A DNA stretch of 64,000 bases. Source: Ascidia mentula (lineage: Eukaryota > Chordata > Ascidiacea > Phlebobranchia > Ascidiidae). The stretch lies in contig OX387197.1 of assembly GCA_947561715.1 (NCBI GenBank), positions 25,384,266 through 25,448,265 on the forward strand. The letters run 5' to 3'. Shown here piece by piece: positions 1 to 64,000 of this stretch. The number at the start of each line of letters is the position of its first letter. Positions within the stretch are counted from its first letter, which is position 1. A model generated the notes under the pieces. It saw nothing but the letters and a program-made list of their open reading frames with translations. It was not told where the DNA came from and searched no databases. The translations under genes were made by a program, and so were the position numbers.

Positions 1-816
1 TTTGCAATGTAAACTGAAAGTGTTAATAAATGATGTAAAGTGTGCGTTGTGATCAACTACATTCTGTTAAGATAGCCTGTTGTCAGTAACGAATGCAACT
101 ACCCGATGTTGCACCAACATCAACTACGTGAACTATCTTTGTAGACTTAAATTCGAAGGCGGAAATTAAAGGAATCGAAAGACGTGTTGTGACTAACAAA
201 TGACATGGGTTTATTTCTGTTGATTCGCCATTTGGGAAAATATTTGATTTATCCAAACTACGTAGGAGTTCTGATTTAAAAACGGTTATGTTTCCACTAC
301 AATTGAAACTTTCAATTTACATTGCAAACCTCGAAATAGTTTTGCAATGTAAACTAAAAGTTTCAATTAATGACGTACAGACTGTGTTATCATCAACGAA
401 ATTCTGTATAGATCGCTACCCGCTGTTCCAACTTCATGAACTATTTCTGTCGACTTACCGTCGAAGGCGGAAATTAAAGGCATCGAAAGATTTGTTGTGA
501 CTAACAAATGATTACGCTTTATTTCTGCTGATTCGTCTTGTGTTAAGATATCTGATTCATCCGAACTACGTAGGAGCTCTGATTCAAAAAGCTTTACGTT
601 TCCAGTACAAGCCAATCTAAGACCAGTTAGAAGCGGTTTAGCTATCAGTGATTTGAAACATGGTTGAGAAGCGTTGATTTGATTATTTTGAAGATGCCAA
701 TTGCGATTTGCATTGAAGGACTATTGGTAAACACATGAAATACGAAACTTTTGTTATGATTTTGTATTGTAGTTTAACAGAACATCTTGTGTGAATATAA
801 AAGTTGGCTTCAAAGC
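1..816. repeat. 5' flank of CLR1: tandem upstream repeat
   Basis: Two copies of a block of about 300 bp (roughly 1-290 and 333-640). The block runs from a TTTGCAATGTAAAC-like start through an ATTCTGT(T)AA segment to CTTCGAAGGCGG and a TTATTTCTG..GATTCG segment. The same block precedes the other MNLHL-type genes (near 4.47, 13.56, 14.03, 17.67, 21.7, 25.6, 29.6 and 33.4 kb). It is not tied to a recognisable transposon end, so it is best read as the duplicated promoter-side part of the gene unit. A TATAAAAG-like motif lies at 796-803, only about 20 bp before the ATG. Confidence 0.7.
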
Positions 817-3601
817 ATGAACCTACATTTGGTGGCGTTATTAACACTCCTGCCAGTTGTCTTGTCTCAAACCTGGCACAAGTATGGGACAAGTGAATAT
901 TTGATTGGATCGAATAACGTTAGCAGCTATTCTGAAGCAGAAACTACATGTCAAGGATGGAAGGCTCATGTAGCCAACGTCAAATCAAAAGATACTTTCG
1001 ATTTTTTGGTGGCTAAGATTGGAACTCTCACAGGTAAGTCTTGTCTGATTCAAAATTTGATCATTGAATTGTTGGGTTGTTGAAAAAAGTAAATGCAAAT
1101 TTGTATTGCCTAATGCTCCACCAATTGTGTAAAATATCTTTAGAATCGGAACTCTTGAACAAGTCTTGTCTTCTCCGCAATTACGTTTTAGTATTGTGTT
1201 ACTGCGTTGGAAATTGGGGTAAATCCAAACCGGTGCTTCTGAAATTGAAATGAAAAATTAATCTGTCTGCGACATGATTAGATTATGATCAAGCAACATT
1301 AATAATGGTTGGATACAAATATTTGTAACAGTTTTTTTTGCAAAAATGGAACTGAATCGGGAACTAAATTAGTAACGCGTGTTTAATTTTAGACCCACCA
1401 TATTCCTACTTCATTGGAGCGGGACGAATTAATCGGACAGTTAACTTTGAGTGGACAGATGGAACAAGAGTTGTAAACGGACAGTGGAGGAAAGGGGGAG
1501 TATGGAATGAACCAAACAACTTCAATGAAAATGAAGATTGTGTGACAATGGGTTACCGCTATGTGTTCGACCCAAAGTTGCAATGGCTTGATATTCTATG
1601 CATGTATGAGTCGCGATACATTTGTGAAAGATTATTAGGTGGGATGCATGAGGTTGTAATAAAAAATATGTACAACAATTTACCTTTTCAGAATAAACGC
1701 AAACAAAGCCAATAGCAATCATATCAACTAACTTGCAGTAACGAACACTTGTCATCTCAACATTTCGTTTAAACAAAGAAACCTAAGAATACTTTTCTGG
1801 TAAATGTTGTCATGTGAACACTGTGTTCACGACAAAACATCGAATGTTCCTTTTCTGAAAATTGATTGTCGGTTATAATCACTCGATAATGGTTAATATT
1901 CTCGTAACATAAATATAGAAGTTTTTAATTTACGTAAAGGGTGGTGCAGAACATAGTAAACAAGTCACATTTGCATATATTTTTTGTTTCCTATTTCAGT
2001 CTGTACAAAATTACTCAAAATGTGTGTTAGTAAGTGCATGACGGTACCGTTTAGATTAAGTGAAAATTTCATTTTCTGAAACCAGTTTATCTATTGCCCG
2101 ACAAGCTTGGATACGCTGATCCAGCCCATTTCAGCAATGTTATGTTTAAAGTGGCCTTTGTTTGGTTTTAAAGTGCTTAGATGCCTAGGTGGTCTACAAT
2201 TGTGAGATTACTGATTGGAATTTCATGGAGTTACTGTAATTGATTACGTAATGATAAATGACCTATTTACAGTTTCAACGACGTTAAAACCAACTACAAC
2301 GTCCTCCGAAGCCACAACACGTCCGGTCAAAGAAACCACCAAAGGAACCACAAGATCAATTACTACAACAACCACTAGATCAGCCACCACAACTACCACA
2401 GCCACTACAACCATCTCCTTACCACCAAACACTAAAACCATCCGCAATGTCACCATAAATGGAATGAGAACCAGCAAAGCGACAGTTGGTAACGAATCCA
2501 TTTCGACTACGATGCTTTCATCCATACAGTTGAGCTCTTTTTCCCAACGTGAGTAATGAAACCTCTTCAAGCAACTTTAACACTTTATAGCCTACTTATC
2601 TAACACAGAAGTCCAAAACCATTTTATGGTCATTAACCTCATTTGCAAGAACGCACATAGCAACATATATCAAATAAATGTTCCGATAAAAATGAAATCA
2701 CAAACCTACATCCAACAAAAGAAGCAGCGACTGTTTTTTATATTCCCAATTAACATATTTTACTTATTCTACATTTAATTCTATTTACGCAAAACGTGAT
2801 TTCATCTAGCCAAGTGTCAATTGATTTATTGTGTTTCATGGTAGTGGTCACATCTAACACAAAAGTTTTATCTGTTTTTGTTCACAAAAGCATCGACAAA
2901 CAAGAGCAACAACCTGGCTATAATAATCGGTACAACCTTTGGAGTCATCGTAATAATTGGTATTATATGCTTGGTAGTCTGTACGACGTCACAACGGTGT
3001 AGAAAACATTGGTGAGTTCATTTTCTTTCAATAATTTTGATGAATGTGAAGTTATAATCCCTTTTCTTTTACACCAATGCGAAAATATTCTTGCAGAAGT
3101 TTAAATATCGGCTCTTCACAACGTTATTTTGTTAATGAATGTTCACATAACTTTAAATACTGTATTTCCTATTTCTGGTTGAATTTAATCTTATGCTTCT
3201 TAGCGCACAAAGAAATACACAAGATCTGAACGACCGAGTAGCTGGTAAGTAAAACGACCAACTGAAATAAAATGCAAATATAACTTAACTTCACCAACAA
3301 ACTACTTCAGAACTAGGAAACACAAAATTCTGTCAAAAAATCAGAATAATTGGTGATGAATTAAGAAAGTTGGATACTTGTCAATATTTTTTTATTTTTT
3401 AACATTTTTTGTTAACCAGGTGCTGATATCAACCAAGATCAAGTTTACATCAATGAGAATACTGCTCAGTATTACAACTTGCAACCATCCATAAACCATC
3501 CACCGGACCAACCAAATCATGGCGTCCACCATTATGAGGTCATCAAAGATCCTGTATACGTAAACACCAGAAACGAATCTCAATACATTAATTGTAATTA
3601 A
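817..3601 (+). CDS. CLR1: type I C-type lectin-like receptor, short (S) tail
   Basis: Exons 817-1033, 1393-1638, 2273-2548, 2891-3011, 3204-3244 and 3420-3601 give one frame of 360 residues. Residues 1-17 are a signal peptide (MNLHLVALLTLLPVVLS). Residues 18-154 are a CTLD with YFIGA (the WIGL equivalent), WNEPNN (EPN motif) and four cysteines in AETTC, EDC, LC and YIC. Residues 155-246 form a Thr/Ser stalk likely to be O-glycosylated. A hydrophobic helix (LAIIIG to VVC, about 255-277) has no charged residue, so adaptor pairing through the membrane is not indicated. The tail carries VYINEN, YYNLQ, YEVI, VYVNT and YINC, with YxN motifs of the Grb2-SH2 type. By family, a cell-surface carbohydrate or protein sensor; ligand unknown. 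Exon 2 and flanking introns are near-identical to CLR3, and the 3' half to CLR5, suggesting gene conversion. Confidence 0.88.
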
Positions 3602-3664
3602 ATTACTGTGCGCGGAGACTTCAGCAAAACGTTTGGAAACTGATTTTCTGCACATATTTGTCAT
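3602..3664. other. Short 3' flank of CLR1
   Basis: About 60 bp between the stop codon and foldback element FB1, highly similar after CLR1, 3, 5, 6 and 7. No AATAAA is visible here. Confidence 0.5.
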
Positions 3665-4170
3665 GATTCTGAGAATGAAGAGACTGGCTCTTACTACTAT
3701 AAACATTACCATGTTTCATATACGATAAAACGTTTCGGCAAGAACTTATGCCATCATCAGTTTAAATGACGCGGTTGGTATAGCTCCATCATTATATGGA
3801 GCTGACCTGACCGACGTCACAGAGAAGGCTCGTGAGGGTGGTGATGTCATGTTGTTGTCAGCCACATACCACTAAATTGGGAAAATGCGCAGTAAACGAC
3901 GTTTTATGTCGATTATTGTGTATTTTGCGTTTTGTGTCGTTTACTGCGTACTTTCCACCTTTAGTGATGTGTGGCCGATAACAACATGACGTCACCCACG
4001 CGAGCCTTATCTGTGACGTCAGTCAGGTCAGCTCCATATAATGATGGAGCTACACCAACCACGTCATTTAAACTGATGATGGCATAAGTTTTTGCCGAAA
4101 CGTTTTTCCGTATGAAACATGACAATGTTGACAACAGTATGGGCCAGTCTCTTCTGTCTCAAATCCTCAC
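3665..4170. mobile_element. Foldback/MITE-like element FB1, copy a
   Basis: A long imperfect palindrome of about 500 bp. The left arm (GAAGAGACTGGC... GTTTAAATGACGCGG... GATGTCATGTTGTTGTC) returns inverted as the right arm, around a centre at about 3890-3950. It contains no plausible coding sequence. The right arm carries two TGACGTCA palindromes (about 3987 and 4014). The same element follows all S genes of the first cluster at the same offset, so it was probably inserted once and copied along with the gene. Confidence 0.75.
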
Positions 4171-5073
4171 GTAGTGCTCCTAAGTTTGTTATGATGATAT
4201 TACTGACGTGACGATATTATCTACACATTTAGGATATCTTTATTCACGCTTTTCAAATCACGTAACGTGATTAGTTTGTTACAAAATGGTGTAAAATATA
4301 TCATTTTCATGTTGTTGATTTAAATTTTTACCAATTGTTTATACGCACGTCTTAATCTCACTAATTATTTACAGTTTTGTGTTGTGCTTTTACGCAGTTT
4401 TGGGATATTTAACTTTTGATGTTGTTTTTTTTTTTTTTATCCTCGCATATTAATCTTCATATTAGTTTTGCAATGTCAACTGAAAGTGTTAATAAATGAT
4501 GTAAAGTGTGCGTTTTGATCAACTGATTCTGTTAAGATAGTCGGTTGTCAGTAACGGTGCAATTACCCGATGTTACACTAACACCAACTACCTAACCTAT
4601 CTTTGTCTACTTACCTTCGAAGGCGGAAATAAAAGGCATAGAATGACTTGTTGTGACTAATAAATGACTACGCTTTATTTCTGCTGATTCGTCTTGTGTG
4701 AAAATATCTGATTCATTCCAACTACGTAAGAGTTGTGATTCAAAAACCTTTATGTTTCCACTACAAGCCAATCTTAGACCAGTTAGAAGCGGATTAGCTA
4801 TCAGTGATATAAAACATAGTTGAGAAGCGTTGATTTGAAGAAGCCAATTGGCATTTACAACAATTTGGATTGTAATTGAAACGTAATGACGGCAGGCAAC
4901 TCAATCGTTGAAACTTAGCCTTTAATTTATCAAGGTTGGCTGTTTCCAAAACTATTGCCAGGAGTGTTGAAGGACTATTAGTAACCACATGAATTGGGAA
5001 ACTTTTGTTATAATTTTGTATTGTAGTTTAAAAACAAACTATTTTGTGGAAATATACAAGTTGGCTTTAAAGC
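4171..5073. repeat. CLR1-CLR2 intergenic: upstream repeat of CLR2
   Basis: AT-rich spacer with poly-T at about 4427-4438, then the conserved upstream block (about 4466-4810) and a promoter-proximal segment shared with the CLR6 and CLR7 upstream regions. AATATACAAG sits about 20 bp before the CLR2 ATG. No gene seen. Confidence 0.6.
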
Positions 5074-7815
5074 ATGAATCTACATTTGGTGGCATTATCA
5101 GTACTTTTGCCTGTTGTCTTGTCTCAAACCTGGCACAAGCATGGGACAAGTGAATATTTGATTGTGTCAAATAAAGTCAGCAATTATTCTGAAGCAGAAA
5201 CTACATGTCGAGGATGGAATGCTCATGTAGCGAACGTCAAAACAAATGATACTTTTGATTTTTTGGTGGCCGAGATCAGAAATCTAAGACTAGGAAGTAA
5301 GTCTTGTATGCTTTACAGTTTGATTATTGTGTTGTTGGATTGTTAAAAAAGGTAAATGCAAATTGATGTGGCATAATGCTATCACCCTTATTGAAAAATA
5401 TATTCAACATAAATGGAACTCTTGTACATAAGTCTTGTCTGGCTCGCAGTTAAAGTTTTACTGCTTTGAAAAATGGGGTAAATTCAAAGCTACTGAAACG
5501 AAAACAAAAAATTGTTCTGGCACCGACATTATTTGATTAAAGTCTACGAACATTATAAATGGTTGGATAGAAACATATGCGAAAGTTTTTGGCTGACATG
5601 GAACTGAATCTGGAATAAATTCGTAACACGTGTTCAATTTTAGATGAAACATATTCCTATTTCATTGGAGCGAGGCGAATTAATGGGACAGATAATTTTG
5701 AGTGGACAGATGGAACAAGAGTTGTAAACGGACTGTGGATGAAAGGGAGAGGAATAAATGGAACAAAATGGAATGAACCCAACAACATAAATCAAAGTGA
5801 AGATTGTGTGACAATGGGATATCTTTTCTATTTCAAACAAATATTGCGATGGTTTGATATTCCATGCATATATGAGTCGCGATACATTTGTGAAAGATTA
5901 TCAGGTGAGATGCTTGAAAAGGTTTTGAAAAAATATGTACAACCATTTGCATTTACAGGTAAACCTCTAAAATACTGCTGTAAAATTTGTGAATGACTTT
6001 CTTTAAAAAATGGAAATCATAATTTGCAGTAATGAATACTTCTCATCCAAATTTATTGATCTCATAAGAAACTGTAAATAAAACGTAGTCAAGCTATCCT
6101 CAACATTCCGTTTAAACATAGAAACCAAGAATAATTTTCTGGTAAAAGTTGTCAGGTGAACACTGTGTTCACGACAAAATATCAAATGTTTCTTGTCTTA
6201 CAATTCATAGTCGGTTGTAATCGCTCAATAATAATTAATATTGTGGCATCATAAATATAGAAGTTTTAAATTTACATGGAGAGTGGTACAGAACAAACTA
6301 AACTAGTCACGTTTGCATTTGCCATATATTTCCTGTTCTATATTCCTATAATCAGTATAAAATTACCCGCAAAGTGTGGTAGTCAATGTATGACGATACC
6401 GTTCAGACTAAGTTACAATTTCTGTGATATTCCAATTTTAATTTTCCCTAATTCTGTGTGCTTATCTTTGCCTCACAAGATTGGAAATGCTAGGCAATGT
6501 TTTGTTTGAAGTAGCCTTGATTCATTTTTAAGTGCTTGCCTAGTTGGGTGGTGTATAATTGTTGGATTTACTGCATTTCATGCAGTAATTGGTTGCATAA
6601 TGATATAAGACCTATTTACATGTTTCAACGACGTTTAAAGCAAATACAACGTCATCTGGAACCACTGAAAACATCCGCAATGTGACAACACTTGCAACGA
6701 AAACCAGCAAAGCGACAGTTGGTAACGAATATATGCCGACTACGAAGGTTTTAACCACACTTTTAAGCTCTTCTCACAAACGTAAGTTACAAAGAGCTCT
6801 TTTAATCAACTCTAACAATTTATACTAATCCAACACAGAGGTTCCCAACCTTTTTGTAGGCATGAACTCCATTTATAATTTGATATAAATTTGTGTATTA
6901 TTTTAACTCGTATTTGTGGCCTGTACGGGCAATGGTGTCGGTTTGAAACAACTATGAGGTTATATGTTCGTGTGTTAGAAACAAGTACATCAACACCTAT
7001 CAACGGCAATCTTCCAACTGTGGTTGGTTCGATTGTTGGTGTCATCGTCATAGTCGCTATTATCTGCATTGTTGTTTTTTGTGTGATCTCACAAAAGCGA
7101 AAGAATCAAAGGTAAGTCCCCTTCGTTCATAGATTATTGTTTGTCCAGAGTTTAAATCAGTGTAAATGGGTTAGCAATGCAAAGTGAAAAATGTGGGCTT
7201 GTACGACTGTTCACACGTGTGAAGTTTCATTATATTGTTTTAATGTAAGTGTATATAATACTCCAGTGTATTTAGGTCTGTGGCCCCAAGAGAGTTACAG
7301 GCAGTTGCCAACAGTGCACACGGTAAGCACATAAACCTAAACAAAAGCAATCATTTGAGTAATTTTATATTTGTAATGTGAAATACTTAACTGGCCAAAA
7401 TGTCATTCTAGCCGCAGACAACTACGAACCAGAAGAAACATACGCTGAAACTCCAACCGAGAACCACGTCAGCCCGCAACAAACAGTAACCTATGAAGAC
7501 GTTACTCATTCTCAATACAATCTCTATGACGATGCTACAAATCCGGAACTAGGAACCAGTGATCGCGTAAACAACTGCGATGTCTACAGCACGGTGCAAC
7601 GAGACGGAGACGACCAGGATGCTCACAATCAACTACAACCTGCTGGTTTGGAGGCATCGGGAAACGGATCTTTGCTTGAGGTAGACGCCAACGACCGAAA
7701 TACTTACGACCGATTGCACAACATTGAACATATGAGTGGGAATACCACTGCCTCCACCTCTGCCGATCAACTTTACGCCGTGGTCAGAAAACCGAAGAAA
7801 GAACTGCGTCCTTGA
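5074..7815 (+). CDS. CLR2: type I C-type lectin-like receptor, long (L) tail
   Basis: Exons 5074-5296, 5644-5904, about 6623-6781, 6979-7111, 7276-7322 and 7412-7815 give 408 residues in one frame. Signal peptide 1-17; CTLD with YFIGA, an INGTK insertion before WNEPNN (adding NGT and NQS N-glycosylation sequons), EDC, PC and YIC. The stalk is short (53 residues). The helix (VVGSIVGVIVIVAIICIVVFCVI) is followed by a basic KRKNQR stop-transfer. The L tail of about 135 residues has tyrosines in TYAETP, TYEDV, YNLYDD, VYSTV, YDRL and LYAVV. The ITAM-like pair is half lost here because YNQL reads HNQL. Oddity: the stalk acceptor reads CATG at 6619-6622 where the paralogues have ACAG, so canonical splicing at that site is lost. 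The protein model assumes a nearby non-AG site or an error; otherwise this allele is damaged. Confidence 0.75.
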
Positions 7816-9619
7816 ATGAATCACAACCCCATAAATACTGAATTTGTTAGTACGCAGTTTTGTAATCACGTTTTGTACATATTATTATTGGTCAATGTGT
7901 TTGATTAACGACTTAACTTCGACTTGGGTTCAAAGTGTGCTTGTTTAACTGCTGCGCAATGTATCTACGCAAAGCCTGATCCATGGGTAGCAAAAATAAT
8001 ACATGTCAGAGATTTTTACCGGAGCTAAAAGGAGTTTAAAAGGGTAACGTAAAACATATATCAGAACCTAGACGATGTAAATCACATCTCAAAGAAACAT
8101 CTCAAAGGCTGTTACAGTTCGTGACTTTTACCTGTGGGAACGTCACGCACGTATAAGACGATCCATTACTCGTAAGATTTACAATATGGTGATTCATAAG
8201 CCTTTAGATTAACTTCCTGATTTATTCTTTCAAATCATTTTGCCCTTTAAAATATACGATGGTGTTCATTTCTGTTTATTCAAAGTAGCTGTTTATTATT
8301 GCAAGCTTTCTTACTTATCAGTGGTGTTAAACAATGCTATTTAGTCCAAATATATTAATGCGCACAAACCATTTTAAACAATAAAAGCGACAAAGAAACA
8401 AAAAAATAACAAAATGACTGAATTAGTTTATCAGAAGCAGAAACTGCAACACAAAGAATGATTTTATTATATCACCGTCTCGGCCATAATAAGCGTTTAT
8501 GCCATGATTGGCGGTATGAAGGCGTACGAAAAGATCAAGAATAAAGGTTTGTTAAAGCCTCATGCATGGGTAGCAAAAATATTACCGGTCAGAGATTTTC
8601 CCTGTAGCTGAAGGGATTATAGAGCAGCATAAAACACACATTCTGGAGCTGGAAGATTATCTAAGTATTACGCAAATAAGAGCTCAAAAAGATTCTCATC
8701 GGTTTGTGACTTGTAGTTGTGGGAGTCCCACTCACGAATAATTATATAAGACGTTGTATTGCATGGTGAGAACTGTTTTTATACACACGTTTTAATGTCA
8801 TTACTTATTCCCTGTTATGTGTATTAAAAATTTCCATGTGGTTTTATTTACGAAATTGTTAATGAATAACGTAAAGTGTGCGTTATCATCAACTAAATTC
8901 TGTGAATGCTCCTTGCATTTTACAATAATCCTACCCGATGTTCCAACTTCCTGGACTGTGTTTGTCGACTTACCTTCGAAGGCGGAAATAAAATGCATCT
9001 AAAGACGTGTTGTGACTAATTAATGACATGGATTTATTTCGTCACTACAAGCCAATCTAAGAACTGTTACAAGTAGTTTTGATATCAGTGATATGAAACA
9101 TAGTTGTGAAGCAATGATTTGATTATTTTGAATATGCTATTTGGCATTTGCAACAACATGAATTGTGATTGAAATGAAATGAAAGCAAGCATATTAGGCG
9201 TTGCAACTTACGTTCAAATATTATTAAGATTGCCTGTTGTGAAGACTATTGCCAGGAGTGTTGAAGGACTATTAGTAAACACACGAAACAAGAAACGTTT
9301 GTTGTGATTTTGTATAGTATTTTAACAGTTTAGATATCAGTTATATGAAACATTGTTGTGAAGCAATGATTTGATTATTTTGAATATGCTGTTTTGCATT
9401 TGCAACAACATGAATTGTATTTGTAACGAAATGACGGTAAGCAATATAAACGTTGCAACTAACCTTTAAATATTATCAAGAGTAGCTATTACCAAGGCTA
9501 TTGACAGGAGTAATAAATGACTATTGGCAAATACAGGAAATCCAACACATTTTGTTGTGATTTTGTATTGTAGTTTAAACACGACCTTTTTGTGGGAATA
9601 TATAAGTTGGCTTTAAAGC
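7816..9619. other. CLR2-CLR3 intergenic
   Basis: The L-gene 3' flank contains a segment present twice: 7975-8150 (CCATGGGTAGCAAAAATAAT, then TCAGAGATTTTTACC) and again about 8555-8760. A weak echo of the CTLD exon (TCAGAAGCAGAAACTGCA) lies near 8430-8450 and may be a vestige of a lost gene. From 8800 to 9090 is a diverged upstream repeat. The promoter-proximal segment with GACTATTGCCAGGAGTGTTGAAGG follows, itself partly duplicated (9060-9310 against 9330-9540). No complete gene seen. Confidence 0.5.
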
Positions 9620-12353
9620 ATGAACCTACATTTGGTAGCGTTATCAGCACTATTGCCTGTTGTCTTGTCTCAAACCTGGTACAAGTATGGGACAAGTGAA
9701 TATTTGATTGGGTCAAGAGCGGATAAAGTTAGTAGCTATTCTGAAGCAGAAACTACATGTCAAGGATGGAACGCTCATGTAGCCAATGTCAAAACAAAAG
9801 ATATTTTCGATTTTTTGGTGGCTAAGATTGGAAATCTCACACGTAAGTCTTGTCTGGTTCACAGTTTGATCATTGAATTGTTGGGTTGTTGAAAAAAGTA
9901 AATGCAAATTTGTATTGCCTAATGCTTCACCATTTGTGTAAAATATCTTTAGAATCGGAACTCTTGAACAAGTCTTGTCTTCTCCGCAATTACGTTTTAG
10001 TATTGTGTTACTGCGTTGGAAATTGGGGTAAATCCAAACCGGGGCTTCTGAAATTGAAATGAAAAATTAATCTGTCTGCGACATGATTAGATTATGATCA
10101 AGGAACATTAATAATGGTTGGATACAAATATTTGTAACAGTTTTTTTGCAAAAATGGAACTGAATCGGGAACTAAATTAGTAACGCGTGTTGAATTTTAG
10201 ACTCACCATATTCCTACTTCATTGGAGCGAGACAAATTAATGGGACAAATAATTTTGAGTGGACAGACGGAACAAGAGTTGTGAACGGACAGTGGAGGAA
10301 AGGAGGAGGATGGAATGAACCAAATAACTTCAATGAAAATTGTGTTACAATGGGATATCGCTATGTGTTCGACCCAAAGTTGCAATGGGTTGATATTCAA
10401 TGCATGTATGAGTCGCGATACATTTGTGAAAAATTATTAGGTGGGATGCTTGAGGTTGTAATAAAAAATATGTACAACAATTTACCTTTTCAGAATAAAC
10501 GCAAACAAAGCCAATAGCAATCATATCAACTAACTTGCAGTAACGAACACTTGTCATCTCAAAATTTCGTTTCAACAAAGAAACCTAAGAATTTTTTTCT
10601 GATAATAGTTGTCATGTGAACACTGTGTTCACGACATAACATCGAATGTTCCTTTTCTGGAAATTGATTGTCGGCTATAATCACTCGATAATGGTTAATA
10701 TTCTCGTAACATAAAAAATATAAGAGTTTTAAATTTACGTGAAGGGTGGTACAGAACATAGTAAACAAGTCACATTTGCATATATTTTTTGTTTCCTATT
10801 TCAGTCTGTACATTACTCAAAAATGTGTGTTAGTAAGTGCATGACAGTACCGTTTAGATTAAGTTAAAATGTCATTTTCTGAATCCAGTTTATCTATTGC
10901 CCGACAAGCTGGGAAACGCTGAGCCAGCCCATTTCAGCGATGTTATGTTTAAAGTGGCCTTTGTTTTCTTTTTAAGTGCTTAGCTGCTTGCATGGTGTGC
11001 AATTGTGAGATTACTGTTTGGCAATTCATGGAGTTACTGTAATTGGTTACATAATGATAGAAGACCTGTTCACAGTTTCAACGACGTTAAAAGCAACTAC
11101 AACGTCCTCTGGAGCCACAACACGCCCCGTCAAAGAAACCACCAAAGGAACCATCAGATCAATTACTACAACAACCACTAGATCAGCCACCACAACTACC
11201 ACAGCCACTACATCCATATCCTTACCACCAAACACTAAAACCATCCGCAATGTCACCATAAATGGAATGAGAACCAGCAGAGCGACAGTTGGCAACGAAT
11301 CCATTTCGACTACGATGCCTTCATCCATACAGTTGAGCTCTTTTTCCCAACGTGGGTAATGAAACCTCTTCAAGCAACTTTAACATTTTATAGCCTACTT
11401 ATCTAACACAGAAGTCCAAAACCTTTTTATGGCCTTTAACCTCATTTGCAAGAACGCACATAGCAACATATATCAAATAAATGTTCTGATAAAGATGAAA
11501 TCACAAACCTACATCCAACAAACGAAGCAGTTGTTTATATTCCCAATTAACATATTCTACTTATTCTACCTTTAATTCTATTTACGCAAAACGTGATTAT
11601 CTAGCCAAGTGTCAATTCATTTATTGTGTTTCATAGTAGTGGTCACATTTAACTCAAAAATTTTTTATCTGTTTTTGTTCACAAAAGCATCGACAAAGAA
11701 AATCAAGAACCTAAATATAACAATTGGTTCGGTTTTTGGAGTCATCGTAATAATTGGTATTATATGCGCCTCAGTCTGTATGACGTCACAACGGTGTAGA
11801 AAACATTGGTAAGTTCATTTTCTTTCAATGATTTTGATGAATGTGAAGTTATAATCCCCCTTTTCTTTTATACCAATGCGAAAATATTCTTGCAGAAGTT
11901 TAAATATCGGCTCTTCACAACGTTATTTTGTTAATGAATGTTTACATAACTTTAAATACTGTATTTCCTATTTCTGGTTGAATTTAATCTTATGCTTCTT
12001 AGCGCACAAAGAAATACACAAGATCTGAACGCCCGAGTAGCTGGTAAGTAAAACGACCAACTGAAATAAAATGCAAATATAACTTCACCAACTAGCTACT
12101 TCAGAACTAAGAAACACGAAATAGTAACAAAAATAATATTTTGGGTATTTTTGACATTTTTTGTTGACCAGATGCTGACTTCAAGCAAGATCAAGTTTAC
12201 ATCAATGAGAATACTGCTCAGTATTACAACTTGCAACCATCAATAAACCATCCTCAGGACCAACCAAATCATGGCGTCCACCATTATGAGGTCATCAAAG
12301 ATCCTGTATACGTTAACACCAGAAACGAATCTCAATACATTAATTGTAATTAA
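9620..12353 (+). CDS. CLR3: type I C-type lectin-like receptor, short (S) tail
   Basis: Exons 9620-9842, 10201-10440, 11076-11351, 11688-11808, 12003-12043 and 12172-12353 sum to 1,083 nt (360 residues plus stop). Domain order is as in CLR1. In the CTLD the loop after WNEPNN is two residues shorter (NENC instead of NENEDC), so the spacing to the second cysteine is altered. Stalk of 92 residues, nearly all Thr/Ser runs; the stalk donor is GTGGGT rather than GTGAGT, still GT. Transmembrane helix NITIGSVFGVIVIIGIICASVC. Tail DADFKQDQVYINEN to the terminal QYINCN. The region 9893-10580 (intron 1, exon 2, start of intron 2) is almost identical to 1086-1780 of CLR1, whereas exon 1 is more distinct: a mosaic consistent with gene conversion. 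Confidence 0.87.
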
Positions 12354-12433
12354 ATTGCTGTAAGTTTTGCAGTAAGCGCGCGCGGAGACTTAAGAAAAAT
12401 ATTTGGAAATTGATTTTCTGCACATATTTGTCA

Positions 12434-13270
12434 TGATTCTGAGGATGAAGAGACTGGCCTACACTATTGTCAACATTGTTATGTTTCATACGAAGAAACC
12501 TTTCGTCAAGAACTTATGCCATCATCAGTTTAAATGACGCGGTTGGGGTAGCTCCAGGATTATATGGAGCTAACCTGACTGACGTCACAGAGAATGCCCG
12601 CGCGGGTGGTGATGTCATGTTGTTATCGGCCACACACTACTAAAGGGGGGAAATGCGCAGTAAGCGACACAAAACGCAAAAAAGGAAAACACCATCACAC
12701 AAACGTTAAAGCAAAATAGTGGTGCAGAAGAGATGACTACATTAAGTTGTGGTTGTTGCTCTTGTATGGCCTGGCAGATCGCTAGAAAACCTTGCACCTC
12801 TCGTCCGTGGTGTACAAACTATCCTGTTCATGTGGACAATCCTACATTGAACATCCATCAAGGAACTTATACGCACGCATCACTGAACATCTACGATCGC
12901 CAAAGTCGGAAGTGTGCAAACACCTACTTTACTATACCCGACTCCCATGCGATGGCGAGCGATAGACATCGTCTCCTGCTAATGGAGTCGCTGTCCATAC
13001 AAGAGCAACAACCAAAACTTACTGTAGTCAGCGCTTGTGCACGGCTATTTCTGTTTAATGTTTAATGTGGCCGATAACAACATGACGTCACCCACGCGAG
13101 CCTTATCTGTGACGTTAGTCAGTTCAGGTCAGCTCCATATAATGAAGAAGCTACACCAACCAAACGCGACATTTAAACTGATGATGGCATAGGTTTTTGC
13201 CAAAACTTTTTTCATATGAAACATGACAATGTTGACAACAGTATGGGGCAGTCTTATCATTCTCAAATCC
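12434..13270. mobile_element. FB1 copy b, interrupted by a second palindromic element
   Basis: Left FB1 arm about 12434-12680 and right arm about 13065-13268 match copies a, c and d. The centre is replaced by an unrelated insert of about 360 bp with its own inverted arms (12704-12769 against 12995-13060, about 66 bp each). Short reading frames across it follow from base composition and show no protein signature. Confidence 0.7.
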
Positions 13271-14557
13271 GCCAATAGTGCCCCTAAGTTTGTCATAATG
13301 ATATTACTAACGATAATATCTACACATTTAAGATATCTTTATTCACGGTTTCAAATAACGTAACGTGGTGTGTTTGTTACAAAATGGTGTAAAATATGTC
13401 ATTTTAATGTTGTTGATTTACATTTTTACCAATTGTTTTTACGCACGTGTTGATATCATTACTTTTTTCCAGTTTTGTGTTGTACCCTTACAAAGTTTTG
13501 AAATATTTTACATTTTCATGTGTCTTTTCTTTTTTATCCTCGCATATTAATCCTCGTAATAGTTTTGCAATGTAAACCGAAAGTGTCAATAAATGACATA
13601 AAGTGTGCGTTGTGATCAACTACATTCTGTTAAGATAGCCGGTTGTCAGTAACGAATGCAAAGACCCGATGTTGGACCAACACCAACTTCCTGAACTATC
13701 TTTGTCGACTTAACTTCGAAGGCGGAAATAAATGGCATAGAATGACGTATTGTGATTGATAAATGACTAGGTTTTATTTCTGCTGATTCGCCACGTGGGA
13801 AAATATGTGATTCGTCCAAAGTACGTAGGAGTTCTGATTTAAAAACATTGATGTTTCCACTACAGGCCAATCCAGGAACATGTAAGAAGCAGTTTAGATA
13901 TCAGTGATATGAAACATCAAGCGTGAAAAAGAAATGATTTGATTATTTTGAAGATGCCAATTGGCATTTGCAACAATTTGAATTGTAATTGAAAGCTAAT
14001 GCGTCAAGAAAGTTAATCCTCGGAATAGTTTTGCAAAGTAAATTGAAAGTTTCAATAAATGACGCACAGAGTCCGTTATCATCAACCAAATTCTGTAAAG
14101 ATCGCTCTTTGTATGTTACAAATAAAGCTACTTTTGTCGAGTTGCAGTCGAAGGCGGTAATTAAAGGCATCCAAAGATTTGTTGTGACAAATAAATGACT
14201 ACGCTTTATTTCTGCTGATTCGTCTTGTGTGAAAATATATGATTCATCCGAACTACGTAGGAGTTCTGATTCCAAAACGCTTATGTTTCCACTACAAACC
14301 ACTGTAAGAACATGTAGAAGAAGTTTAGATATCAGTGATATGAAGAATCAAGCATTGAGAGGCAACGATTTGATCATATTAAAGTTGTAAAATTAAGACA
14401 AAATGACAGCAAGCTACTTAAGTGTTGCAACATAGGCCTCGAAAGTTATCAAGATTGGCTGTTGCCAAGTCTATTTTTTTGGGTGGGACTAATGGTAAAA
14501 TTTTGTATTGTAGTTTAACACAATCTTTTTCGGGAATTTGTAAGCCGGCTTAAAAGC
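13271..14557. repeat. CLR3-CLR4 intergenic: doubled upstream repeat
   Basis: After an AT-rich spacer, two tandem copies of the conserved upstream block (about 13560-13900 and 14025-14340). Both keep an open antisense frame (residues like CSGNISV..SELLRS..DES..F). The promoter-proximal part then leads to the CLR4 ATG; its TATA-like box is degraded (GAATTTGTAAG). Confidence 0.6.
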
Positions 14558-17291
14558 ATGAATCTACATCTGGTGGCGTTACTGGCACTTTTGCCTGCTG
14601 TCTTGTCTCAAACTTGGCACAAGCATGGGACAAGTGAATATTTGATTGGGTCAAGATCGAACAAAGTTAGCAGCTATTCCGAAGCAGAAACTGCATGTCA
14701 AGGATGGAACGCTAATGTAGTCAACGTCAAAACAAAAGATACTTATGTTTTTTTGTTGGATAAGATTGATAGTTTCCAAAGTAAGTCTTATCTGGTTAAC
14801 AGTTTGATTATTGTTTGTTGGGATTGTTAAAAATGTTAAATGCAAGCTTATGTTGCCTTATAGCCTACTGTTAACATTATTGTGAAATATCCCCAAAGTT
14901 GGATAAATTCAAACCGGATATTCCGAAACTGAAACTAAAAATGAATCTTGAACTGACATTATTTGATTTGGATCTACTAATAAGTAATGGTTGGATAAAA
15001 ACATTTGTGAAAGTTTTATGCTAAAATGGGATTGAATCTGGAACTAAATTAGTAACGCGTGTTCAATTCTAGACTTACCTTATTCCTATTTCATTGGAGC
15101 GAGACGAATTAATGGGACAGATAACTTTCAGTGGACAGATGGAACAAGAGTTATGGACGGACAGTGGAGGAAAGGGGGAGGATGGAATGAACCAAACGAC
15201 TTTAATGGAAATGAAGATTGTGTGACAATGGGATATCGCTATGGATTCGACCCATTGTTGCAATGGGTTGATGTTAAATGCGAATATGAGTCGCGATACA
15301 TCTGTGAAAGATCATCAGGTGGGTTGCTTAAGAAAATAATAAAGAAAAATATGTACAACCATTTACATTTTCAGAGAAAACGCCTATAAAGGCAATGGCA
15401 ATCATATCAACCGACTACTTGCAGTAATGAACACTTCTCATTCAAATTAATCCTAAATTTAATGTATTCATAAAAAAATATATAAAAACGCAGTCAAGAT
15501 GTCCTCAATATTTCGTTTCAACAAAGAAACCGAAGAATACTTTTCTGCTAATAGTTGTCATGTGAACACTGTCTTAGCGACAACACATCGAATGTTCCTT
15601 TTCTAAACATTCAATGTCGGTTATAATCGTTCGATAATAATTAATCTTGTGACAACAAAAATAGAGAAGTTTTAAATTTACGTGAAGAGTTTTTCAGAAC
15701 GTAGTATACAAGTTATGTTTGCATTTATTTTTTGGTTTCCTATTTCAGTCTCTTCAAAATTACCCAAAAGTTCAGTGCAAGACTATATCATTTAAACTAA
15801 CTTAAAACTTTTATTTTCACGAATCCTGTATGTTTATCTATTGCCCGACAATCTTGAAAACGCTGAGCCTCGCCATTTCAGCAATGTTATGTTTGTGGCA
15901 TTTGATTTCTTTTTGAGTGTTTGCCTACTTGGGTGGTGTATAATTGTGAACTTTTACTGTCTGGAATTTTATGGAGTAATAAGTTTCATAATGATAGATG
16001 GCATATTCACAGTTTCAACGACGTTGAAAGCAACTACAAAGTCCTCTAGAGCCACAACACGTACCGCCAAAGAAACCACCACAAGAACCACAAGATCTGT
16101 TACTACAACAACCACTAGATCAGCCACCACAACCATCACCTCTCCACTTAACACTAAAACCATCCGCAATGTCACCACAAATGGAATGAAAACCAGCAGA
16201 GCGACAGTCGGTAACGAATCTATGCCGGCTACGAAGGTTTCAACCACACTTTTAAGCTCTGCTCACAGACGTAAGTTTTAAACTTGCCAAGCTACTTTAA
16301 TCAATACTGTATACTTATCTAACACAGAGATTCAAAACATTTTTGTAGTCATGAACTCCATTTATACTTCATTATTAATTTGACTCGTATGTGTGGCCTG
16401 TACAGGCAATATTGTCGGTTTGAAACAAACATGACGTGATATGTCCGTGTGTTAGAATCAAGTACACCAAAAACTGACATCGGCTATATATTCACTGTGG
16501 TTGGTTCGATTGTTGGCTTCATCGTCATAATCGCTATTATCTGCATTGTTGTTTTCTGTGTGATCTCACAAAAGCGAAAGAATCAAAGGTAAGTCCCCTT
16601 CGTTCATAGATTGTTTGTCCAGAGTTTAAATCAGTGTAAATGGGTTAGCAATGCGAAGTGACCACTGTAGGCTTGTACGACTGTTTACACGTGTGAAGTT
16701 TCATTATATTGTTTTAGTGTAAGTATATATAATACTCCAGTGTATTTAGGTCTGTGGCCTCAAGAGATTTACAGGCAGTTGTCAACAATGTATATGGTAA
16801 GCACATAAAGAAAATCAATCATTTTGGTAAACGTGACATAAAATGTGAAATACTTAACTTGGAGAAATATCATTGCAGCCACAGACAACTACGAACCAGA
16901 AGAAACATGCGCCGAAACTCCAACCGAAACCCACGTCAGCCCGCAACACGCAGTGACCTATGAGGACGTTACTCATTCTCAATACAATCTCTATGACGTT
17001 GCCACAAACCCGGAACAAGCAGACTGTGATCGCGTAAACAATGGCGATGTCTACAGCACGGTGCAACGCGACGGAGACGACCAGGATACTTACAATCAAC
17101 TACAGTTGCATCAACCTGCTGGTTTGAAGGCATCGGGAAACGTATATTTGCCTGAGGTAGACGCCAATGACCGAAATACTTACGACCAGTTAAACAACAT
17201 CGAACATATGACAGGGAATACCATTGCCTCCACCTCTGCTGATCAACTTTACACAGCGGTCAGGAAACCCAACACAAAACAACGTACTTGA
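14558..17291 (+). CDS. CLR4: type I C-type lectin-like receptor, long (L) tail
   Basis: Exons 14558-14780, 15073-15318, 16013-16270, 16456-16588, 16750-16796 and 16879-17291 sum to 1,320 nt (439 residues). Signal peptide MNLHLVALLALLPAVLS; CTLD with YFIGA, WNEPND, NEDC, KC and YIC; 86-residue Thr-rich stalk; helix TVVGSIVGFIVIIAIICIVVFCVI with a KRKNQR anchor. The L tail contains TYEDV, YNLYDV, then the ITAM-like pair YSTVQRDGDDQDTYNQL, then YDQL and LYTAV. ITAM or hemITAM-type signalling through tandem-SH2 kinases is the family analogy; it is inferred, not shown. All splice sites are canonical. It follows an S gene, forming the 3S-4L pair. Confidence 0.88.
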
Positions 17292-18273
17292 AAGGACATC
17301 AGCCCCATACATCCTAAATTCTTTAACATGCAGTTTTGCAATCATACTCTGTACATAATATGATTTAATGTGTTAAATTGACGACTTCTCTGTAAAATGT
17401 GTTCAAAGTGTGCTTGTTTGACTACCAATGTACCTAGAGCTACAGGGGGATCACAGGGCAACGTAAAATATACATTCTGGAGTCGAACGATTATATGTGA
17501 GAGACCCACGCACGAATATTTGAATAAGACTTTGTATCACTCGTGGTGCGAATTGTTTTTACGCACGTCTTAATCTCAGTGCTTATTTCCTGTTTTGCGT
17601 TGTACCCTTACATAGTTTTGTAATATTTAACATTTCCATGCAGTGTCTTTGTTATCTTCGCATATTAGTCCTCGGAATAGGTTTGCAATGTAAACTAAAA
17701 GTGTCAATAAATGATCCAAAGTGTGGATTTACCAAATTCTGTAAAGATCGCTCTTTGTGTTTTACAAATCAAGCCACCCGATGTTCCAACTTCCAGAACT
17801 ATCTTTATCGACTTACCTTCGAAGGCGGAAATTAAATGCACGTAAAGATTTGTTGTGACTAATAAATGACATGGATTTATTTCGGCTGATTCGTCTTGTG
17901 TGAAAATATCTGATTCATTCCAACTACGTAGGAGTTCTGATTCAAAAACGCTTATGTTTCCACTACAAGCCAATCTAAGACCAGTTAGAAGCGGTTTAGC
18001 TATCAGTGACATGAAACAAGCAATCAATTGATCCATTTAAAGATGCCAATTGGCATTTGCAGCAACTTGGATTGTAATTGAAACAAAATGACGGCAACCA
18101 ACTTAATCGTTGTAACTTAGGCTTTAATATTATCAAGGTTGGCTATTTCCAAGACTATTGCCAGGAGTATTGAAGGACTATTGGTAAACACATGAAATAA
18201 GAAACTTTTGTTATAATTTTTTATTGTAGTTTAACAGTACATCTTGTGTGAATATATAAGTTGGCTTTAAAGC
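17292..18273. other. CLR4-CLR5 intergenic
   Basis: L-gene 3' flank (CTACAGGGGGATCACAGG-type segment near 17440, also after CLR8 near 33130), then the upstream repeat (about 17670-18010) and the promoter-proximal block. AATATATAAG lies about 20 bp before the CLR5 ATG. No gene seen. Confidence 0.55.
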
Positions 18274-20842
18274 ATGAACCTACATTTGGTGGCATTATTA
18301 GCACTCCTGCCAGTTGTCATGTCTCAAACCTGGCACAAGTATGGGACAAGTGAATATTTGATTGGATCGAATAACGTTAGCAGCTATTCTGAAGCAGAAA
18401 CTTCATGTCAAGGATGGAACGCTCATGTAGCCAACGTCAAAACAAACGATACTTTTGATTTTTTGGTGGCTAAGATTGGAAATCTCACTAGTAAGTCTTG
18501 TCTGGTTCAAAATTTCATTATAGTGTTGTTGATTAGTTAAAAAAGGTATATGCAAACTTTTGTTGCCTAATCCTAATGTCACCATTATTGTAAAATATAT
18601 TCAACAGAATTAGAACTCTTGAAAAAAAGTCTTGTCCAGCTCGCTGTTATGTTTTAGCAAACCGATGAATCTGTAATACTGATACTGTTGATAAAAATGA
18701 ATCTGGCACCGACATATTTTGACAAGTATTAACTAACATTAGTAATGGTTGTATAGAAACATTTGTATTAGTTTTCTGATAAAATGTGATTGAATCTGGA
18801 TCTAACTTCGTTACACGTTATTAATTTTAGAACCACCATATTCCTATTTCATTGGAGCGAGACGAATTAATGAGACAAATAATTTTAAGTGGACAGATGG
18901 AACAAGAGTTGTGAACGGACAGTGGAGGAAAGGTGGAGGATTAAATGGAACAAAATGGAATGAACCCAACAACAAAAATCAAAGTGAAAATTGTGTGACA
19001 ATGGGATATCGTTACAATTTCAAACAAAAATTGCAATGGCATGATGTTAGATGCGAATATGAGTCACGATACATATGTGAAAGATTATCAGGTGGGACGC
19101 TTGAGGTTGTAATAAAAAATATGTACAACAATTTACATTTTCAGAATAAACGCCAACAAAGCCAATAGCAATCATATCAACTAACTTGCAGTAACGAACA
19201 CTTGTCATTCAAATTTATTCCTAAATTTATTGCATTCAAAGTAACTATAACGTAAAGGTTGGTACAAAACATAAAACAAGTCACATTTGCATATATTTTT
19301 GCCTTCTATTTCAGTCTGTACAAAATAACTCAAAAATATCTGGTAGTAAATGCATGACTGTGCCGTTTAGATTAAGTTAAAATTTCGTTTTTCTGAATCA
19401 AGTTTATCTATTGCCCGACAAGCTTGGAAACGCTGAGCCAGCCCATTTCAGCAATTTTTAAGTTTAAAGTGGCCTTTGTTTCCTTTTTAAGTACTTAGAT
19501 GCCTACGTGGTGTACAATTGTGAGATTACCGTTTGGCAATTCATGAAGTTACTGTAATTGGTTACATAATGATAGATGACCTATACACAGTTTCAACGAC
19601 GTTAAAAGCAACTGCAACGTCCTCTGGAGCCACAACACGTACCGTCAAAGAAACCACCAAAGGAACCACCAGATCAACTACTACAACAACCACTAGATCA
19701 TCCACCACAACCATCTCCTTACTACCAAACACTAAAACCATCCGCAATGCCACCATAAATAGAATGGGAACCAGCAGAGCGACAGATGGTAACGAATCCA
19801 TTTCGACTACGATGCTTTCATCCATACAGTTGAGCTCTATTTCCCAACGTGAGTAACGAAACCTCTTCAAGCAACTTTAACATTTGACAAACTACTTATC
19901 TAACACAGAAGTCCAAAACCTTTTTATAGTTATTAACCTTATTTGCAAGAACATCAAAAGCAACAGCGACTGTTGTTTATATTCCCAATTAACAAACTTT
20001 ACATATTCCAACTTTAATTATTTTTCGCAAAACGTGAATTCATCTAGCCAAGTGTCAATTGATTTATTGTGTTTCATGGTAGTGGTCACATCTAACACAA
20101 AAGCTTTTATTTTTATTTTTTTCACAAAAGCAACGACAATCAAGAGCAACAACCTGGCTATAATAATCGGTACAGCTTTTGGAGTCATCGTAATAATTGG
20201 TATTGTATGCTTGGTAGTCTGTATGACGTCACAACGGTGTAGAAAACATTAGTGAGTTCATTTTCTTTCAATAATTTTGATGAATGTGAAGTTATAATCC
20301 CTTTTTCTTTTATACCAATGCGAAAATATTCTTGAAGAAGTTTAAATGTCGGCTCTTCACAACGTTATTTATTTAATAAATGTTCACATAACTTTAAATA
20401 CTGTATTTTCTGTTTCTGGTTGAATTTACTCTTATGCTTCTTAGCGCACAAAGAAATACACAAGATCTGAACGCCCGAGTAGCTGGTAAGTAAAACGAAC
20501 AACTGAAATAAAATGCAAATATAACTTAACTTCACCAACAAACTACTTCAGAACTAAGAAACACAAAATTCTGTCAAAAAATCAGAATAATTGGTGATGA
20601 ATTAAGAAAGTTAAATATTTGTCAATATTTTTTTATTTTTTAACACTTTTTGTTGACCAGATGCTGATTTCAAGCAAGATCAAGTTTACATCAATGAGAA
20701 TACTGCTCAGTATTACAACTTGCAACCATCAATAAACCATCCACCGGACCAACCAAATCATGGCGTCCACCATTATGAGATCATCAAAGATCCTGTATAC
20801 GTAAACACCAGAAACGAATCTCAATACATTAATTGTAATTAA
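18274..20842 (+). CDS. CLR5: type I C-type lectin-like receptor, short (S) tail
   Basis: Exons 18274-18490, 18831-19091, 19591-19848, 20131-20251, 20445-20485 and 20661-20842 sum to 1,080 nt (359 residues). The CTLD has NNVSS (an N-glycosylation sequon) early, YFIGA, the LNGTKWNEPNN insertion loop, NQSENC, VRC and YIC. The stalk is 86 residues. The exon 4/5 junction codon reads TAC (Tyr) where paralogues have TGC (Cys), so a juxtamembrane cysteine (a possible palmitoylation site) is lost. The S tail keeps VYINEN, YYNLQ, YEII (YEVI elsewhere), VYVNT and YINCN. Exon 1 resembles CLR1, whereas exon 2 is of the INGTK-insertion type of CLR2/6/7/9: another mosaic. Confidence 0.87.
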
Positions 20843-20905
20843 ATTACTGCGCGCGGAGACTTCAGCAAAACGTTTGGAAACTGATTTTCTGCACATATTT
20901 GTCAT

Positions 20906-21405
20906 GATTCTGAGAATGAAGAGACTGGCTCTTACCACTATAAACATTACCATGTTTCATATACGAAAAAACGTTTCGACAAGAACTTATGCCATCATAA
21001 GTTTAAATGACGCGCTTGGTGTAGTTCCAGGATTATATGGAGCTAACCTGACTGACGTCACAGAGAAGGCCCGCGAGGGTGGTGATGTCATGTTGTTATC
21101 AGCCACACACTACTAAAGGGGGAAAATGCGCAGTAAACGACGTTTTATGTGGATTATTGTGTACTTTGCGTTTTATGTCGTTTACTGCGTACTTTCCACC
21201 TTTAGTGATGTGTGGCCGATAACAACATGACGTCACCCACGCGAGCCTTATCTGTGACGTTAGTCAGGTCAGCTCCATATAATGATGGAGCTACACCAAC
21301 CGCGTCATTTAAACTGATGATGACATAAGTTTTTACCGAAACGTTTTTCCGTATGAAACATGACAATGTTGACAACAGTATGGGCCAGTCTCTTCCTTCT
21401 CAAAT
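20906..21405. mobile_element. Foldback/MITE-like element FB1, copy c
   Basis: Same palindrome and same offset from the stop codon as copy a. The arms meet around GTAAACGACGTTTTATG..GTCGTTTACTGCG. It sits between CLR5 and CLR6; no long-tail gene follows CLR5. Confidence 0.75.
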
Positions 21406-22307
21406 CCGCACGTAGTGCTCCTAAGTTTGTTATGATGATATTACTGACGTGACGATATTATCTACACATTTAGGATATCTTTATTCACGCTTTTCAAATC
21501 ACGTAACGTGATTAGTTTGTTACAAAATGGTGTAAAATATATCATTATCATGTTGTTGATTTACATTTTTACCAATTGTTTATACGCACGTCTTAATCTC
21601 ACTAATTATTTCCAGTTTTGTGTTGTGCTTTTACACAGTTTTGAGATATTTAACTTTTGATGTTGGTTTTTTTTTTGTTATCCTCGCATATTAATCTTCA
21701 TATTAGTTTTGCAATGTCAACTGAAAGTGTTAATAAATGATGTAAAGTGTGCGTTTTGATCAACTAATTCTGTTAAGATAGTCGGTTGTCAGTAATAAAT
21801 GATGTTACACTAACACCAACTACCTAACCTATCTTTGTCTACTTACCTTCGAAGGCGGAAATAAAAGGCATAGAATGACTTGTTGTGACTAATAAATGAC
21901 TACGCTTTATTTCTGCTGATTCGTCTTGTGTGAAAATATCTGATTCATTCCAACTACGTATAAGAGTTGTGATTCAAAAACCTTTATGTTTCCACTACAA
22001 GCCAATCTTAGACCAGTTAGAAGCGGATTAGCTATCAGTGATATAAAACATGGTTGAGAAGCGTTGATTTGAAGAAGCCAATTGGCATTTGCAACAATTT
22101 GGATTGTAATTGAAACGTAATGACGGCAGGCAACTCAATCGTTGAAACTTAGGCTTTAATATTATCAAGGTTGGCTGTTTCCAAAACTATTGCCAGGAGT
22201 GTTGAAGGACTATTAGTAACCACATGAATTGAGAAACTTTTGTTATAATTTTGTATTGTAGTTTAAAACAAACTATTTTGTGGAAATATACAAGTTGGCT
22301 TTAAAGC
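21406..22307. repeat. CLR5-CLR6 intergenic
   Basis: Near-identical to 4171-5073 and to 25308-26210, including the poly-T stretch and the upstream repeat (about 21706-22050). This shows recent tandem duplication or conversion of the spacer together with the gene. Confidence 0.65.
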
Positions 22308-24745
22308 ATGAATCTACATTTGGTGGCATTATCAGTACTTTTGCCTGTTGTCTTGTCTCAAACCTGGCACAAGCATGGGACAAGTGAATATTTGATTGTG
22401 TCAAATAAAGTCAGCAATTATTCTGAAGCAGAAACTACATGTCAAGGATGGAACGCTCATGTAGCGAACGTCAAAACAAACGATACTTTTGATTTTTTGG
22501 TGGCCGAGATCAGAAATCTAAGTCTAGGAAGTAAGTCTTGCATGCTTTACAGTTTGATTGTTGTATTGTTGGATTGTTAAAAAAGGTAAATGCAAATTTA
22601 TGTGGCATAATGCTATCACCTTTATTGAAAAATATATTCAACATAAATGGAACTCTTGTACATAAGTCTTGTCTAGCTCGCAGTTAAAGTTTTACTGCGT
22701 TGAAAAATGGGGTAAATTCAAAGCTACTGAAACGAAAACAAAAAATTCTTCTGGCACCGATATTATTATAAATGGTTGAATAGAAACATTTGCGAAAGTT
22801 TTTGGCTGACATGGAACTGAATCTGGAATAAATTCGTAACACGTGTTCAATTTTAGATGAAACATATTCCTATTTCATTGGAGCGAGACGAATTAATGAG
22901 ACAAATAACTTTGAGTGGACAGATGGAACAAGAGTTGTAAACGGACAGTGGATGAAAGGGGGAGGAATAAATGGAACAAAATGGAATGAACCCAACAACA
23001 AAAATCAAAGTGAAGATTGTGTGACAATGGGATATCTTTTCTATTTCAAACAAATATTGCGATGGCATGATATTCCATGCATATATGAGTCACGATACAT
23101 ATGTGAAAGATCATCAGGTGAGAAGTACCGTCAAAGAAACCACCACAAACATCGAACATATTCTTATTATAATAATTACCCCCCCCCCTCCCCGCCATAC
23201 AGATAAACATGATTTTGGATTACGATGTATGATATATATGTGCAGTTGCATCTACTTCCAAAACCACTACAACAATCACTAAAGATACCACTAAAGCCAG
23301 AATATTAACCACAACCACTACCATTCCAACTAACACGGGAACCACCAACACCGTCACCACATTGTCAACGAGAACCAGCAAAGTAACAGTTGGAAACGGA
23401 TCGACCAAAACTAACAAAGTTTCAACCGCTCCTTTCAGCTTTTCTTCCAAACGTAAGTATAAACCCAACGAACGCTACAGAGCATAACTTTCGTAAACTG
23501 TTCAAGCGCCCAACCCCGTATGCCAAGACAAAAACCTGATTGGGATTCGTGCCCAGGACATCCTGGGTTCAAAACCCGGTATGGTCAAAAAACAAAAAAA
23601 TATGTTTTATCTCATATAGGTCGTGTCGTGTAGTGCATATCTTCCATGTGACTACAACTTTTTAATATAAATATGCCCATTAAAGACTGACTACGTTTAT
23701 TGTGGCCCATGTTACGTTCCTTGCCATGATTTCGATGTTGCTTCATTTTTAATGTTCAATTAAATAAAACAATACTGTTCCTTGGCACAAAAATGCAATA
23801 AGATCGCACATAACAACATATATCAAATAAATGTTCCGATAAAGATGAAATCACATACCTACTCGGCACAAAAAGAAACAGCGACTGTTGTTTATATTCC
23901 CAATTAACATATTCTACTTATTCTACCTTTAATTATTTTTACGCAAAACGTGATTCATCTAGCCAAGTGTCAATTCATTTATTGTGTTTCATGGTATTGG
24001 TTACATCTAACACAAAAGTTTTTATTTTCTCACAAAAGCAACGACAACCTGGAGCAGCAACCTGGCTATAATAATCGGTACAGTTTTTGGAGTCATCGTA
24101 ATTATTGGTATTGTATGCTTGGTAGTCTGTGTGACGTCACAACGGTGTAGAAAACATTGGTGAGTTCATTTTCTTTCCATAATTTTGATGAATGTGAAGT
24201 TATAATCCCTTTTTCTTTTATACCAATGCGAAAATATTCTTGCAGAAGTTTAAATATCGGTTCTTCACAACGTTATTTTTTTAATGAATGTTCACATAAC
24301 TTTAAATACTGTATTTCCTATTTCTGGTTGAATTTAATCTTATGCTTCTTAGCGCACAAAGAAATACACAAGATCTGAACGCCCGAGTAGCTGGTAGGTA
24401 AAACGACCAACTGAAATAAAATGCAAATATAACTTCACCATCTAGCTAATTCAGAACTAAGAAACACAAATTTCTGTCAAAAAATCAGAATAATTGGTGA
24501 TGAATTAAGAAAGTTGGATATTTGTCAATATTTTTTTATTTTTTAACATTTTTTGTTGACCAGATGCTGACTTTAACCAAGATCAAGTTTACATCAATGA
24601 GAATTCTGCTCAGTACTACAACTTGCAACCATCCATAAACCATCCACCGGACCAACCAAATCATGGCGTCCACCATTATGAGGTCATCAAAGATCCTGTA
24701 TACGTAAACACCAGAAACGAATCTCAATACAGTAATTGTAATTAA
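22308..24745 (+). CDS. CLR6: type I C-type lectin-like receptor, S tail, swapped stalk
   Basis: Exons 22308-22530, 22857-23117, 23246-23452, 24039-24159, 24353-24393 and 24564-24745 sum to 1,035 nt (344 residues). The CTLD is nearly that of CLR2 and CLR7 (INGTKWNEPNN, NQSEDC, YLFYFKQ). Its 69-residue stalk (ASTSKTTTTITKDTTKARIL...) is unrelated in sequence to the VSTTLKATTTSS stalk of CLR1/3/5, though equally Thr-rich. Intron 2 is only 128 bp because a segment of about 250 bp present in CLR7 is absent. Exons 4-6 are standard S type, but exon 5 has GTAGGT as donor instead of GTAAGT. The last tail motif reads QYSNC rather than QYINC, changing one YxN site. Confidence 0.85.
23500..23660 (+). repeat. 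tRNA-like SINE segment in CLR6 intron 3
   Basis: The stretch GTGCCCAGGACATCCTGGGTTCAAAACCCGG resembles the anticodon-to-T-arm half of a tRNA and contains a B-box-like GTTCAAAAC (GWTCRANNC). The 5' half does not fold convincingly, so this is a SINE-type relic rather than a tRNA gene. A second copy is in CLR7 (27695-27800); other paralogues lack it. Confidence 0.4.
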
Positions 24746-24809
24746 ATTACTGCGCGCAGAGACTTCAGCAAATCGTTTGGAAAGTGATTTTCTGCACATA
24801 TTTGTCATG

Positions 24810-25307
24810 ATTCTGAGAATGAAGAGACTGGCTCTTACTACTATCAACATTATCATGTTTCATATACGATAAAACGTTTCGGCAAGAACTTATGCCATCA
24901 TCAGTTTAAATGACGCGGTTGGTGTAGTTCCAGGATTATATGGAGCTGACCTGACCGACGTCACAGAGAAGGCTCGTGAGGGTGGTGATGTCATGTTGTT
25001 GTCAGCCACATACCACTGAATTGGGAAAATGCGCAGTAAACGACGTTTTATGTCGATTATTGTGAACTTTGCGTTTTGTGTCGTTTACTGCGTACTTTCC
25101 ACCTTTAGTGATGTGTGGCCGATAACAACATGACGTCACCCACGCGAGCCTTATCTGTGACGTCAGTCAGGTCAGTTCCATATAATGATGGATCTACACC
25201 AACCACGTCATTTAAACTGATGATGGCATAAGTTTTTACCGAAACGTTTTTCCGTATGAAACATGACAATGTTGACAACAGTATGGGCCAGTCTCTTCAT
25301 TCTCAAA
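24810..25307. mobile_element. Foldback/MITE-like element FB1, copy d
   Basis: Same palindrome directly downstream of an S gene (CLR6), with both arms and the centre complete. It is very close in sequence to copy a, as are the flanks. Confidence 0.75.
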
Positions 25308-26210
25308 TCCGCACGTAGTGCTCCTAAGTTTGTTATGATGATATTACTGACGTGACGATATTATCTACACATTTAGGATATCTTTATTCACGCTTTTCAA
25401 ATCACGTAACGTGATTAGTTTGTTACAAAATGGTGTAAAATATATCATTTTCATGTTGTTGATTTACATTTTTACCAATTGTTTATACGCACGTCTTAAT
25501 CTCATTAATTATTTCCAGTTTTGTGTTGTGCTTTTACACAGTTTTGAGATATTTAACTTTTGATGTTGGTTTTTTTTTTTTGTTATCCTCGCATATTAAT
25601 CTTCATATTAGTTTTGCAATGTCAACTGAAAGTGTTAATAAATGATGTAAAGTGTGCGTTTTGATCAACTGATTCTGTTAAGATAGTCGGTTGTCAGTAA
25701 TAAATGATGTTACACTAACACCAACTACCTAACCTATCTTTGTCTACTTACCTTCGAAGGCGGAAATAAAAGGCATAGAATGACTTGTTGTGACTAATAA
25801 ATGACTACGCTTTATTTCTGCTGATTCGTCTTGTGTGAAAATATCTGATTCATTCCAACTACGTAAGAGTTGTGATTCAAAAACCTTTATGTTTCCACTA
25901 CAAGCCAATCTTAGACCAGTTAGAAGCGGTTTAGCTATCAGTGACATGAAACATGGTTGAGAAGCGTTGATTTGAAGAAGCCAATTGGCATTTGCAACAA
26001 TTCGGATTGTAATTGAAACGTAATGACGGCAGGCAACTCAATCGTTGAAACTTAGGCTTTAATATTATCAAGGTTGGCTGTTTCCAAAACTATTGCCAGG
26101 AGTGTTGAAGGACTATTAGTAACCACATGAATTGAGAAACTTTTGTTATAATTTTGTATTGTAGTTTAACGCAAACTATTTTGTGGAAATATACAAGTTG
26201 GCTTTAAAGC
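25308..26210. repeat. CLR6-CLR7 intergenic
   Basis: Third near-identical copy of the spacer and upstream repeat (block about 25610-25950). Ends with AATATACAAG about 20 bp before the CLR7 ATG. No gene seen. Confidence 0.6.
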
Positions 26211-28934
26211 ATGAATCTACATTTGGTGGCGTTATCAGTACTTTTGCCTGTTGTCTTGTCTCAAACCTGGCACAAGCATGGGACAAGTGAATATTTGATT
26301 GTGTCAAATAAAGTCAGCAATTATTCTGAAGCAGAAACTACATGTCAAGGATGGAACGCTCATGTAGCGAACGTCAAAACAAACGATACTTTTCATTTTT
26401 TGGTGGCCGAGATCAGAAATCTAAGTCTAGGATGTAAGTCTTGCATGCTTTACAGTTTGATTATTGTGTTGTTGGATTGTTAAAAAAGGTAAATGCAAAT
26501 TGATGTGGCATAATGCTATCACCCTTATTGAAAAATATATTCAACATAAATGGAACTCTTGTACATAAGTCTTGTCTGGCTCGCAGTTAAAGTTTTAGTG
26601 CGTTGAAAAATGGGGTAAATTCAAAGCTACTGAAACGAAAATAAAAAATTGTTCTGGCACCGACATTATTTGATTAAAGTCTACGAACATTATAAATGGT
26701 TGGATAGAAACATATGCGAAAGTTTTTGGCTGACATGGAACTGAATCTGGAATAAATTCGTAACACGTGTTCAATTTTAGATGAAACATATTCCTATTTC
26801 ATTGGAGCGAGGCGAATTACTGGGACAGATAATTTTGAGTGGACAGATGGAACAAGAGTTGTAAACGGACAGTGGAGGAAAGGGGGAGGAATAAATGGAA
26901 CAAAATGGAATGAACCCAACAACAAAAATCAAAGTGAAGATTGTGTGACAATGGGATATCGTTTCTATTTCAAACAAAATTTACGATGGCATGATATTCC
27001 ATGCGTATATGAGTCACGATGCATATGTGAAAGATCATCAGGTGAGGTGCTTGAGATTTATGTGATCAAGTTTATCAGCAGCACTCCTACGTAATAAATC
27101 ATGATATACCTGTGTTTCCATGAAAGGTGGTTAACTTCTTCTGTTAACTTTGATTTAAGATCAACCTGGTAGAAACCTTATTATCATAATATCCCGGCCT
27201 GTATAAACAGTTGAATCATTACTTTGTTGTAAGTCTTGTTATTTGTGTTTTCCGTTTTACGGTCGCAAAAATCATCTACTCTTTCTAAAACCACAACAAG
27301 TACCGTCAAAGAAACCACCACAAACATCGAACATATTCTTATTATAATAATAACCCCCCCCCCCCCTCCCCACCATACAGATAAACATGATTTTACAGTA
27401 CGATGTATGATATATATGTGCAGTTGCATCAACTTCCAAAACCACTACAACAATCACTAAAGATACCACTGAAGCCAGAATATTAACCACAACCACTATC
27501 ATTCCAACTAACACGGGAACCACCAACACCGTCATCACATTGTCAACGAGAACCAGCAAAGTAACAGTTGGAAACGGATCGGCACAAACTAACAAAGTTT
27601 CAACCGCTCCTTTCACCTTTTCTTCCAAACGTAAGTATAAACCCAACGAACGCTATAGAGCATAACTTTCGTAAACTGTTCAAGCGCCCAACCCCGTATG
27701 CCAAGACAAAAACCTGATTGGGATTCGTGCCCAGGACATCCTGGGTTCAAACCCCGGTATGGTCAAAATACAAAAAATATGTTTTATCTTATATAGGTCG
27801 TGTCGTGTAGTGCATATCTTTCATGTGACTACAACTTTTTAATATAAATATGCCCATTAAAGACTGACTACGTTTATTGTGGCCCCTGTTACGTTCCTTG
27901 GCATGATTTCGATGTTGCTTCATTTTCAATGTTCAATTAAAAAAAAAACAATACTGTTCCTTGGCACAAAAATAAAATAAGATCGCACATAACAACATAT
28001 ATCAAATAAATGATCCGATAAAGATGAAATCACAAACCTACACAGCACAAAAGAAACAGCGACTGTTGTTTATATTCCCAATTAACATATTTTCCTTATT
28101 CTACCTTAAATTCTATTTACGCAAAACGTGATTCATCCAGCCAAGTGTCAATTGATTTATTGTGTTTCATGGTAGTGGTCACATCAAACACAAAAGCTTT
28201 TATTTTTATTTTTTTCACAAAAGCAACGACAAACAAGAGCAACAACCTGGCTATAATAATCGGTACAGTTTTTGGAGTCATCGTAATAATTGGTATTATA
28301 TGCTTGGTAGTCTGTGTGACGTCACAACGGTGTAGAAAACATTGGTGAGTTCATTTTCTTTCAATCATTTTGATGAATGTGAAGTTACAATCCCATTTTC
28401 TTTTATACCAATGCGAAAATTTCTTGCAGAAGTTTAAATATCGGCTCTTCACAACGTTATTTTGTTAATGAATGTTCACATAACTTTAAATATTGTATTT
28501 CCTATTTCTGGTTAAATTTATTCTTATGCTTCTTAGCGCACAAAGAAATACACAAGATCTGAACGCCCGAGTAGCTGGTAAGTAAAACGACCAACTGAAA
28601 TAAAATGCAAATATAACTTCACCAACTAGCTAATTCAGAACTAAGAAACACGAAATTGTAACAAAAAAATTCAGAATAATTGGTGATAAATTAAGAAAGT
28701 TGGATATTTGTCAATAATATTTTTTTATTTTTTAACATATTTTGTTGACCAGATGCTGACTTCAAGCAAGATCAAGTTTACATCAATGAGAATACTGCTC
28801 AGTATTACAACTTGCAACCATCAATAAACCATCCACAGAACCAAACAAATCATGATATCCACCATTATGAGGTCATCAAACACCCTGTATACGTAAACAC
28901 CAGAAACGAATCTCAATACATTAATTGTGATTAA
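26211..28934 (+). CDS. CLR7: type I C-type lectin-like receptor, S tail, swapped stalk
   Basis: Exons 26211-26433, 26781-27041, 27424-27630, 28224-28344, 28537-28577 and 28753-28934 sum to 1,035 nt (344 residues). Closest relative is CLR6 (same stalk type, same intron-3 SINE). CTLD with INGTKWNEPNN, NQSEDC and PC; the last segment reads SRCIC instead of SRYIC, adding an unpaired cysteine next to the final CTLD cysteine. Between exons 2 and 3 lies a decayed stalk-like stretch (about 27262-27335, encoding TTTSTVKETTTN-like residues) and a poly-C tract (27355-27367). It has no acceptor in a usable phase, so I leave it out of the model. The S tail differs slightly (PQNQTNHDIHHYEVIKHPVY). A complete FB1 does not follow; see the deletion junction at 29367. 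Confidence 0.84.
27695..27800 (+). repeat. tRNA-like SINE segment in CLR7 intron 3
   Basis: Copy of the CLR6 intron element with B-box-like GTTCAAACC. It duplicated with the stalk/intron block rather than by a fresh insertion, because flanks match on both sides. Confidence 0.4.
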
Positions 28935-29008
28935 ATTACTGTAAGTTTTGCAGTGACCACGGAGACTTTAGGAAAACGTTTGTTAATTGTTTTTCTACAC
29001 ATATTTTT

Positions 29009-29367
29009 CATGATTCAGAGATTGAAGAGACTGGCCCTTACTATTGTCAACATTGCCATGTTTCATACAGAAAAACGTTTCGGTAAAAACTTATGCCATC
29101 ATCAGTTTAAATGACGCGATTGGTGTAGTTCCAGGATTATATGGAGCTAACCTGACTGACGTCACAGAGAATGCCAGCGCGGGTGGTGATGTCATGTTGT
29201 TATCAGCCACACACTACTAAAGGGGGAAAATGCGCAGTAAACGACGTGTTGTGTCGATTATTGTGTATTTTGCGTTTTGTGTCGTTTACTGCGTACTTTC
29301 CACCGTTAGTGATGTGTGGCCGATAACAACATGACGTCACCCACGCGAGCCTTATGTGTGACGTCAG
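29009..29367. mobile_element. FB1 copy e, right arm truncated
   Basis: Left arm and centre are present. The right arm stops at GTGACGTCAG (about 29367), where it joins directly to sequence of a long-tail exon 6. The truncation marks a deletion breakpoint. Confidence 0.7.
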
Positions 29368-29466
29368 TTTGAAGGCATCGGGAAACGGACCTTTACGTTA
29401 GGTAGACACCAACGACCGAAGTACTTACGACCGGTTGAACAACGTTGAATATATGAGTGGAATAAT
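29368..29466 (+). pseudogene. Scar of a deleted long-tail receptor (exon 6 piece)
   Basis: Matches the middle of the L tail exon (residues like KASGNGP..., then DTNDRSTYDRLNNVE and MSG), as in CLR12 and CLR14. No other exon of that gene remains. It shows that CLR7 (S) was once followed by an L gene, removed by a deletion with one end inside FB1. Confidence 0.75.
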
Positions 29467-30214
29467 TGTATAAGACTTTGCATCACTCATGGTGCGAATT
29501 GCTTTTTTTCGTAAGTCTCAACCTGGTTACTTATTTGCAGTTTTGCGTTGTGCCCTTACATAGTTTTGTGATATTTAACATTTCCATTTACGCTCGTAAA
29601 TATGAATCCTCGTAAAAGTTTGCAATGTAACCAGAAATTGTCAATGGATAACGTAAAGTGTGAGTTGTGATCAACTACATTCTGTAAAGATCGCTCCTGT
29701 TTAAAATAAAGCTACCAACTTTCTGAACTATCTTTGTCGACTTACCTTCGAAGGCGGAAATAAAATGCATCGAAAGATTTGTTGTGACTAATAAATGACT
29801 ACGCTTTATTTCTGTTCATTAGCCATTTGGAAAAATATCTGATTCATCCAAACTACGTAGGAGTTCTGATTAAATTTGTTTATGTTGCCACTATAAGCCA
29901 ATCTAAGGACAGTTGGAAGCAGTTTAGATATCAGTTATATGAAACATCAAGCGTTGAGAAGCAATGATTTGATCATTTTGAAGATGCCATTTGGCGTTTG
30001 CAACAACTTGGATTGTAATTGAAATGAAATGAAAGCAAGCATATTAGGCGTTGCAACTTACGTTTCAAATGTTATTAAGATTGCCTATTGTGAAGACTAT
30101 TGCCAGGAGTGTTGAAGGACTATTAGTAAACACACGAAATAAGAAACTTTTGTTGTGATTTTGTAGTATTTTAACACAACCTTTTTGTGGGAATACAAAA
30201 GTTAGCTTAAAAGC
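29467..30214. repeat. 5' flank of CLR8
   Basis: Upstream repeat (about 29615-29950) and promoter-proximal block as before other MNLHL genes. The TATA-like box reads AATACAAAAG. Confidence 0.55.
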
Positions 30215-33009
30215 ACGAACCTACATTTGGTGGCGTTATTAGCACTCCTGCCTGTTGCCTCCTTTCAAACTTGGACAAGTATGGGACAAGAGAATATTTG
30301 ATTGGATCAAGAGTGAATAAAGTCAACAATTATTCTGAAGCGAAAACTGCATGTCAAGGATGGAAGGCTCATGTATCCAACGTCAAAACAAAACATATTT
30401 TTGATTTTTTGGTAGCTAAGATTGGAACTCTCACAGGTAAGACTTGCATTGAATTGTTGGGTTGTTGAAAAAGGTAAATGCAAACTTGTGTTGCCTAATG
30501 CTGTCACCATTACTGTAAAATATCTTCAACAGAATTGGAACTCCTAAACATAAGTCTTCTCTGCTCCGCAGTTAGGTTTTAGTATTGTGTTACTGCGTTG
30601 GAAATTGGGGTAAATTCAAACAGGTGCTTCTGAAACTGAAATATTAAAATAGTCTGGCACCGACATAATTTGATTGGGATCAACTAATATTAATAATGGT
30701 TGGATAGAAACATTTGGGAAAGTTTTTTTGCTAAAATGGGATTAAATTTAAAGTAACACGTGTTCAATTTTAGACGCACCATATTCCTATTTCATTGGAG
30801 CGAGATGAATTACTGGGACATATAACTTTGAGTGGACAGATGGAACAAGAGTTGTGAACGGACAGTGGAGGAAAGGTGGAATATGGAATGAACCAAACAA
30901 CTTCAATGAAGAATGTGTTACAATGGGATATCGCTATGTGTTCGACCCGAATTTGAAATGGGTTGATGTTTCATGCGTATATGAGTCGCGATACATTTGT
31001 GAAAGATCATCAGGTGAGACGGCTGAGAAGATAATAATGAAAACTATGTACAACCATTTACATTTTCAGAGAAAACACCTATAAACGTAATCGCAATCAT
31101 ATCAACTAACTTGCAGTAATGAACACTTCTCATTCAAATTAATCCTAAATTTAATGTATTCATAAAAAAAATATAAAAAATAAGCAGTCAATGTGTCCTA
31201 AATATTTCGTTTTAACAAAGAAACCGAAGAATACTTTTCTGGTAATAGTTGTCATGTGAACAATGCGTTCACGACAAAACATCGAATATTCCTTTTCTGA
31301 AAATTGATTGTCGGTTGTAATCGTTCGATAATAATTAATCTTGCGACAACAAAAATATAGAAGTTTTAAATTTACGTGAAGAGTGCTTCAGAACGAGGTA
31401 AACAAGTCACGTTTGCATTTATTTTTTTGTTTCCTATTTCAGTCTCTTCAAAATTACCCAAAAGTTCAGTGTATGACTATACCATTTAGACTAAGTTAAA
31501 ACTTTTATTTTCCTGAATCCAGTATGTTTATCTATTGCCCGACAAGCTTGAAAACGTTGAGCCACGCCATTTCAGCAATGTTATGTTTGTGGCATTTAAT
31601 TTCTTTTTGAGTTGCTTGCCTACTTGGGTGGTGTACAATTGTGAGATTTACTGTCTGGCATTTTATGGAGTAATTAGTTACATAATTATAGATGGCATAT
31701 TCACAGTTTCAACGACGTTAAAAGCAACTACGACATCCTCTGAAGCCACAACACGTACCGTCAAAGAAACCACCAAAGGAACCACCAGATCTATTACCAC
31801 AACAACCACTAAATCAGCCACCACAACCATCTCCTTACCACTTAGCACTGAAACCATCCGCAATGTCACCACAAATGGAATGAAGACCAGCAGAGCGACA
31901 GTCGGTAACGAATCTACGCCGACTACAAAGGTTTCAACCACACTTTTAAGCTCTGCTCACAAACGTAAGTTCTAAACTTGCCAAGCTACTTTAATCAATA
32001 CTGTATACTTATCTAACACAGAGATTTAAAACCTTTTTGTAGTCATGAACTCCATTTCTACTTCATTATTAATTTGTGTATTGTTGTAACTCGTATGTGT
32101 GGCCTGTACAGGCAATATTGTCGGTTTGAAACAAATATGACGTTATATGTCTGTGTGTTAGAATCAAGTACACCAAAAACTGACATCGGCAATATATCCA
32201 TTGTGGTTGGTTCGATTGTTGGCTTCATCGTCATAATCGTTATTATCTGCATTGTTGTTTTCTGTGTGATCTCACGAAAGCGAAAGAATCAAAGGTAAGT
32301 CCCCTTCGTTTCTATACCATTACGGGTCCAGAGTTTAAATCAGTGTAAATGGGTTAGCAATGCGAAGTGACCACTGTAGGCTTGTACGACTATTTACACG
32401 TGTGAAGTTTCGTATTATTGTTTTAGTGTAAGTATACATAATACTCCAGTGTATTTAGGTCTGTGGCCCCAAGAGATTTACAGGCAGTTGTCTACAATGT
32501 ATATGGTAAGCACATAAAGAAAAGCAATCATTTTGGTAAACGTGACATAAAATGTGAAATACTTAACTTGGAGAAATGTCATTGCAGCCACAGACAACTA
32601 CGAACCAGAAGAAACATACGCCGAAACTCCAACCGTAACCCACGTCAGCCCGCAACACGCAGTGACATATGAAGACGTTACTCATTCTCAATGCAATCTC
32701 TATGACGTTGCCACAAATCCGGAACTAGCAGACTGTGATCGCGTAAACAATGGCGATGTCTACAGCACGGTGCAACGCGACGGGGACGGCCAGGCTACTT
32801 ACAATCAACTACAGTTGCATCAACCTGCTTGTTTGAAGGCATCGGGAAACGTATATTTGCCTGAGGTAGACGCCAACGACCGAAATACTTACGACCAGTT
32901 AAACAACATCGAACATATGACTGGGAATACCATTGCCTCCACCTCTGCCGATCAACTTTACACAGCGGTCAGGAAACCCTTGAAAGGACATCAGCCCCAT
33001 ACATCCTAA
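30215..33009 (+). pseudogene. CLR8: long-tail receptor with a dead lectin half
   Basis: Exon equivalents 30215-30436, 30774-31013, 31707-31964, 32162-32294, 32459-32505 and 32588-33009. The start codon position reads ACG (30215-30217), exon 1 lacks one base in the QTW(H)K stretch (222 nt instead of 223), and exon 2 has TGA at 30806-30808 in place of the CGA arginine of FIGARR. In contrast the stalk (86 residues), helix (SIVVGSIVGFIVIIVIICIVVFCVI) and L tail (YEDV, YSTVQRDGDGQATYNQL, YDQL, LYTAV) are open and canonically spliced. The tail ends with a longer C-terminus (KPLKGHQPHTS). Either a recent pseudogene or a donor of downstream exons. It is most like CLR4 in its 3' half. Confidence 0.85.
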
Positions 33010-33987
33010 ATTCTTTAATATGCAGTTTTGCAATCATACTCTGTACATAATATGATTTAATGTGTTAAATTGACGACTTCACTGTAAAATATGTTCAAAG
33101 TGTGCTTGTTTGACTACCAATGTACCTAGAGCAACAGGGGGATCACAGGACATCGTAAAATATACATTCTGGAATCGGACGATTATATGTGAGAGACCCA
33201 CGCACGAATATTTGTATAAGACTTTGTATCACTCATGGTGCGAATTGTTTTTACGCACGTCTTAATCTTATTACTTATTTCCAGTTTTGCGTTGTACCCT
33301 TACATAGTTTTGTGATATTTAACATTTCCAAGCAGTGTCTTTGTTATCCTCGCTAATCATCGTAATAGTTTTGCAATGTAAACTAAAAGTGTCAATAAAT
33401 GACATAAAGTGTGGGTTTACCAAATTCTGTAAAGATCGCTACTTGTGTTTTACAAATCAAGCCACCCGATGTACCAACTTCCAGAACTATCTTTATCGAC
33501 TTTGCACCCAAGTATCTTTATCGACTTACCTTCGAAGGCGGAAATTAAATGCACGTAAAGATTTGTTGTGACTAATAAATTACATGGATTTATTTCTGCT
33601 GATTCGTCTTGTGTGAAAATATCTGATTCATTCCAACTACGTAGGAGTTCTGATTCAAAAACGCTTATGTTTCCACTGCAAGCCAATCTAATACCAGTTG
33701 GAAGCGGTTTAGCTATCAGTGATATGAAACAAGCAATCAATTGATCCATTTGAAGATGCCAATTGGCATTTGCAACAACTTGGATTGTAATTGAAACGAA
33801 ATGACGGCAAGCAACCTAATCGTTGTAACTTAGGCTTTAATATTATTAAGATTGCCTATTGTGAAGACTATTGCTAGGAGTATTGAAGGACTATTGGTAA
33901 ATACATGAAATAAGAAACTTTTGTTGCGATTTTGTATTGTTGTTTAACAGAACCTATTTGTGTAAATATATAAGTTAGCTTTAAAGC
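33010..33987. repeat. CLR8-CLR9 intergenic
   Basis: L-gene 3' flank, then the upstream repeat (about 33365-33720) with a small internal duplication (ATCTTTATCGACTT occurs twice, near 33489 and 33512). AATATATAAG precedes the CLR9 ATG by about 20 bp. Confidence 0.55.
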
Positions 33988-36900
33988 ATGAATCTACATT
34001 TGGTGGCGTTATTAGCACTCCTGCCTGTTGTATTGTCACAAACCTGGTACAAGAATGGGACAAGTGAATATTTGATTGGATCAAGAGCGAATAACGTTTG
34101 CAGCTATTCTGAAGCAGAAACTGCATGTCAAGAATGGAATGCTAATGTAGCCAACGTCAAAACAACAGATATTTTTGATTTTTTGGTGGCTAAGATTGGA
34201 AATCTAAGTCTAGAAAGTAAGTCTTGTCTGGTTCACAGTTTGATCATTAAATTGTTGGGCTGTTGAAAAAAGTAAATTTATGTTGCCCTAATGCTCCATC
34301 ATTTGTGTAAAATATATTTATGGGAAATCTCACTGCCGAGTCTGGCCTGGATCAAAATTTCATTATAGTGTTGTTGATTTGTTAAAAAAGGTAAATGAAA
34401 ACTTATGTTGCATAACCCCGATGTCACAATTATTGTGAAATATCTGTAACAGAATTGGAAGTCTTGAACATAAGTCTTGTCTAGCTCGCTGTTATGTTTT
34501 CTGCGTTGGAAAATGTGGTAAATTCAAGCCGGTGCATCTTGCAGCGTACAAGTTTAATTCCCAGTCGGCTTGCTGCTGTATTGAAACTAAGTCTGCTTGC
34601 GTGTTCTTGCTTTTAATACTAAATTCGACTCCTTGGCAGACTTATTTGTTAATGGAAAGGCACGATTGCAATACCAGGTAGCTTAAGTTTGATTTGTTTC
34701 AAGCGCGTTTAACAAGAGTTTAACACGTGACTGAATTACAGCGAATTAACTATTAAAAGAACGTGCGAACGTTACAGCGCGATGGCGATATTAACTACAG
34801 GGTCGAGAGAGTACGAGCGACTAAGAGAGTAGATGGGACTAGACTAGACTGTTGAAGGATTACGAAATGGGCGTTTTATAACGAAGTGTCAGAAAAAATG
34901 TTTTGCCCAGCAGGATGCCAGAAAGCCTGTGGGAGCTCCTGCAGGAAAGCTTAACTCCGTCTGCAGCCTTCGGTCCGTCTGTTTTCCAACTGTGTAAAGA
35001 ATTAAGTAGGGAAATATGTGTGTTGCTACAATCTTTAATGCTGATACTGTTGACAAAAATGAAATCTGGCAACATTAGTAATGGTTGTATAGAAACATTT
35101 GTGTTAGTTTTCTGCTAAAATGTGATTGAATCTGGAACTAACTTCGTAACACGTGTTTGATTTTAGACGTACCATATTCCTATTTCATTGGAGCGAGACG
35201 AATTAATGGGACAGATAACTTTGAGTGGACAGATGGAACATGCGTTGTAAACGGACAGTGGAGGAAAGGGGGAGGAATAAATGGAACAAAATGGAATGAA
35301 CCCAACAACAAAAATCAAAGTGAAGATTGTGTGACAATGGGATATCGTTACAATTTCAACCAAAAATTGCAATGGTTTGATGTTCCATGCGAATATGAGT
35401 CGCGATACATTTGTCAAAGATCATCAGGTGAGATGCTTGAAAGGGTTTTAAAAAAATATGTTCAACCATTTACATATACAGGTAAACCCCAAACATACTG
35501 GTGTAAAATAGATGAATGTCTTTCTTTAAACAATGGCAATCATAACTTGCCGTAATGAACATTTCTCATTCAAATTTCATCATAAATTTATTGTATTCAT
35601 TTGAAACTATTACTAAAACATAGTCAAGATATCCTCAACATTCCGTTGAAACAAACCAACCTAACAATAAATTCATGGTGATAGTTGTCATATGAACACT
35701 GTGTTCACGACAAAACATCGATTCCTTTTCTGACAATTGATTGACGGTTAAATTCGTTCGATAATAATCATTACTATGGTAGCATAAATATAGAAGTTTT
35801 AAATTTACGTGAAGACTGGTACAAAACATAGTAAACAAGTCACGTTTGCATATATTTTTTGTTTCCTATTTCAGTCTCTTCAAAATTACCCAAAAATTTT
35901 GGTATTCAGTGTATTACTGTAACATTTAGACTAAATTAAAACTTTTATTTTCCCTAATTCTATATGATTATCTATTACCCGACAAGCGTGGAAACGCTAA
36001 GCCACACCATTTCAGCAATGTTATGTTCGTGGTCTTTGATTACTTTTTGAGTGCTTAGCTGCCTGCGTGGTGTACAATTGTAAGATTTGCGGTCCGGCAT
36101 TTCATAGAGTAAATGGTTACATAATGATAGAAGACATATTCACAGTTTCAACGACGTTAAAAGCGACTACAACGTCCTCTGGAGCCACAACACGTTCCGT
36201 CCAAGAAACCACCAAAGGAACCACCAGATGTATTCCTACAACAACCACTAGATCAGCCACCACAAACATTGAAACCAGTCGCGATGTAACCGAATCTATG
36301 CCGACTACGAACGTTTTTACCACACTTTTCAGCTCTTCTCACAAACGTAAGTTCTAAACTTGGCAAGCTTCTCAATAAACTCTAACTCTTTATGCTTATC
36401 TAACACAGAGGTTTTAAACTTATTTGTAGACATAAGCCCATTTATAAAAATTACCCGGGCCTCCATTAATTTACCTCAACGTAAAGTTTGTGTATGGTTT
36501 AAATCCCATGTGTGGCCTGTACAGGCAATATTGTCGGTTTGAAACAAATATGATGGAAATGTTCTTGTGGTAGAAACAAGTACATCAACAACTAAGAGCG
36601 ACATTCAATCCATTGTGGTTGGTTCGATTGTTGGTGTCATCGTCATAATCGTTATTATCTGCATTGTTGTTTTTTGTGTGATCTCTCAAAAGCGAAAGGC
36701 TCAAAGGTAAGTGTCCTTCGTTCCTAGACCAGTATGGGTCCAGACCAGAGTTTAAATCAGTGTAAATCGGTGAGCAATGCAAAAAGAACCACTGTAAGCT
36801 TGTGCTCCTGTTTATATGTGTAATGTTTCATTATACTGTTTTAATATATAATACTCCAATGTATTTAGGTCTGTGCCCCCAAGAGAGTTACAGGCAGTTG

Positions 36901-37429
36901 CCAACAATGCAGACGGTAAGCACATAAACCTCAACGAATGCAATTATTTGTGCAAACCAAAATATGTGATGTCAAATACTTAACTGGGTAAAATTTCATT
37001 GCAGCCGCAGACAACTACGAACCAGAAGAAACATACGCCGAAACTCCAACCGAGAACCACGTCAGCTCGCAACACACAGTAACCTATGAAGACGTTACTC
37101 ATTTTCAATACAATCTCTATGACGATGCTACAATACCGGAACTAGCAAGCGGTTTAGGAACCAGTGATCGCGTAAACAATGGCGATGTCTACAGCACGGT
37201 GCAACGCGACGGAGACGACCAGGATACTTACAATCAACTACAGTTGCATCAACCTGCTTGTTTGGAGGCATCGGAAAACGGACCTTTGCCTGAGGTAGAC
37301 GTCAACGACCGAAATACTAACGACCGATTGCACAACATTGAACATATGAGTGGGAATACCACTGCCTCCACCTCTGCCGATCAACTTTACTCAGTGGTCA
37401 CAAAACCCAAGAAAAAACTGCGTCCTTGA
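33988..37429 (+). CDS. CLR9: type I C-type lectin-like receptor, long (L) tail
   Basis: Exons 33988-34216, 35167-35427, 36146-36346, 36574-36706, 36869-36915 and 37005-37429 sum to 1,296 nt (431 residues). CTLD with INGTKWNEPNN, NQSEDC, PC and YICQ. Two cysteines are added relative to all paralogues: NNVCSYSEA in exon 1 and DGTCVVNGQ in exon 2. Stalk 67 residues; helix SIVVGSIVGVIVIIVIICIVVFCVI. The L tail has TYAETP, TYEDV, YNLYDD, YSTVQRDGDDQDTYNQL and LYSVV; the YDRL site is changed to NDRL. Intron 1 is unusually long (950 bp): it holds a duplicated exon-1/intron-1 fragment (about 34321-34420, like CLR5) and a solo LTR. Confidence 0.88.
34540..35030. mobile_element. Solo LTR in CLR9 intron 1
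   Basis: A 491-bp insert beginning TGCAGC and ending GCTACA (TG..CA ends, imperfect short inverted termini), flanked by the 4-bp direct repeat ATCT (34536-34539 and 35031-35034). The paralogous intron of CLR5 (near 18670) shows the uninterrupted site with one ATCT. No internal retroelement sequence is present, so it fits an LTR left by recombination. Family not assignable by eye; it is younger than the CLR5/CLR9 split. Confidence 0.65.
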
Positions 37430-37756
37430 ATGAATCACAACCCTATAAATACTGAAATCGTCAATATGCAGTTTTGTAATCACATTTTTTAAATACTATT
37501 ATTGGTCAATGTGTTTGATTAACGACTTAACTTCGAGTTGGGTTCAAAGTGTGCTTGTTTAACAGCTACGCAATGTATCTACGCAAATACTGATCCATGG
37601 GTAGCGAAAATAATACATGTCAGAGATTTATCCCGGAACTAAAGGGGGTTTAAAAGGGTAACGTAAAACATATATCAGAACCTGGACGATTTTTTAATAA
37701 CTTAATGTAAATCACATCTCAAAGAAACATTTTCAAAGGTTGTTACAGTTCGTGAT
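37430..37756. other. 3' flank of CLR9
   Basis: Similar to the flank after CLR2 (7816-8130), with the same GGGTAGCGAAAATAATACATG and CATATATCAGAACC segments. Similarity stops at about 37756, where the Penelope-like sequence begins. Confidence 0.55.
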
Positions 37757-39206
37757 TTGTTTTGCAAATATCAAGGGCCTACGGTGGATAACGCTAAATG
37801 GTTTATGAATCTCTTTAGTCGCGTGCTTACGCCTGGGGAATCACATGTGGTATATCTCGGCTTGAACTGTGCCGTCACGGAATCCATATACCTTGGAAAC
37901 ATCAGCCAGCCCACGAAAGGTTATTGATGCACAGCAAGGTCGTTAACTGCATTAAATACCATCGTCGTAACGAGAAAACGGGACCGATTGTCACGCTGTA
38001 GATCGATAGGTGGGTGAAGATTGGTGAGACAATCGGGCGCCTAAACAGAGACTGACAGGTTTGAGAGAGTTTTGTGAATTACGCAGTGCTGCTGGTCGGA
38101 CGACAAAGCTATATGGATTGCCAAGTCAGGTGCCGTTTATCAGCTCGCCAACATATAATCTTGCTGGATACGCGGCCAAGTTTTTGGCACTCCGGGTGGT
38201 TAAGACCAATAAAAACATCAAGAATTTCGCTAGTTGCGCAGATAAAAGAGCTGTGTGTGCACGAAGAAGATGAAATGATGTCATTTGATGTGGTTTCCTT
38301 GTTTACGAACGTACCGCTAAAGTTAGCGGTGGCCGAGGTTACGCATGGAACAACGTTGTTTGTGACCGCTGCCAGACACTGTGCATTATCTTATGTTGTG
38401 CCTGGCTGCAACCTATATCGTTAGATGCAAATTTTATAAACAGATTTTCGGTTTTGCCATAGGGTCCCCATTTTCTGTTGTGGTGGCTAAACAGATTTTT
38501 GGTACTACTTTCTGTTGTGGTTGCGAACAAAGTAATGTAGTCGATTAATAACAGGGCGTTAGCAACGTTTGTTACCCACCTAGTAGGTTTTGGAGACGTT
38601 ATGTGGACGACACATTCTTGGACGTGCGACGGGATGATGTGCAGTCACTGCTCTCGCATCTCAGCTCTATTAATCCGAGCATTGGGTCCACCATGGAGCG
38701 CGAGTAAGGGGGGTACGTTGTCTTTTTTAGATGTTCGTATTCGATGAGAAGTGTACCGCTCTCTTCAAACGTGTACCGCAAGTCGACCTGTTCCAATACA
38801 TATTTATCGTTTCGCTCGGCGCACCCATTCGCACACAAGTGGGCGGTAGTAAGCTCATTGTATTCTCGGACCGAATCGCTGATAACTGAAGATGGTGAGC
38901 GACATCAAGTGGTGGGTTACGTTAAAGAGGCGTTTCTCGCTAACGGTTGCCCCCCACCTTTCTCCGGGTTAATCGTGGTTTGTCGAAGAGATTTGGTGAG
39001 GGCAACCCCGGGTATAGTTGTCTTACTGTTTGTTTCTGGACTTTCAGAAACGTGAAAGTGCGTATGACACGATCATGGCATCTTTGCGTAAAACTAAAGG
39101 TACATCTAAAACAAACGATTATTGGAAGACCAAAGGGTATAGCACCAACGACATTACTCTGTACTTCGATAAGACGAGGATGGTGCGTTTCTTTGCTCAG
39201 TGACAT
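37757..39206 (+). mobile_element. Penelope-like retroelement fragment
   Basis: Translated pieces on the + strand show family-typical reverse transcriptase motifs: a LYGLP..SSPTYNLA stretch (about 38110-38170), SFDVVSLFTNVP (38281-38316), YVDDTF (38600-38617) and a VVLLFVSGLSE stretch near 39020-39050. These fit the RT core of Penelope-like elements, which normally add a GIY-YIG endonuclease that I do not see. The element is 5' and 3' incomplete and clearly broken in several places: an old fossil. It lies exactly between the two receptor subfamilies. Confidence 0.8.
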
Positions 39207-39480
39207 AACATGACGTCATTTTGGGTGTGATGTCATAACTTTTCCTTTGTGTTGAGTTTTATTTAATGATTCCAACATTTCCAGTTACAATTATATTGCG
39301 AAAAATACACAAATAGACATGAAGCACACACCAACAGCAGTAAACATATGACGTGCTGGGTGTTGTAATGTTTCAACGTGGAAAGGACTTCACAACAGGA
39401 GTATGTTGTAACCCTGTTTACATGTGGATTATTTCGTTATATTGTTTTGATATTAGTATATAACACTCGATTGTATTTAG
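39207..39480. other. Spacer between Penelope fragment and tail vestige
   Basis: No gene seen. From about 39400 the sequence is again similar to the intron before exon 5 of L genes (GTTTACATGTGGATTATTTCG... ending TTGTATTTAG). Confidence 0.4.
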
Positions 39481-39715
39481 GTCTGTGCCTCCAAGAGAGT
39501 TACAGGCAATTAGCAACAATGCAGGTGGTAAGGAGGTAAATCTACGCAAAACCTAGCATAGCGATCATATGTTTCCACACAAATTCAAGCCTACATTAAC
39601 AGTTTACAAACAATCATATGGTTTATACCCAAATTTGTCAAATACATTAACTGGGTGTAATATCATTGAAGCCGTTGACAACTACGAACCGGAAGTTACG
39701 CATCGCAGCCAAAGT
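39481..39715 (+). pseudogene. Vestigial L-tail exons 5 and 6 (start)
   Basis: 39481-39527 matches the 47-nt exon 5 of CLR9 (RSVPPRELQAISNNAGG), with acceptor TTTAG and donor GTAAGG. From 39672 the start of exon 6 is readable as AVDNYEPEVTHRSQ and then diverges into unrelated sequence. No exons 1-4 are present, so this is the 3' end of a lost L gene whose body was removed around the Penelope insertion. Confidence 0.7.
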
Positions 39716-39879
39716 ATTGCAACCTTGCCTACCCACCTTCTCGAACTAATGTGTCTTATGCCCAAACACGTAAAATTCTATTTGTTGTTACCTACTCTTC
39801 TTTATTGTGGAATGCAGAATCAATCTTTTGACTTCGCGAAAATTTCAGAAAATGACTCTATGCCATTTGCAACCAAACT

Positions 39880-40045
39880 GGAGCAACCACTATTTCGGAC
39901 AAGTCTGGGCGAGATCTTAAAAAATAAGCTTCCGGTGAAGTTTGAGCTCACGACCCTGCTTGCCAAGCCAAACGCTTTGTCAGCTGAGATACATGTCATG
40001 AGGTCGCATGAAACACTTTTGTGAAGTCGGGGTTGGGATCGGGGT
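39880..40045 (-). repeat. Probable tRNA-derived SINE, copy 1
   Basis: On the minus strand this reads AGCGTTTGGCTTGGC...GGGTCGTGAGCTCAAACTTC, resembling the D-arm exit, anticodon loop and T-arm of a tRNA. Three better copies occur at 43765-43910, 51765-51925 and 58243-58395, each just upstream of a CLR gene of the second cluster. Probably one old insertion duplicated with the unit. Confidence 0.4.
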
Positions 40046-40590
40046 CAACAAATTTCTTCTGAATATATACATAAACATTCTCGTGTTGACAATTTAATGT
40101 GAAATTCGTCAAACAACATGTTACAAAGTTAGAAATGTGGAGCTTAGTTTGTTGCTGCCACGTCATGTACCAAAATAACTTATTCATCCAAACCACGCGG
40201 AAGTTGCCTGTTTATGTTGGCACGGCAAACCAATCTGACACTACAACAGGTGTAGGCTTACATTAGTAACACCAGAATAAGTTTAGAACTGCATTGGTTG
40301 TATGAAAGATAGTATAGAACATTCAGGTAGCATTTTGTGTAAGTCTGTGCAAATCCTTCAGTGAAAAGGTGTTGTTGAGCATTACAAGCAAGTAAATGTT
40401 CCCACTTAAGGTTTCAGAAATCGAACCAGACAAATGAGAGACTAGAAATCTACGCGATTGCTTCCTTACTAAATGCTTAGTAGGATACCGAAAACTTGTA
40501 CATCGTGTGTATAAATGTATATTGTAATTTCTACAAACTTTTATTCCTGGAATACAGGTTGTATCCTTACCTGATTTGGGTTCCGCGGGC
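40046..40590. repeat. 5' flank of CLR10
   Basis: Conserved upstream block of the second subfamily (AACCACGCGGAAG... GAAAGATAGTATAGAACATTCAGGTAGC... AAATGTTCCCACTTAAGG). A TGTATAAATGTA motif (about 40517-40528) lies 60-70 bp before the ATG, a plausible TATA element; GGAATACAG just after it could be a splice or trans-splice acceptor. Confidence 0.5.
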
Positions 40591-43121
40591 ATGAATACAT
40601 ATTTGTTGCCGTTATTAACACTGGTACCTGTTGCTTGGTCCCAAACGTGGCACAAGTATTGGACAAGTGAATGTTTAATTGGGTCGAAAAACGTTAGCAG
40701 CTATTCTGAAGCAGAAACTGTATGTCAAGGATGGAATGCTCATGTGGCCTACGTCAAAACAAAAGGAGTTTTTGATTTTTTGGTTGGCAGGATTGGAACT
40801 CTCACACGTAAGCATTGTCTAATGCAAAGGCTGTAGTGTTATTAAGTAGCAAAGCCAAGATTGCACAAACTTCTTGTGGCGTAACCATAGTAACGATCAT
40901 AAAGTTTTTCCTGGCGATTTACTTGCGTAATATTTATCAGGTTTCGACCAAACAACAGACGTAAATAGGATGTGGCTTTTTTAATGCATCTTTGTACATA
41001 AAGGTTGAAAACCAATGTTTTAGAACCACCATATTCCTATTTCATTGGAGCGAGGCGAATTACTGGGACAGATAACTTTGAGTGGACAGATGGAACAAAA
41101 GTTGTGAACGGACAGTGGAGAGTGGGATGGAATGAACCAAACAACATCAAAGGAATGGAAGATTGTGTTACAATGGGATATCGCTATGTGTTCGACCCAA
41201 TGTTGCTATGGGTTGATGTTCCATGCGAATATGAATCACGATACATTTGTGAAAGATTATTAGGTAAGATGAACAAACCAAATTCATACATAAGTTTTTT
41301 TAAGCACAAGAGCGTCAAGAATCATTTTAAAGTTACTTGGTATGACTTTGAAAACAATTAATGGCCCTCGAAATGCCCAATTCTGGAATATCAACTCAAG
41401 CCCTGGCTCCTTAATTTTGACAACATATAGCCTTGATTTGGTGCAACTAGTTTATCACAAACAATTCGCCACAGCTTGATCCTATTTGTAAGCATTCAGT
41501 GCCTGATATATTAACAGGAATATATTTCTACCCGCCCACAACAATATGTATTTTCTATCAGTCACAAAAACAACAACAACCTTTTCTCGGCACACCTAAA
41601 CTAGTTCCAGAAATACCACAACAATTAACGAGTATTGGCAAATTAAAAATATATTTCACAAATATTTTCATCGATTGGTTCGCAATATGCCCCAACTTGA
41701 TTCTATTTCGTCGTAAAAACCTTGCTGTGCGAAATCAAGGGCTAGATTCTGCCACTTTTAGGGAACCAGGTTAGGACATAAGTCGATATTTCAGGAATGA
41801 CCATAGCTTGATAATAAATATTCTCTTGTAGATACATCGTTCAAAACAACCGCTTTCCGGCGTACCACAACCAGTGTCAGAAATATCACAACCAGTACCA
41901 CAAGTCATTCTTCTTGTAAGAAGAAAAAGTATGCATTAAAATATGTGATCCTACCCTGATTGCATAAAAAATGGTGTAAAAATAAATAACTCAATTAGCA
42001 TTCTGGCGAGTCAGATGAAGTATTGGAAAATTAAAAAGATATTTCACAAACACTTTTGTCGGTTGGTCATAAGAACGCAGAAGTGAACTTAATGTTGGTC
42101 ATAATAACTATTTTAAGAAACAAAAAACGTCATTTTAATGTTATTTTAGTCACAAATCCACAAGGAAAAAGCAGTCTGCCAGTTGTGATAGGTTCGATGT
42201 TTGGTGTCGTCATAATCGCTATTATTTGCATTGTTATTTACCATGTGACATCACAAAAGCGAAAAGCGCAAAGGTAAGAATATTTTACCCTCCACTCAAC
42301 GTACACTCAGCTTATCGTCAAACAACCTCTGATGCATTTTTACCTTTAAAGTTGGCTTAATAAAAACAATATTCAAACAATATACACATATTTCATTCAC
42401 AAAACATCCACGTTTGTTTATGCTTATTTTGCAGATTTTTTTTCTCATCAAATTTTCTTTTAAAGTTGCCACTCATGTGCGCAACCTCTGTCGCATTATA
42501 TTTTATTGCATAATTTTGTCACCTTATAATTTTATAAAAACATATGTCTCAAAGGTCAGAACGTTCAAGAAACTTGCAAACATTGGGTGGCAGTGAAGCA
42601 GGAGGTGGGTTGTAGGCATAAAAGTGTTGAACGTGAATTAATCGAATTAAAAAACTGTGGTGTTTTATGTCATGGATTTCCACTCATCTGTAAAAAGTTA
42701 AATTAACGACAAGAGCTTACGCAACTTATCCACTAATTGGCCTACGGTTACTGATCCTTTTAAATCCGAAGACGGTCCTATCGTTATACTCACAGCAGGC
42801 ATTGTGGCAGCTGACAACTCCATTGGCAACATCTATGACGTCCCAAGGCATCCTCAATACAATGTTTATGACGTTGCAAGGGACCCGGAACAACCGCCAG
42901 CTTTTGGAAGTAGTGATCGCGTAAATAATGGCGATGCCTACAGCACGGTGCAACGCCACGGAGACGACCAGGATACTTACAATCAACTACAGTTGCATCA
43001 ACCTGCTTGTTTGGTGGCATCGAGAAACGGACCTTTGCCTGAAGTAGACACTAACGCATCAACCTCTGCCGATCAACTTTACACAGCCGTCAGGAAACCC
43101 AATAAAAACCTGATCCGTTAA
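40591..43121 (+). CDS. CLR10: type I C-type lectin-like receptor, long (L) tail, short stalk
   Basis: Exons 40591-40807, 41024-41263, 41832-41915, 42150-42273, 42555-42604 and 42796-43121 sum to 1,041 nt (346 residues). Signal peptide MNTYLLPLLTLVPVAWS; CTLD with YFIGA, RVGWNEPNN, MEDC, PC and YIC. SECLIG in place of SEYLIG adds a cysteine. The stalk is only 28 residues (DTSFKTTAFRRTTTS...). Helix LPVVIGSMFGVVIIAIICIVIYHV, then KRKAQR. The tail has IYDVP (Crk-type YDxP), YNVYDV, YSTVQRHGDDQDTYNQL and LYTAV. Compared with CLR14 it has lost about 25 residues including the YDRL tyrosine. The exon-6 acceptor is a CAGCAG tandem site (42793-42798), allowing one alanine more or less. An AATAAA (43101-43106) overlaps the last codons. 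Confidence 0.87.
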
Positions 43122-43764
43122 TGCTGCTGTGCGTGGTTTTTGTATGTGCTTGATTGCCATAGCCTCTGGTAATAACGTATCTCGTAGTGATGCATGGATC
43201 TTTTTCGCTTGATACCAAACAGTTGTTACGAACATAACTCACGGCTTTGTGAATTTTTGAAGACAAACAAAATTCGCATTCACAATGATTGAGGATTCAA
43301 TCAAAACGTTTGCTAATGAATTTCAGAGTAGTTATATGGGACATAATGCTTGTCTTAAACTGTTGCTGGTTTTGCATATTACTACCAATTATGATGCATT
43401 CACGCGAAAAAAATTGTAAGGTTAGTGAAACGTTTTCAACTACTTGCAAATGTGGCATAGCTTTGTTCATACCAATCCATTTTATTCATGTGGATATTTA
43501 TTTTGCAAAATGTGTACAACTTGGTTAAAGTAAGCAATATTTTTATACTTGTGATACAGTTGGCAACAATGCAGTTGGTAAGCACGTAAATCTAAACATA
43601 ACCTCGCGTAGCGATCATATGTTTCCACACAAATTAAGGGCCTGCATTTACAATTTGCAAACAATCATATGGGTTATAACCAAAAAGTCAAAAAAGACAA
43701 AATATCATTCAAGTCGCTGACAACTACGAACCGGAAGTTATGCATCGTAGTCAAGGTACTGCAG
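43122..43764. pseudogene. 3' flank of CLR10 with vestigial L-tail exons
   Basis: Contains an 18-nt remnant of exon 5 with borders (43560-43577, GATACAG before and GTAAGC after) and the start of exon 6 from 43714 (VADNYEPEVMHRSQ-like). The same vestige follows CLR12. The rest is AT-rich flank shared with CLR12 and CLR14. Confidence 0.6.
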
Positions 43765-43910
43765 TCTTGCCTGCCACTTTTCGAACAAGTCTGAACGAGA
43801 TCTGAAAAATCAAGCACCCGACGAGGTTTGAAATCACGATCCTGCACTTACCAGTCCCAACGCTTCATGTCATGAAACATTTTGGTGAGGTCGGGTTAGG
43901 TTTGGGGTCA
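43765..43910 (-). repeat. Probable tRNA-derived SINE, copy 2
   Basis: Minus strand reads AAGCGTTGGGACTGGTAAG, then GCAGGATCGTGATTTCAAACC. The B-box position is TTTCAAACC, close to GWTCRANNC, and the preceding part resembles a D-arm/anticodon arm. Typical tRNA-SINE head; the tail family is not recognised. Confidence 0.5.
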
Positions 43911-44444
43911 AAAATTTGCATCTGAACTATATACATAAACATTCTCGCGTTGTCAACTTAACTTGGGAAAATGAAATTCGTCAAAAGTTACAAATGTGGA
44001 ACCTAGTTTTTTGCTTCCACACCATGTACCAAAATAACTTATTCGTCCAAACCACGCGGAAACTGTCTGTTTATGTTGCCACGAGAAACCTATCTAACAC
44101 TACAAGAGGTCTAGGGTTACAATAGTACCATCAGAATAGGTTTACAGTTACATGAAAGATAGTATAGAACATTCAGGTAGCAATTTGTGTAAGTCTGTGC
44201 AAATCTTTCAGTGAAAAGGTATTGTTGAGCATTGCAAGCAAGTAAATGTTCCCACTTAAGGTTTCAGAAATCGCACCAGACGAATATGAGACTAGAAATC
44301 TACGCGATTGTTTCCTTACTAAATGCTTAGTGGGATACCCAAAAAACTTGTACATCATGTGTACAAATGTATATTGTAATTTCTCCAAAACTTTTATCCG
44401 CGGAATACAGGTTGTATCCTTACCTGGTTTGGGTTGCAAGAGGC
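43911..44444. repeat. 5' flank of CLR11
   Basis: Same upstream block as before CLR10, 12, 13, 14 and 15, with a TATA-like element (GTGTACAAATGTA here) and GGAATACAG 35 bp before the ATG. Confidence 0.45.
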
Positions 44445-46923
44445 ATGAACACATATTTGCTGTTGCTATTAACATTACTACGTGTTGCCTGGCCCCAAAC
44501 TTGGCACAAGCATGGAACAAGTGAATATTTGATTGGGTCAAGAGCGCAAAAAGTCAACAATTATTCTGAAGCAGAAACTGCATGTCAAGGAAGGAAGGCT
44601 CATGTAGCCGGCGTCAAAACAAAATATTTTTGATTTTTTGGTTGGCAGGATTGGGACTCTCACACGTAAGCATTGTCTAATACAAAGGTTGGCTGCAGTG
44701 TTGTTACGTTGCAAACGTTGCAAACGTTGCAAAGTTTTACAAACTTTTGGCGAGGCAACAATATTTCACAATCGTAACAATAAACATAAAGTTTTCATAT
44801 TAATTTGCTTGCGTAATATTTATTAAGGTTTGACCATAGTACAGCCGTAAGACCGTAGGCCCATCGCTAAAATGGTTACATGGCTTTTATTTAAGGTTGA
44901 AAACCACTGTTTCAGAACAACCTTATTCCTATTTCATTGGAGCGAGGCGAATTACTGGGACAGATAACTTTGAGTGGACAGATGGAACAAGAGTTTTGAA
45001 CGGCCAGTTGAGAGTGGGATGGACAAAGAATGTGTTCTGGAAAGAACCAAACAACGTCCAAGAAGAATGTGTTACGATGGGTTATCGCTATGTGTTCGAC
45101 CCAAAGTTGCAATGGCTTGATCTTCCATGCGTATATGAGTCGCGATACATTTGTGAAAGATTATCAGGTAGGATGGTTGACATGGTAAACCAAAATCGTT
45201 TCAAAAACATTTGCTACTGCAAAATTTATAATTAGTGACTCAGTTGCCAAAACGATGTAAATCCTTTTGACGTGCCTCTGAATTTGGCAGTAACAATATT
45301 ACCCAACCAGGAAACAAATTGCTGAATGCGAAAATTTATTTCTGGAAAGGTCCTTGGCAATTACTTTTGTAGCAACATATCTGGAAGCTTTTTGATTGCT
45401 TAAACCTACACCAGCTGTGCAGTGCTTGAATCAACATTTTAAACACGATTTTAGTGTAAGAGTGTTATCTATTTTACACAAACAAGAATGACGACAACCA
45501 CTATGTTTCCAGTTAACACTGTCACAACATTTGCAACGAAAACCTTTGAAAATGAATCAAACCCATCTGGCAAACTTACAACAGTTCTTGGGTTGATTTC
45601 TCCAAAACGTGAGTACGAAACCCAACTAACGACTTTAAACCTGTTCACCGTAAATTATCGAAACTATTTTAAAATTTAAATGTCGGATCATACACAACAT
45701 TCTTATAACTACAAAATTTAAATAAGAGAAATGCAGGTCCTTGCTGCTGAGCTTAAGTTGCAGCACTTGGCAAACATTGTCCGATGCGAATGTCTTAGAA
45801 AAGTCCCCACGGGGTTATAGGATCGGTGGAGCAAACCTATAGGTACAGTTTGATCACTGAAAAATGTCGAAATGTAAATTGCACCATCACAAAACCTTCC
45901 TACCTAAGCTTAGTTCAAAAGTGAGGCATTGGATTTGGAATTCTCAACAGAAACAAATACATTTAGCAAGTGTTTGTAAAAAAAAACAATGCAAGCATCA
46001 TTTCGCAGATAATATATTGTAGTTTGAGAATGTTATGGTTCTGGACCATAACCGTAATTTACCACTTATTCTGTTCAATTGCAAATGCTCAACTTTAACG
46101 CATGTTTGTAACTTTTCAGCGACAATTCCACGGGCAGATAACAACAGCATGATCATAGCGATTGGTTCCACTGTCGGTGTCATCGGAACAATTCTTATGG
46201 TCTGCATTGTAGTGTTCTTTGTGATGTCACAAAGAAGAAACAAAGGGAGTAAGTTTATTTTGTTGTTTTAGAATACGTGATATTTGAAAACTTGTTTTCC
46301 TTCAGCATTACACTTTTTGTGATATTTTATTGTAAAAAGTTTCACTACATGGTTCCATATAATTTAAATCAAATCATGTTTATTTTGCGAAAAAAACAAC
46401 TACGCATATGAACAATATACAAAGAAATAAAATCGCATGGGCACCGATAAAACCATAAAGGTTATCGAGTCAAGCGCTCAATATAAGCGGACAATACATT
46501 AAAACATACGAGATATTTTAAAATTTAATTGATTCTCATGCTTTTGAGGGCTGGCCGAATTGCACGTGATCTGGATGGCCAAGCAGTGCGTAAGTTAAAA
46601 CACAAACACCAATATTACCCATTACTTATGACACAAGGATTTCATCGTTTCCAGATCCCAGTTCAAAATAATTAAATTTGTGACCAGAGGGCATCAGTGT
46701 GTCTACAAGTAAACATATTTTAACTTTCTTTCTGTTGACCAGCTGCTGATATCCAGCAAGATCAAGTTTACATCAATGACAATACAGCCCAGTACTACAA
46801 CTTCAACCACCCAGAAATCACCCAACGGACCAACCAAATCATGACGCCCACCATTACGAGGTCATCAAACACCCTGTATACGTGAACACCAGAAACAAAT
46901 CTCAATACATTAATTGTTGTTAA
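44445..46923 (+). pseudogene. CLR11: short-tail receptor, decayed
   Basis: Exon equivalents 44445-44665, 44916-45167, about 45490-45608, 46120-46248, 46549-46589 and 46743-46923. Exon 1 is two bases short at KTK(D)IF, ending the frame after KTKYF. The 5' part of the stalk exon with its acceptor (present in CLR15 at 59941-59990) is deleted. The transmembrane exon has one base fewer than CLR13 before the donor. Exon 6 lacks one base within YYNLQ. The CTLD exon itself is intact, with the five-residue loop insertion RVGWTKNVFWKEPNN. The TATA-like and splice signals largely remain. It is paralogous to CLR15 across the 14.5-kb duplication; CLR15 has fewer defects, so most decay came after duplication. 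Confidence 0.85.
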
Positions 46924-47656
46924 ATTAGTATCACAGCAAATCTTGCAAAAAGTTGCCTTGTGATATTATGCTGTATTTTCTTTGATATTTCCATGCTAAA
47001 ATTTATTATCGTCGTAGACCACATAAATTGTCTTTTTCTACAGTTAGTTTATTGTCAAGCATATTTCTAATCTGTTCTCTTTTCATATTTGCTGACATGC
47101 TTATGTCATTCCGTAGCACATTTCACATATCAATTTTCTGGTGTTGTTATCTATAAAGAAGAAAATGAAATTTATCCCATGTCATGTTGTAAGTGAAGAA
47201 TGTGGAACTTAGTTTATTGCTGACACGTCATGTACTAAAATAAATTATTCATCTAAACCACACGGAAGTTATCTGTTTATGTTGCCACGACAAACTAATC
47301 TGACACTACACGAGGTGCAGGCTTACATTAGTAACACCAGAATAGGTTTAGAGCTGCATTAGTTGTATGAAAGATAGTATAGAACATTCATGTAGCAATT
47401 TGTGTAAGTCTGTGCAAATTTTTCAGTAAAAAGGTATTGTTGAGGATTGCAAGCAAGTAAATATTCCCTCTTAAGGTTTCAGAAATCGTACCTGATGAAT
47501 GAGAGACTAGAAATCTACGCGATTGCTTCCTTGGTAAATGTTCAGTAGGATACCGAAAACTTGTACATCGTGTGTATAAATGTACATTGTAATTTCTCTA
47601 AACTTTCATCCCTGGAATACAGGTTGTATTCTTCACCTGATTTGGGTTCCAAGGGC
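46924..47656. other. CLR11-CLR12 intergenic
   Basis: S-gene 3' flank and the second-subfamily upstream block; near-identical to 61455-62187. No foldback element follows S genes in this cluster. TGTATAAATGTA occurs about 85 bp before the CLR12 ATG. Confidence 0.5.
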
Positions 47657-50600
47657 ATGAATACATATTTGCTGTTGTACTTAACACTACTGCCTGTTGT
47701 CTTCTCCCAAACCTGGCACAAGCATGGGACAAGTGAATATTTAATTTTTACAAGAGCGAATAAAGTCAACAATTATTTTGAAGCAGAAACTGTATGTCAA
47801 CGATGGAACGCTCATGTCGCCTACGTCAAAACAAACAATACTTTTGATTTTTTAGTGGCCAAGATTGGAACTCTCACACGTGAGCTCTGTTTACTACAAA
47901 GTTTGACCAATTTTACCAGAAAAACACTTAAATGGTCAATTTGTCTTACTATTACACTTTACTTTTATTCGTAACAAAAGCTGGTAACGACACTCATAAT
48001 GCAGACGTATGTTCTGATATGTACAACCTAACATGTACGATATTTAGTGCATTATACGAAAAAATTTCAAACAAAGCTAAATCTCGGCAAATTTTCGCTC
48101 ACGAACAACGGTTTTTGTGAGTAGCTAATAAAGATGCATGGATTTTCTCTAAAGCTGTTTCATAACTAATGAAAACCATTTTTTCAGAACCACCTTATTC
48201 CTACTTCATTGGAGCAAGGCGAATTAATGAGACAGATAACTTTGAGTGGACAGATGGAACAAGAGTTGAAAATGGACAGTGGAGAGTGAGTCAAGGATGG
48301 AATGAACCCTGTAACCATAATAATGAGGACTGTGTGACAATGGGTACCAGTGATGTGGTTGATTCAAATTTTGAATGGCTTGATGTTCCATGCGAATATG
48401 AGTCGCGATACATTTGTGAAAGATCATCAGGTGAAATGTTGAAGATATTAAACCATAATCATTTACAAGTTTTCCTAACCGTCTGTGAACCTAAGGTACC
48501 TTAAATAATTTCAAGTTTAAGGTGGTGTGCAATCACTGTGCTCGCTGCAATCATTAATTATTTTAAAATCAATATGTCTGTAAGTTTAAAAAAATTTCCA
48601 GACAAATATTAAAAATTTATATTCTAGTGAATTGATTCTGGGAATCATAAAAATTTTTTATTTTGTTGGTAAGCTGCAGACAGGGTGTGCACACGCACTG
48701 TTTCGACCTGTGAGGTCTCATCAGTGCAGCTGTTGCAGTGGCACTGTGCTAGCTTTTACACTAGCAGGCACACTAGATTCCACTTTGTGGTACCTGTCCG
48801 GTCAACGTCGATCTGTTGGGTAACCTATACTGAGTACCAAACAACAGAGACGAACCACTGTGGAGCGCACTATGGCCAAACGCTTGGTAACCGATCTGCT
48901 TGGTAACCGATAGCGCTAAAGGCAAAACACCAATGCGATATATGTGCAAAAAAAGCCATAAAAATAATATTGATAAGCTGCAGACAGGGTGTGTACAAGC
49001 ACTGTTTCGACCTGTGAGGTGTTTCGACCTGTGAGGTCTAATGTTTGGTACTCAGTATAGGTTACCCAACAGATCGACGTTGACCGGACAGGTACCACAA
49101 AGTGGAATCTAGTGTGCCTGCTAGTGTAAAAGCTAGCACAGTGCCACTGCAACAGCTGCACTGATGAGACCTCACAGGTCGAAACAGTGCGTGTACACAG
49201 TACACACCCTGTCTGCAGCTTACCAATATTATTATGGCTTTTTTTGCACATATATTTTTATTTTGTATTATTACTTTTTTCGATCCATGCTCTGTTAGTT
49301 TATTACCACGTAAGATTATTTGCGGTGATGGGGCTCATTTCCGAAAATAGGCACATACACGAACTTGACAACAATTAGTGGCGCTGGAAATGGATAATTC
49401 TTAAATATCAACTAACATTCAAATTTGATGCTTTTTGTGAGCTTCTAATGCTGGTATAATTAAAGCCAGGTTTTACTTCTACCCGCCTCATTAATACATA
49501 CATTTTGTATCAACAGCATTTCGACGCACCACGACCTCTACCAAAAGTGCTACGGCCAGTGCCAAAAGTGCCACAAGCAGTATCCGAGGTAACAAAACCT
49601 GTACCCGAAGTACCACAACTACTACCGGAAGTATCACTACCAGTAGCATAGTTACCACAACCAGTACCAGAGGTAAAACAAAATGTACCAGTACCAGACG
49701 TAGCGCAAGCCATTTTTCTTCTTCTAAGAACAAAAAGTGTAAAATTTGTGAAGTACATACATAAAGCACTTGGTTCAAAACAGGATTAACCTGGTATTTT
49801 TTAGGGAAATATATTTTTCCTTGTTTCAAAACTTGTGCTTTGTGTTAGTTTTATTACGAAACGATCAATAATCTCCAAGTCAGAATCTGCAGTCTACGGT
49901 TAAGATTCTTCTTTTCCACACTGAAAGTCATTTATGATCTCAAAGTGATTATACAAAAAGCGCGTAACAAATTAGTATTTTACAAATATATTCATCGATT
50001 GGTTTGCTTTTTTTTAAGAATTCAACGAATTAAAATAATTTAGGTAAGAAAATCTAAAGATACAAAGACGTCATTTGAATTTTGTTTCAGTCACAAATCC
50101 ACCAGGAAAGAGCAATCTTCCCGTTGTAATAGGTTCGATTTTAAGTGTCGTCATAATCGCTTTTATTTGCATTGTTATTTACAATGTGACGTCACGAAAG
50201 CGCAAAGCGCTCAGGTGAGAATTGTTTGCCATCCACTCCAGGTAAACTATATTTTTTATCGCCAAACGATCTTTTTTTATGTACTTTCGTTTTAAGTTGG
50301 ATTAAATAAACAAAGTTTAAACAGTATAGACACTTACCACTTACAAATATCCACGTTTTTATATGCTCATTTGTGTTCAAAAGTTGCCACTCAGTGTGCG
50401 CAACCACTGTCGCATATATATTAAATTGCGTGATTTCGTGACCTTATAATTTTATCAAAACATATGTCTTAAAGGTCAGAACGTTCAAGTAACTTGCAAA
50501 CAGTTGGTGGCAGTGAAGCAGGAGGTGGGTAGTAGGCATAAAAGGTGTCGAACAGTGAATTAATCGATTTAAAAAACTGTAGTTTTGTGTTCTTCCACTA

Positions 50601-51091
50601 ATCTATTATACATTTATTTAAACTATAAAACATTATACGACTATCGCCGTACATGGGTATAAACTGTAACTGAAGTTGCTTTCAATTCCGAAGAGGACAG
50701 TATCTTTATACTTACATCAGGCGATGCGGCAGCTGACAACTCCATTGGCAACATCTATGACGTAACAAGGCATCCTCAATACAATGCTTATGACGTTGCA
50801 AGGGACCCGGAACAACCGCCAGCTTTTGGAAGTAGTGATCGCGTAAATAATTGCGATGTCTACAGCACGGTGCAACGCGACGGAGACGACCAGGATACTT
50901 ACAATCAACTACAACCTGCTGGTTTGAAGGAATCGGGAAACGGAGCTTTGCCTGAGGTAGACACCAACGACCGAAATACTTACGACCGGTTGAACAACGT
51001 TAAACATATGAGTGGGAATACCACTGCCTCCACCTCTGCCGATCAACTTTACTCAGTGGTCACAAAACCCAATAAAAGCCAGACCCGTTAA
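47657..51091 (+). CDS. CLR12: type I C-type lectin-like receptor, L tail, EPC instead of EPN
   Basis: Exons 47657-47879, 48188-48430, 49517-49738, 50091-50214, 50475-50524 and 50721-51091 sum to 1,233 nt (410 residues). The CTLD reads QGWNEPCNHNNEDC: the Asn of the EPN sugar/calcium motif is Cys, and the segment before the third cysteine is TSDVVDSNFEWLDVPC. The 74-residue stalk is an expanded series of TSTR/TSAK-like repeats, with two cysteines. Its donor is weak (GTAAAA at 49739), chosen because it alone keeps phase 1. Helix LPVVIGSILSVVIIAFICIVIYNV. Tail with IYDVT, YNAYDV, YSTVQRDGDDQDTYNQL, YDRL and LYSVV. Intron 2 holds the FB2 palindrome. AATAAA overlaps the last codons (about 51070). 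Confidence 0.85.
48668..49254. mobile_element. Foldback element FB2, copy a (CLR12 intron 2)
   Basis: Complex palindrome: arm 48668-48842 (GGTAAGCTGCAGACAGGG... TACTGAGTACCAAAC) returns inverted at about 49048-49224. A second pair, ATATGTGCAAAAAAAGCC (about 48939) and GGCTTTTTTTGCACATAT (about 49234), encloses the right half. An 18-bp tandem duplication TGTTTCGACCTGTGAGGT lies near 49001-49037. Reading frames recur on both strands only because of the symmetry; no transposase seen. Confidence 0.75.
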
Positions 51092-51764
51092 CGCTGCTGT
51101 GCGTGATTTTCGTATTTGTTTGATCCCCACCATGTGATTGATTGTCATAACGTCCAGAAATAACGTATCTCGTAATGATGCATGGACGTTTTTCGCTTGA
51201 TTCCAAACAGTTGTTACGAACATAACTCACGGCTTTATGAGTCTTTTACGACAAACGAAATTCGTATTCACAATGATTGAGGATTCAATCAAAAAGTTTG
51301 CTATTGAATTTCAGAGTAGTTATATGGGATATAATGCTTGTCTTAAACTGTTGTTGCTTTTTGTAGATTACTACCAATTATGATGCATTCACGCGAAAAA
51401 AATTGTAAGGTTAATGAAAACGCTTTCAACTATTGGTAAATGTGGCATAGCTTTGTATATACCAATCCATTTTATTCATGTAGATATTTATTTTGTAAAA
51501 TGTGTACAACTTGGTTAAAGTAAGCATTATTTTTATACTTGTGATACAGTTGGGAACAATGCAGCTGGTAAGCACGTAAATCTAAACAAAACCTCGCATA
51601 GCAATCATATGTTTCCACACAAATTCAAGCCTACATTTACAATTTACAAACAATCATATGGGTTACAACCAAAAAGTCAAAACATTAAATGGGCAAAATA
51701 TCATTCAAGCCGCTGACAACTACGAACCGGAAGTTACGCATTGCAGTCAAGGTATTGAAGTCTT
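51092..51764. pseudogene. 3' flank of CLR12 with vestigial L-tail exons
   Basis: Same arrangement as after CLR10: exon-5 remnant 51550-51567 with intact borders and exon-6 start from 51710 (AADNYEPEVTHCSQ-like), then unrelated sequence. Confidence 0.6.
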
Positions 51765-51925
51765 GTCTGCCACTTTTCGGACAAGTCTGAGCGAGATCTG
51801 AAAAATCAAGCATCCGCCGAGGTTTGAACTCACGATCCTGCACTTAGGCCCAACGCTTCATGTCATGGGGACGCATGAAACACTTTGGTGAGGTCGGGTT
51901 AGGTTTGGGGTCAACAATTTGCATC
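51765..51925 (-). repeat. Probable tRNA-derived SINE, copy 3
   Basis: Minus strand GAAGCGTTGGGCCTAAG, GCAGGATCGTGAGTTCAAACC, with a perfect GWTCRANNC B-box match (GTTCAAACC). Best-preserved of the four copies. Confidence 0.5.
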
Positions 51926-52444
51926 TGAATACATAAACATTCTCGCGTTGTCAACTTAACTTCGAATGGGAAAATGAAATTCGTCAAAAGTTACAAATGT
52001 GGAACCTAGTTTTTTGCTTCCACGCCATGTACCAAAATAAATTATTCGTCCAAACCACGCGGAAACTGTCTGTTTATGTAGTCACGACAATCCTATCTAA
52101 CACTACAAGAGGTCTAGGGTTACATTAGTAACATCAGAATAGGTTTACAGTTACATGAAAGATAGTATAGAACATTCAGGTAGCAATTTGTTAAAGTCTG
52201 TGTGAATCTTTTAGTGAAAAGGTATTGTTGAGGATTGCAACCAAGTAAATGTTCCCACTTAAGGTTTCAGTAATCGTATCAGACTTTTATGAGACTAGAA
52301 ATCTACGCGATTGTTTCCTTACTAAATGCTTGGTAGGATACCAAAAACTCGTACATCATGTGTATAAATATATATTGTAATTTATCCAAAACTTTTATCT
52401 ACGGAAAACAGGTTGTATCCTTACCTGATTTGGGTTGGAAGGTT
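51926..52444. repeat. 5' flank of CLR13
   Basis: Second-subfamily upstream block. An in-frame ATG lies at 52358, upstream of the usual start position. Confidence 0.45.
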
Positions 52445-54503
52445 ATAAATAGATATTTGCTGTTGTTATTAACATTACTACCTGTTGCCTGGCCCCAAAC
52501 ATGGCACAAATATGACACAATTGAATATTTGATTGGGTCAGGAGCGCAAAAAGTCAACAATTATTCAGAAGCAGAAACTACATGTCAAGGATGGAAGGCT
52601 CATGTAGCCAACGTCAAAACAAAAGATATTTTTGATTTTTTGGTTGGCAGGATTGGAACTCTCACACGTAAGCATTGTCTAATACAAAGGTTGGCTGCAG
52701 TGTTGTTACGTTGCAAACGTTGCAAAGTTTAACAAACTTTTGGCGAGGCAACAATATTTCACAATCGTAACAATGAACATAAAGTTTTCCTATTAATGTG
52801 CTTGCGTAATATTCATTAAGGTCTGACCATAGTACAGCCGTAAGACCGTAGGCCCATCGCTAAAATGGGTACATGGCTTTTATTTAAGGTTGAAAACCAC
52901 TGTTTTAGAACAACCTTATTCCTATTTCATTGGAGCGAGGCGAATTACTGGGACAGATAACTTTGAGTGGACAGATGGAACAAGACTTGTGAACGGGCAG
53001 TGGAGAGTGGGATGGACAAAGAATGTGTTCTGGAATGAACCAAACAACGTCCAAGAAGAATGTGTTACGATTGGGTATCGCTGTGATTTTGACCCAAATT
53101 TGCAATGGCTTGATGTTCCATGCGTATATGAGTCACGATACATTTGTGAAAGATTATCAGGTAGGACGGTTGACATGGTAAACCAAAATCGCTTCAAAAA
53201 CATTTGCAACTGCAAAATTTATGATTAGTGGCTCAGTTGCCAAAACGATGTAAATCCTTTTAACGTGCCTCTGAATTTGGCAGTAACAAAATTACCCAAC
53301 CAGGAAACAAATTGCTGAATGCGAAAATTTATTTCTGGAAAGGTCCTTGGCAATTACTTTTGTAGCAACATATCTGGAAGCTTTTCGATTGCTTAAACCT
53401 ACACCAGATGTGCAGTGCTTGAATCAACATTTTAAACACAATTTTAGTGTAAGAGTTCTAATAACTACAAAATTTACATGAAAGAAATGCAGGTCTTTGC
53501 TGCATTAACCAAGTTAGGTTGAGCTTAAATTGAAGCACTAGCAAACATTGCCCGATGCCAATGTCTTTGAAAAGTCCCCTGACGTGGCCCATGGGGTTAT
53601 AGGATCGGAGGAGCAAACTTATAGGTGTAGCATACAGTTTGATCACTGAAAAAATGTAGAAATTTAAATTGCACCATCACAAACCTTCCTACCTAAGCTT
53701 AGTTAAGAAGTGAGGCATAGGATTTGGAATTCTCAACAGAACAAATACATTTAGCAAGTGTTTATAATAATAAAAAAAAAACAATGCAAGCATCATTTTG
53801 CAGATTATATATTGCAGATTGAGAATGTTATTGTTCTGGACCATAACCGTAATTTACCACTTCTTCTGTTCAATTGTAAATGCTCATCTTCAACGCATTT
53901 TTGTAACTTTTCAGCGACAATTCCAAGGGCAGATAACCATAGCATGATCATAGCGATTGGTTCCACTGTTGGTGGCATCGCAACAATTCTTATTGTCTGC
54001 ATTGTAGTGTTCTTTGTGCTGTCAAAAAGAAGAAAACAAAGGGCGTAAGTTTATTTTGTTGTTTTAGAATATGTGATCATTTAAAAACATGTTTTCCTTC
54101 AGCATTACACTTTTTTGAGATATTTTATTGTAAAATGTTTTATCACACTGTTCCAAATAAATCAAATCAAATCAAATCATCAAAATCAAATCATGTTTAT
54201 TTCGCGAAAAAAAGCAACTACGCGTATGAACAATATACAAAGAAACAAAATCGCATGGGCACCGAGAAAACCATAAAGGTTATCGAGTCAAGGGCTCAAT
54301 ATAAGCGGACAATACATGAAAACATACGAGATATTTTAAGATTCAATTCATATATTCTCATGCTTTTTAGGGCTGGACGAATTGCAAGTGATGTGGATGG
54401 CCAAGCAGTTCGTAAGTTAAAACACAAACTAACAGAAACACCAATATTACCCATTACTTGTAACACAAGGATTTCATCGTTTCCAGATAGCAGTTCAAAA
54501 TAA
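52445..54503 (+). CDS. CLR13: receptor lacking stalk and signalling tail (possible decoy)
   Basis: Exons 52445-52667, 52909-53160, 53915-54044 and 54371-54411, with a possible tiny terminal exon 54487-54503. The usual start is ATA (52445-52447); the only in-frame ATG upstream is 52358, adding 29 residues before the signal sequence. The CTLD is intact in frame, with WTKNVFWNEPNN, EEC, PC and YIC, plus an extra cysteine (GYRCDF). The stalk exon is deleted (junction near 53455), but joining exon 2 to the transmembrane exon keeps frame because the missing exon was phase 1-1. The S-tail exon 6 is also deleted (near 54510), so the protein would end in HSSSK or read through the intron, with no tyrosine motif. 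Either a pseudogene or a signal-less membrane lectin. Confidence 0.65.
54150..54195. repeat. AATCA-type microsatellite
   Basis: Short run of AAATC/AATCA units 3' of the CLR13 transmembrane exon; the single unit is visible in CLR11 and CLR15. Confidence 0.7.
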
Positions 54504-55231
54504 TTAAAATTTTGAGCAAATGTTGCAAAAAGTTGCCATGTGATATTATACTGTATTTACTTTAATATTTTCATGCAAAAATGTATTATCGTCGTAGACC
54601 ACTTGAATCATTTTTTTCGACAGTTAGATTATTGTCAAGCATATTTCTAATCTGTTCTCTTTTCATATTTGCTGACATGATTATGTCATTTCTGTAGCAC
54701 ATTTCACATTCTGTAGCACATTTCACATCAATAGCACATTTCACATCAATTTTCTGGCGTTGTCATCTTTAGAGAAGAAAATAAAATTTATCCTATATCA
54801 TGTTGTAAATGATGAATGTGGAACTTAGTTTATTGCTGACACGTCATGAACCAAAATAAATTATTCATCTAAACCTCACGGAAGTTATCTGTTTATGTTG
54901 CCACGACAAACCAATCTGACACTAAAAGAGGTTTAGGCTTACATTAGTAACATCAGAATAGGTTTAGAGCTGCATTAGTTGTATGAAAGATAGTATAGAA
55001 CATTCAGGAAGCAATTTGTGTAAGTCTGTGCAAATCTTTCAGTAAAAAGGTATTGTTGAGAATTGCAAAAAAGTAAATGTTCCCACTTTAGGTTTCAGAA
55101 ATCGTACCTGAAGAATGAAAGACTAGAAAAAAAACTTGTACATCAAGTATATAAATGTATATTGTAACTTATCCAAAACTTTTATCCGCGGAATGCAGGT
55201 TGTATCCTTACCTGATTTGGGTTCCACGGGC
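54504..55231. other. CLR13-CLR14 intergenic
   Basis: S-gene 3' flank (as after CLR11), a triplicated GTAGCACATTTCACAT-like unit (about 54702-54753), then the second-subfamily upstream block. TATA-like GTATATAAATGTA occurs about 85 bp before the ATG. Confidence 0.5.
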
Positions 55232-57818
55232 ATGAATACATATTTGCTTTTGTTATTAACACTACTACCTGTTGCCTGGTCCCAAACCTGGCACCAGCAT
55301 GGGACAAGTGAATATTTTACTGGGTCGAATAACGTTAGCAGCTATTCTGAAGCGGAAACTGCATGTCAAGGATGGAATGCCCATGTAGCCAACGTCAAAA
55401 CAAAAGGAGTTTTTGATTTTTTGGTTGGCAGGATTGGAAATCTCACACGTAAGCATTGTCTAATACAAGGTTGACTGTAGTGTTATTAAGCAGCAAAGCC
55501 AATGCTGCACAAACTTCTTGTGGCGTAATCATAGCAACGAACATAAAGTTTTTCCTGACGATTTACTTGCGTAGTATTTATCAGGGTTCGGCCAAACAAC
55601 AGACGTAAAAAAGGATGTTACTTTTTTATGCGTCTTTGTACATAAAGGTTGAAAACCACTCTTTCAGATCCACCCTATTCCTACTTCATTGGAGCGAGAC
55701 GAATTACTGGGACAGATAACTTTCAGTGGACAGATGACACAAGTGTTGTAAACGGACAGTGGAGGAAAGGAGGAGGATGGAATGAACCAAACAACCACAA
55801 TCACCTTGAAGATTGTGTTACAATGGGATATCGCTATGTGTTCGACCCATGGTTGCAATGGGTCGATGTTCCGTGCATATATGTGTCACGAGTCATTTGT
55901 GAAAGATTATTGGGTAAGATGGACAAACCAAATTCATACATTAGTTTTTTTTTTGCAGAAGAGCCTCAAGAATAATTTAAAAGATATTTGGTTTGACTTT
56001 TACAAAAATCGATGGCGCTCGAAATAACCAATTCTGAAATATAAACTCAAGCCGTTGCTCCTTAATTGTTGCAACATATAGCCTTGATTTGGTGCAACTA
56101 GTTTATCACAAACAATTCGCCACAACTTAATAACAGGAATATATTTCTACCCGCCCACAACAATATGTATTTTCCATCAGTCAGATTAACAACAACAACA
56201 ACTTCTTCTCGGCACACCACAACTAGTACCAGAAATACCACAACAATTAACGAGTATTGGCAAATTAAAATAATGTTTCACAAATATTTTCGTCGATTGG
56301 TTCGCAATATGCCCAAGCTTGATTCTATTTCGTCGTAAAAACCTAACTGTGCGAAATCATGGCCTAGATTCTGCCACATTTAGGGAACCGGGTTAGGACA
56401 TAAGTCGATATTTCAGGAATGGCCATAGCTTTATAATGAATATTCTCTAGTAGATACATCGTCCAAAACAACTGCTTTTCGACGCACCACAACTAGTGCC
56501 AGAAATACCTCAACCAGTACCACAAGTCATTCTTCTAATTGTAAGAAGAAAAAGTATACATTAAAATATTTGATCCAAAACTGATTACATAAAAGTGGTG
56601 TAAAAATAAATAACTCAGTGAACATTCTGGCGAATCAGATGAAGTATTGGAAAATTAAAAAGATATCTCACAAACAATTTTGTAGGTTGGTCATAATAAC
56701 GCAGAAGTGAACTTAATATTGGTCATAATATTTATGTTAAGAAATCTAAAGAAACAAAAAATGTCATTTTAATGTTATTTTAGTCACAAATCCACCAGGA
56801 AAAAGCATTCTGCCAGTAGTGATAGTTTCGATGTTTGGTGTCGTCATAATCGCTATTATTTGCATTGTTATTTACCATGTGACATCACAAAAGCGAAAAG
56901 CGCAGAGGTAAGAATATTTTACCCTCAACTCTACGTACACTCTGCTTATCGTCAAACAACTTTTGATGCATTTTTTTCTTTAAAGTAGGATTAATAAAAA
57001 CAATATTCAAACAATACTACACATATTTCATTCACAAAACATCCACGTTTGCTTATGCTTATTTTGCAGTTTTTTTTTCTCATCAAATTTTCTTTCAAAG
57101 TTGCCACTCAGTGTGCGCAACCACTGTCGCATTATATTTCATTGCATAATTTTGTCACCTTATAATTTTATAAAAACATATGTCTCAAAGGTCAGAACGT
57201 TCAAGAAACTTGCCAACATTGGTTGGCAGTGAAGCAGGAGGTGGGTTGTAGGCATAAAAGTGTTGAACGTGAATTAATCGAATTGAAAAAACTGTGGTGT
57301 TTTATGTCATGGATTTCCACTCATCTGCAAAAAGTTAAATTAACGATGACAGCTTACGCAACTTATCCACTAATTGGCCTACGGTTACTGATCCTTTTAA
57401 ATCCGAAGACGGTCTTATCGTTATATTGACAGCAGGCACTGTGGCAGCTGACAACTCCATTGGCAACATCTATGACGTCCCAAGGCATCCTCAATACAAT
57501 GTTTATGACGTTGCAAGGGACCCGGAACAACCGCCAACTTTTGGAAGTAGTGATCGCGTAAACAATGGCGATGCCTACAGCACGGTGCAACGCCACGGAG
57601 ACGACCAGGATACTTACAATCAACTACACTTGCATCAACCTGCTGGTTTGGAGGCACCGAGAAACGAATCATTGCCTGAAATAGACACCAACAACCGAAA
57701 TACTTACGACCGGTTGAACAACGTTGAACATATGAGTGGGAATACCACTGACTCAAACTCTGCCGATTCAACTTTATACACAGCGGCCAGGAAACTCAAT
57801 AAAAACCAGACCCGTTAA
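55232..57818 (+). CDS. CLR14: type I C-type lectin-like receptor, long (L) tail
   Basis: Exons 55232-55448, 55668-55913, 56454-56540, 56784-56907, 57191-57240 and 57433-57818 sum to 1,110 nt (369 residues). Paralogue of CLR10. CTLD with YFIGA, GGGWNEPNN, LEDC, PC and VIC (the conserved YIC tyrosine and nearby Glu are Val). Stalk 29 residues. A second open stalk-like stretch starts at 56181 after CATCAG but has no donor in the right phase. Helix LPVVIVSMFGVVIIAIICIVIYHV. Tail with IYDVP, YNVYDV, YSTVQRHGDDQDTYNQL and YDRL; the final LYTAV site reads LYTAA, losing the +3 hydrophobic residue. The exon-6 acceptor is again CAGCAG (57430-57435). AATAAA (about 57798) overlaps the last codons. Confidence 0.87.
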
Positions 57819-58242
57819 CGCAGCTGTGCGTGATTTTCGTATTTGTTTGGTCCCCATTTTGCTTTTGAATGTGAATAGAGCCATGTGCTTGATTGCCATA
57901 ATGTCCAGAAATAACGTAACTCGTAGTGATGCATGGACCTTTTTCGGTTGATACCAAACAGTTGTTACGAACATAACTCACGGCTTTGTGGGTCTAAAAC
58001 CAACAAAATTCGCATTTACAATGATTGAGGATTCAATCAAAACGTTTGTTAATGAATTTCAGAGTAGTTATATGGGATATAATGCTTTTCTTAAACTGTT
58101 GTTGATTTTGTAGATTACTACCAATTATGATGCATTCACGCGAAAAAAATTGTAAGGTTAATGAAACGTTTTCAACTATTGGTAAATGTGGCATAGCTTT
58201 GTATATTCCAATCCATTTTAATTATACTTGTACTGTAGTCTT
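57819..58242. other. 3' flank of CLR14
   Basis: Shared flank of CLR10 and CLR12 (GTTGTTACGAACATAACTCACGG... TTGAGGATTCAATCAAAA). The vestigial tail exons found after CLR10 and CLR12 are missing, removed by a deletion joining near 58220. Confidence 0.5.
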
Positions 58243-58395
58243 GCCTGCCACTTTTTCGAACAAGTCTGAACGAGATCTGAAAAATCAAGCACCCGACGAG
58301 GTTTGAAATCACGATCCTGCACTTACCAGTCTCAACGCTTCATGTCATGAAACATTTTGGTGAGGTCGGGTTAGGTTTGGGGTCAACAATTTGCA
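58243..58395 (-). repeat. Probable tRNA-derived SINE, copy 4
   Basis: Nearly identical to copy 2 at 43765-43910, as expected from the segmental duplication. Confidence 0.5.
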
Positions 58396-58909
58396 TCTGA
58401 ACTATATACATAAACATTCTCGCGTTGTCAACTTAACTTCGAACGGGAAAATGAAATTCGTCAAAGTTACAAATGTGGAACCTAGTTTTTTGCTTCCACG
58501 CCATGTACCAAAATAACTTATTCGTCCAAACCACGCGGAAACTGTCGGTTTATGTTGCCACGACAAACCTATCTAACACTACAAGAGGACTAGGGTTACA
58601 ATAGTACCATCAGAATAGGTTTACAGTTACATGAAAGATAGTATAGAACATTCAGGTAGCAATTTGTGTAAGTCTGTGCAAATGTTTTAGTGAAAAGGTA
58701 TTGTTGAGCATTGCAAGCAAGTAAATGTTGCAGTAATCGTACCAGACGAATATGAGACTAGAAATCTATGCGATTGCTTCCTTACTAAATGCTTAGTAGG
58801 ATGCCGAAAAAACTTGTACATCAAGTGTATAAATGTATAATGTAATTTATCCAAAACTTTTATCTGCGGAATGCAGGTTGTATCCTTACCTGATTTGGGT
58901 TGCAAGGGT
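58396..58909. repeat. 5' flank of CLR15
   Basis: Second-subfamily upstream block, like that of CLR11; GTGTATAAATGTA and GGAATGCAG precede the ATG. Confidence 0.45.
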
Positions 58910-61454
58910 ATGAATAGATATTTGCTGTTGTTATTAACATTACTACCTCTTGCCTGGCCCCAAACCTGGCACAAATATGACACAAGTGAATATTTGATTG
59001 GGTCAAGAGCGCAAAAAGTCAACAATTATCCTGAAGCAGAAACTGCATGTCAAGGATGGAAGGCTCATGTGACCTACGTCAAAACAAAAGATATTTTTGA
59101 TTTTTTGGTTGGCAGGATTGGAAATCTCACACGTAAGCATTGTCTAATACAAAGGTTGGCTGCAGTGTTGTTACGTTGCAAACGTTGCAAAGTTTAACAA
59201 ACTTTTGGCGAGGCAACAATATTTGACAATCGTAACAATGAATATCAAGTTTTCCTATTAATTTGCTTGCGTAATATTCATTGAGTTTTGACCACAGTAC
59301 AGCCGCAAGACCGTAGGCCCATCGCTAAAATGGTTACATGGCTTTTATTTAAAATTGAAAACCAATGTTTCAGAACCACCTTATTCCTATTTCATTGGAG
59401 CGAGGCGAATTACTGGGACAGATAACTTTGAGTGGACAGATGGAACAAGTGTTGTGAACGGGCAGTGGAGAGTGGGATGGACGAAGAATGTGTTCTGGAA
59501 AGAACCAAACAACGTCCAAGAAGAATGTGTGACAATGGGTTACAGCTATGTGTTCGACCCAAAGTTGCAATGGTTTGATGTTCCGTGCGTATATGAGTCA
59601 CGATACATTTGTGAAAGATTATCAGGTAGGACGGTTGACATGGTAAACCAAAATCGTTTTAAAAACATTTGCTACTGCAAAATTTATAATTAGTGACTCA
59701 GTTGCCAAAACGATGTAAATCCTTTTAACGTGCCTCTGAATTTGGCAGAAAAAAATTACCCAACCAGGAAACAAATTGCTGAAAGCGAAAATTTATTTCT
59801 GGAAAGGTCCTTGGCAATTCCTTATGTAGCACAATATCTGAAACCTTTTCGATTGCTTAAACCTACTTCAACTGTGCAGTGCTTGAATCAACATTTTAAA
59901 CACGATTTTAGTGTAAGAATGTTATCTATTTTTCCGGTTTCTTCGATACAAAAGCATCATCTGTACAACAAGTAAGCTTACCACCAACACAAACAAGAAT
60001 GGCGACAACCACTATGTTTCTAGTTAACACTGTCACATCATTTGCAACGAAAACCTTTGAAAATGAATCAAACCCATCTGACAAACTTACAACAGTTCTT
60101 GGGTTGATTTCTCCAAAACGTGAGTACGAAACCCAACTAACGACTTTAAACCTGTTCACCGTAAATTATCGAAACTATTTTAAAATTTAAATGTTGGATC
60201 ATACACAACGTTCTAATAACTACAAAATTTACATAAGAGAAATGCAGGTCCTTGCTACATTAACCGAGTTAGGTTGAGCTTAAGTTGAAGCACTTAGCAA
60301 ACATTGCCCGATGCGAATGTCTTTGAAAAGTCCCCACGTGGTTATAGGATCGGAGGAGCAAACTTATAGGTGTAGCGTACTGTTTGATCACTGAAAAATG
60401 TCCAAATGTAAATTGCACCATCACAAAACCTTCCTACCTAAGCTTAGTTAAGAAGTCGTAGGATTTGGAATTCTCCACAGAATCAAATACATTTAGCAAG
60501 TGTTTATCAAAAAAAACAATGCAAGCATCATTTCGCAGATAATATACTGCAGCTTGAGAATGTTATGGTTCTGGACCATAACCGTAATTTACCACTTATT
60601 CTGTTCAATTGTAAATGCTCAACTTTAACGCATTTTTGTAACTTTTCAGCGACGATTCCACGGGCAGATAACAACAGCATGATCATAGCGATTGGTTCCA
60701 CTGTCGGTGTCATCGCAACAATTCTTATCGTCTGCATTGTAGTGTTCTTTGTGATGTCACAAAGAAGAAACAAAGGGAGTAAGTTTATTTGTTGTTTTAG
60801 AATACGTGATAATTTGAAAGCTTGTTTTCCTTCAGCATTACACTTTTTGTGATATTTTATTGTAAAAAGTTTCACTACATGGTTCCATATAATTCAAATC
60901 AAATCATGTTTATTTTGCGAAAAAAACAACTACGCATATGAACAATATACAAAGAAATAAAATCGCATGGGCACCGATAAAACCATAAAGGTTATCGAGT
61001 CAAGCGCTCAATATAAGCGGACAATACATTAAAACATACAAGATATTTTAAAATTTAATTGATTCTCATGCTTTTTAGGGCTGGCCGAATTGCACGTGAT
61101 CTGGATGGCCAAGCAGTGCGTAAGTTAAAACACAAACACCAATATTACCCATTACTTATGACACAAGGATTTCATCGTTTCCAGATCCCAGTTCAAAATA
61201 TTTAAATTTGTGACCAGAGGGCAAGAGTGTGTCTACAAGTAAACACATTTTAACTTTCTTTCTGTTGACCAGCTGCTGATATCCAGCAAGATCAAGTTTA
61301 CATCAATGACAATACTGCCCAGTACTACAACTTACAACCACCCAGAAATCACCCAACGGACCAACCAAATCATGACGCCCACCATTACGAGGTCATCAAA
61401 CACCCTGTATACGTGAACACCAGAAATGAATTTCAATACATTAATTGTTATTAA
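58910..61454 (+). CDS. CLR15: type I C-type lectin-like receptor, short (S) tail, frame conflict at exon 5
   Basis: Exons 58910-59132, 59374-59625, 59955-60119, 60650-60778, 61079-61119 and 61273-61454. Signal peptide MNRYLLLLLTLLPLAWP; CTLD with RVGWTKNVFWKEPNN, EEC, PC and YIC; 55-residue stalk (ASSVQQVSLPPTQTRM...); helix MIIAIGSTVGVIATILIVCIVVFFVM. The transmembrane exon is 129 nt, one base less than in CLR13 (RRNKG against RRKQR), so including the 41-nt exon 5 puts exon 6 out of frame and drops all tyrosines. Skipping exon 5 restores frame (951 nt, 316 residues) and keeps VYIND, YYNLQ, YEVI, VYVNT and YINCY. Exon 5 still has good splice sites, so which form is made is open. CLR11 shares the same short exon 4. 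Confidence 0.75.
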
Positions 61455-62187
61455 ATTAGTATCACAGCAAATATTGCAAAAAGTTGCCTTGTGATATTAT
61501 GCTGTATTTTCTTTGATATTTCCATGCTAAAATTTATTATCGTCGTAGACCACATAAATTGTCTTTTTCTACAGTTAGTTTATTGTCAAGTATATTTCTA
61601 ATCTGTTCTGTTTTCATATTTGCTGACATGCTTATGTCATTCCGTAGCACATTTCACATATCAATTTTCTGGTGTTGTCATCTTTAAAGAAGAAAATGAA
61701 ATTTATCCCATGTCATGTTGTAAGTGAAGAATGTGGAACTTAGTTTATTGCTGACACGTCATGTACTAAAATAAATTATTCATCTAAACCACACGGAAGT
61801 TATCTGTTTATGTTGCCACGACAAACTAATCTGACACTACACGAGGTGTAGGCTTACATTAGTAACACCAGAATAGGTTTAGAGCTGCATTGGTTGCATG
61901 AAAGATAGTATAGAACATTCTGGTAGCAATTTGTGTAAGTCTGTGCAAATTTTTCAGTAAAAAGGTATTGTTGAGGATTGCAAGCAAGTAAATATTCCCT
62001 CTTAAGGTTTCAGAAATCGTACCTGATGAATGAGAGACTAGAAATCTACGCGATTGCTTCCTTGGTAAATGTTCAGTAGGATACCGAAAACTTGTACATC
62101 GTGTGTATAAATGTACATTGTAATTTCTCTAAACTTTCATCCCTGGAATACAGGTTGTATTCTTCACCTGATTTGGGTTCCAAGGGC
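61455..62187. other. CLR15-CLR16 intergenic
   Basis: Near-identical copy of 46924-47656: S-gene 3' flank followed by the upstream block. No additional gene. Confidence 0.5.
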
Positions 62188-64000
62188 ATGAATACATATT
62201 TGCTGTTGTACTTAACACTACTGCCTGTTGTCTTCTCCCAAACCTGGCACAAGCATGGGACAAGTGAATATTTAATTTTTACAAGAGCGAATAAAGTCAA
62301 CAATTATTTTGAAGCAGAAACTGTATGTCAACGATGGAACGCTCATGTCGCCAACGTCAAAACAAACAATACTTTTGATTTTTTAGTGGCCAAGATTGGA
62401 ACTCTCACACGTGAGCACTGTTTACTACAAAGTTTGACCAATTATACCAGAAAAACACTTAAATGGCCAATTTGTCTTACTATTACGCTTTACTTTTATT
62501 CGTAACAAAAGCTGGTAACGATACTCATAATGCCGACGTATGTTCTGATATGTACAACCTAACATGTACGATATTTAGTGCATTATACCAAAAAATTTCA
62601 AATAAAGCTAAATCTCGGCAAATTTTCGCTCACGAACAACGGTTTTTGTGAGTAGCTAATAAAGATGCAAGGATTTTCTCTAAAGCTGTTTCATAACTAA
62701 TGAAAACCATTTTTTCAGAACCACCTTATTCCTACTTCATTGGAGCAAGGCGAATTAATGAGACAGATAACTTTGAGTGGACAGATGGAACAAGAGTTGA
62801 AAATGGACAGTGGAGAGTGGGTCAAGGATGGAATGAACCCTGTAACCATAATAATGAGGACTGTGTGACAATGGGTACCAGTGATGTGTTTGATTCAAAT
62901 TTTGAATGGCTTGATGTTCCATGCGAATATGAGTCGCGATACATTTGTGAAAGATCATCAGGTGAAATGTTGAAGATATTAAACAGTAATCATTTACAAG
63001 TTTTCCTAATCGTCTGTGAACCTAAGGTACCTTAAATAATTTCAAGTTTAAGGTGGTGTGCAATCACTGTGCTCGCTGCAATCATTAATTATTACAAAAT
63101 CAATATGTCTGTAAGTTCAAAAAATTTCCAGACAAATATTATAAATTTATATTCTAGTGAATTGATTCTGGGAATCATACAAATTTTTTATTTTGTTGGT
63201 AAGTTGCAGACAGGGTGTGCACACGCACTGTTTCGACCTGTGAGGTCTCATCAGTGCAGCTGTTGCAGTGGCACTGTGCTAGCTTTTACACTAGCAGGCA
63301 CACTAGATTCCACTTTGTGGTACCTGTCCGGTCAACGTCGATCTGTTGGGTAACCTATACTGAGTACCAAACAACAGAGACGAACCACTGTGGAGCGCAC
63401 TATGGCCAAACGGATCTGCTTGGTAACCGATAGCGCTAAAGGCAAAACACCAATGCGATATATGTGCAAAAAAAGCCATAATAATAATATTGGTAAGCTG
63501 CAGACAGGGTGTGTACACGCACTGTTTCGACCTGTGAGGTGTTTCGACCTGTGAGGTCTAATGTTTGGTACTCAGTATAGGTTACCCAACAGATAGACGT
63601 TGACCGGACAGGTACCACAAAGTGGAATCTAGTGTGCCTGCTAGTGTAAAAGCTAGCACAGTGCCACTGCAACAGCTGCACTGATGAGACCTCACAGGTC
63701 GAAACAGTGCGTGTACACAGTATACACCCTGTCTGCAGCTTACCAATATTATTATGGCTTTTTTTGCACATATATTTTTATTTTGTATTATTACTTTTTT
63801 CGATCCATGCTCTGTTAGTTTATTACCACATAAGATTGTTTGCGGTGATGGGGCTCATTTCCGAAAATAGGCACATACACGAACTTGACAACAATTAGTG
63901 GCGCTGGAAATGTATAATTCTTAAATATCAACTAACATTCAAATTTGATGCTTTTTGTGAGCTTCTAATGCTGGTATAATTAAAGCCAGGTTTTACTTCT
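62188..64000 (+). CDS. CLR16: C-type lectin-like receptor, EPC type, cut by the window end
   Basis: Exons 62188-62410 and 62719-62961 are visible; the stalk, membrane and tail exons lie beyond 64000. It is almost identical to CLR12 over the whole visible stretch (constant offset of 14,531 bp at both exons). Differences include VANVK for VAYVK in exon 1, VGQGW for VSQGW and DVFD for DVVD in exon 2. The CTLD keeps the EPC variant motif. By homology with CLR12 an expanded stalk and an L tail are expected, but this cannot be seen. Intron 2 again contains FB2. Confidence 0.85.
63199..63775. mobile_element. Foldback element FB2, copy b (CLR16 intron 2)
   Basis: Duplicate of FB2 at 48668-49254, with the same internal 18-bp tandem duplication and a short deletion in the centre (GCTTGGTAACC occurs once instead of twice). 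Copied with the locus, not an independent insertion. Confidence 0.75.

Follow-up and report, generated by a model that had tools for sequence, protein, structure and literature searches.

In paired-receptor families the activating member typically combines a short tail with a charged transmembrane (TM) residue for an adaptor, and such families are usually explained by host-pathogen conflict in vertebrates, whose sister group are the tunicates. YxN motifs are carried by the Grb2 docking tails of the adaptor LAT and of CD28-type co-stimulators, proteins with ectodomains unrelated to those of the array presented here. Paired receptors are characterized, in the available excerpt of PMC3533184, by clustered genes and similar ectodomains with different cytoplasmic outputs. 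For Botryllus, the accessible part of the fester/FcoR literature (PMC12065747) describes a multigene system of paired genes with tails containing Yxx(I/L/V) as hemITAM or ITIM. From other ascidians, an ITAM-bearing haemocyte glycoprotein of Halocynthia roretzi and the C-type-lectin receptor CiCD94-1 appear in extracts of PMC5465252. No paper on an array like the following was found among the matches listed in our literature searches (titles and starts of abstracts), and a search for Ascidia mentula together with lectin gave no match.

The window, i.e. the whole stretch of 64 kb that was analysed, lies on chromosome 1 of A. mentula inside a longer row of C-type-lectin receptor genes. Exons were mapped by tblastn across 270 kb around the window, yielding 65 units, 53 of them with a tail, and every exon mapped there shares one strand in a head-to-tail arrangement. 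The exon order of signal peptide (judged by eye), CTLD, stem, TM, juxtamembrane (JM) exon and tail represents a type I layout, and not the type II layout of the NK complex with the tail first and the CTLD last. Tails are either short (S) or long (L). Between 817 and 61454 the units follow the order S L S L S S S (L-tail relic at 29369) L L | L S L (no tail) L S, exactly as given in the first-pass annotation of this DNA. Unit 16, following 61454, carries an L tail that lies outside the window. The features, with E1 and E2 as the CTLD exons, are:

817-3601, + strand: unit 1, S tail; E1 817-1033, E2 1393-1638, Thr-rich stem about 2250-2550, TM 2890-3010, JM 3204-3244, tail stop at 3601
5074-7815, + strand: unit 2, L tail, recombinant; L cassette 3' of ~5904, S-like 5' half before it
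9620-12353, + strand: unit 3, S tail; JM 12003-12043
14558-17291, + strand: unit 4, L tail; JM 16741-16796
18274-20842, + strand: unit 5, S tail; JM 20445-20485
22308-24745, + strand: unit 6, S tail; JM 24353-24393
26211-28934, + strand: unit 7, S tail; JM 28537-28577
29369-29461, + strand: L-tail relic; query residues 85-115, contains a stop
30277-33009, + strand: unit 8, L tail, recombinant; S-like 5' half from 29013 to about 31013
33988-37429, + strand: unit 9, L tail; JM 36860-36915, preceded by AA, not AG
40591-43121, + strand: unit 10, L-B tail with YDVP; start of subfamily B
44445-46923, + strand: unit 11, S-B tail; frameshifts in E1 and tail
47657-51091, + strand: unit 12, L-B tail
52481-54411, + strand: unit 13, S-type, without tail exon; JM 54371-54411 retained
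55232-57818, + strand: unit 14, L-B tail with YDVP
58910-61454, + strand: unit 15, S-B tail; TM exon 1 bp short
62188-64000, + strand: unit 16, L; E1 and E2 only within the window, TM and L tail downstream of it (tail 65136-65483, window numbering)

The stretch of unit 5 at about 19938-21573 is unlike that of unit 4 at about 16357-17550.

The JM exon, absent from the earlier description of the units, comprises 41 nt in S, 56 nt in L-A and 50 nt in L-B units. Direct splicing from TM to tail was ruled out, as the splice phases do not fit; a JM exon was predicted from this misfit, fits the phases, and was then found in 50 of the 52 tailed units having E2. Among units whose TM exon was mapped, the reading frame stays open across TM, JM and tail in 18 of 21 with an S and 14 of 17 with an L tail. 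Two of the 18 open S joins, in units 11 and 15, need another acceptor and frame; relative to other S-B copies their TM exon lacks 1 bp, which puts the usual splice join out of frame. Unit 8 has a stop in E2, and an ATG was not found for it. The tail exon of unit 13 falls inside a deletion of ~253 bp relative to unit 15, with position 54515 aligning to both 61213 and 61466 of the latter. By appearance, units 8, 11, 13 and 15 are broken. The claim that both subfamilies carry both tails is true across the array, with both S-B copies impaired in the window. Scans for poly(A) signals were not informative: they were positive for 6 of 22 S units and for 21 of 31 L units, compared to 66% of background windows.

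The S and L tails of neighbouring units might serve as alternative terminal exons chosen by read-through splicing between units. The uniform strand and head-to-tail order are in line with such splicing, the introns between E1 and E2 and between JM and tail both have phase 1, so that cross-unit joins could remain in frame, and the L-tail relic lies ~600 bp 3' of the start of the S tail of unit 7, with similar relics behind three further S tails in the 270 kb (four in all). Yet 52 of the 53 tailed units possess their own E1 and E2, and, next to the JM exons counted above, 38 of 52 have a mapped TM exon. We regard read-through as very improbable.

The ectodomain of unit 1 affiliates with Lectin_C (PF00059; 60.3 bits, gathering cut-off 22.6), and the best PDB match is a mannose receptor (E 1.6e-14). 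CTLDs with Ca2+-dependent sugar binding have EPN or QPD plus WND. EPN is present in 51 of 59 E2 copies and WND in none of the 59, its place being occupied by WLD (22), WVD (16), WFD (8), WHD (5), WTD (4) and others. Identity between S and L ectodomains is as high as 95% at the amino-acid level (unit 2, with an L tail, against unit 6, with an S tail), and S and L receptors probably see similar things. No Pfam family was detected in the stem and two tail ORFs scanned, nor above cut-off in ten additional long ORFs from both strands of the window; an Rfam scan had no match.

The two tail classes differ in their tyrosine motifs. YxN is present in all 24 S tails and in 2 of 33 L tails, and the motifs YINE, YYNL, YVNT and YINC previously noticed in short tails were all located at 3446-3595 in unit 1. 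In shuffle tests, which used the same residues of each real tail copy without a stop, the 18 of 24 S tails without a stop, with three or four YxN each, had a median P of 0.004 (largest 0.03). An ITAM-like pair, Yxx[ILV]x6-12Yxx[ILV], is found in 27 of 33 L tails versus 1 of 24 S tails. As YSTV-x9-YNQL or a close variant it is intact in six of the seven L tails in the window and in 27 of 33 examined; it is lost in four array copies and in the L genes of two outposts elsewhere in the genome, and the L tail of unit 2 reads AHNQL, with the second tyrosine gone. Of 29 stop-free L tails, 25 had more Yxx[LIV] sites than expected from shuffling (P<0.05); for the ITAM-like pair alone this held in 7 of the 23 having one (median P 0.06). 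The ITAM consensus is Yxx[LI]x6-8Yxx[LI] in the section of PMC10008955 at hand, and 0 of 33 L tails contain such a canonical ITAM because x9 separates their two sites and V closes the first. Of the suggested ITAM-like motif plus further Yxx[LV] sites, the sites taken together exceed chance in most L tails, and the pair by itself seldom does. Tyrosine columns are more conserved than others in L tails (0.93 versus 0.80, P 0.008); for S tails the values are 0.93 versus 0.84 (P 0.07). A homology of S and L tails, with YEVIKHPVY and YDVPRHPQY alike by eye, was dropped after profile comparison (probability 1%, E 0.041, 11 columns).

Judged by homology, the same genome encodes candidate readers fitting both tails, namely Grb2, two Syk-type kinases, SHP2 and Crk. 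Two ORFs with two SH2 domains and a kinase domain match SYK, and an SHP2 SH2 pair and Crk/CrkL are encoded as well. The first 42-residue SH2 exon was ambiguous for Grb2 identity (SHP2 53.3 versus GRB2 52.1 bits); a later exon settled the assignment, sharing 37 of 47 residues, the EF1 Trp among them, with human GRB2.

With these readers, the array could represent activating/inhibitory paired receptors, L tails inhibiting through ITIM-like sites and SHP2 and S tails activating through Grb2, or the reverse. The ectodomains common to S and L and the encoded SHP2 agree with this possibility, as does the ITIM consensus ([IVLS]xYxx[LV], here scored with [ILV] at the end) in 16 of 33 L tails (4 of 24 S tails), represented by VTYEDV in four listed L-A copies. 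However, the consensus is absent from five listed L-B and L-C copies, most L tails have the ITAM-like pair, and the TM segments, in translations read by eye, are mostly without a charged residue for an adaptor, charges occurring in scattered copies such as u196179 (E) and u200350 (R). Such a division of outputs is unlikely; since L-A tails combine the ITAM-like pair with VTYEDV, the sign of their output is not readable from sequence.

Along the array S and L tails are interspersed, as the claim of alternating tails implied, in numbers of runs corresponding to random order: nine in the 14 tailed units of the window (8.0 expected) and 26 in the 53 tailed units of the 270 kb (26.7 expected). Strict alternation was thus discarded by the runs test. 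Nor are neighbouring S-L pairs more alike in their ectodomains than random same-subfamily S-L pairs (77.0 versus 76.3% identity, P 0.30), and with both results the S-L neighbour pair is not supported as the ancestral unit. Both outposts (n = 2) consist of an S gene with an L gene after it on the same strand and lend weak support to an S-L pair moving as a unit.

A stronger fact than alternation is the modularity of these genes: TM, JM and tail exons move together as a 3' cassette, and S and L genes swap promoter region and CTLD exons with one another. On the CTLD-exon trees the tail label switches 9-10 times, with 10 switches for E2 (at least four forced; 17.4 in shuffles) and 10 for E1 (at least five forced; about 17.5 in shuffles); the TM tree has two, one of them owed to u83407, in which the unit rule merged two decayed units. 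These trees comprise 210-246 columns and include many weak forks. A single S clade is rejected by the AU test (p 1e-47 for E2, 3e-88 for E1), and forcing the S ectodomains together costs 159 (E2) and 198 (E1) log-likelihood units. The comparison of CTLD-exon and tail phylogenies proposed in the first-pass annotation hence revealed disagreeing histories instead of the identical trees that would have counted against its reading. In identity profiles computed in 200-bp steps, unit 2 matches unit 7 (S) at 92-99% up to the E2 donor and is unalignable with it beyond, and 3' of this donor it matches unit 9 (L) at 70-94%. Altogether three L genes (unit 2, unit 8 and u209840) have S-like 5' halves with the switch near the exon-2 donor; u209840 is a weaker case of recombination than units 2 and 8, as its 5' half is also 85-90% like the L gene u217547.

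Two old S and L lineages with merely homogenised ectodomains and no functional pairing, in an array drifting by birth and death, would also account for random order, for neighbours without special likeness and for the many broken units. The pN/pS of close copies, near 0.8 in the ectodomain and in the L tail, 1.1 in the TM and 0.5 in the S tail, points in the same direction, in that some copies may drift or decay. Against drift stand a pooled dN/dS of 0.44-0.62 across the five parts, the conserved L tyrosine columns and the motif classes kept apart. We consider drift rather doubtful, though it overlaps in its evolutionary part with the explanation preferred here.

This preferred explanation, probable on the sequences at hand, is that of two-part receptor genes whose heads are re-paired with Grb2-docking S or tandem-SH2-docking L tails. 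The family consists of tandem type I, single-CTLD cell-surface receptors with two separable gene parts. The 5' part (promoter region, signal peptide and two CTLD exons) is common to the family and most variable at the CTLD loops; the 3' part is one of two cassettes of TM, JM exon and tail. Misaligned homologous recombination may resolve in the 5' part or the spacer, where S and L genes of the same subfamily align as they do not in the cassette, and so re-pair heads with tails. Once phosphorylated, the S tail with three or four YxN would dock Grb2 and feed Ras/MAPK or co-stimulatory signalling, and the L tail with YxxV-x9-YxxL and more Yxx-hydrophobic sites would dock a tandem-SH2 Syk-type kinase and/or SHP2; some L copies may dock Crk, given YDVP in some B copies. 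The result would be a repertoire of similar binding heads reporting via two pathways, and receptors with probably similar recognition would pass on different signals inside the cell. More tentatively, and at somewhat less than even chances, the array may be a germline plug-and-socket system, in which one recombining and diversifying pool of lectin heads is fitted again and again to two fixed signalling bodies, a Grb2 dock and a Syk/SHP2 tandem-SH2 dock. If true, a single recognition event would be divided between two cooperating pathways instead of an on and an off signal, and the paired-receptor problem would have been solved independently outside the vertebrates.

Among described systems, the array is best classed as a variation on paired receptors. 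Conserved ectodomains on different tails are evident from the trees, the AU test and the identity profiles, and to this extent the parallel drawn in the first-pass annotation stands (e.g. unit 2 versus unit 6); the short-tailed member with a charged TM segment was not found among the two tail classes. By the definition in the excerpted source, the array resembles vertebrate Ly49, NKRP1, KIR, SIRP and CD300 in clustering, similar ectodomains and different outputs. In contrast to them, it belongs to an invertebrate chordate, has a type I layout with the CTLD first, and has two long, Tyr-rich tails; its outputs look like Grb2 versus Syk/SHP2, and not like on versus off. Botryllus fester/FcoR is likewise tunicate and multigenic with Tyr-motif tails. 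In the portion of that source available, however, FcoR ectodomains contain Ig and sushi domains, whereas the one ectodomain scanned here contains Lectin_C only, and the Botryllus pair is receptor and co-receptor, whereas the array joins heads of the same type to two tails. The Halocynthia glycoprotein with its ITAMs and the C-type-lectin receptor CiCD94-1 are ascidian, too; the extracts treat both as single proteins, the CD94 relative being type II, and mention no two-tail array. Sharing the logic of paired receptors while belonging to the vertebrates' sister group, with heads and tails that visibly recombine and fitting SH2 readers encoded in the same genome, the family offers a natural test of whether dividing one recognition head between two outputs evolves repeatedly, and of how this division persists in a tandem array.

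Mapping of a 270-kb stretch (C1:25.36-25.63 Mb), which takes in the window at C1:25384266-25448265, by tblastn with six exon queries yielded 65 units, each begun by an E1 exon, of which 53 carry a tail: 22 the short, YxN-bearing type (S) and 31 the long type, mostly with an ITAM-like pair (L). Minus-strand matches to the six queries were absent from the 270 kb. In the six-exon model that fits the units, E1 encodes the signal peptide and the first half of the CTLD, E2 encodes its other half, and exons for a Thr-rich stem, TM, JM and tail follow. Since most TM exons end in phase 2 whereas tails require phase 1, a missing exon with a length of 2 mod 3 was predicted. The JM exon is a conserved block with AG and GT borders, 41 nt long in S-A and S-B, 56 nt in L-A and 50 nt in L-B, and occurs in 50 of the 52 tailed units having E2. 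Among units with a mapped TM, 18 of 21 S and 14 of 17 L have open TM-JM-tail joins, units 11 and 15 counting among the 18 only via another acceptor and frame; by a simple joining rule, E1+E2 joins are open in 42/52 tailed units. For u100640, u128515, u238655 and u244428 (array units named by their start in window numbering; the last lies where the mapped stretch ends), E1 and E2 were mapped and no TM or tail was found with the exon queries. They may be truncated, soluble or decayed forms, or have exons that the queries missed.

Broken copies in the window are the following:
Unit 8: stop in E2
Unit 11: frameshifts; TM exon short by 1 bp
Unit 13: tail exon lost by deletion
Unit 15: TM exon short by 1 bp

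Because of the impairments of units 11 and 15, neither S-B gene in the window has the standard open TM-JM-tail join, which is present in the array S-B copies u143023 and u241175. The occurrence of both tails in both subfamilies, proposed in the first-pass annotation, holds for the array; in the window alone, impaired S-B copies are its basis.

The order of S and L along the window given by that annotation matches the exon map, and its two motif classes proved sharply different. Counted on 24 S and 33 L tails, including those of two outposts away from the main array, YxN is present in 24/24 S versus 2/33 L tails, Yxx[ILV]x6-12Yxx[ILV] in 1/24 versus 27/33 and YDxP in 0/24 versus 6/33; YxxM occurs in none of them. 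Compared with residue shuffles of real, stop-free tail copies, the 18 S tails were enriched in YxN (P <=0.03); at P<0.05, 25 of 29 L tails were enriched in Yxx[LIV], and the ITAM-like pair by itself stood out in only 7 of the 23 L tails that have it. The supposed alternation of the tails was not recovered, as the run count is not significantly above chance either in the window, whose 14 tailed units form 9 runs against an expected 8.0 (P 0.38 for 9 or more), or in the 270 kb, whose 53 tailed units form 26 against 26.7. Nor did ectodomain likeness support an S-L pair as a unit: with 77.0% identity, the 18 neighbouring S-L pairs are no closer than pairs drawn at random from the same subfamily (76.3%, P 0.30), and the difference seen without subfamily control (77.0 vs 73.7, P 0.014) we take as a subfamily effect. 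In subfamily-A segments, set by position, mean ectodomain identity was 82.9 for S-S, 77.9 for L-L and 78.9 for S-L.

Heads and tails have reassorted within the array. When CTLD-exon trees were compared with tail class, the check proposed for the two tails, ectodomain and tail histories did not agree. The E2 tree (60 rows) calls for 10 changes of the tail label, of which strong branches force at least 4, against a mean of 17.4 for shuffled labels. For the E1 tree (65 rows) the count is again 10, with at least 5 of them forced and about 17.5 after shuffling. The TM tree (43 rows) needs 2 changes, one of them stemming from u83407, two decayed units joined by the unit-calling rule. By these counts the labels are clustered, yet far from a single origin on the ectodomain. 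In constrained trees, which omit outposts, subfamily C and untailed units, forcing the S rows together cost 159 log-likelihood units for E2 (45 rows, 10 changes) and 198 for E1 (47 rows, 9 changes).

Individual units display the junctions. Unit 5 (S) and unit 4 (L) can be aligned as DNA from the promoter side as far as 19937/16356; the alignment resumes at 21574/17551, and the two unlike cassettes occupy the part in between. Identity profiles (200-bp steps) show a 92-99% match of unit 2 (L) with unit 7 (S) over 3904-5904, where 5904 is the E2 donor of unit 2, and beyond it the two cannot be aligned; against unit 9 (L) the values for unit 2 are 78-92% upstream of the donor, in the aligned parts, and 70-94% downstream. 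Unit 8 (L) resembles u196179 (S) before the donor (88-97%; 78-85% or unalignable after) and unit 4 (L) after it (88-98%; 78-90% before). Similarly, u209840 (L) is 88-95% identical to u200350 (S) up to its donor near 210673; downstream the two share 79-85% or cannot be aligned. Against unit 4 (L) the values for u209840 are 81-88% before and 85-95% after the donor. This case is weaker, because the L gene u217547 is 85-90% like u209840 before the donor. As the S-like block of unit 2 takes in the 5' spacer, unequal crossing-over would explain this unit better than a short conversion tract. The ectodomain proteins of units 2 and 6 share 95% identity across tail types.

Between units 9 and 10, 38065-38550 contains reverse-transcriptase-like fragments (SFDVVSLFTNVP, FAIGSPFS), reminiscent of Penelope-like elements; a Pfam scan of two ORFs there gave no match. 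The segment 37402-39116 is repeated at 163360-165067 (97%), near u159951. An orphan L-type remnant lies at 39307-40021 (JM-like ORF and VDNYEPE, CTLD exon not mapped), of which at least 39307-39860 recurs at four more array places (89-93%). Elsewhere in the assembly, COX1 (C79) gives a normal protein under table 13 (AGA/AGG = Gly, ascidian code), tables 4 and 5 giving Arg or Ser at what are presumably conserved Gly positions.

In the 195.8 Mb searched, S-tail matches (DNA query) were found at at least 25 places and L-tail matches (protein query) at at least 43, some partial in both cases; all but 2 and 3, respectively, lie at C1:25.37-25.66 Mb. The two outposts, at C71:12.18 Mb and C1:7.00 Mb, each consist of an S gene followed by an L gene on a common strand. 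In the C71 S copy, E2 contains a stop and the tail is divided between two frames. At C1:7.00 Mb (L032, reverse strand), the ectodomain of the S copy is distant (46-48% identity), with HQPTN replacing WNEPNN, so the S cassette is either older than the CTLD family of the array or has moved beyond it. The CTLD exon has many relatives besides these: of 389 candidates, 150 were scored. Further large clusters of related CTLD exons occur at C1 22.4-22.95, 26.0-26.4 and 27.3-27.6 Mb and at C71 17.6-18.6 Mb; among the matches listed, neither tail query had one there.

Pooled dN/dS was 0.44 for E1, 0.46 for E2, 0.55 for TM, 0.44 for the S tail and 0.62 for the L tail, and higher (0.52-1.14) in close pairs. 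Tyr columns are more conserved than others in L (0.93 vs 0.80, P 0.008), the difference in S (0.93 vs 0.84, P 0.07) not being significant. EPN is present in 51 and WND in none of 59 E2 copies. Among the most variable ectodomain columns are positions shortly after EPN, those of the stretch leading up to WxD and the x within that motif, which we take to be ligand-contact loops.

The SH2 search of the genome gave 47 exon matches. Two unbroken ORFs combine two SH2 domains with a tyrosine kinase (623 and 599 aa over the fetched stretches, both open at the 3' end); for the first, a PDB search placed an EGFR-labelled chain on top, then full-length SYK and ZAP-70. The Syk-type kinase ORFs (L033, L034) are neighbours at C67:7.964 and 7.977 Mb and, being intronless over the fetched stretches, may have arisen as a retrocopy that was then duplicated. 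A Grb2 gene is located at C1:23.37 Mb; of its SH2 exons, a later one has GRB2 as its best match (E 3e-20, 37/47 residues) and retains KYFLWVVKF including the Trp, presumably the residue selecting YxN. An SHP2 SH2 pair (E 1e-87) and a Crk/CrkL SH2 (E 2.5e-41) are also encoded, and other SH2 exons were assigned by eye to CSK, SHC, SRC, SHIP and DAPP1.

Gene anatomy, motif classes, the reassortment of heads and tails and the presence of SH2 readers are established. The receptors would be displayed on the cell surface and phosphorylated, whereupon the S tail would likely dock Grb2 and the L tail could plausibly dock a Syk-type kinase or SHP2. The L-tail pair departs from the ITAM consensus as quoted in PMC10008955 by V at +3 and x9 spacing. 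S and L receptors may have ligands in common, and their outputs may cooperate. On the features tested, the array belongs neither with the type II lectin receptors of the NK complex nor with the Botryllus FcoR. Like paired receptors, its members have heads common to different tails; the short tail plus charged TM of such receptors is not a feature of the array.
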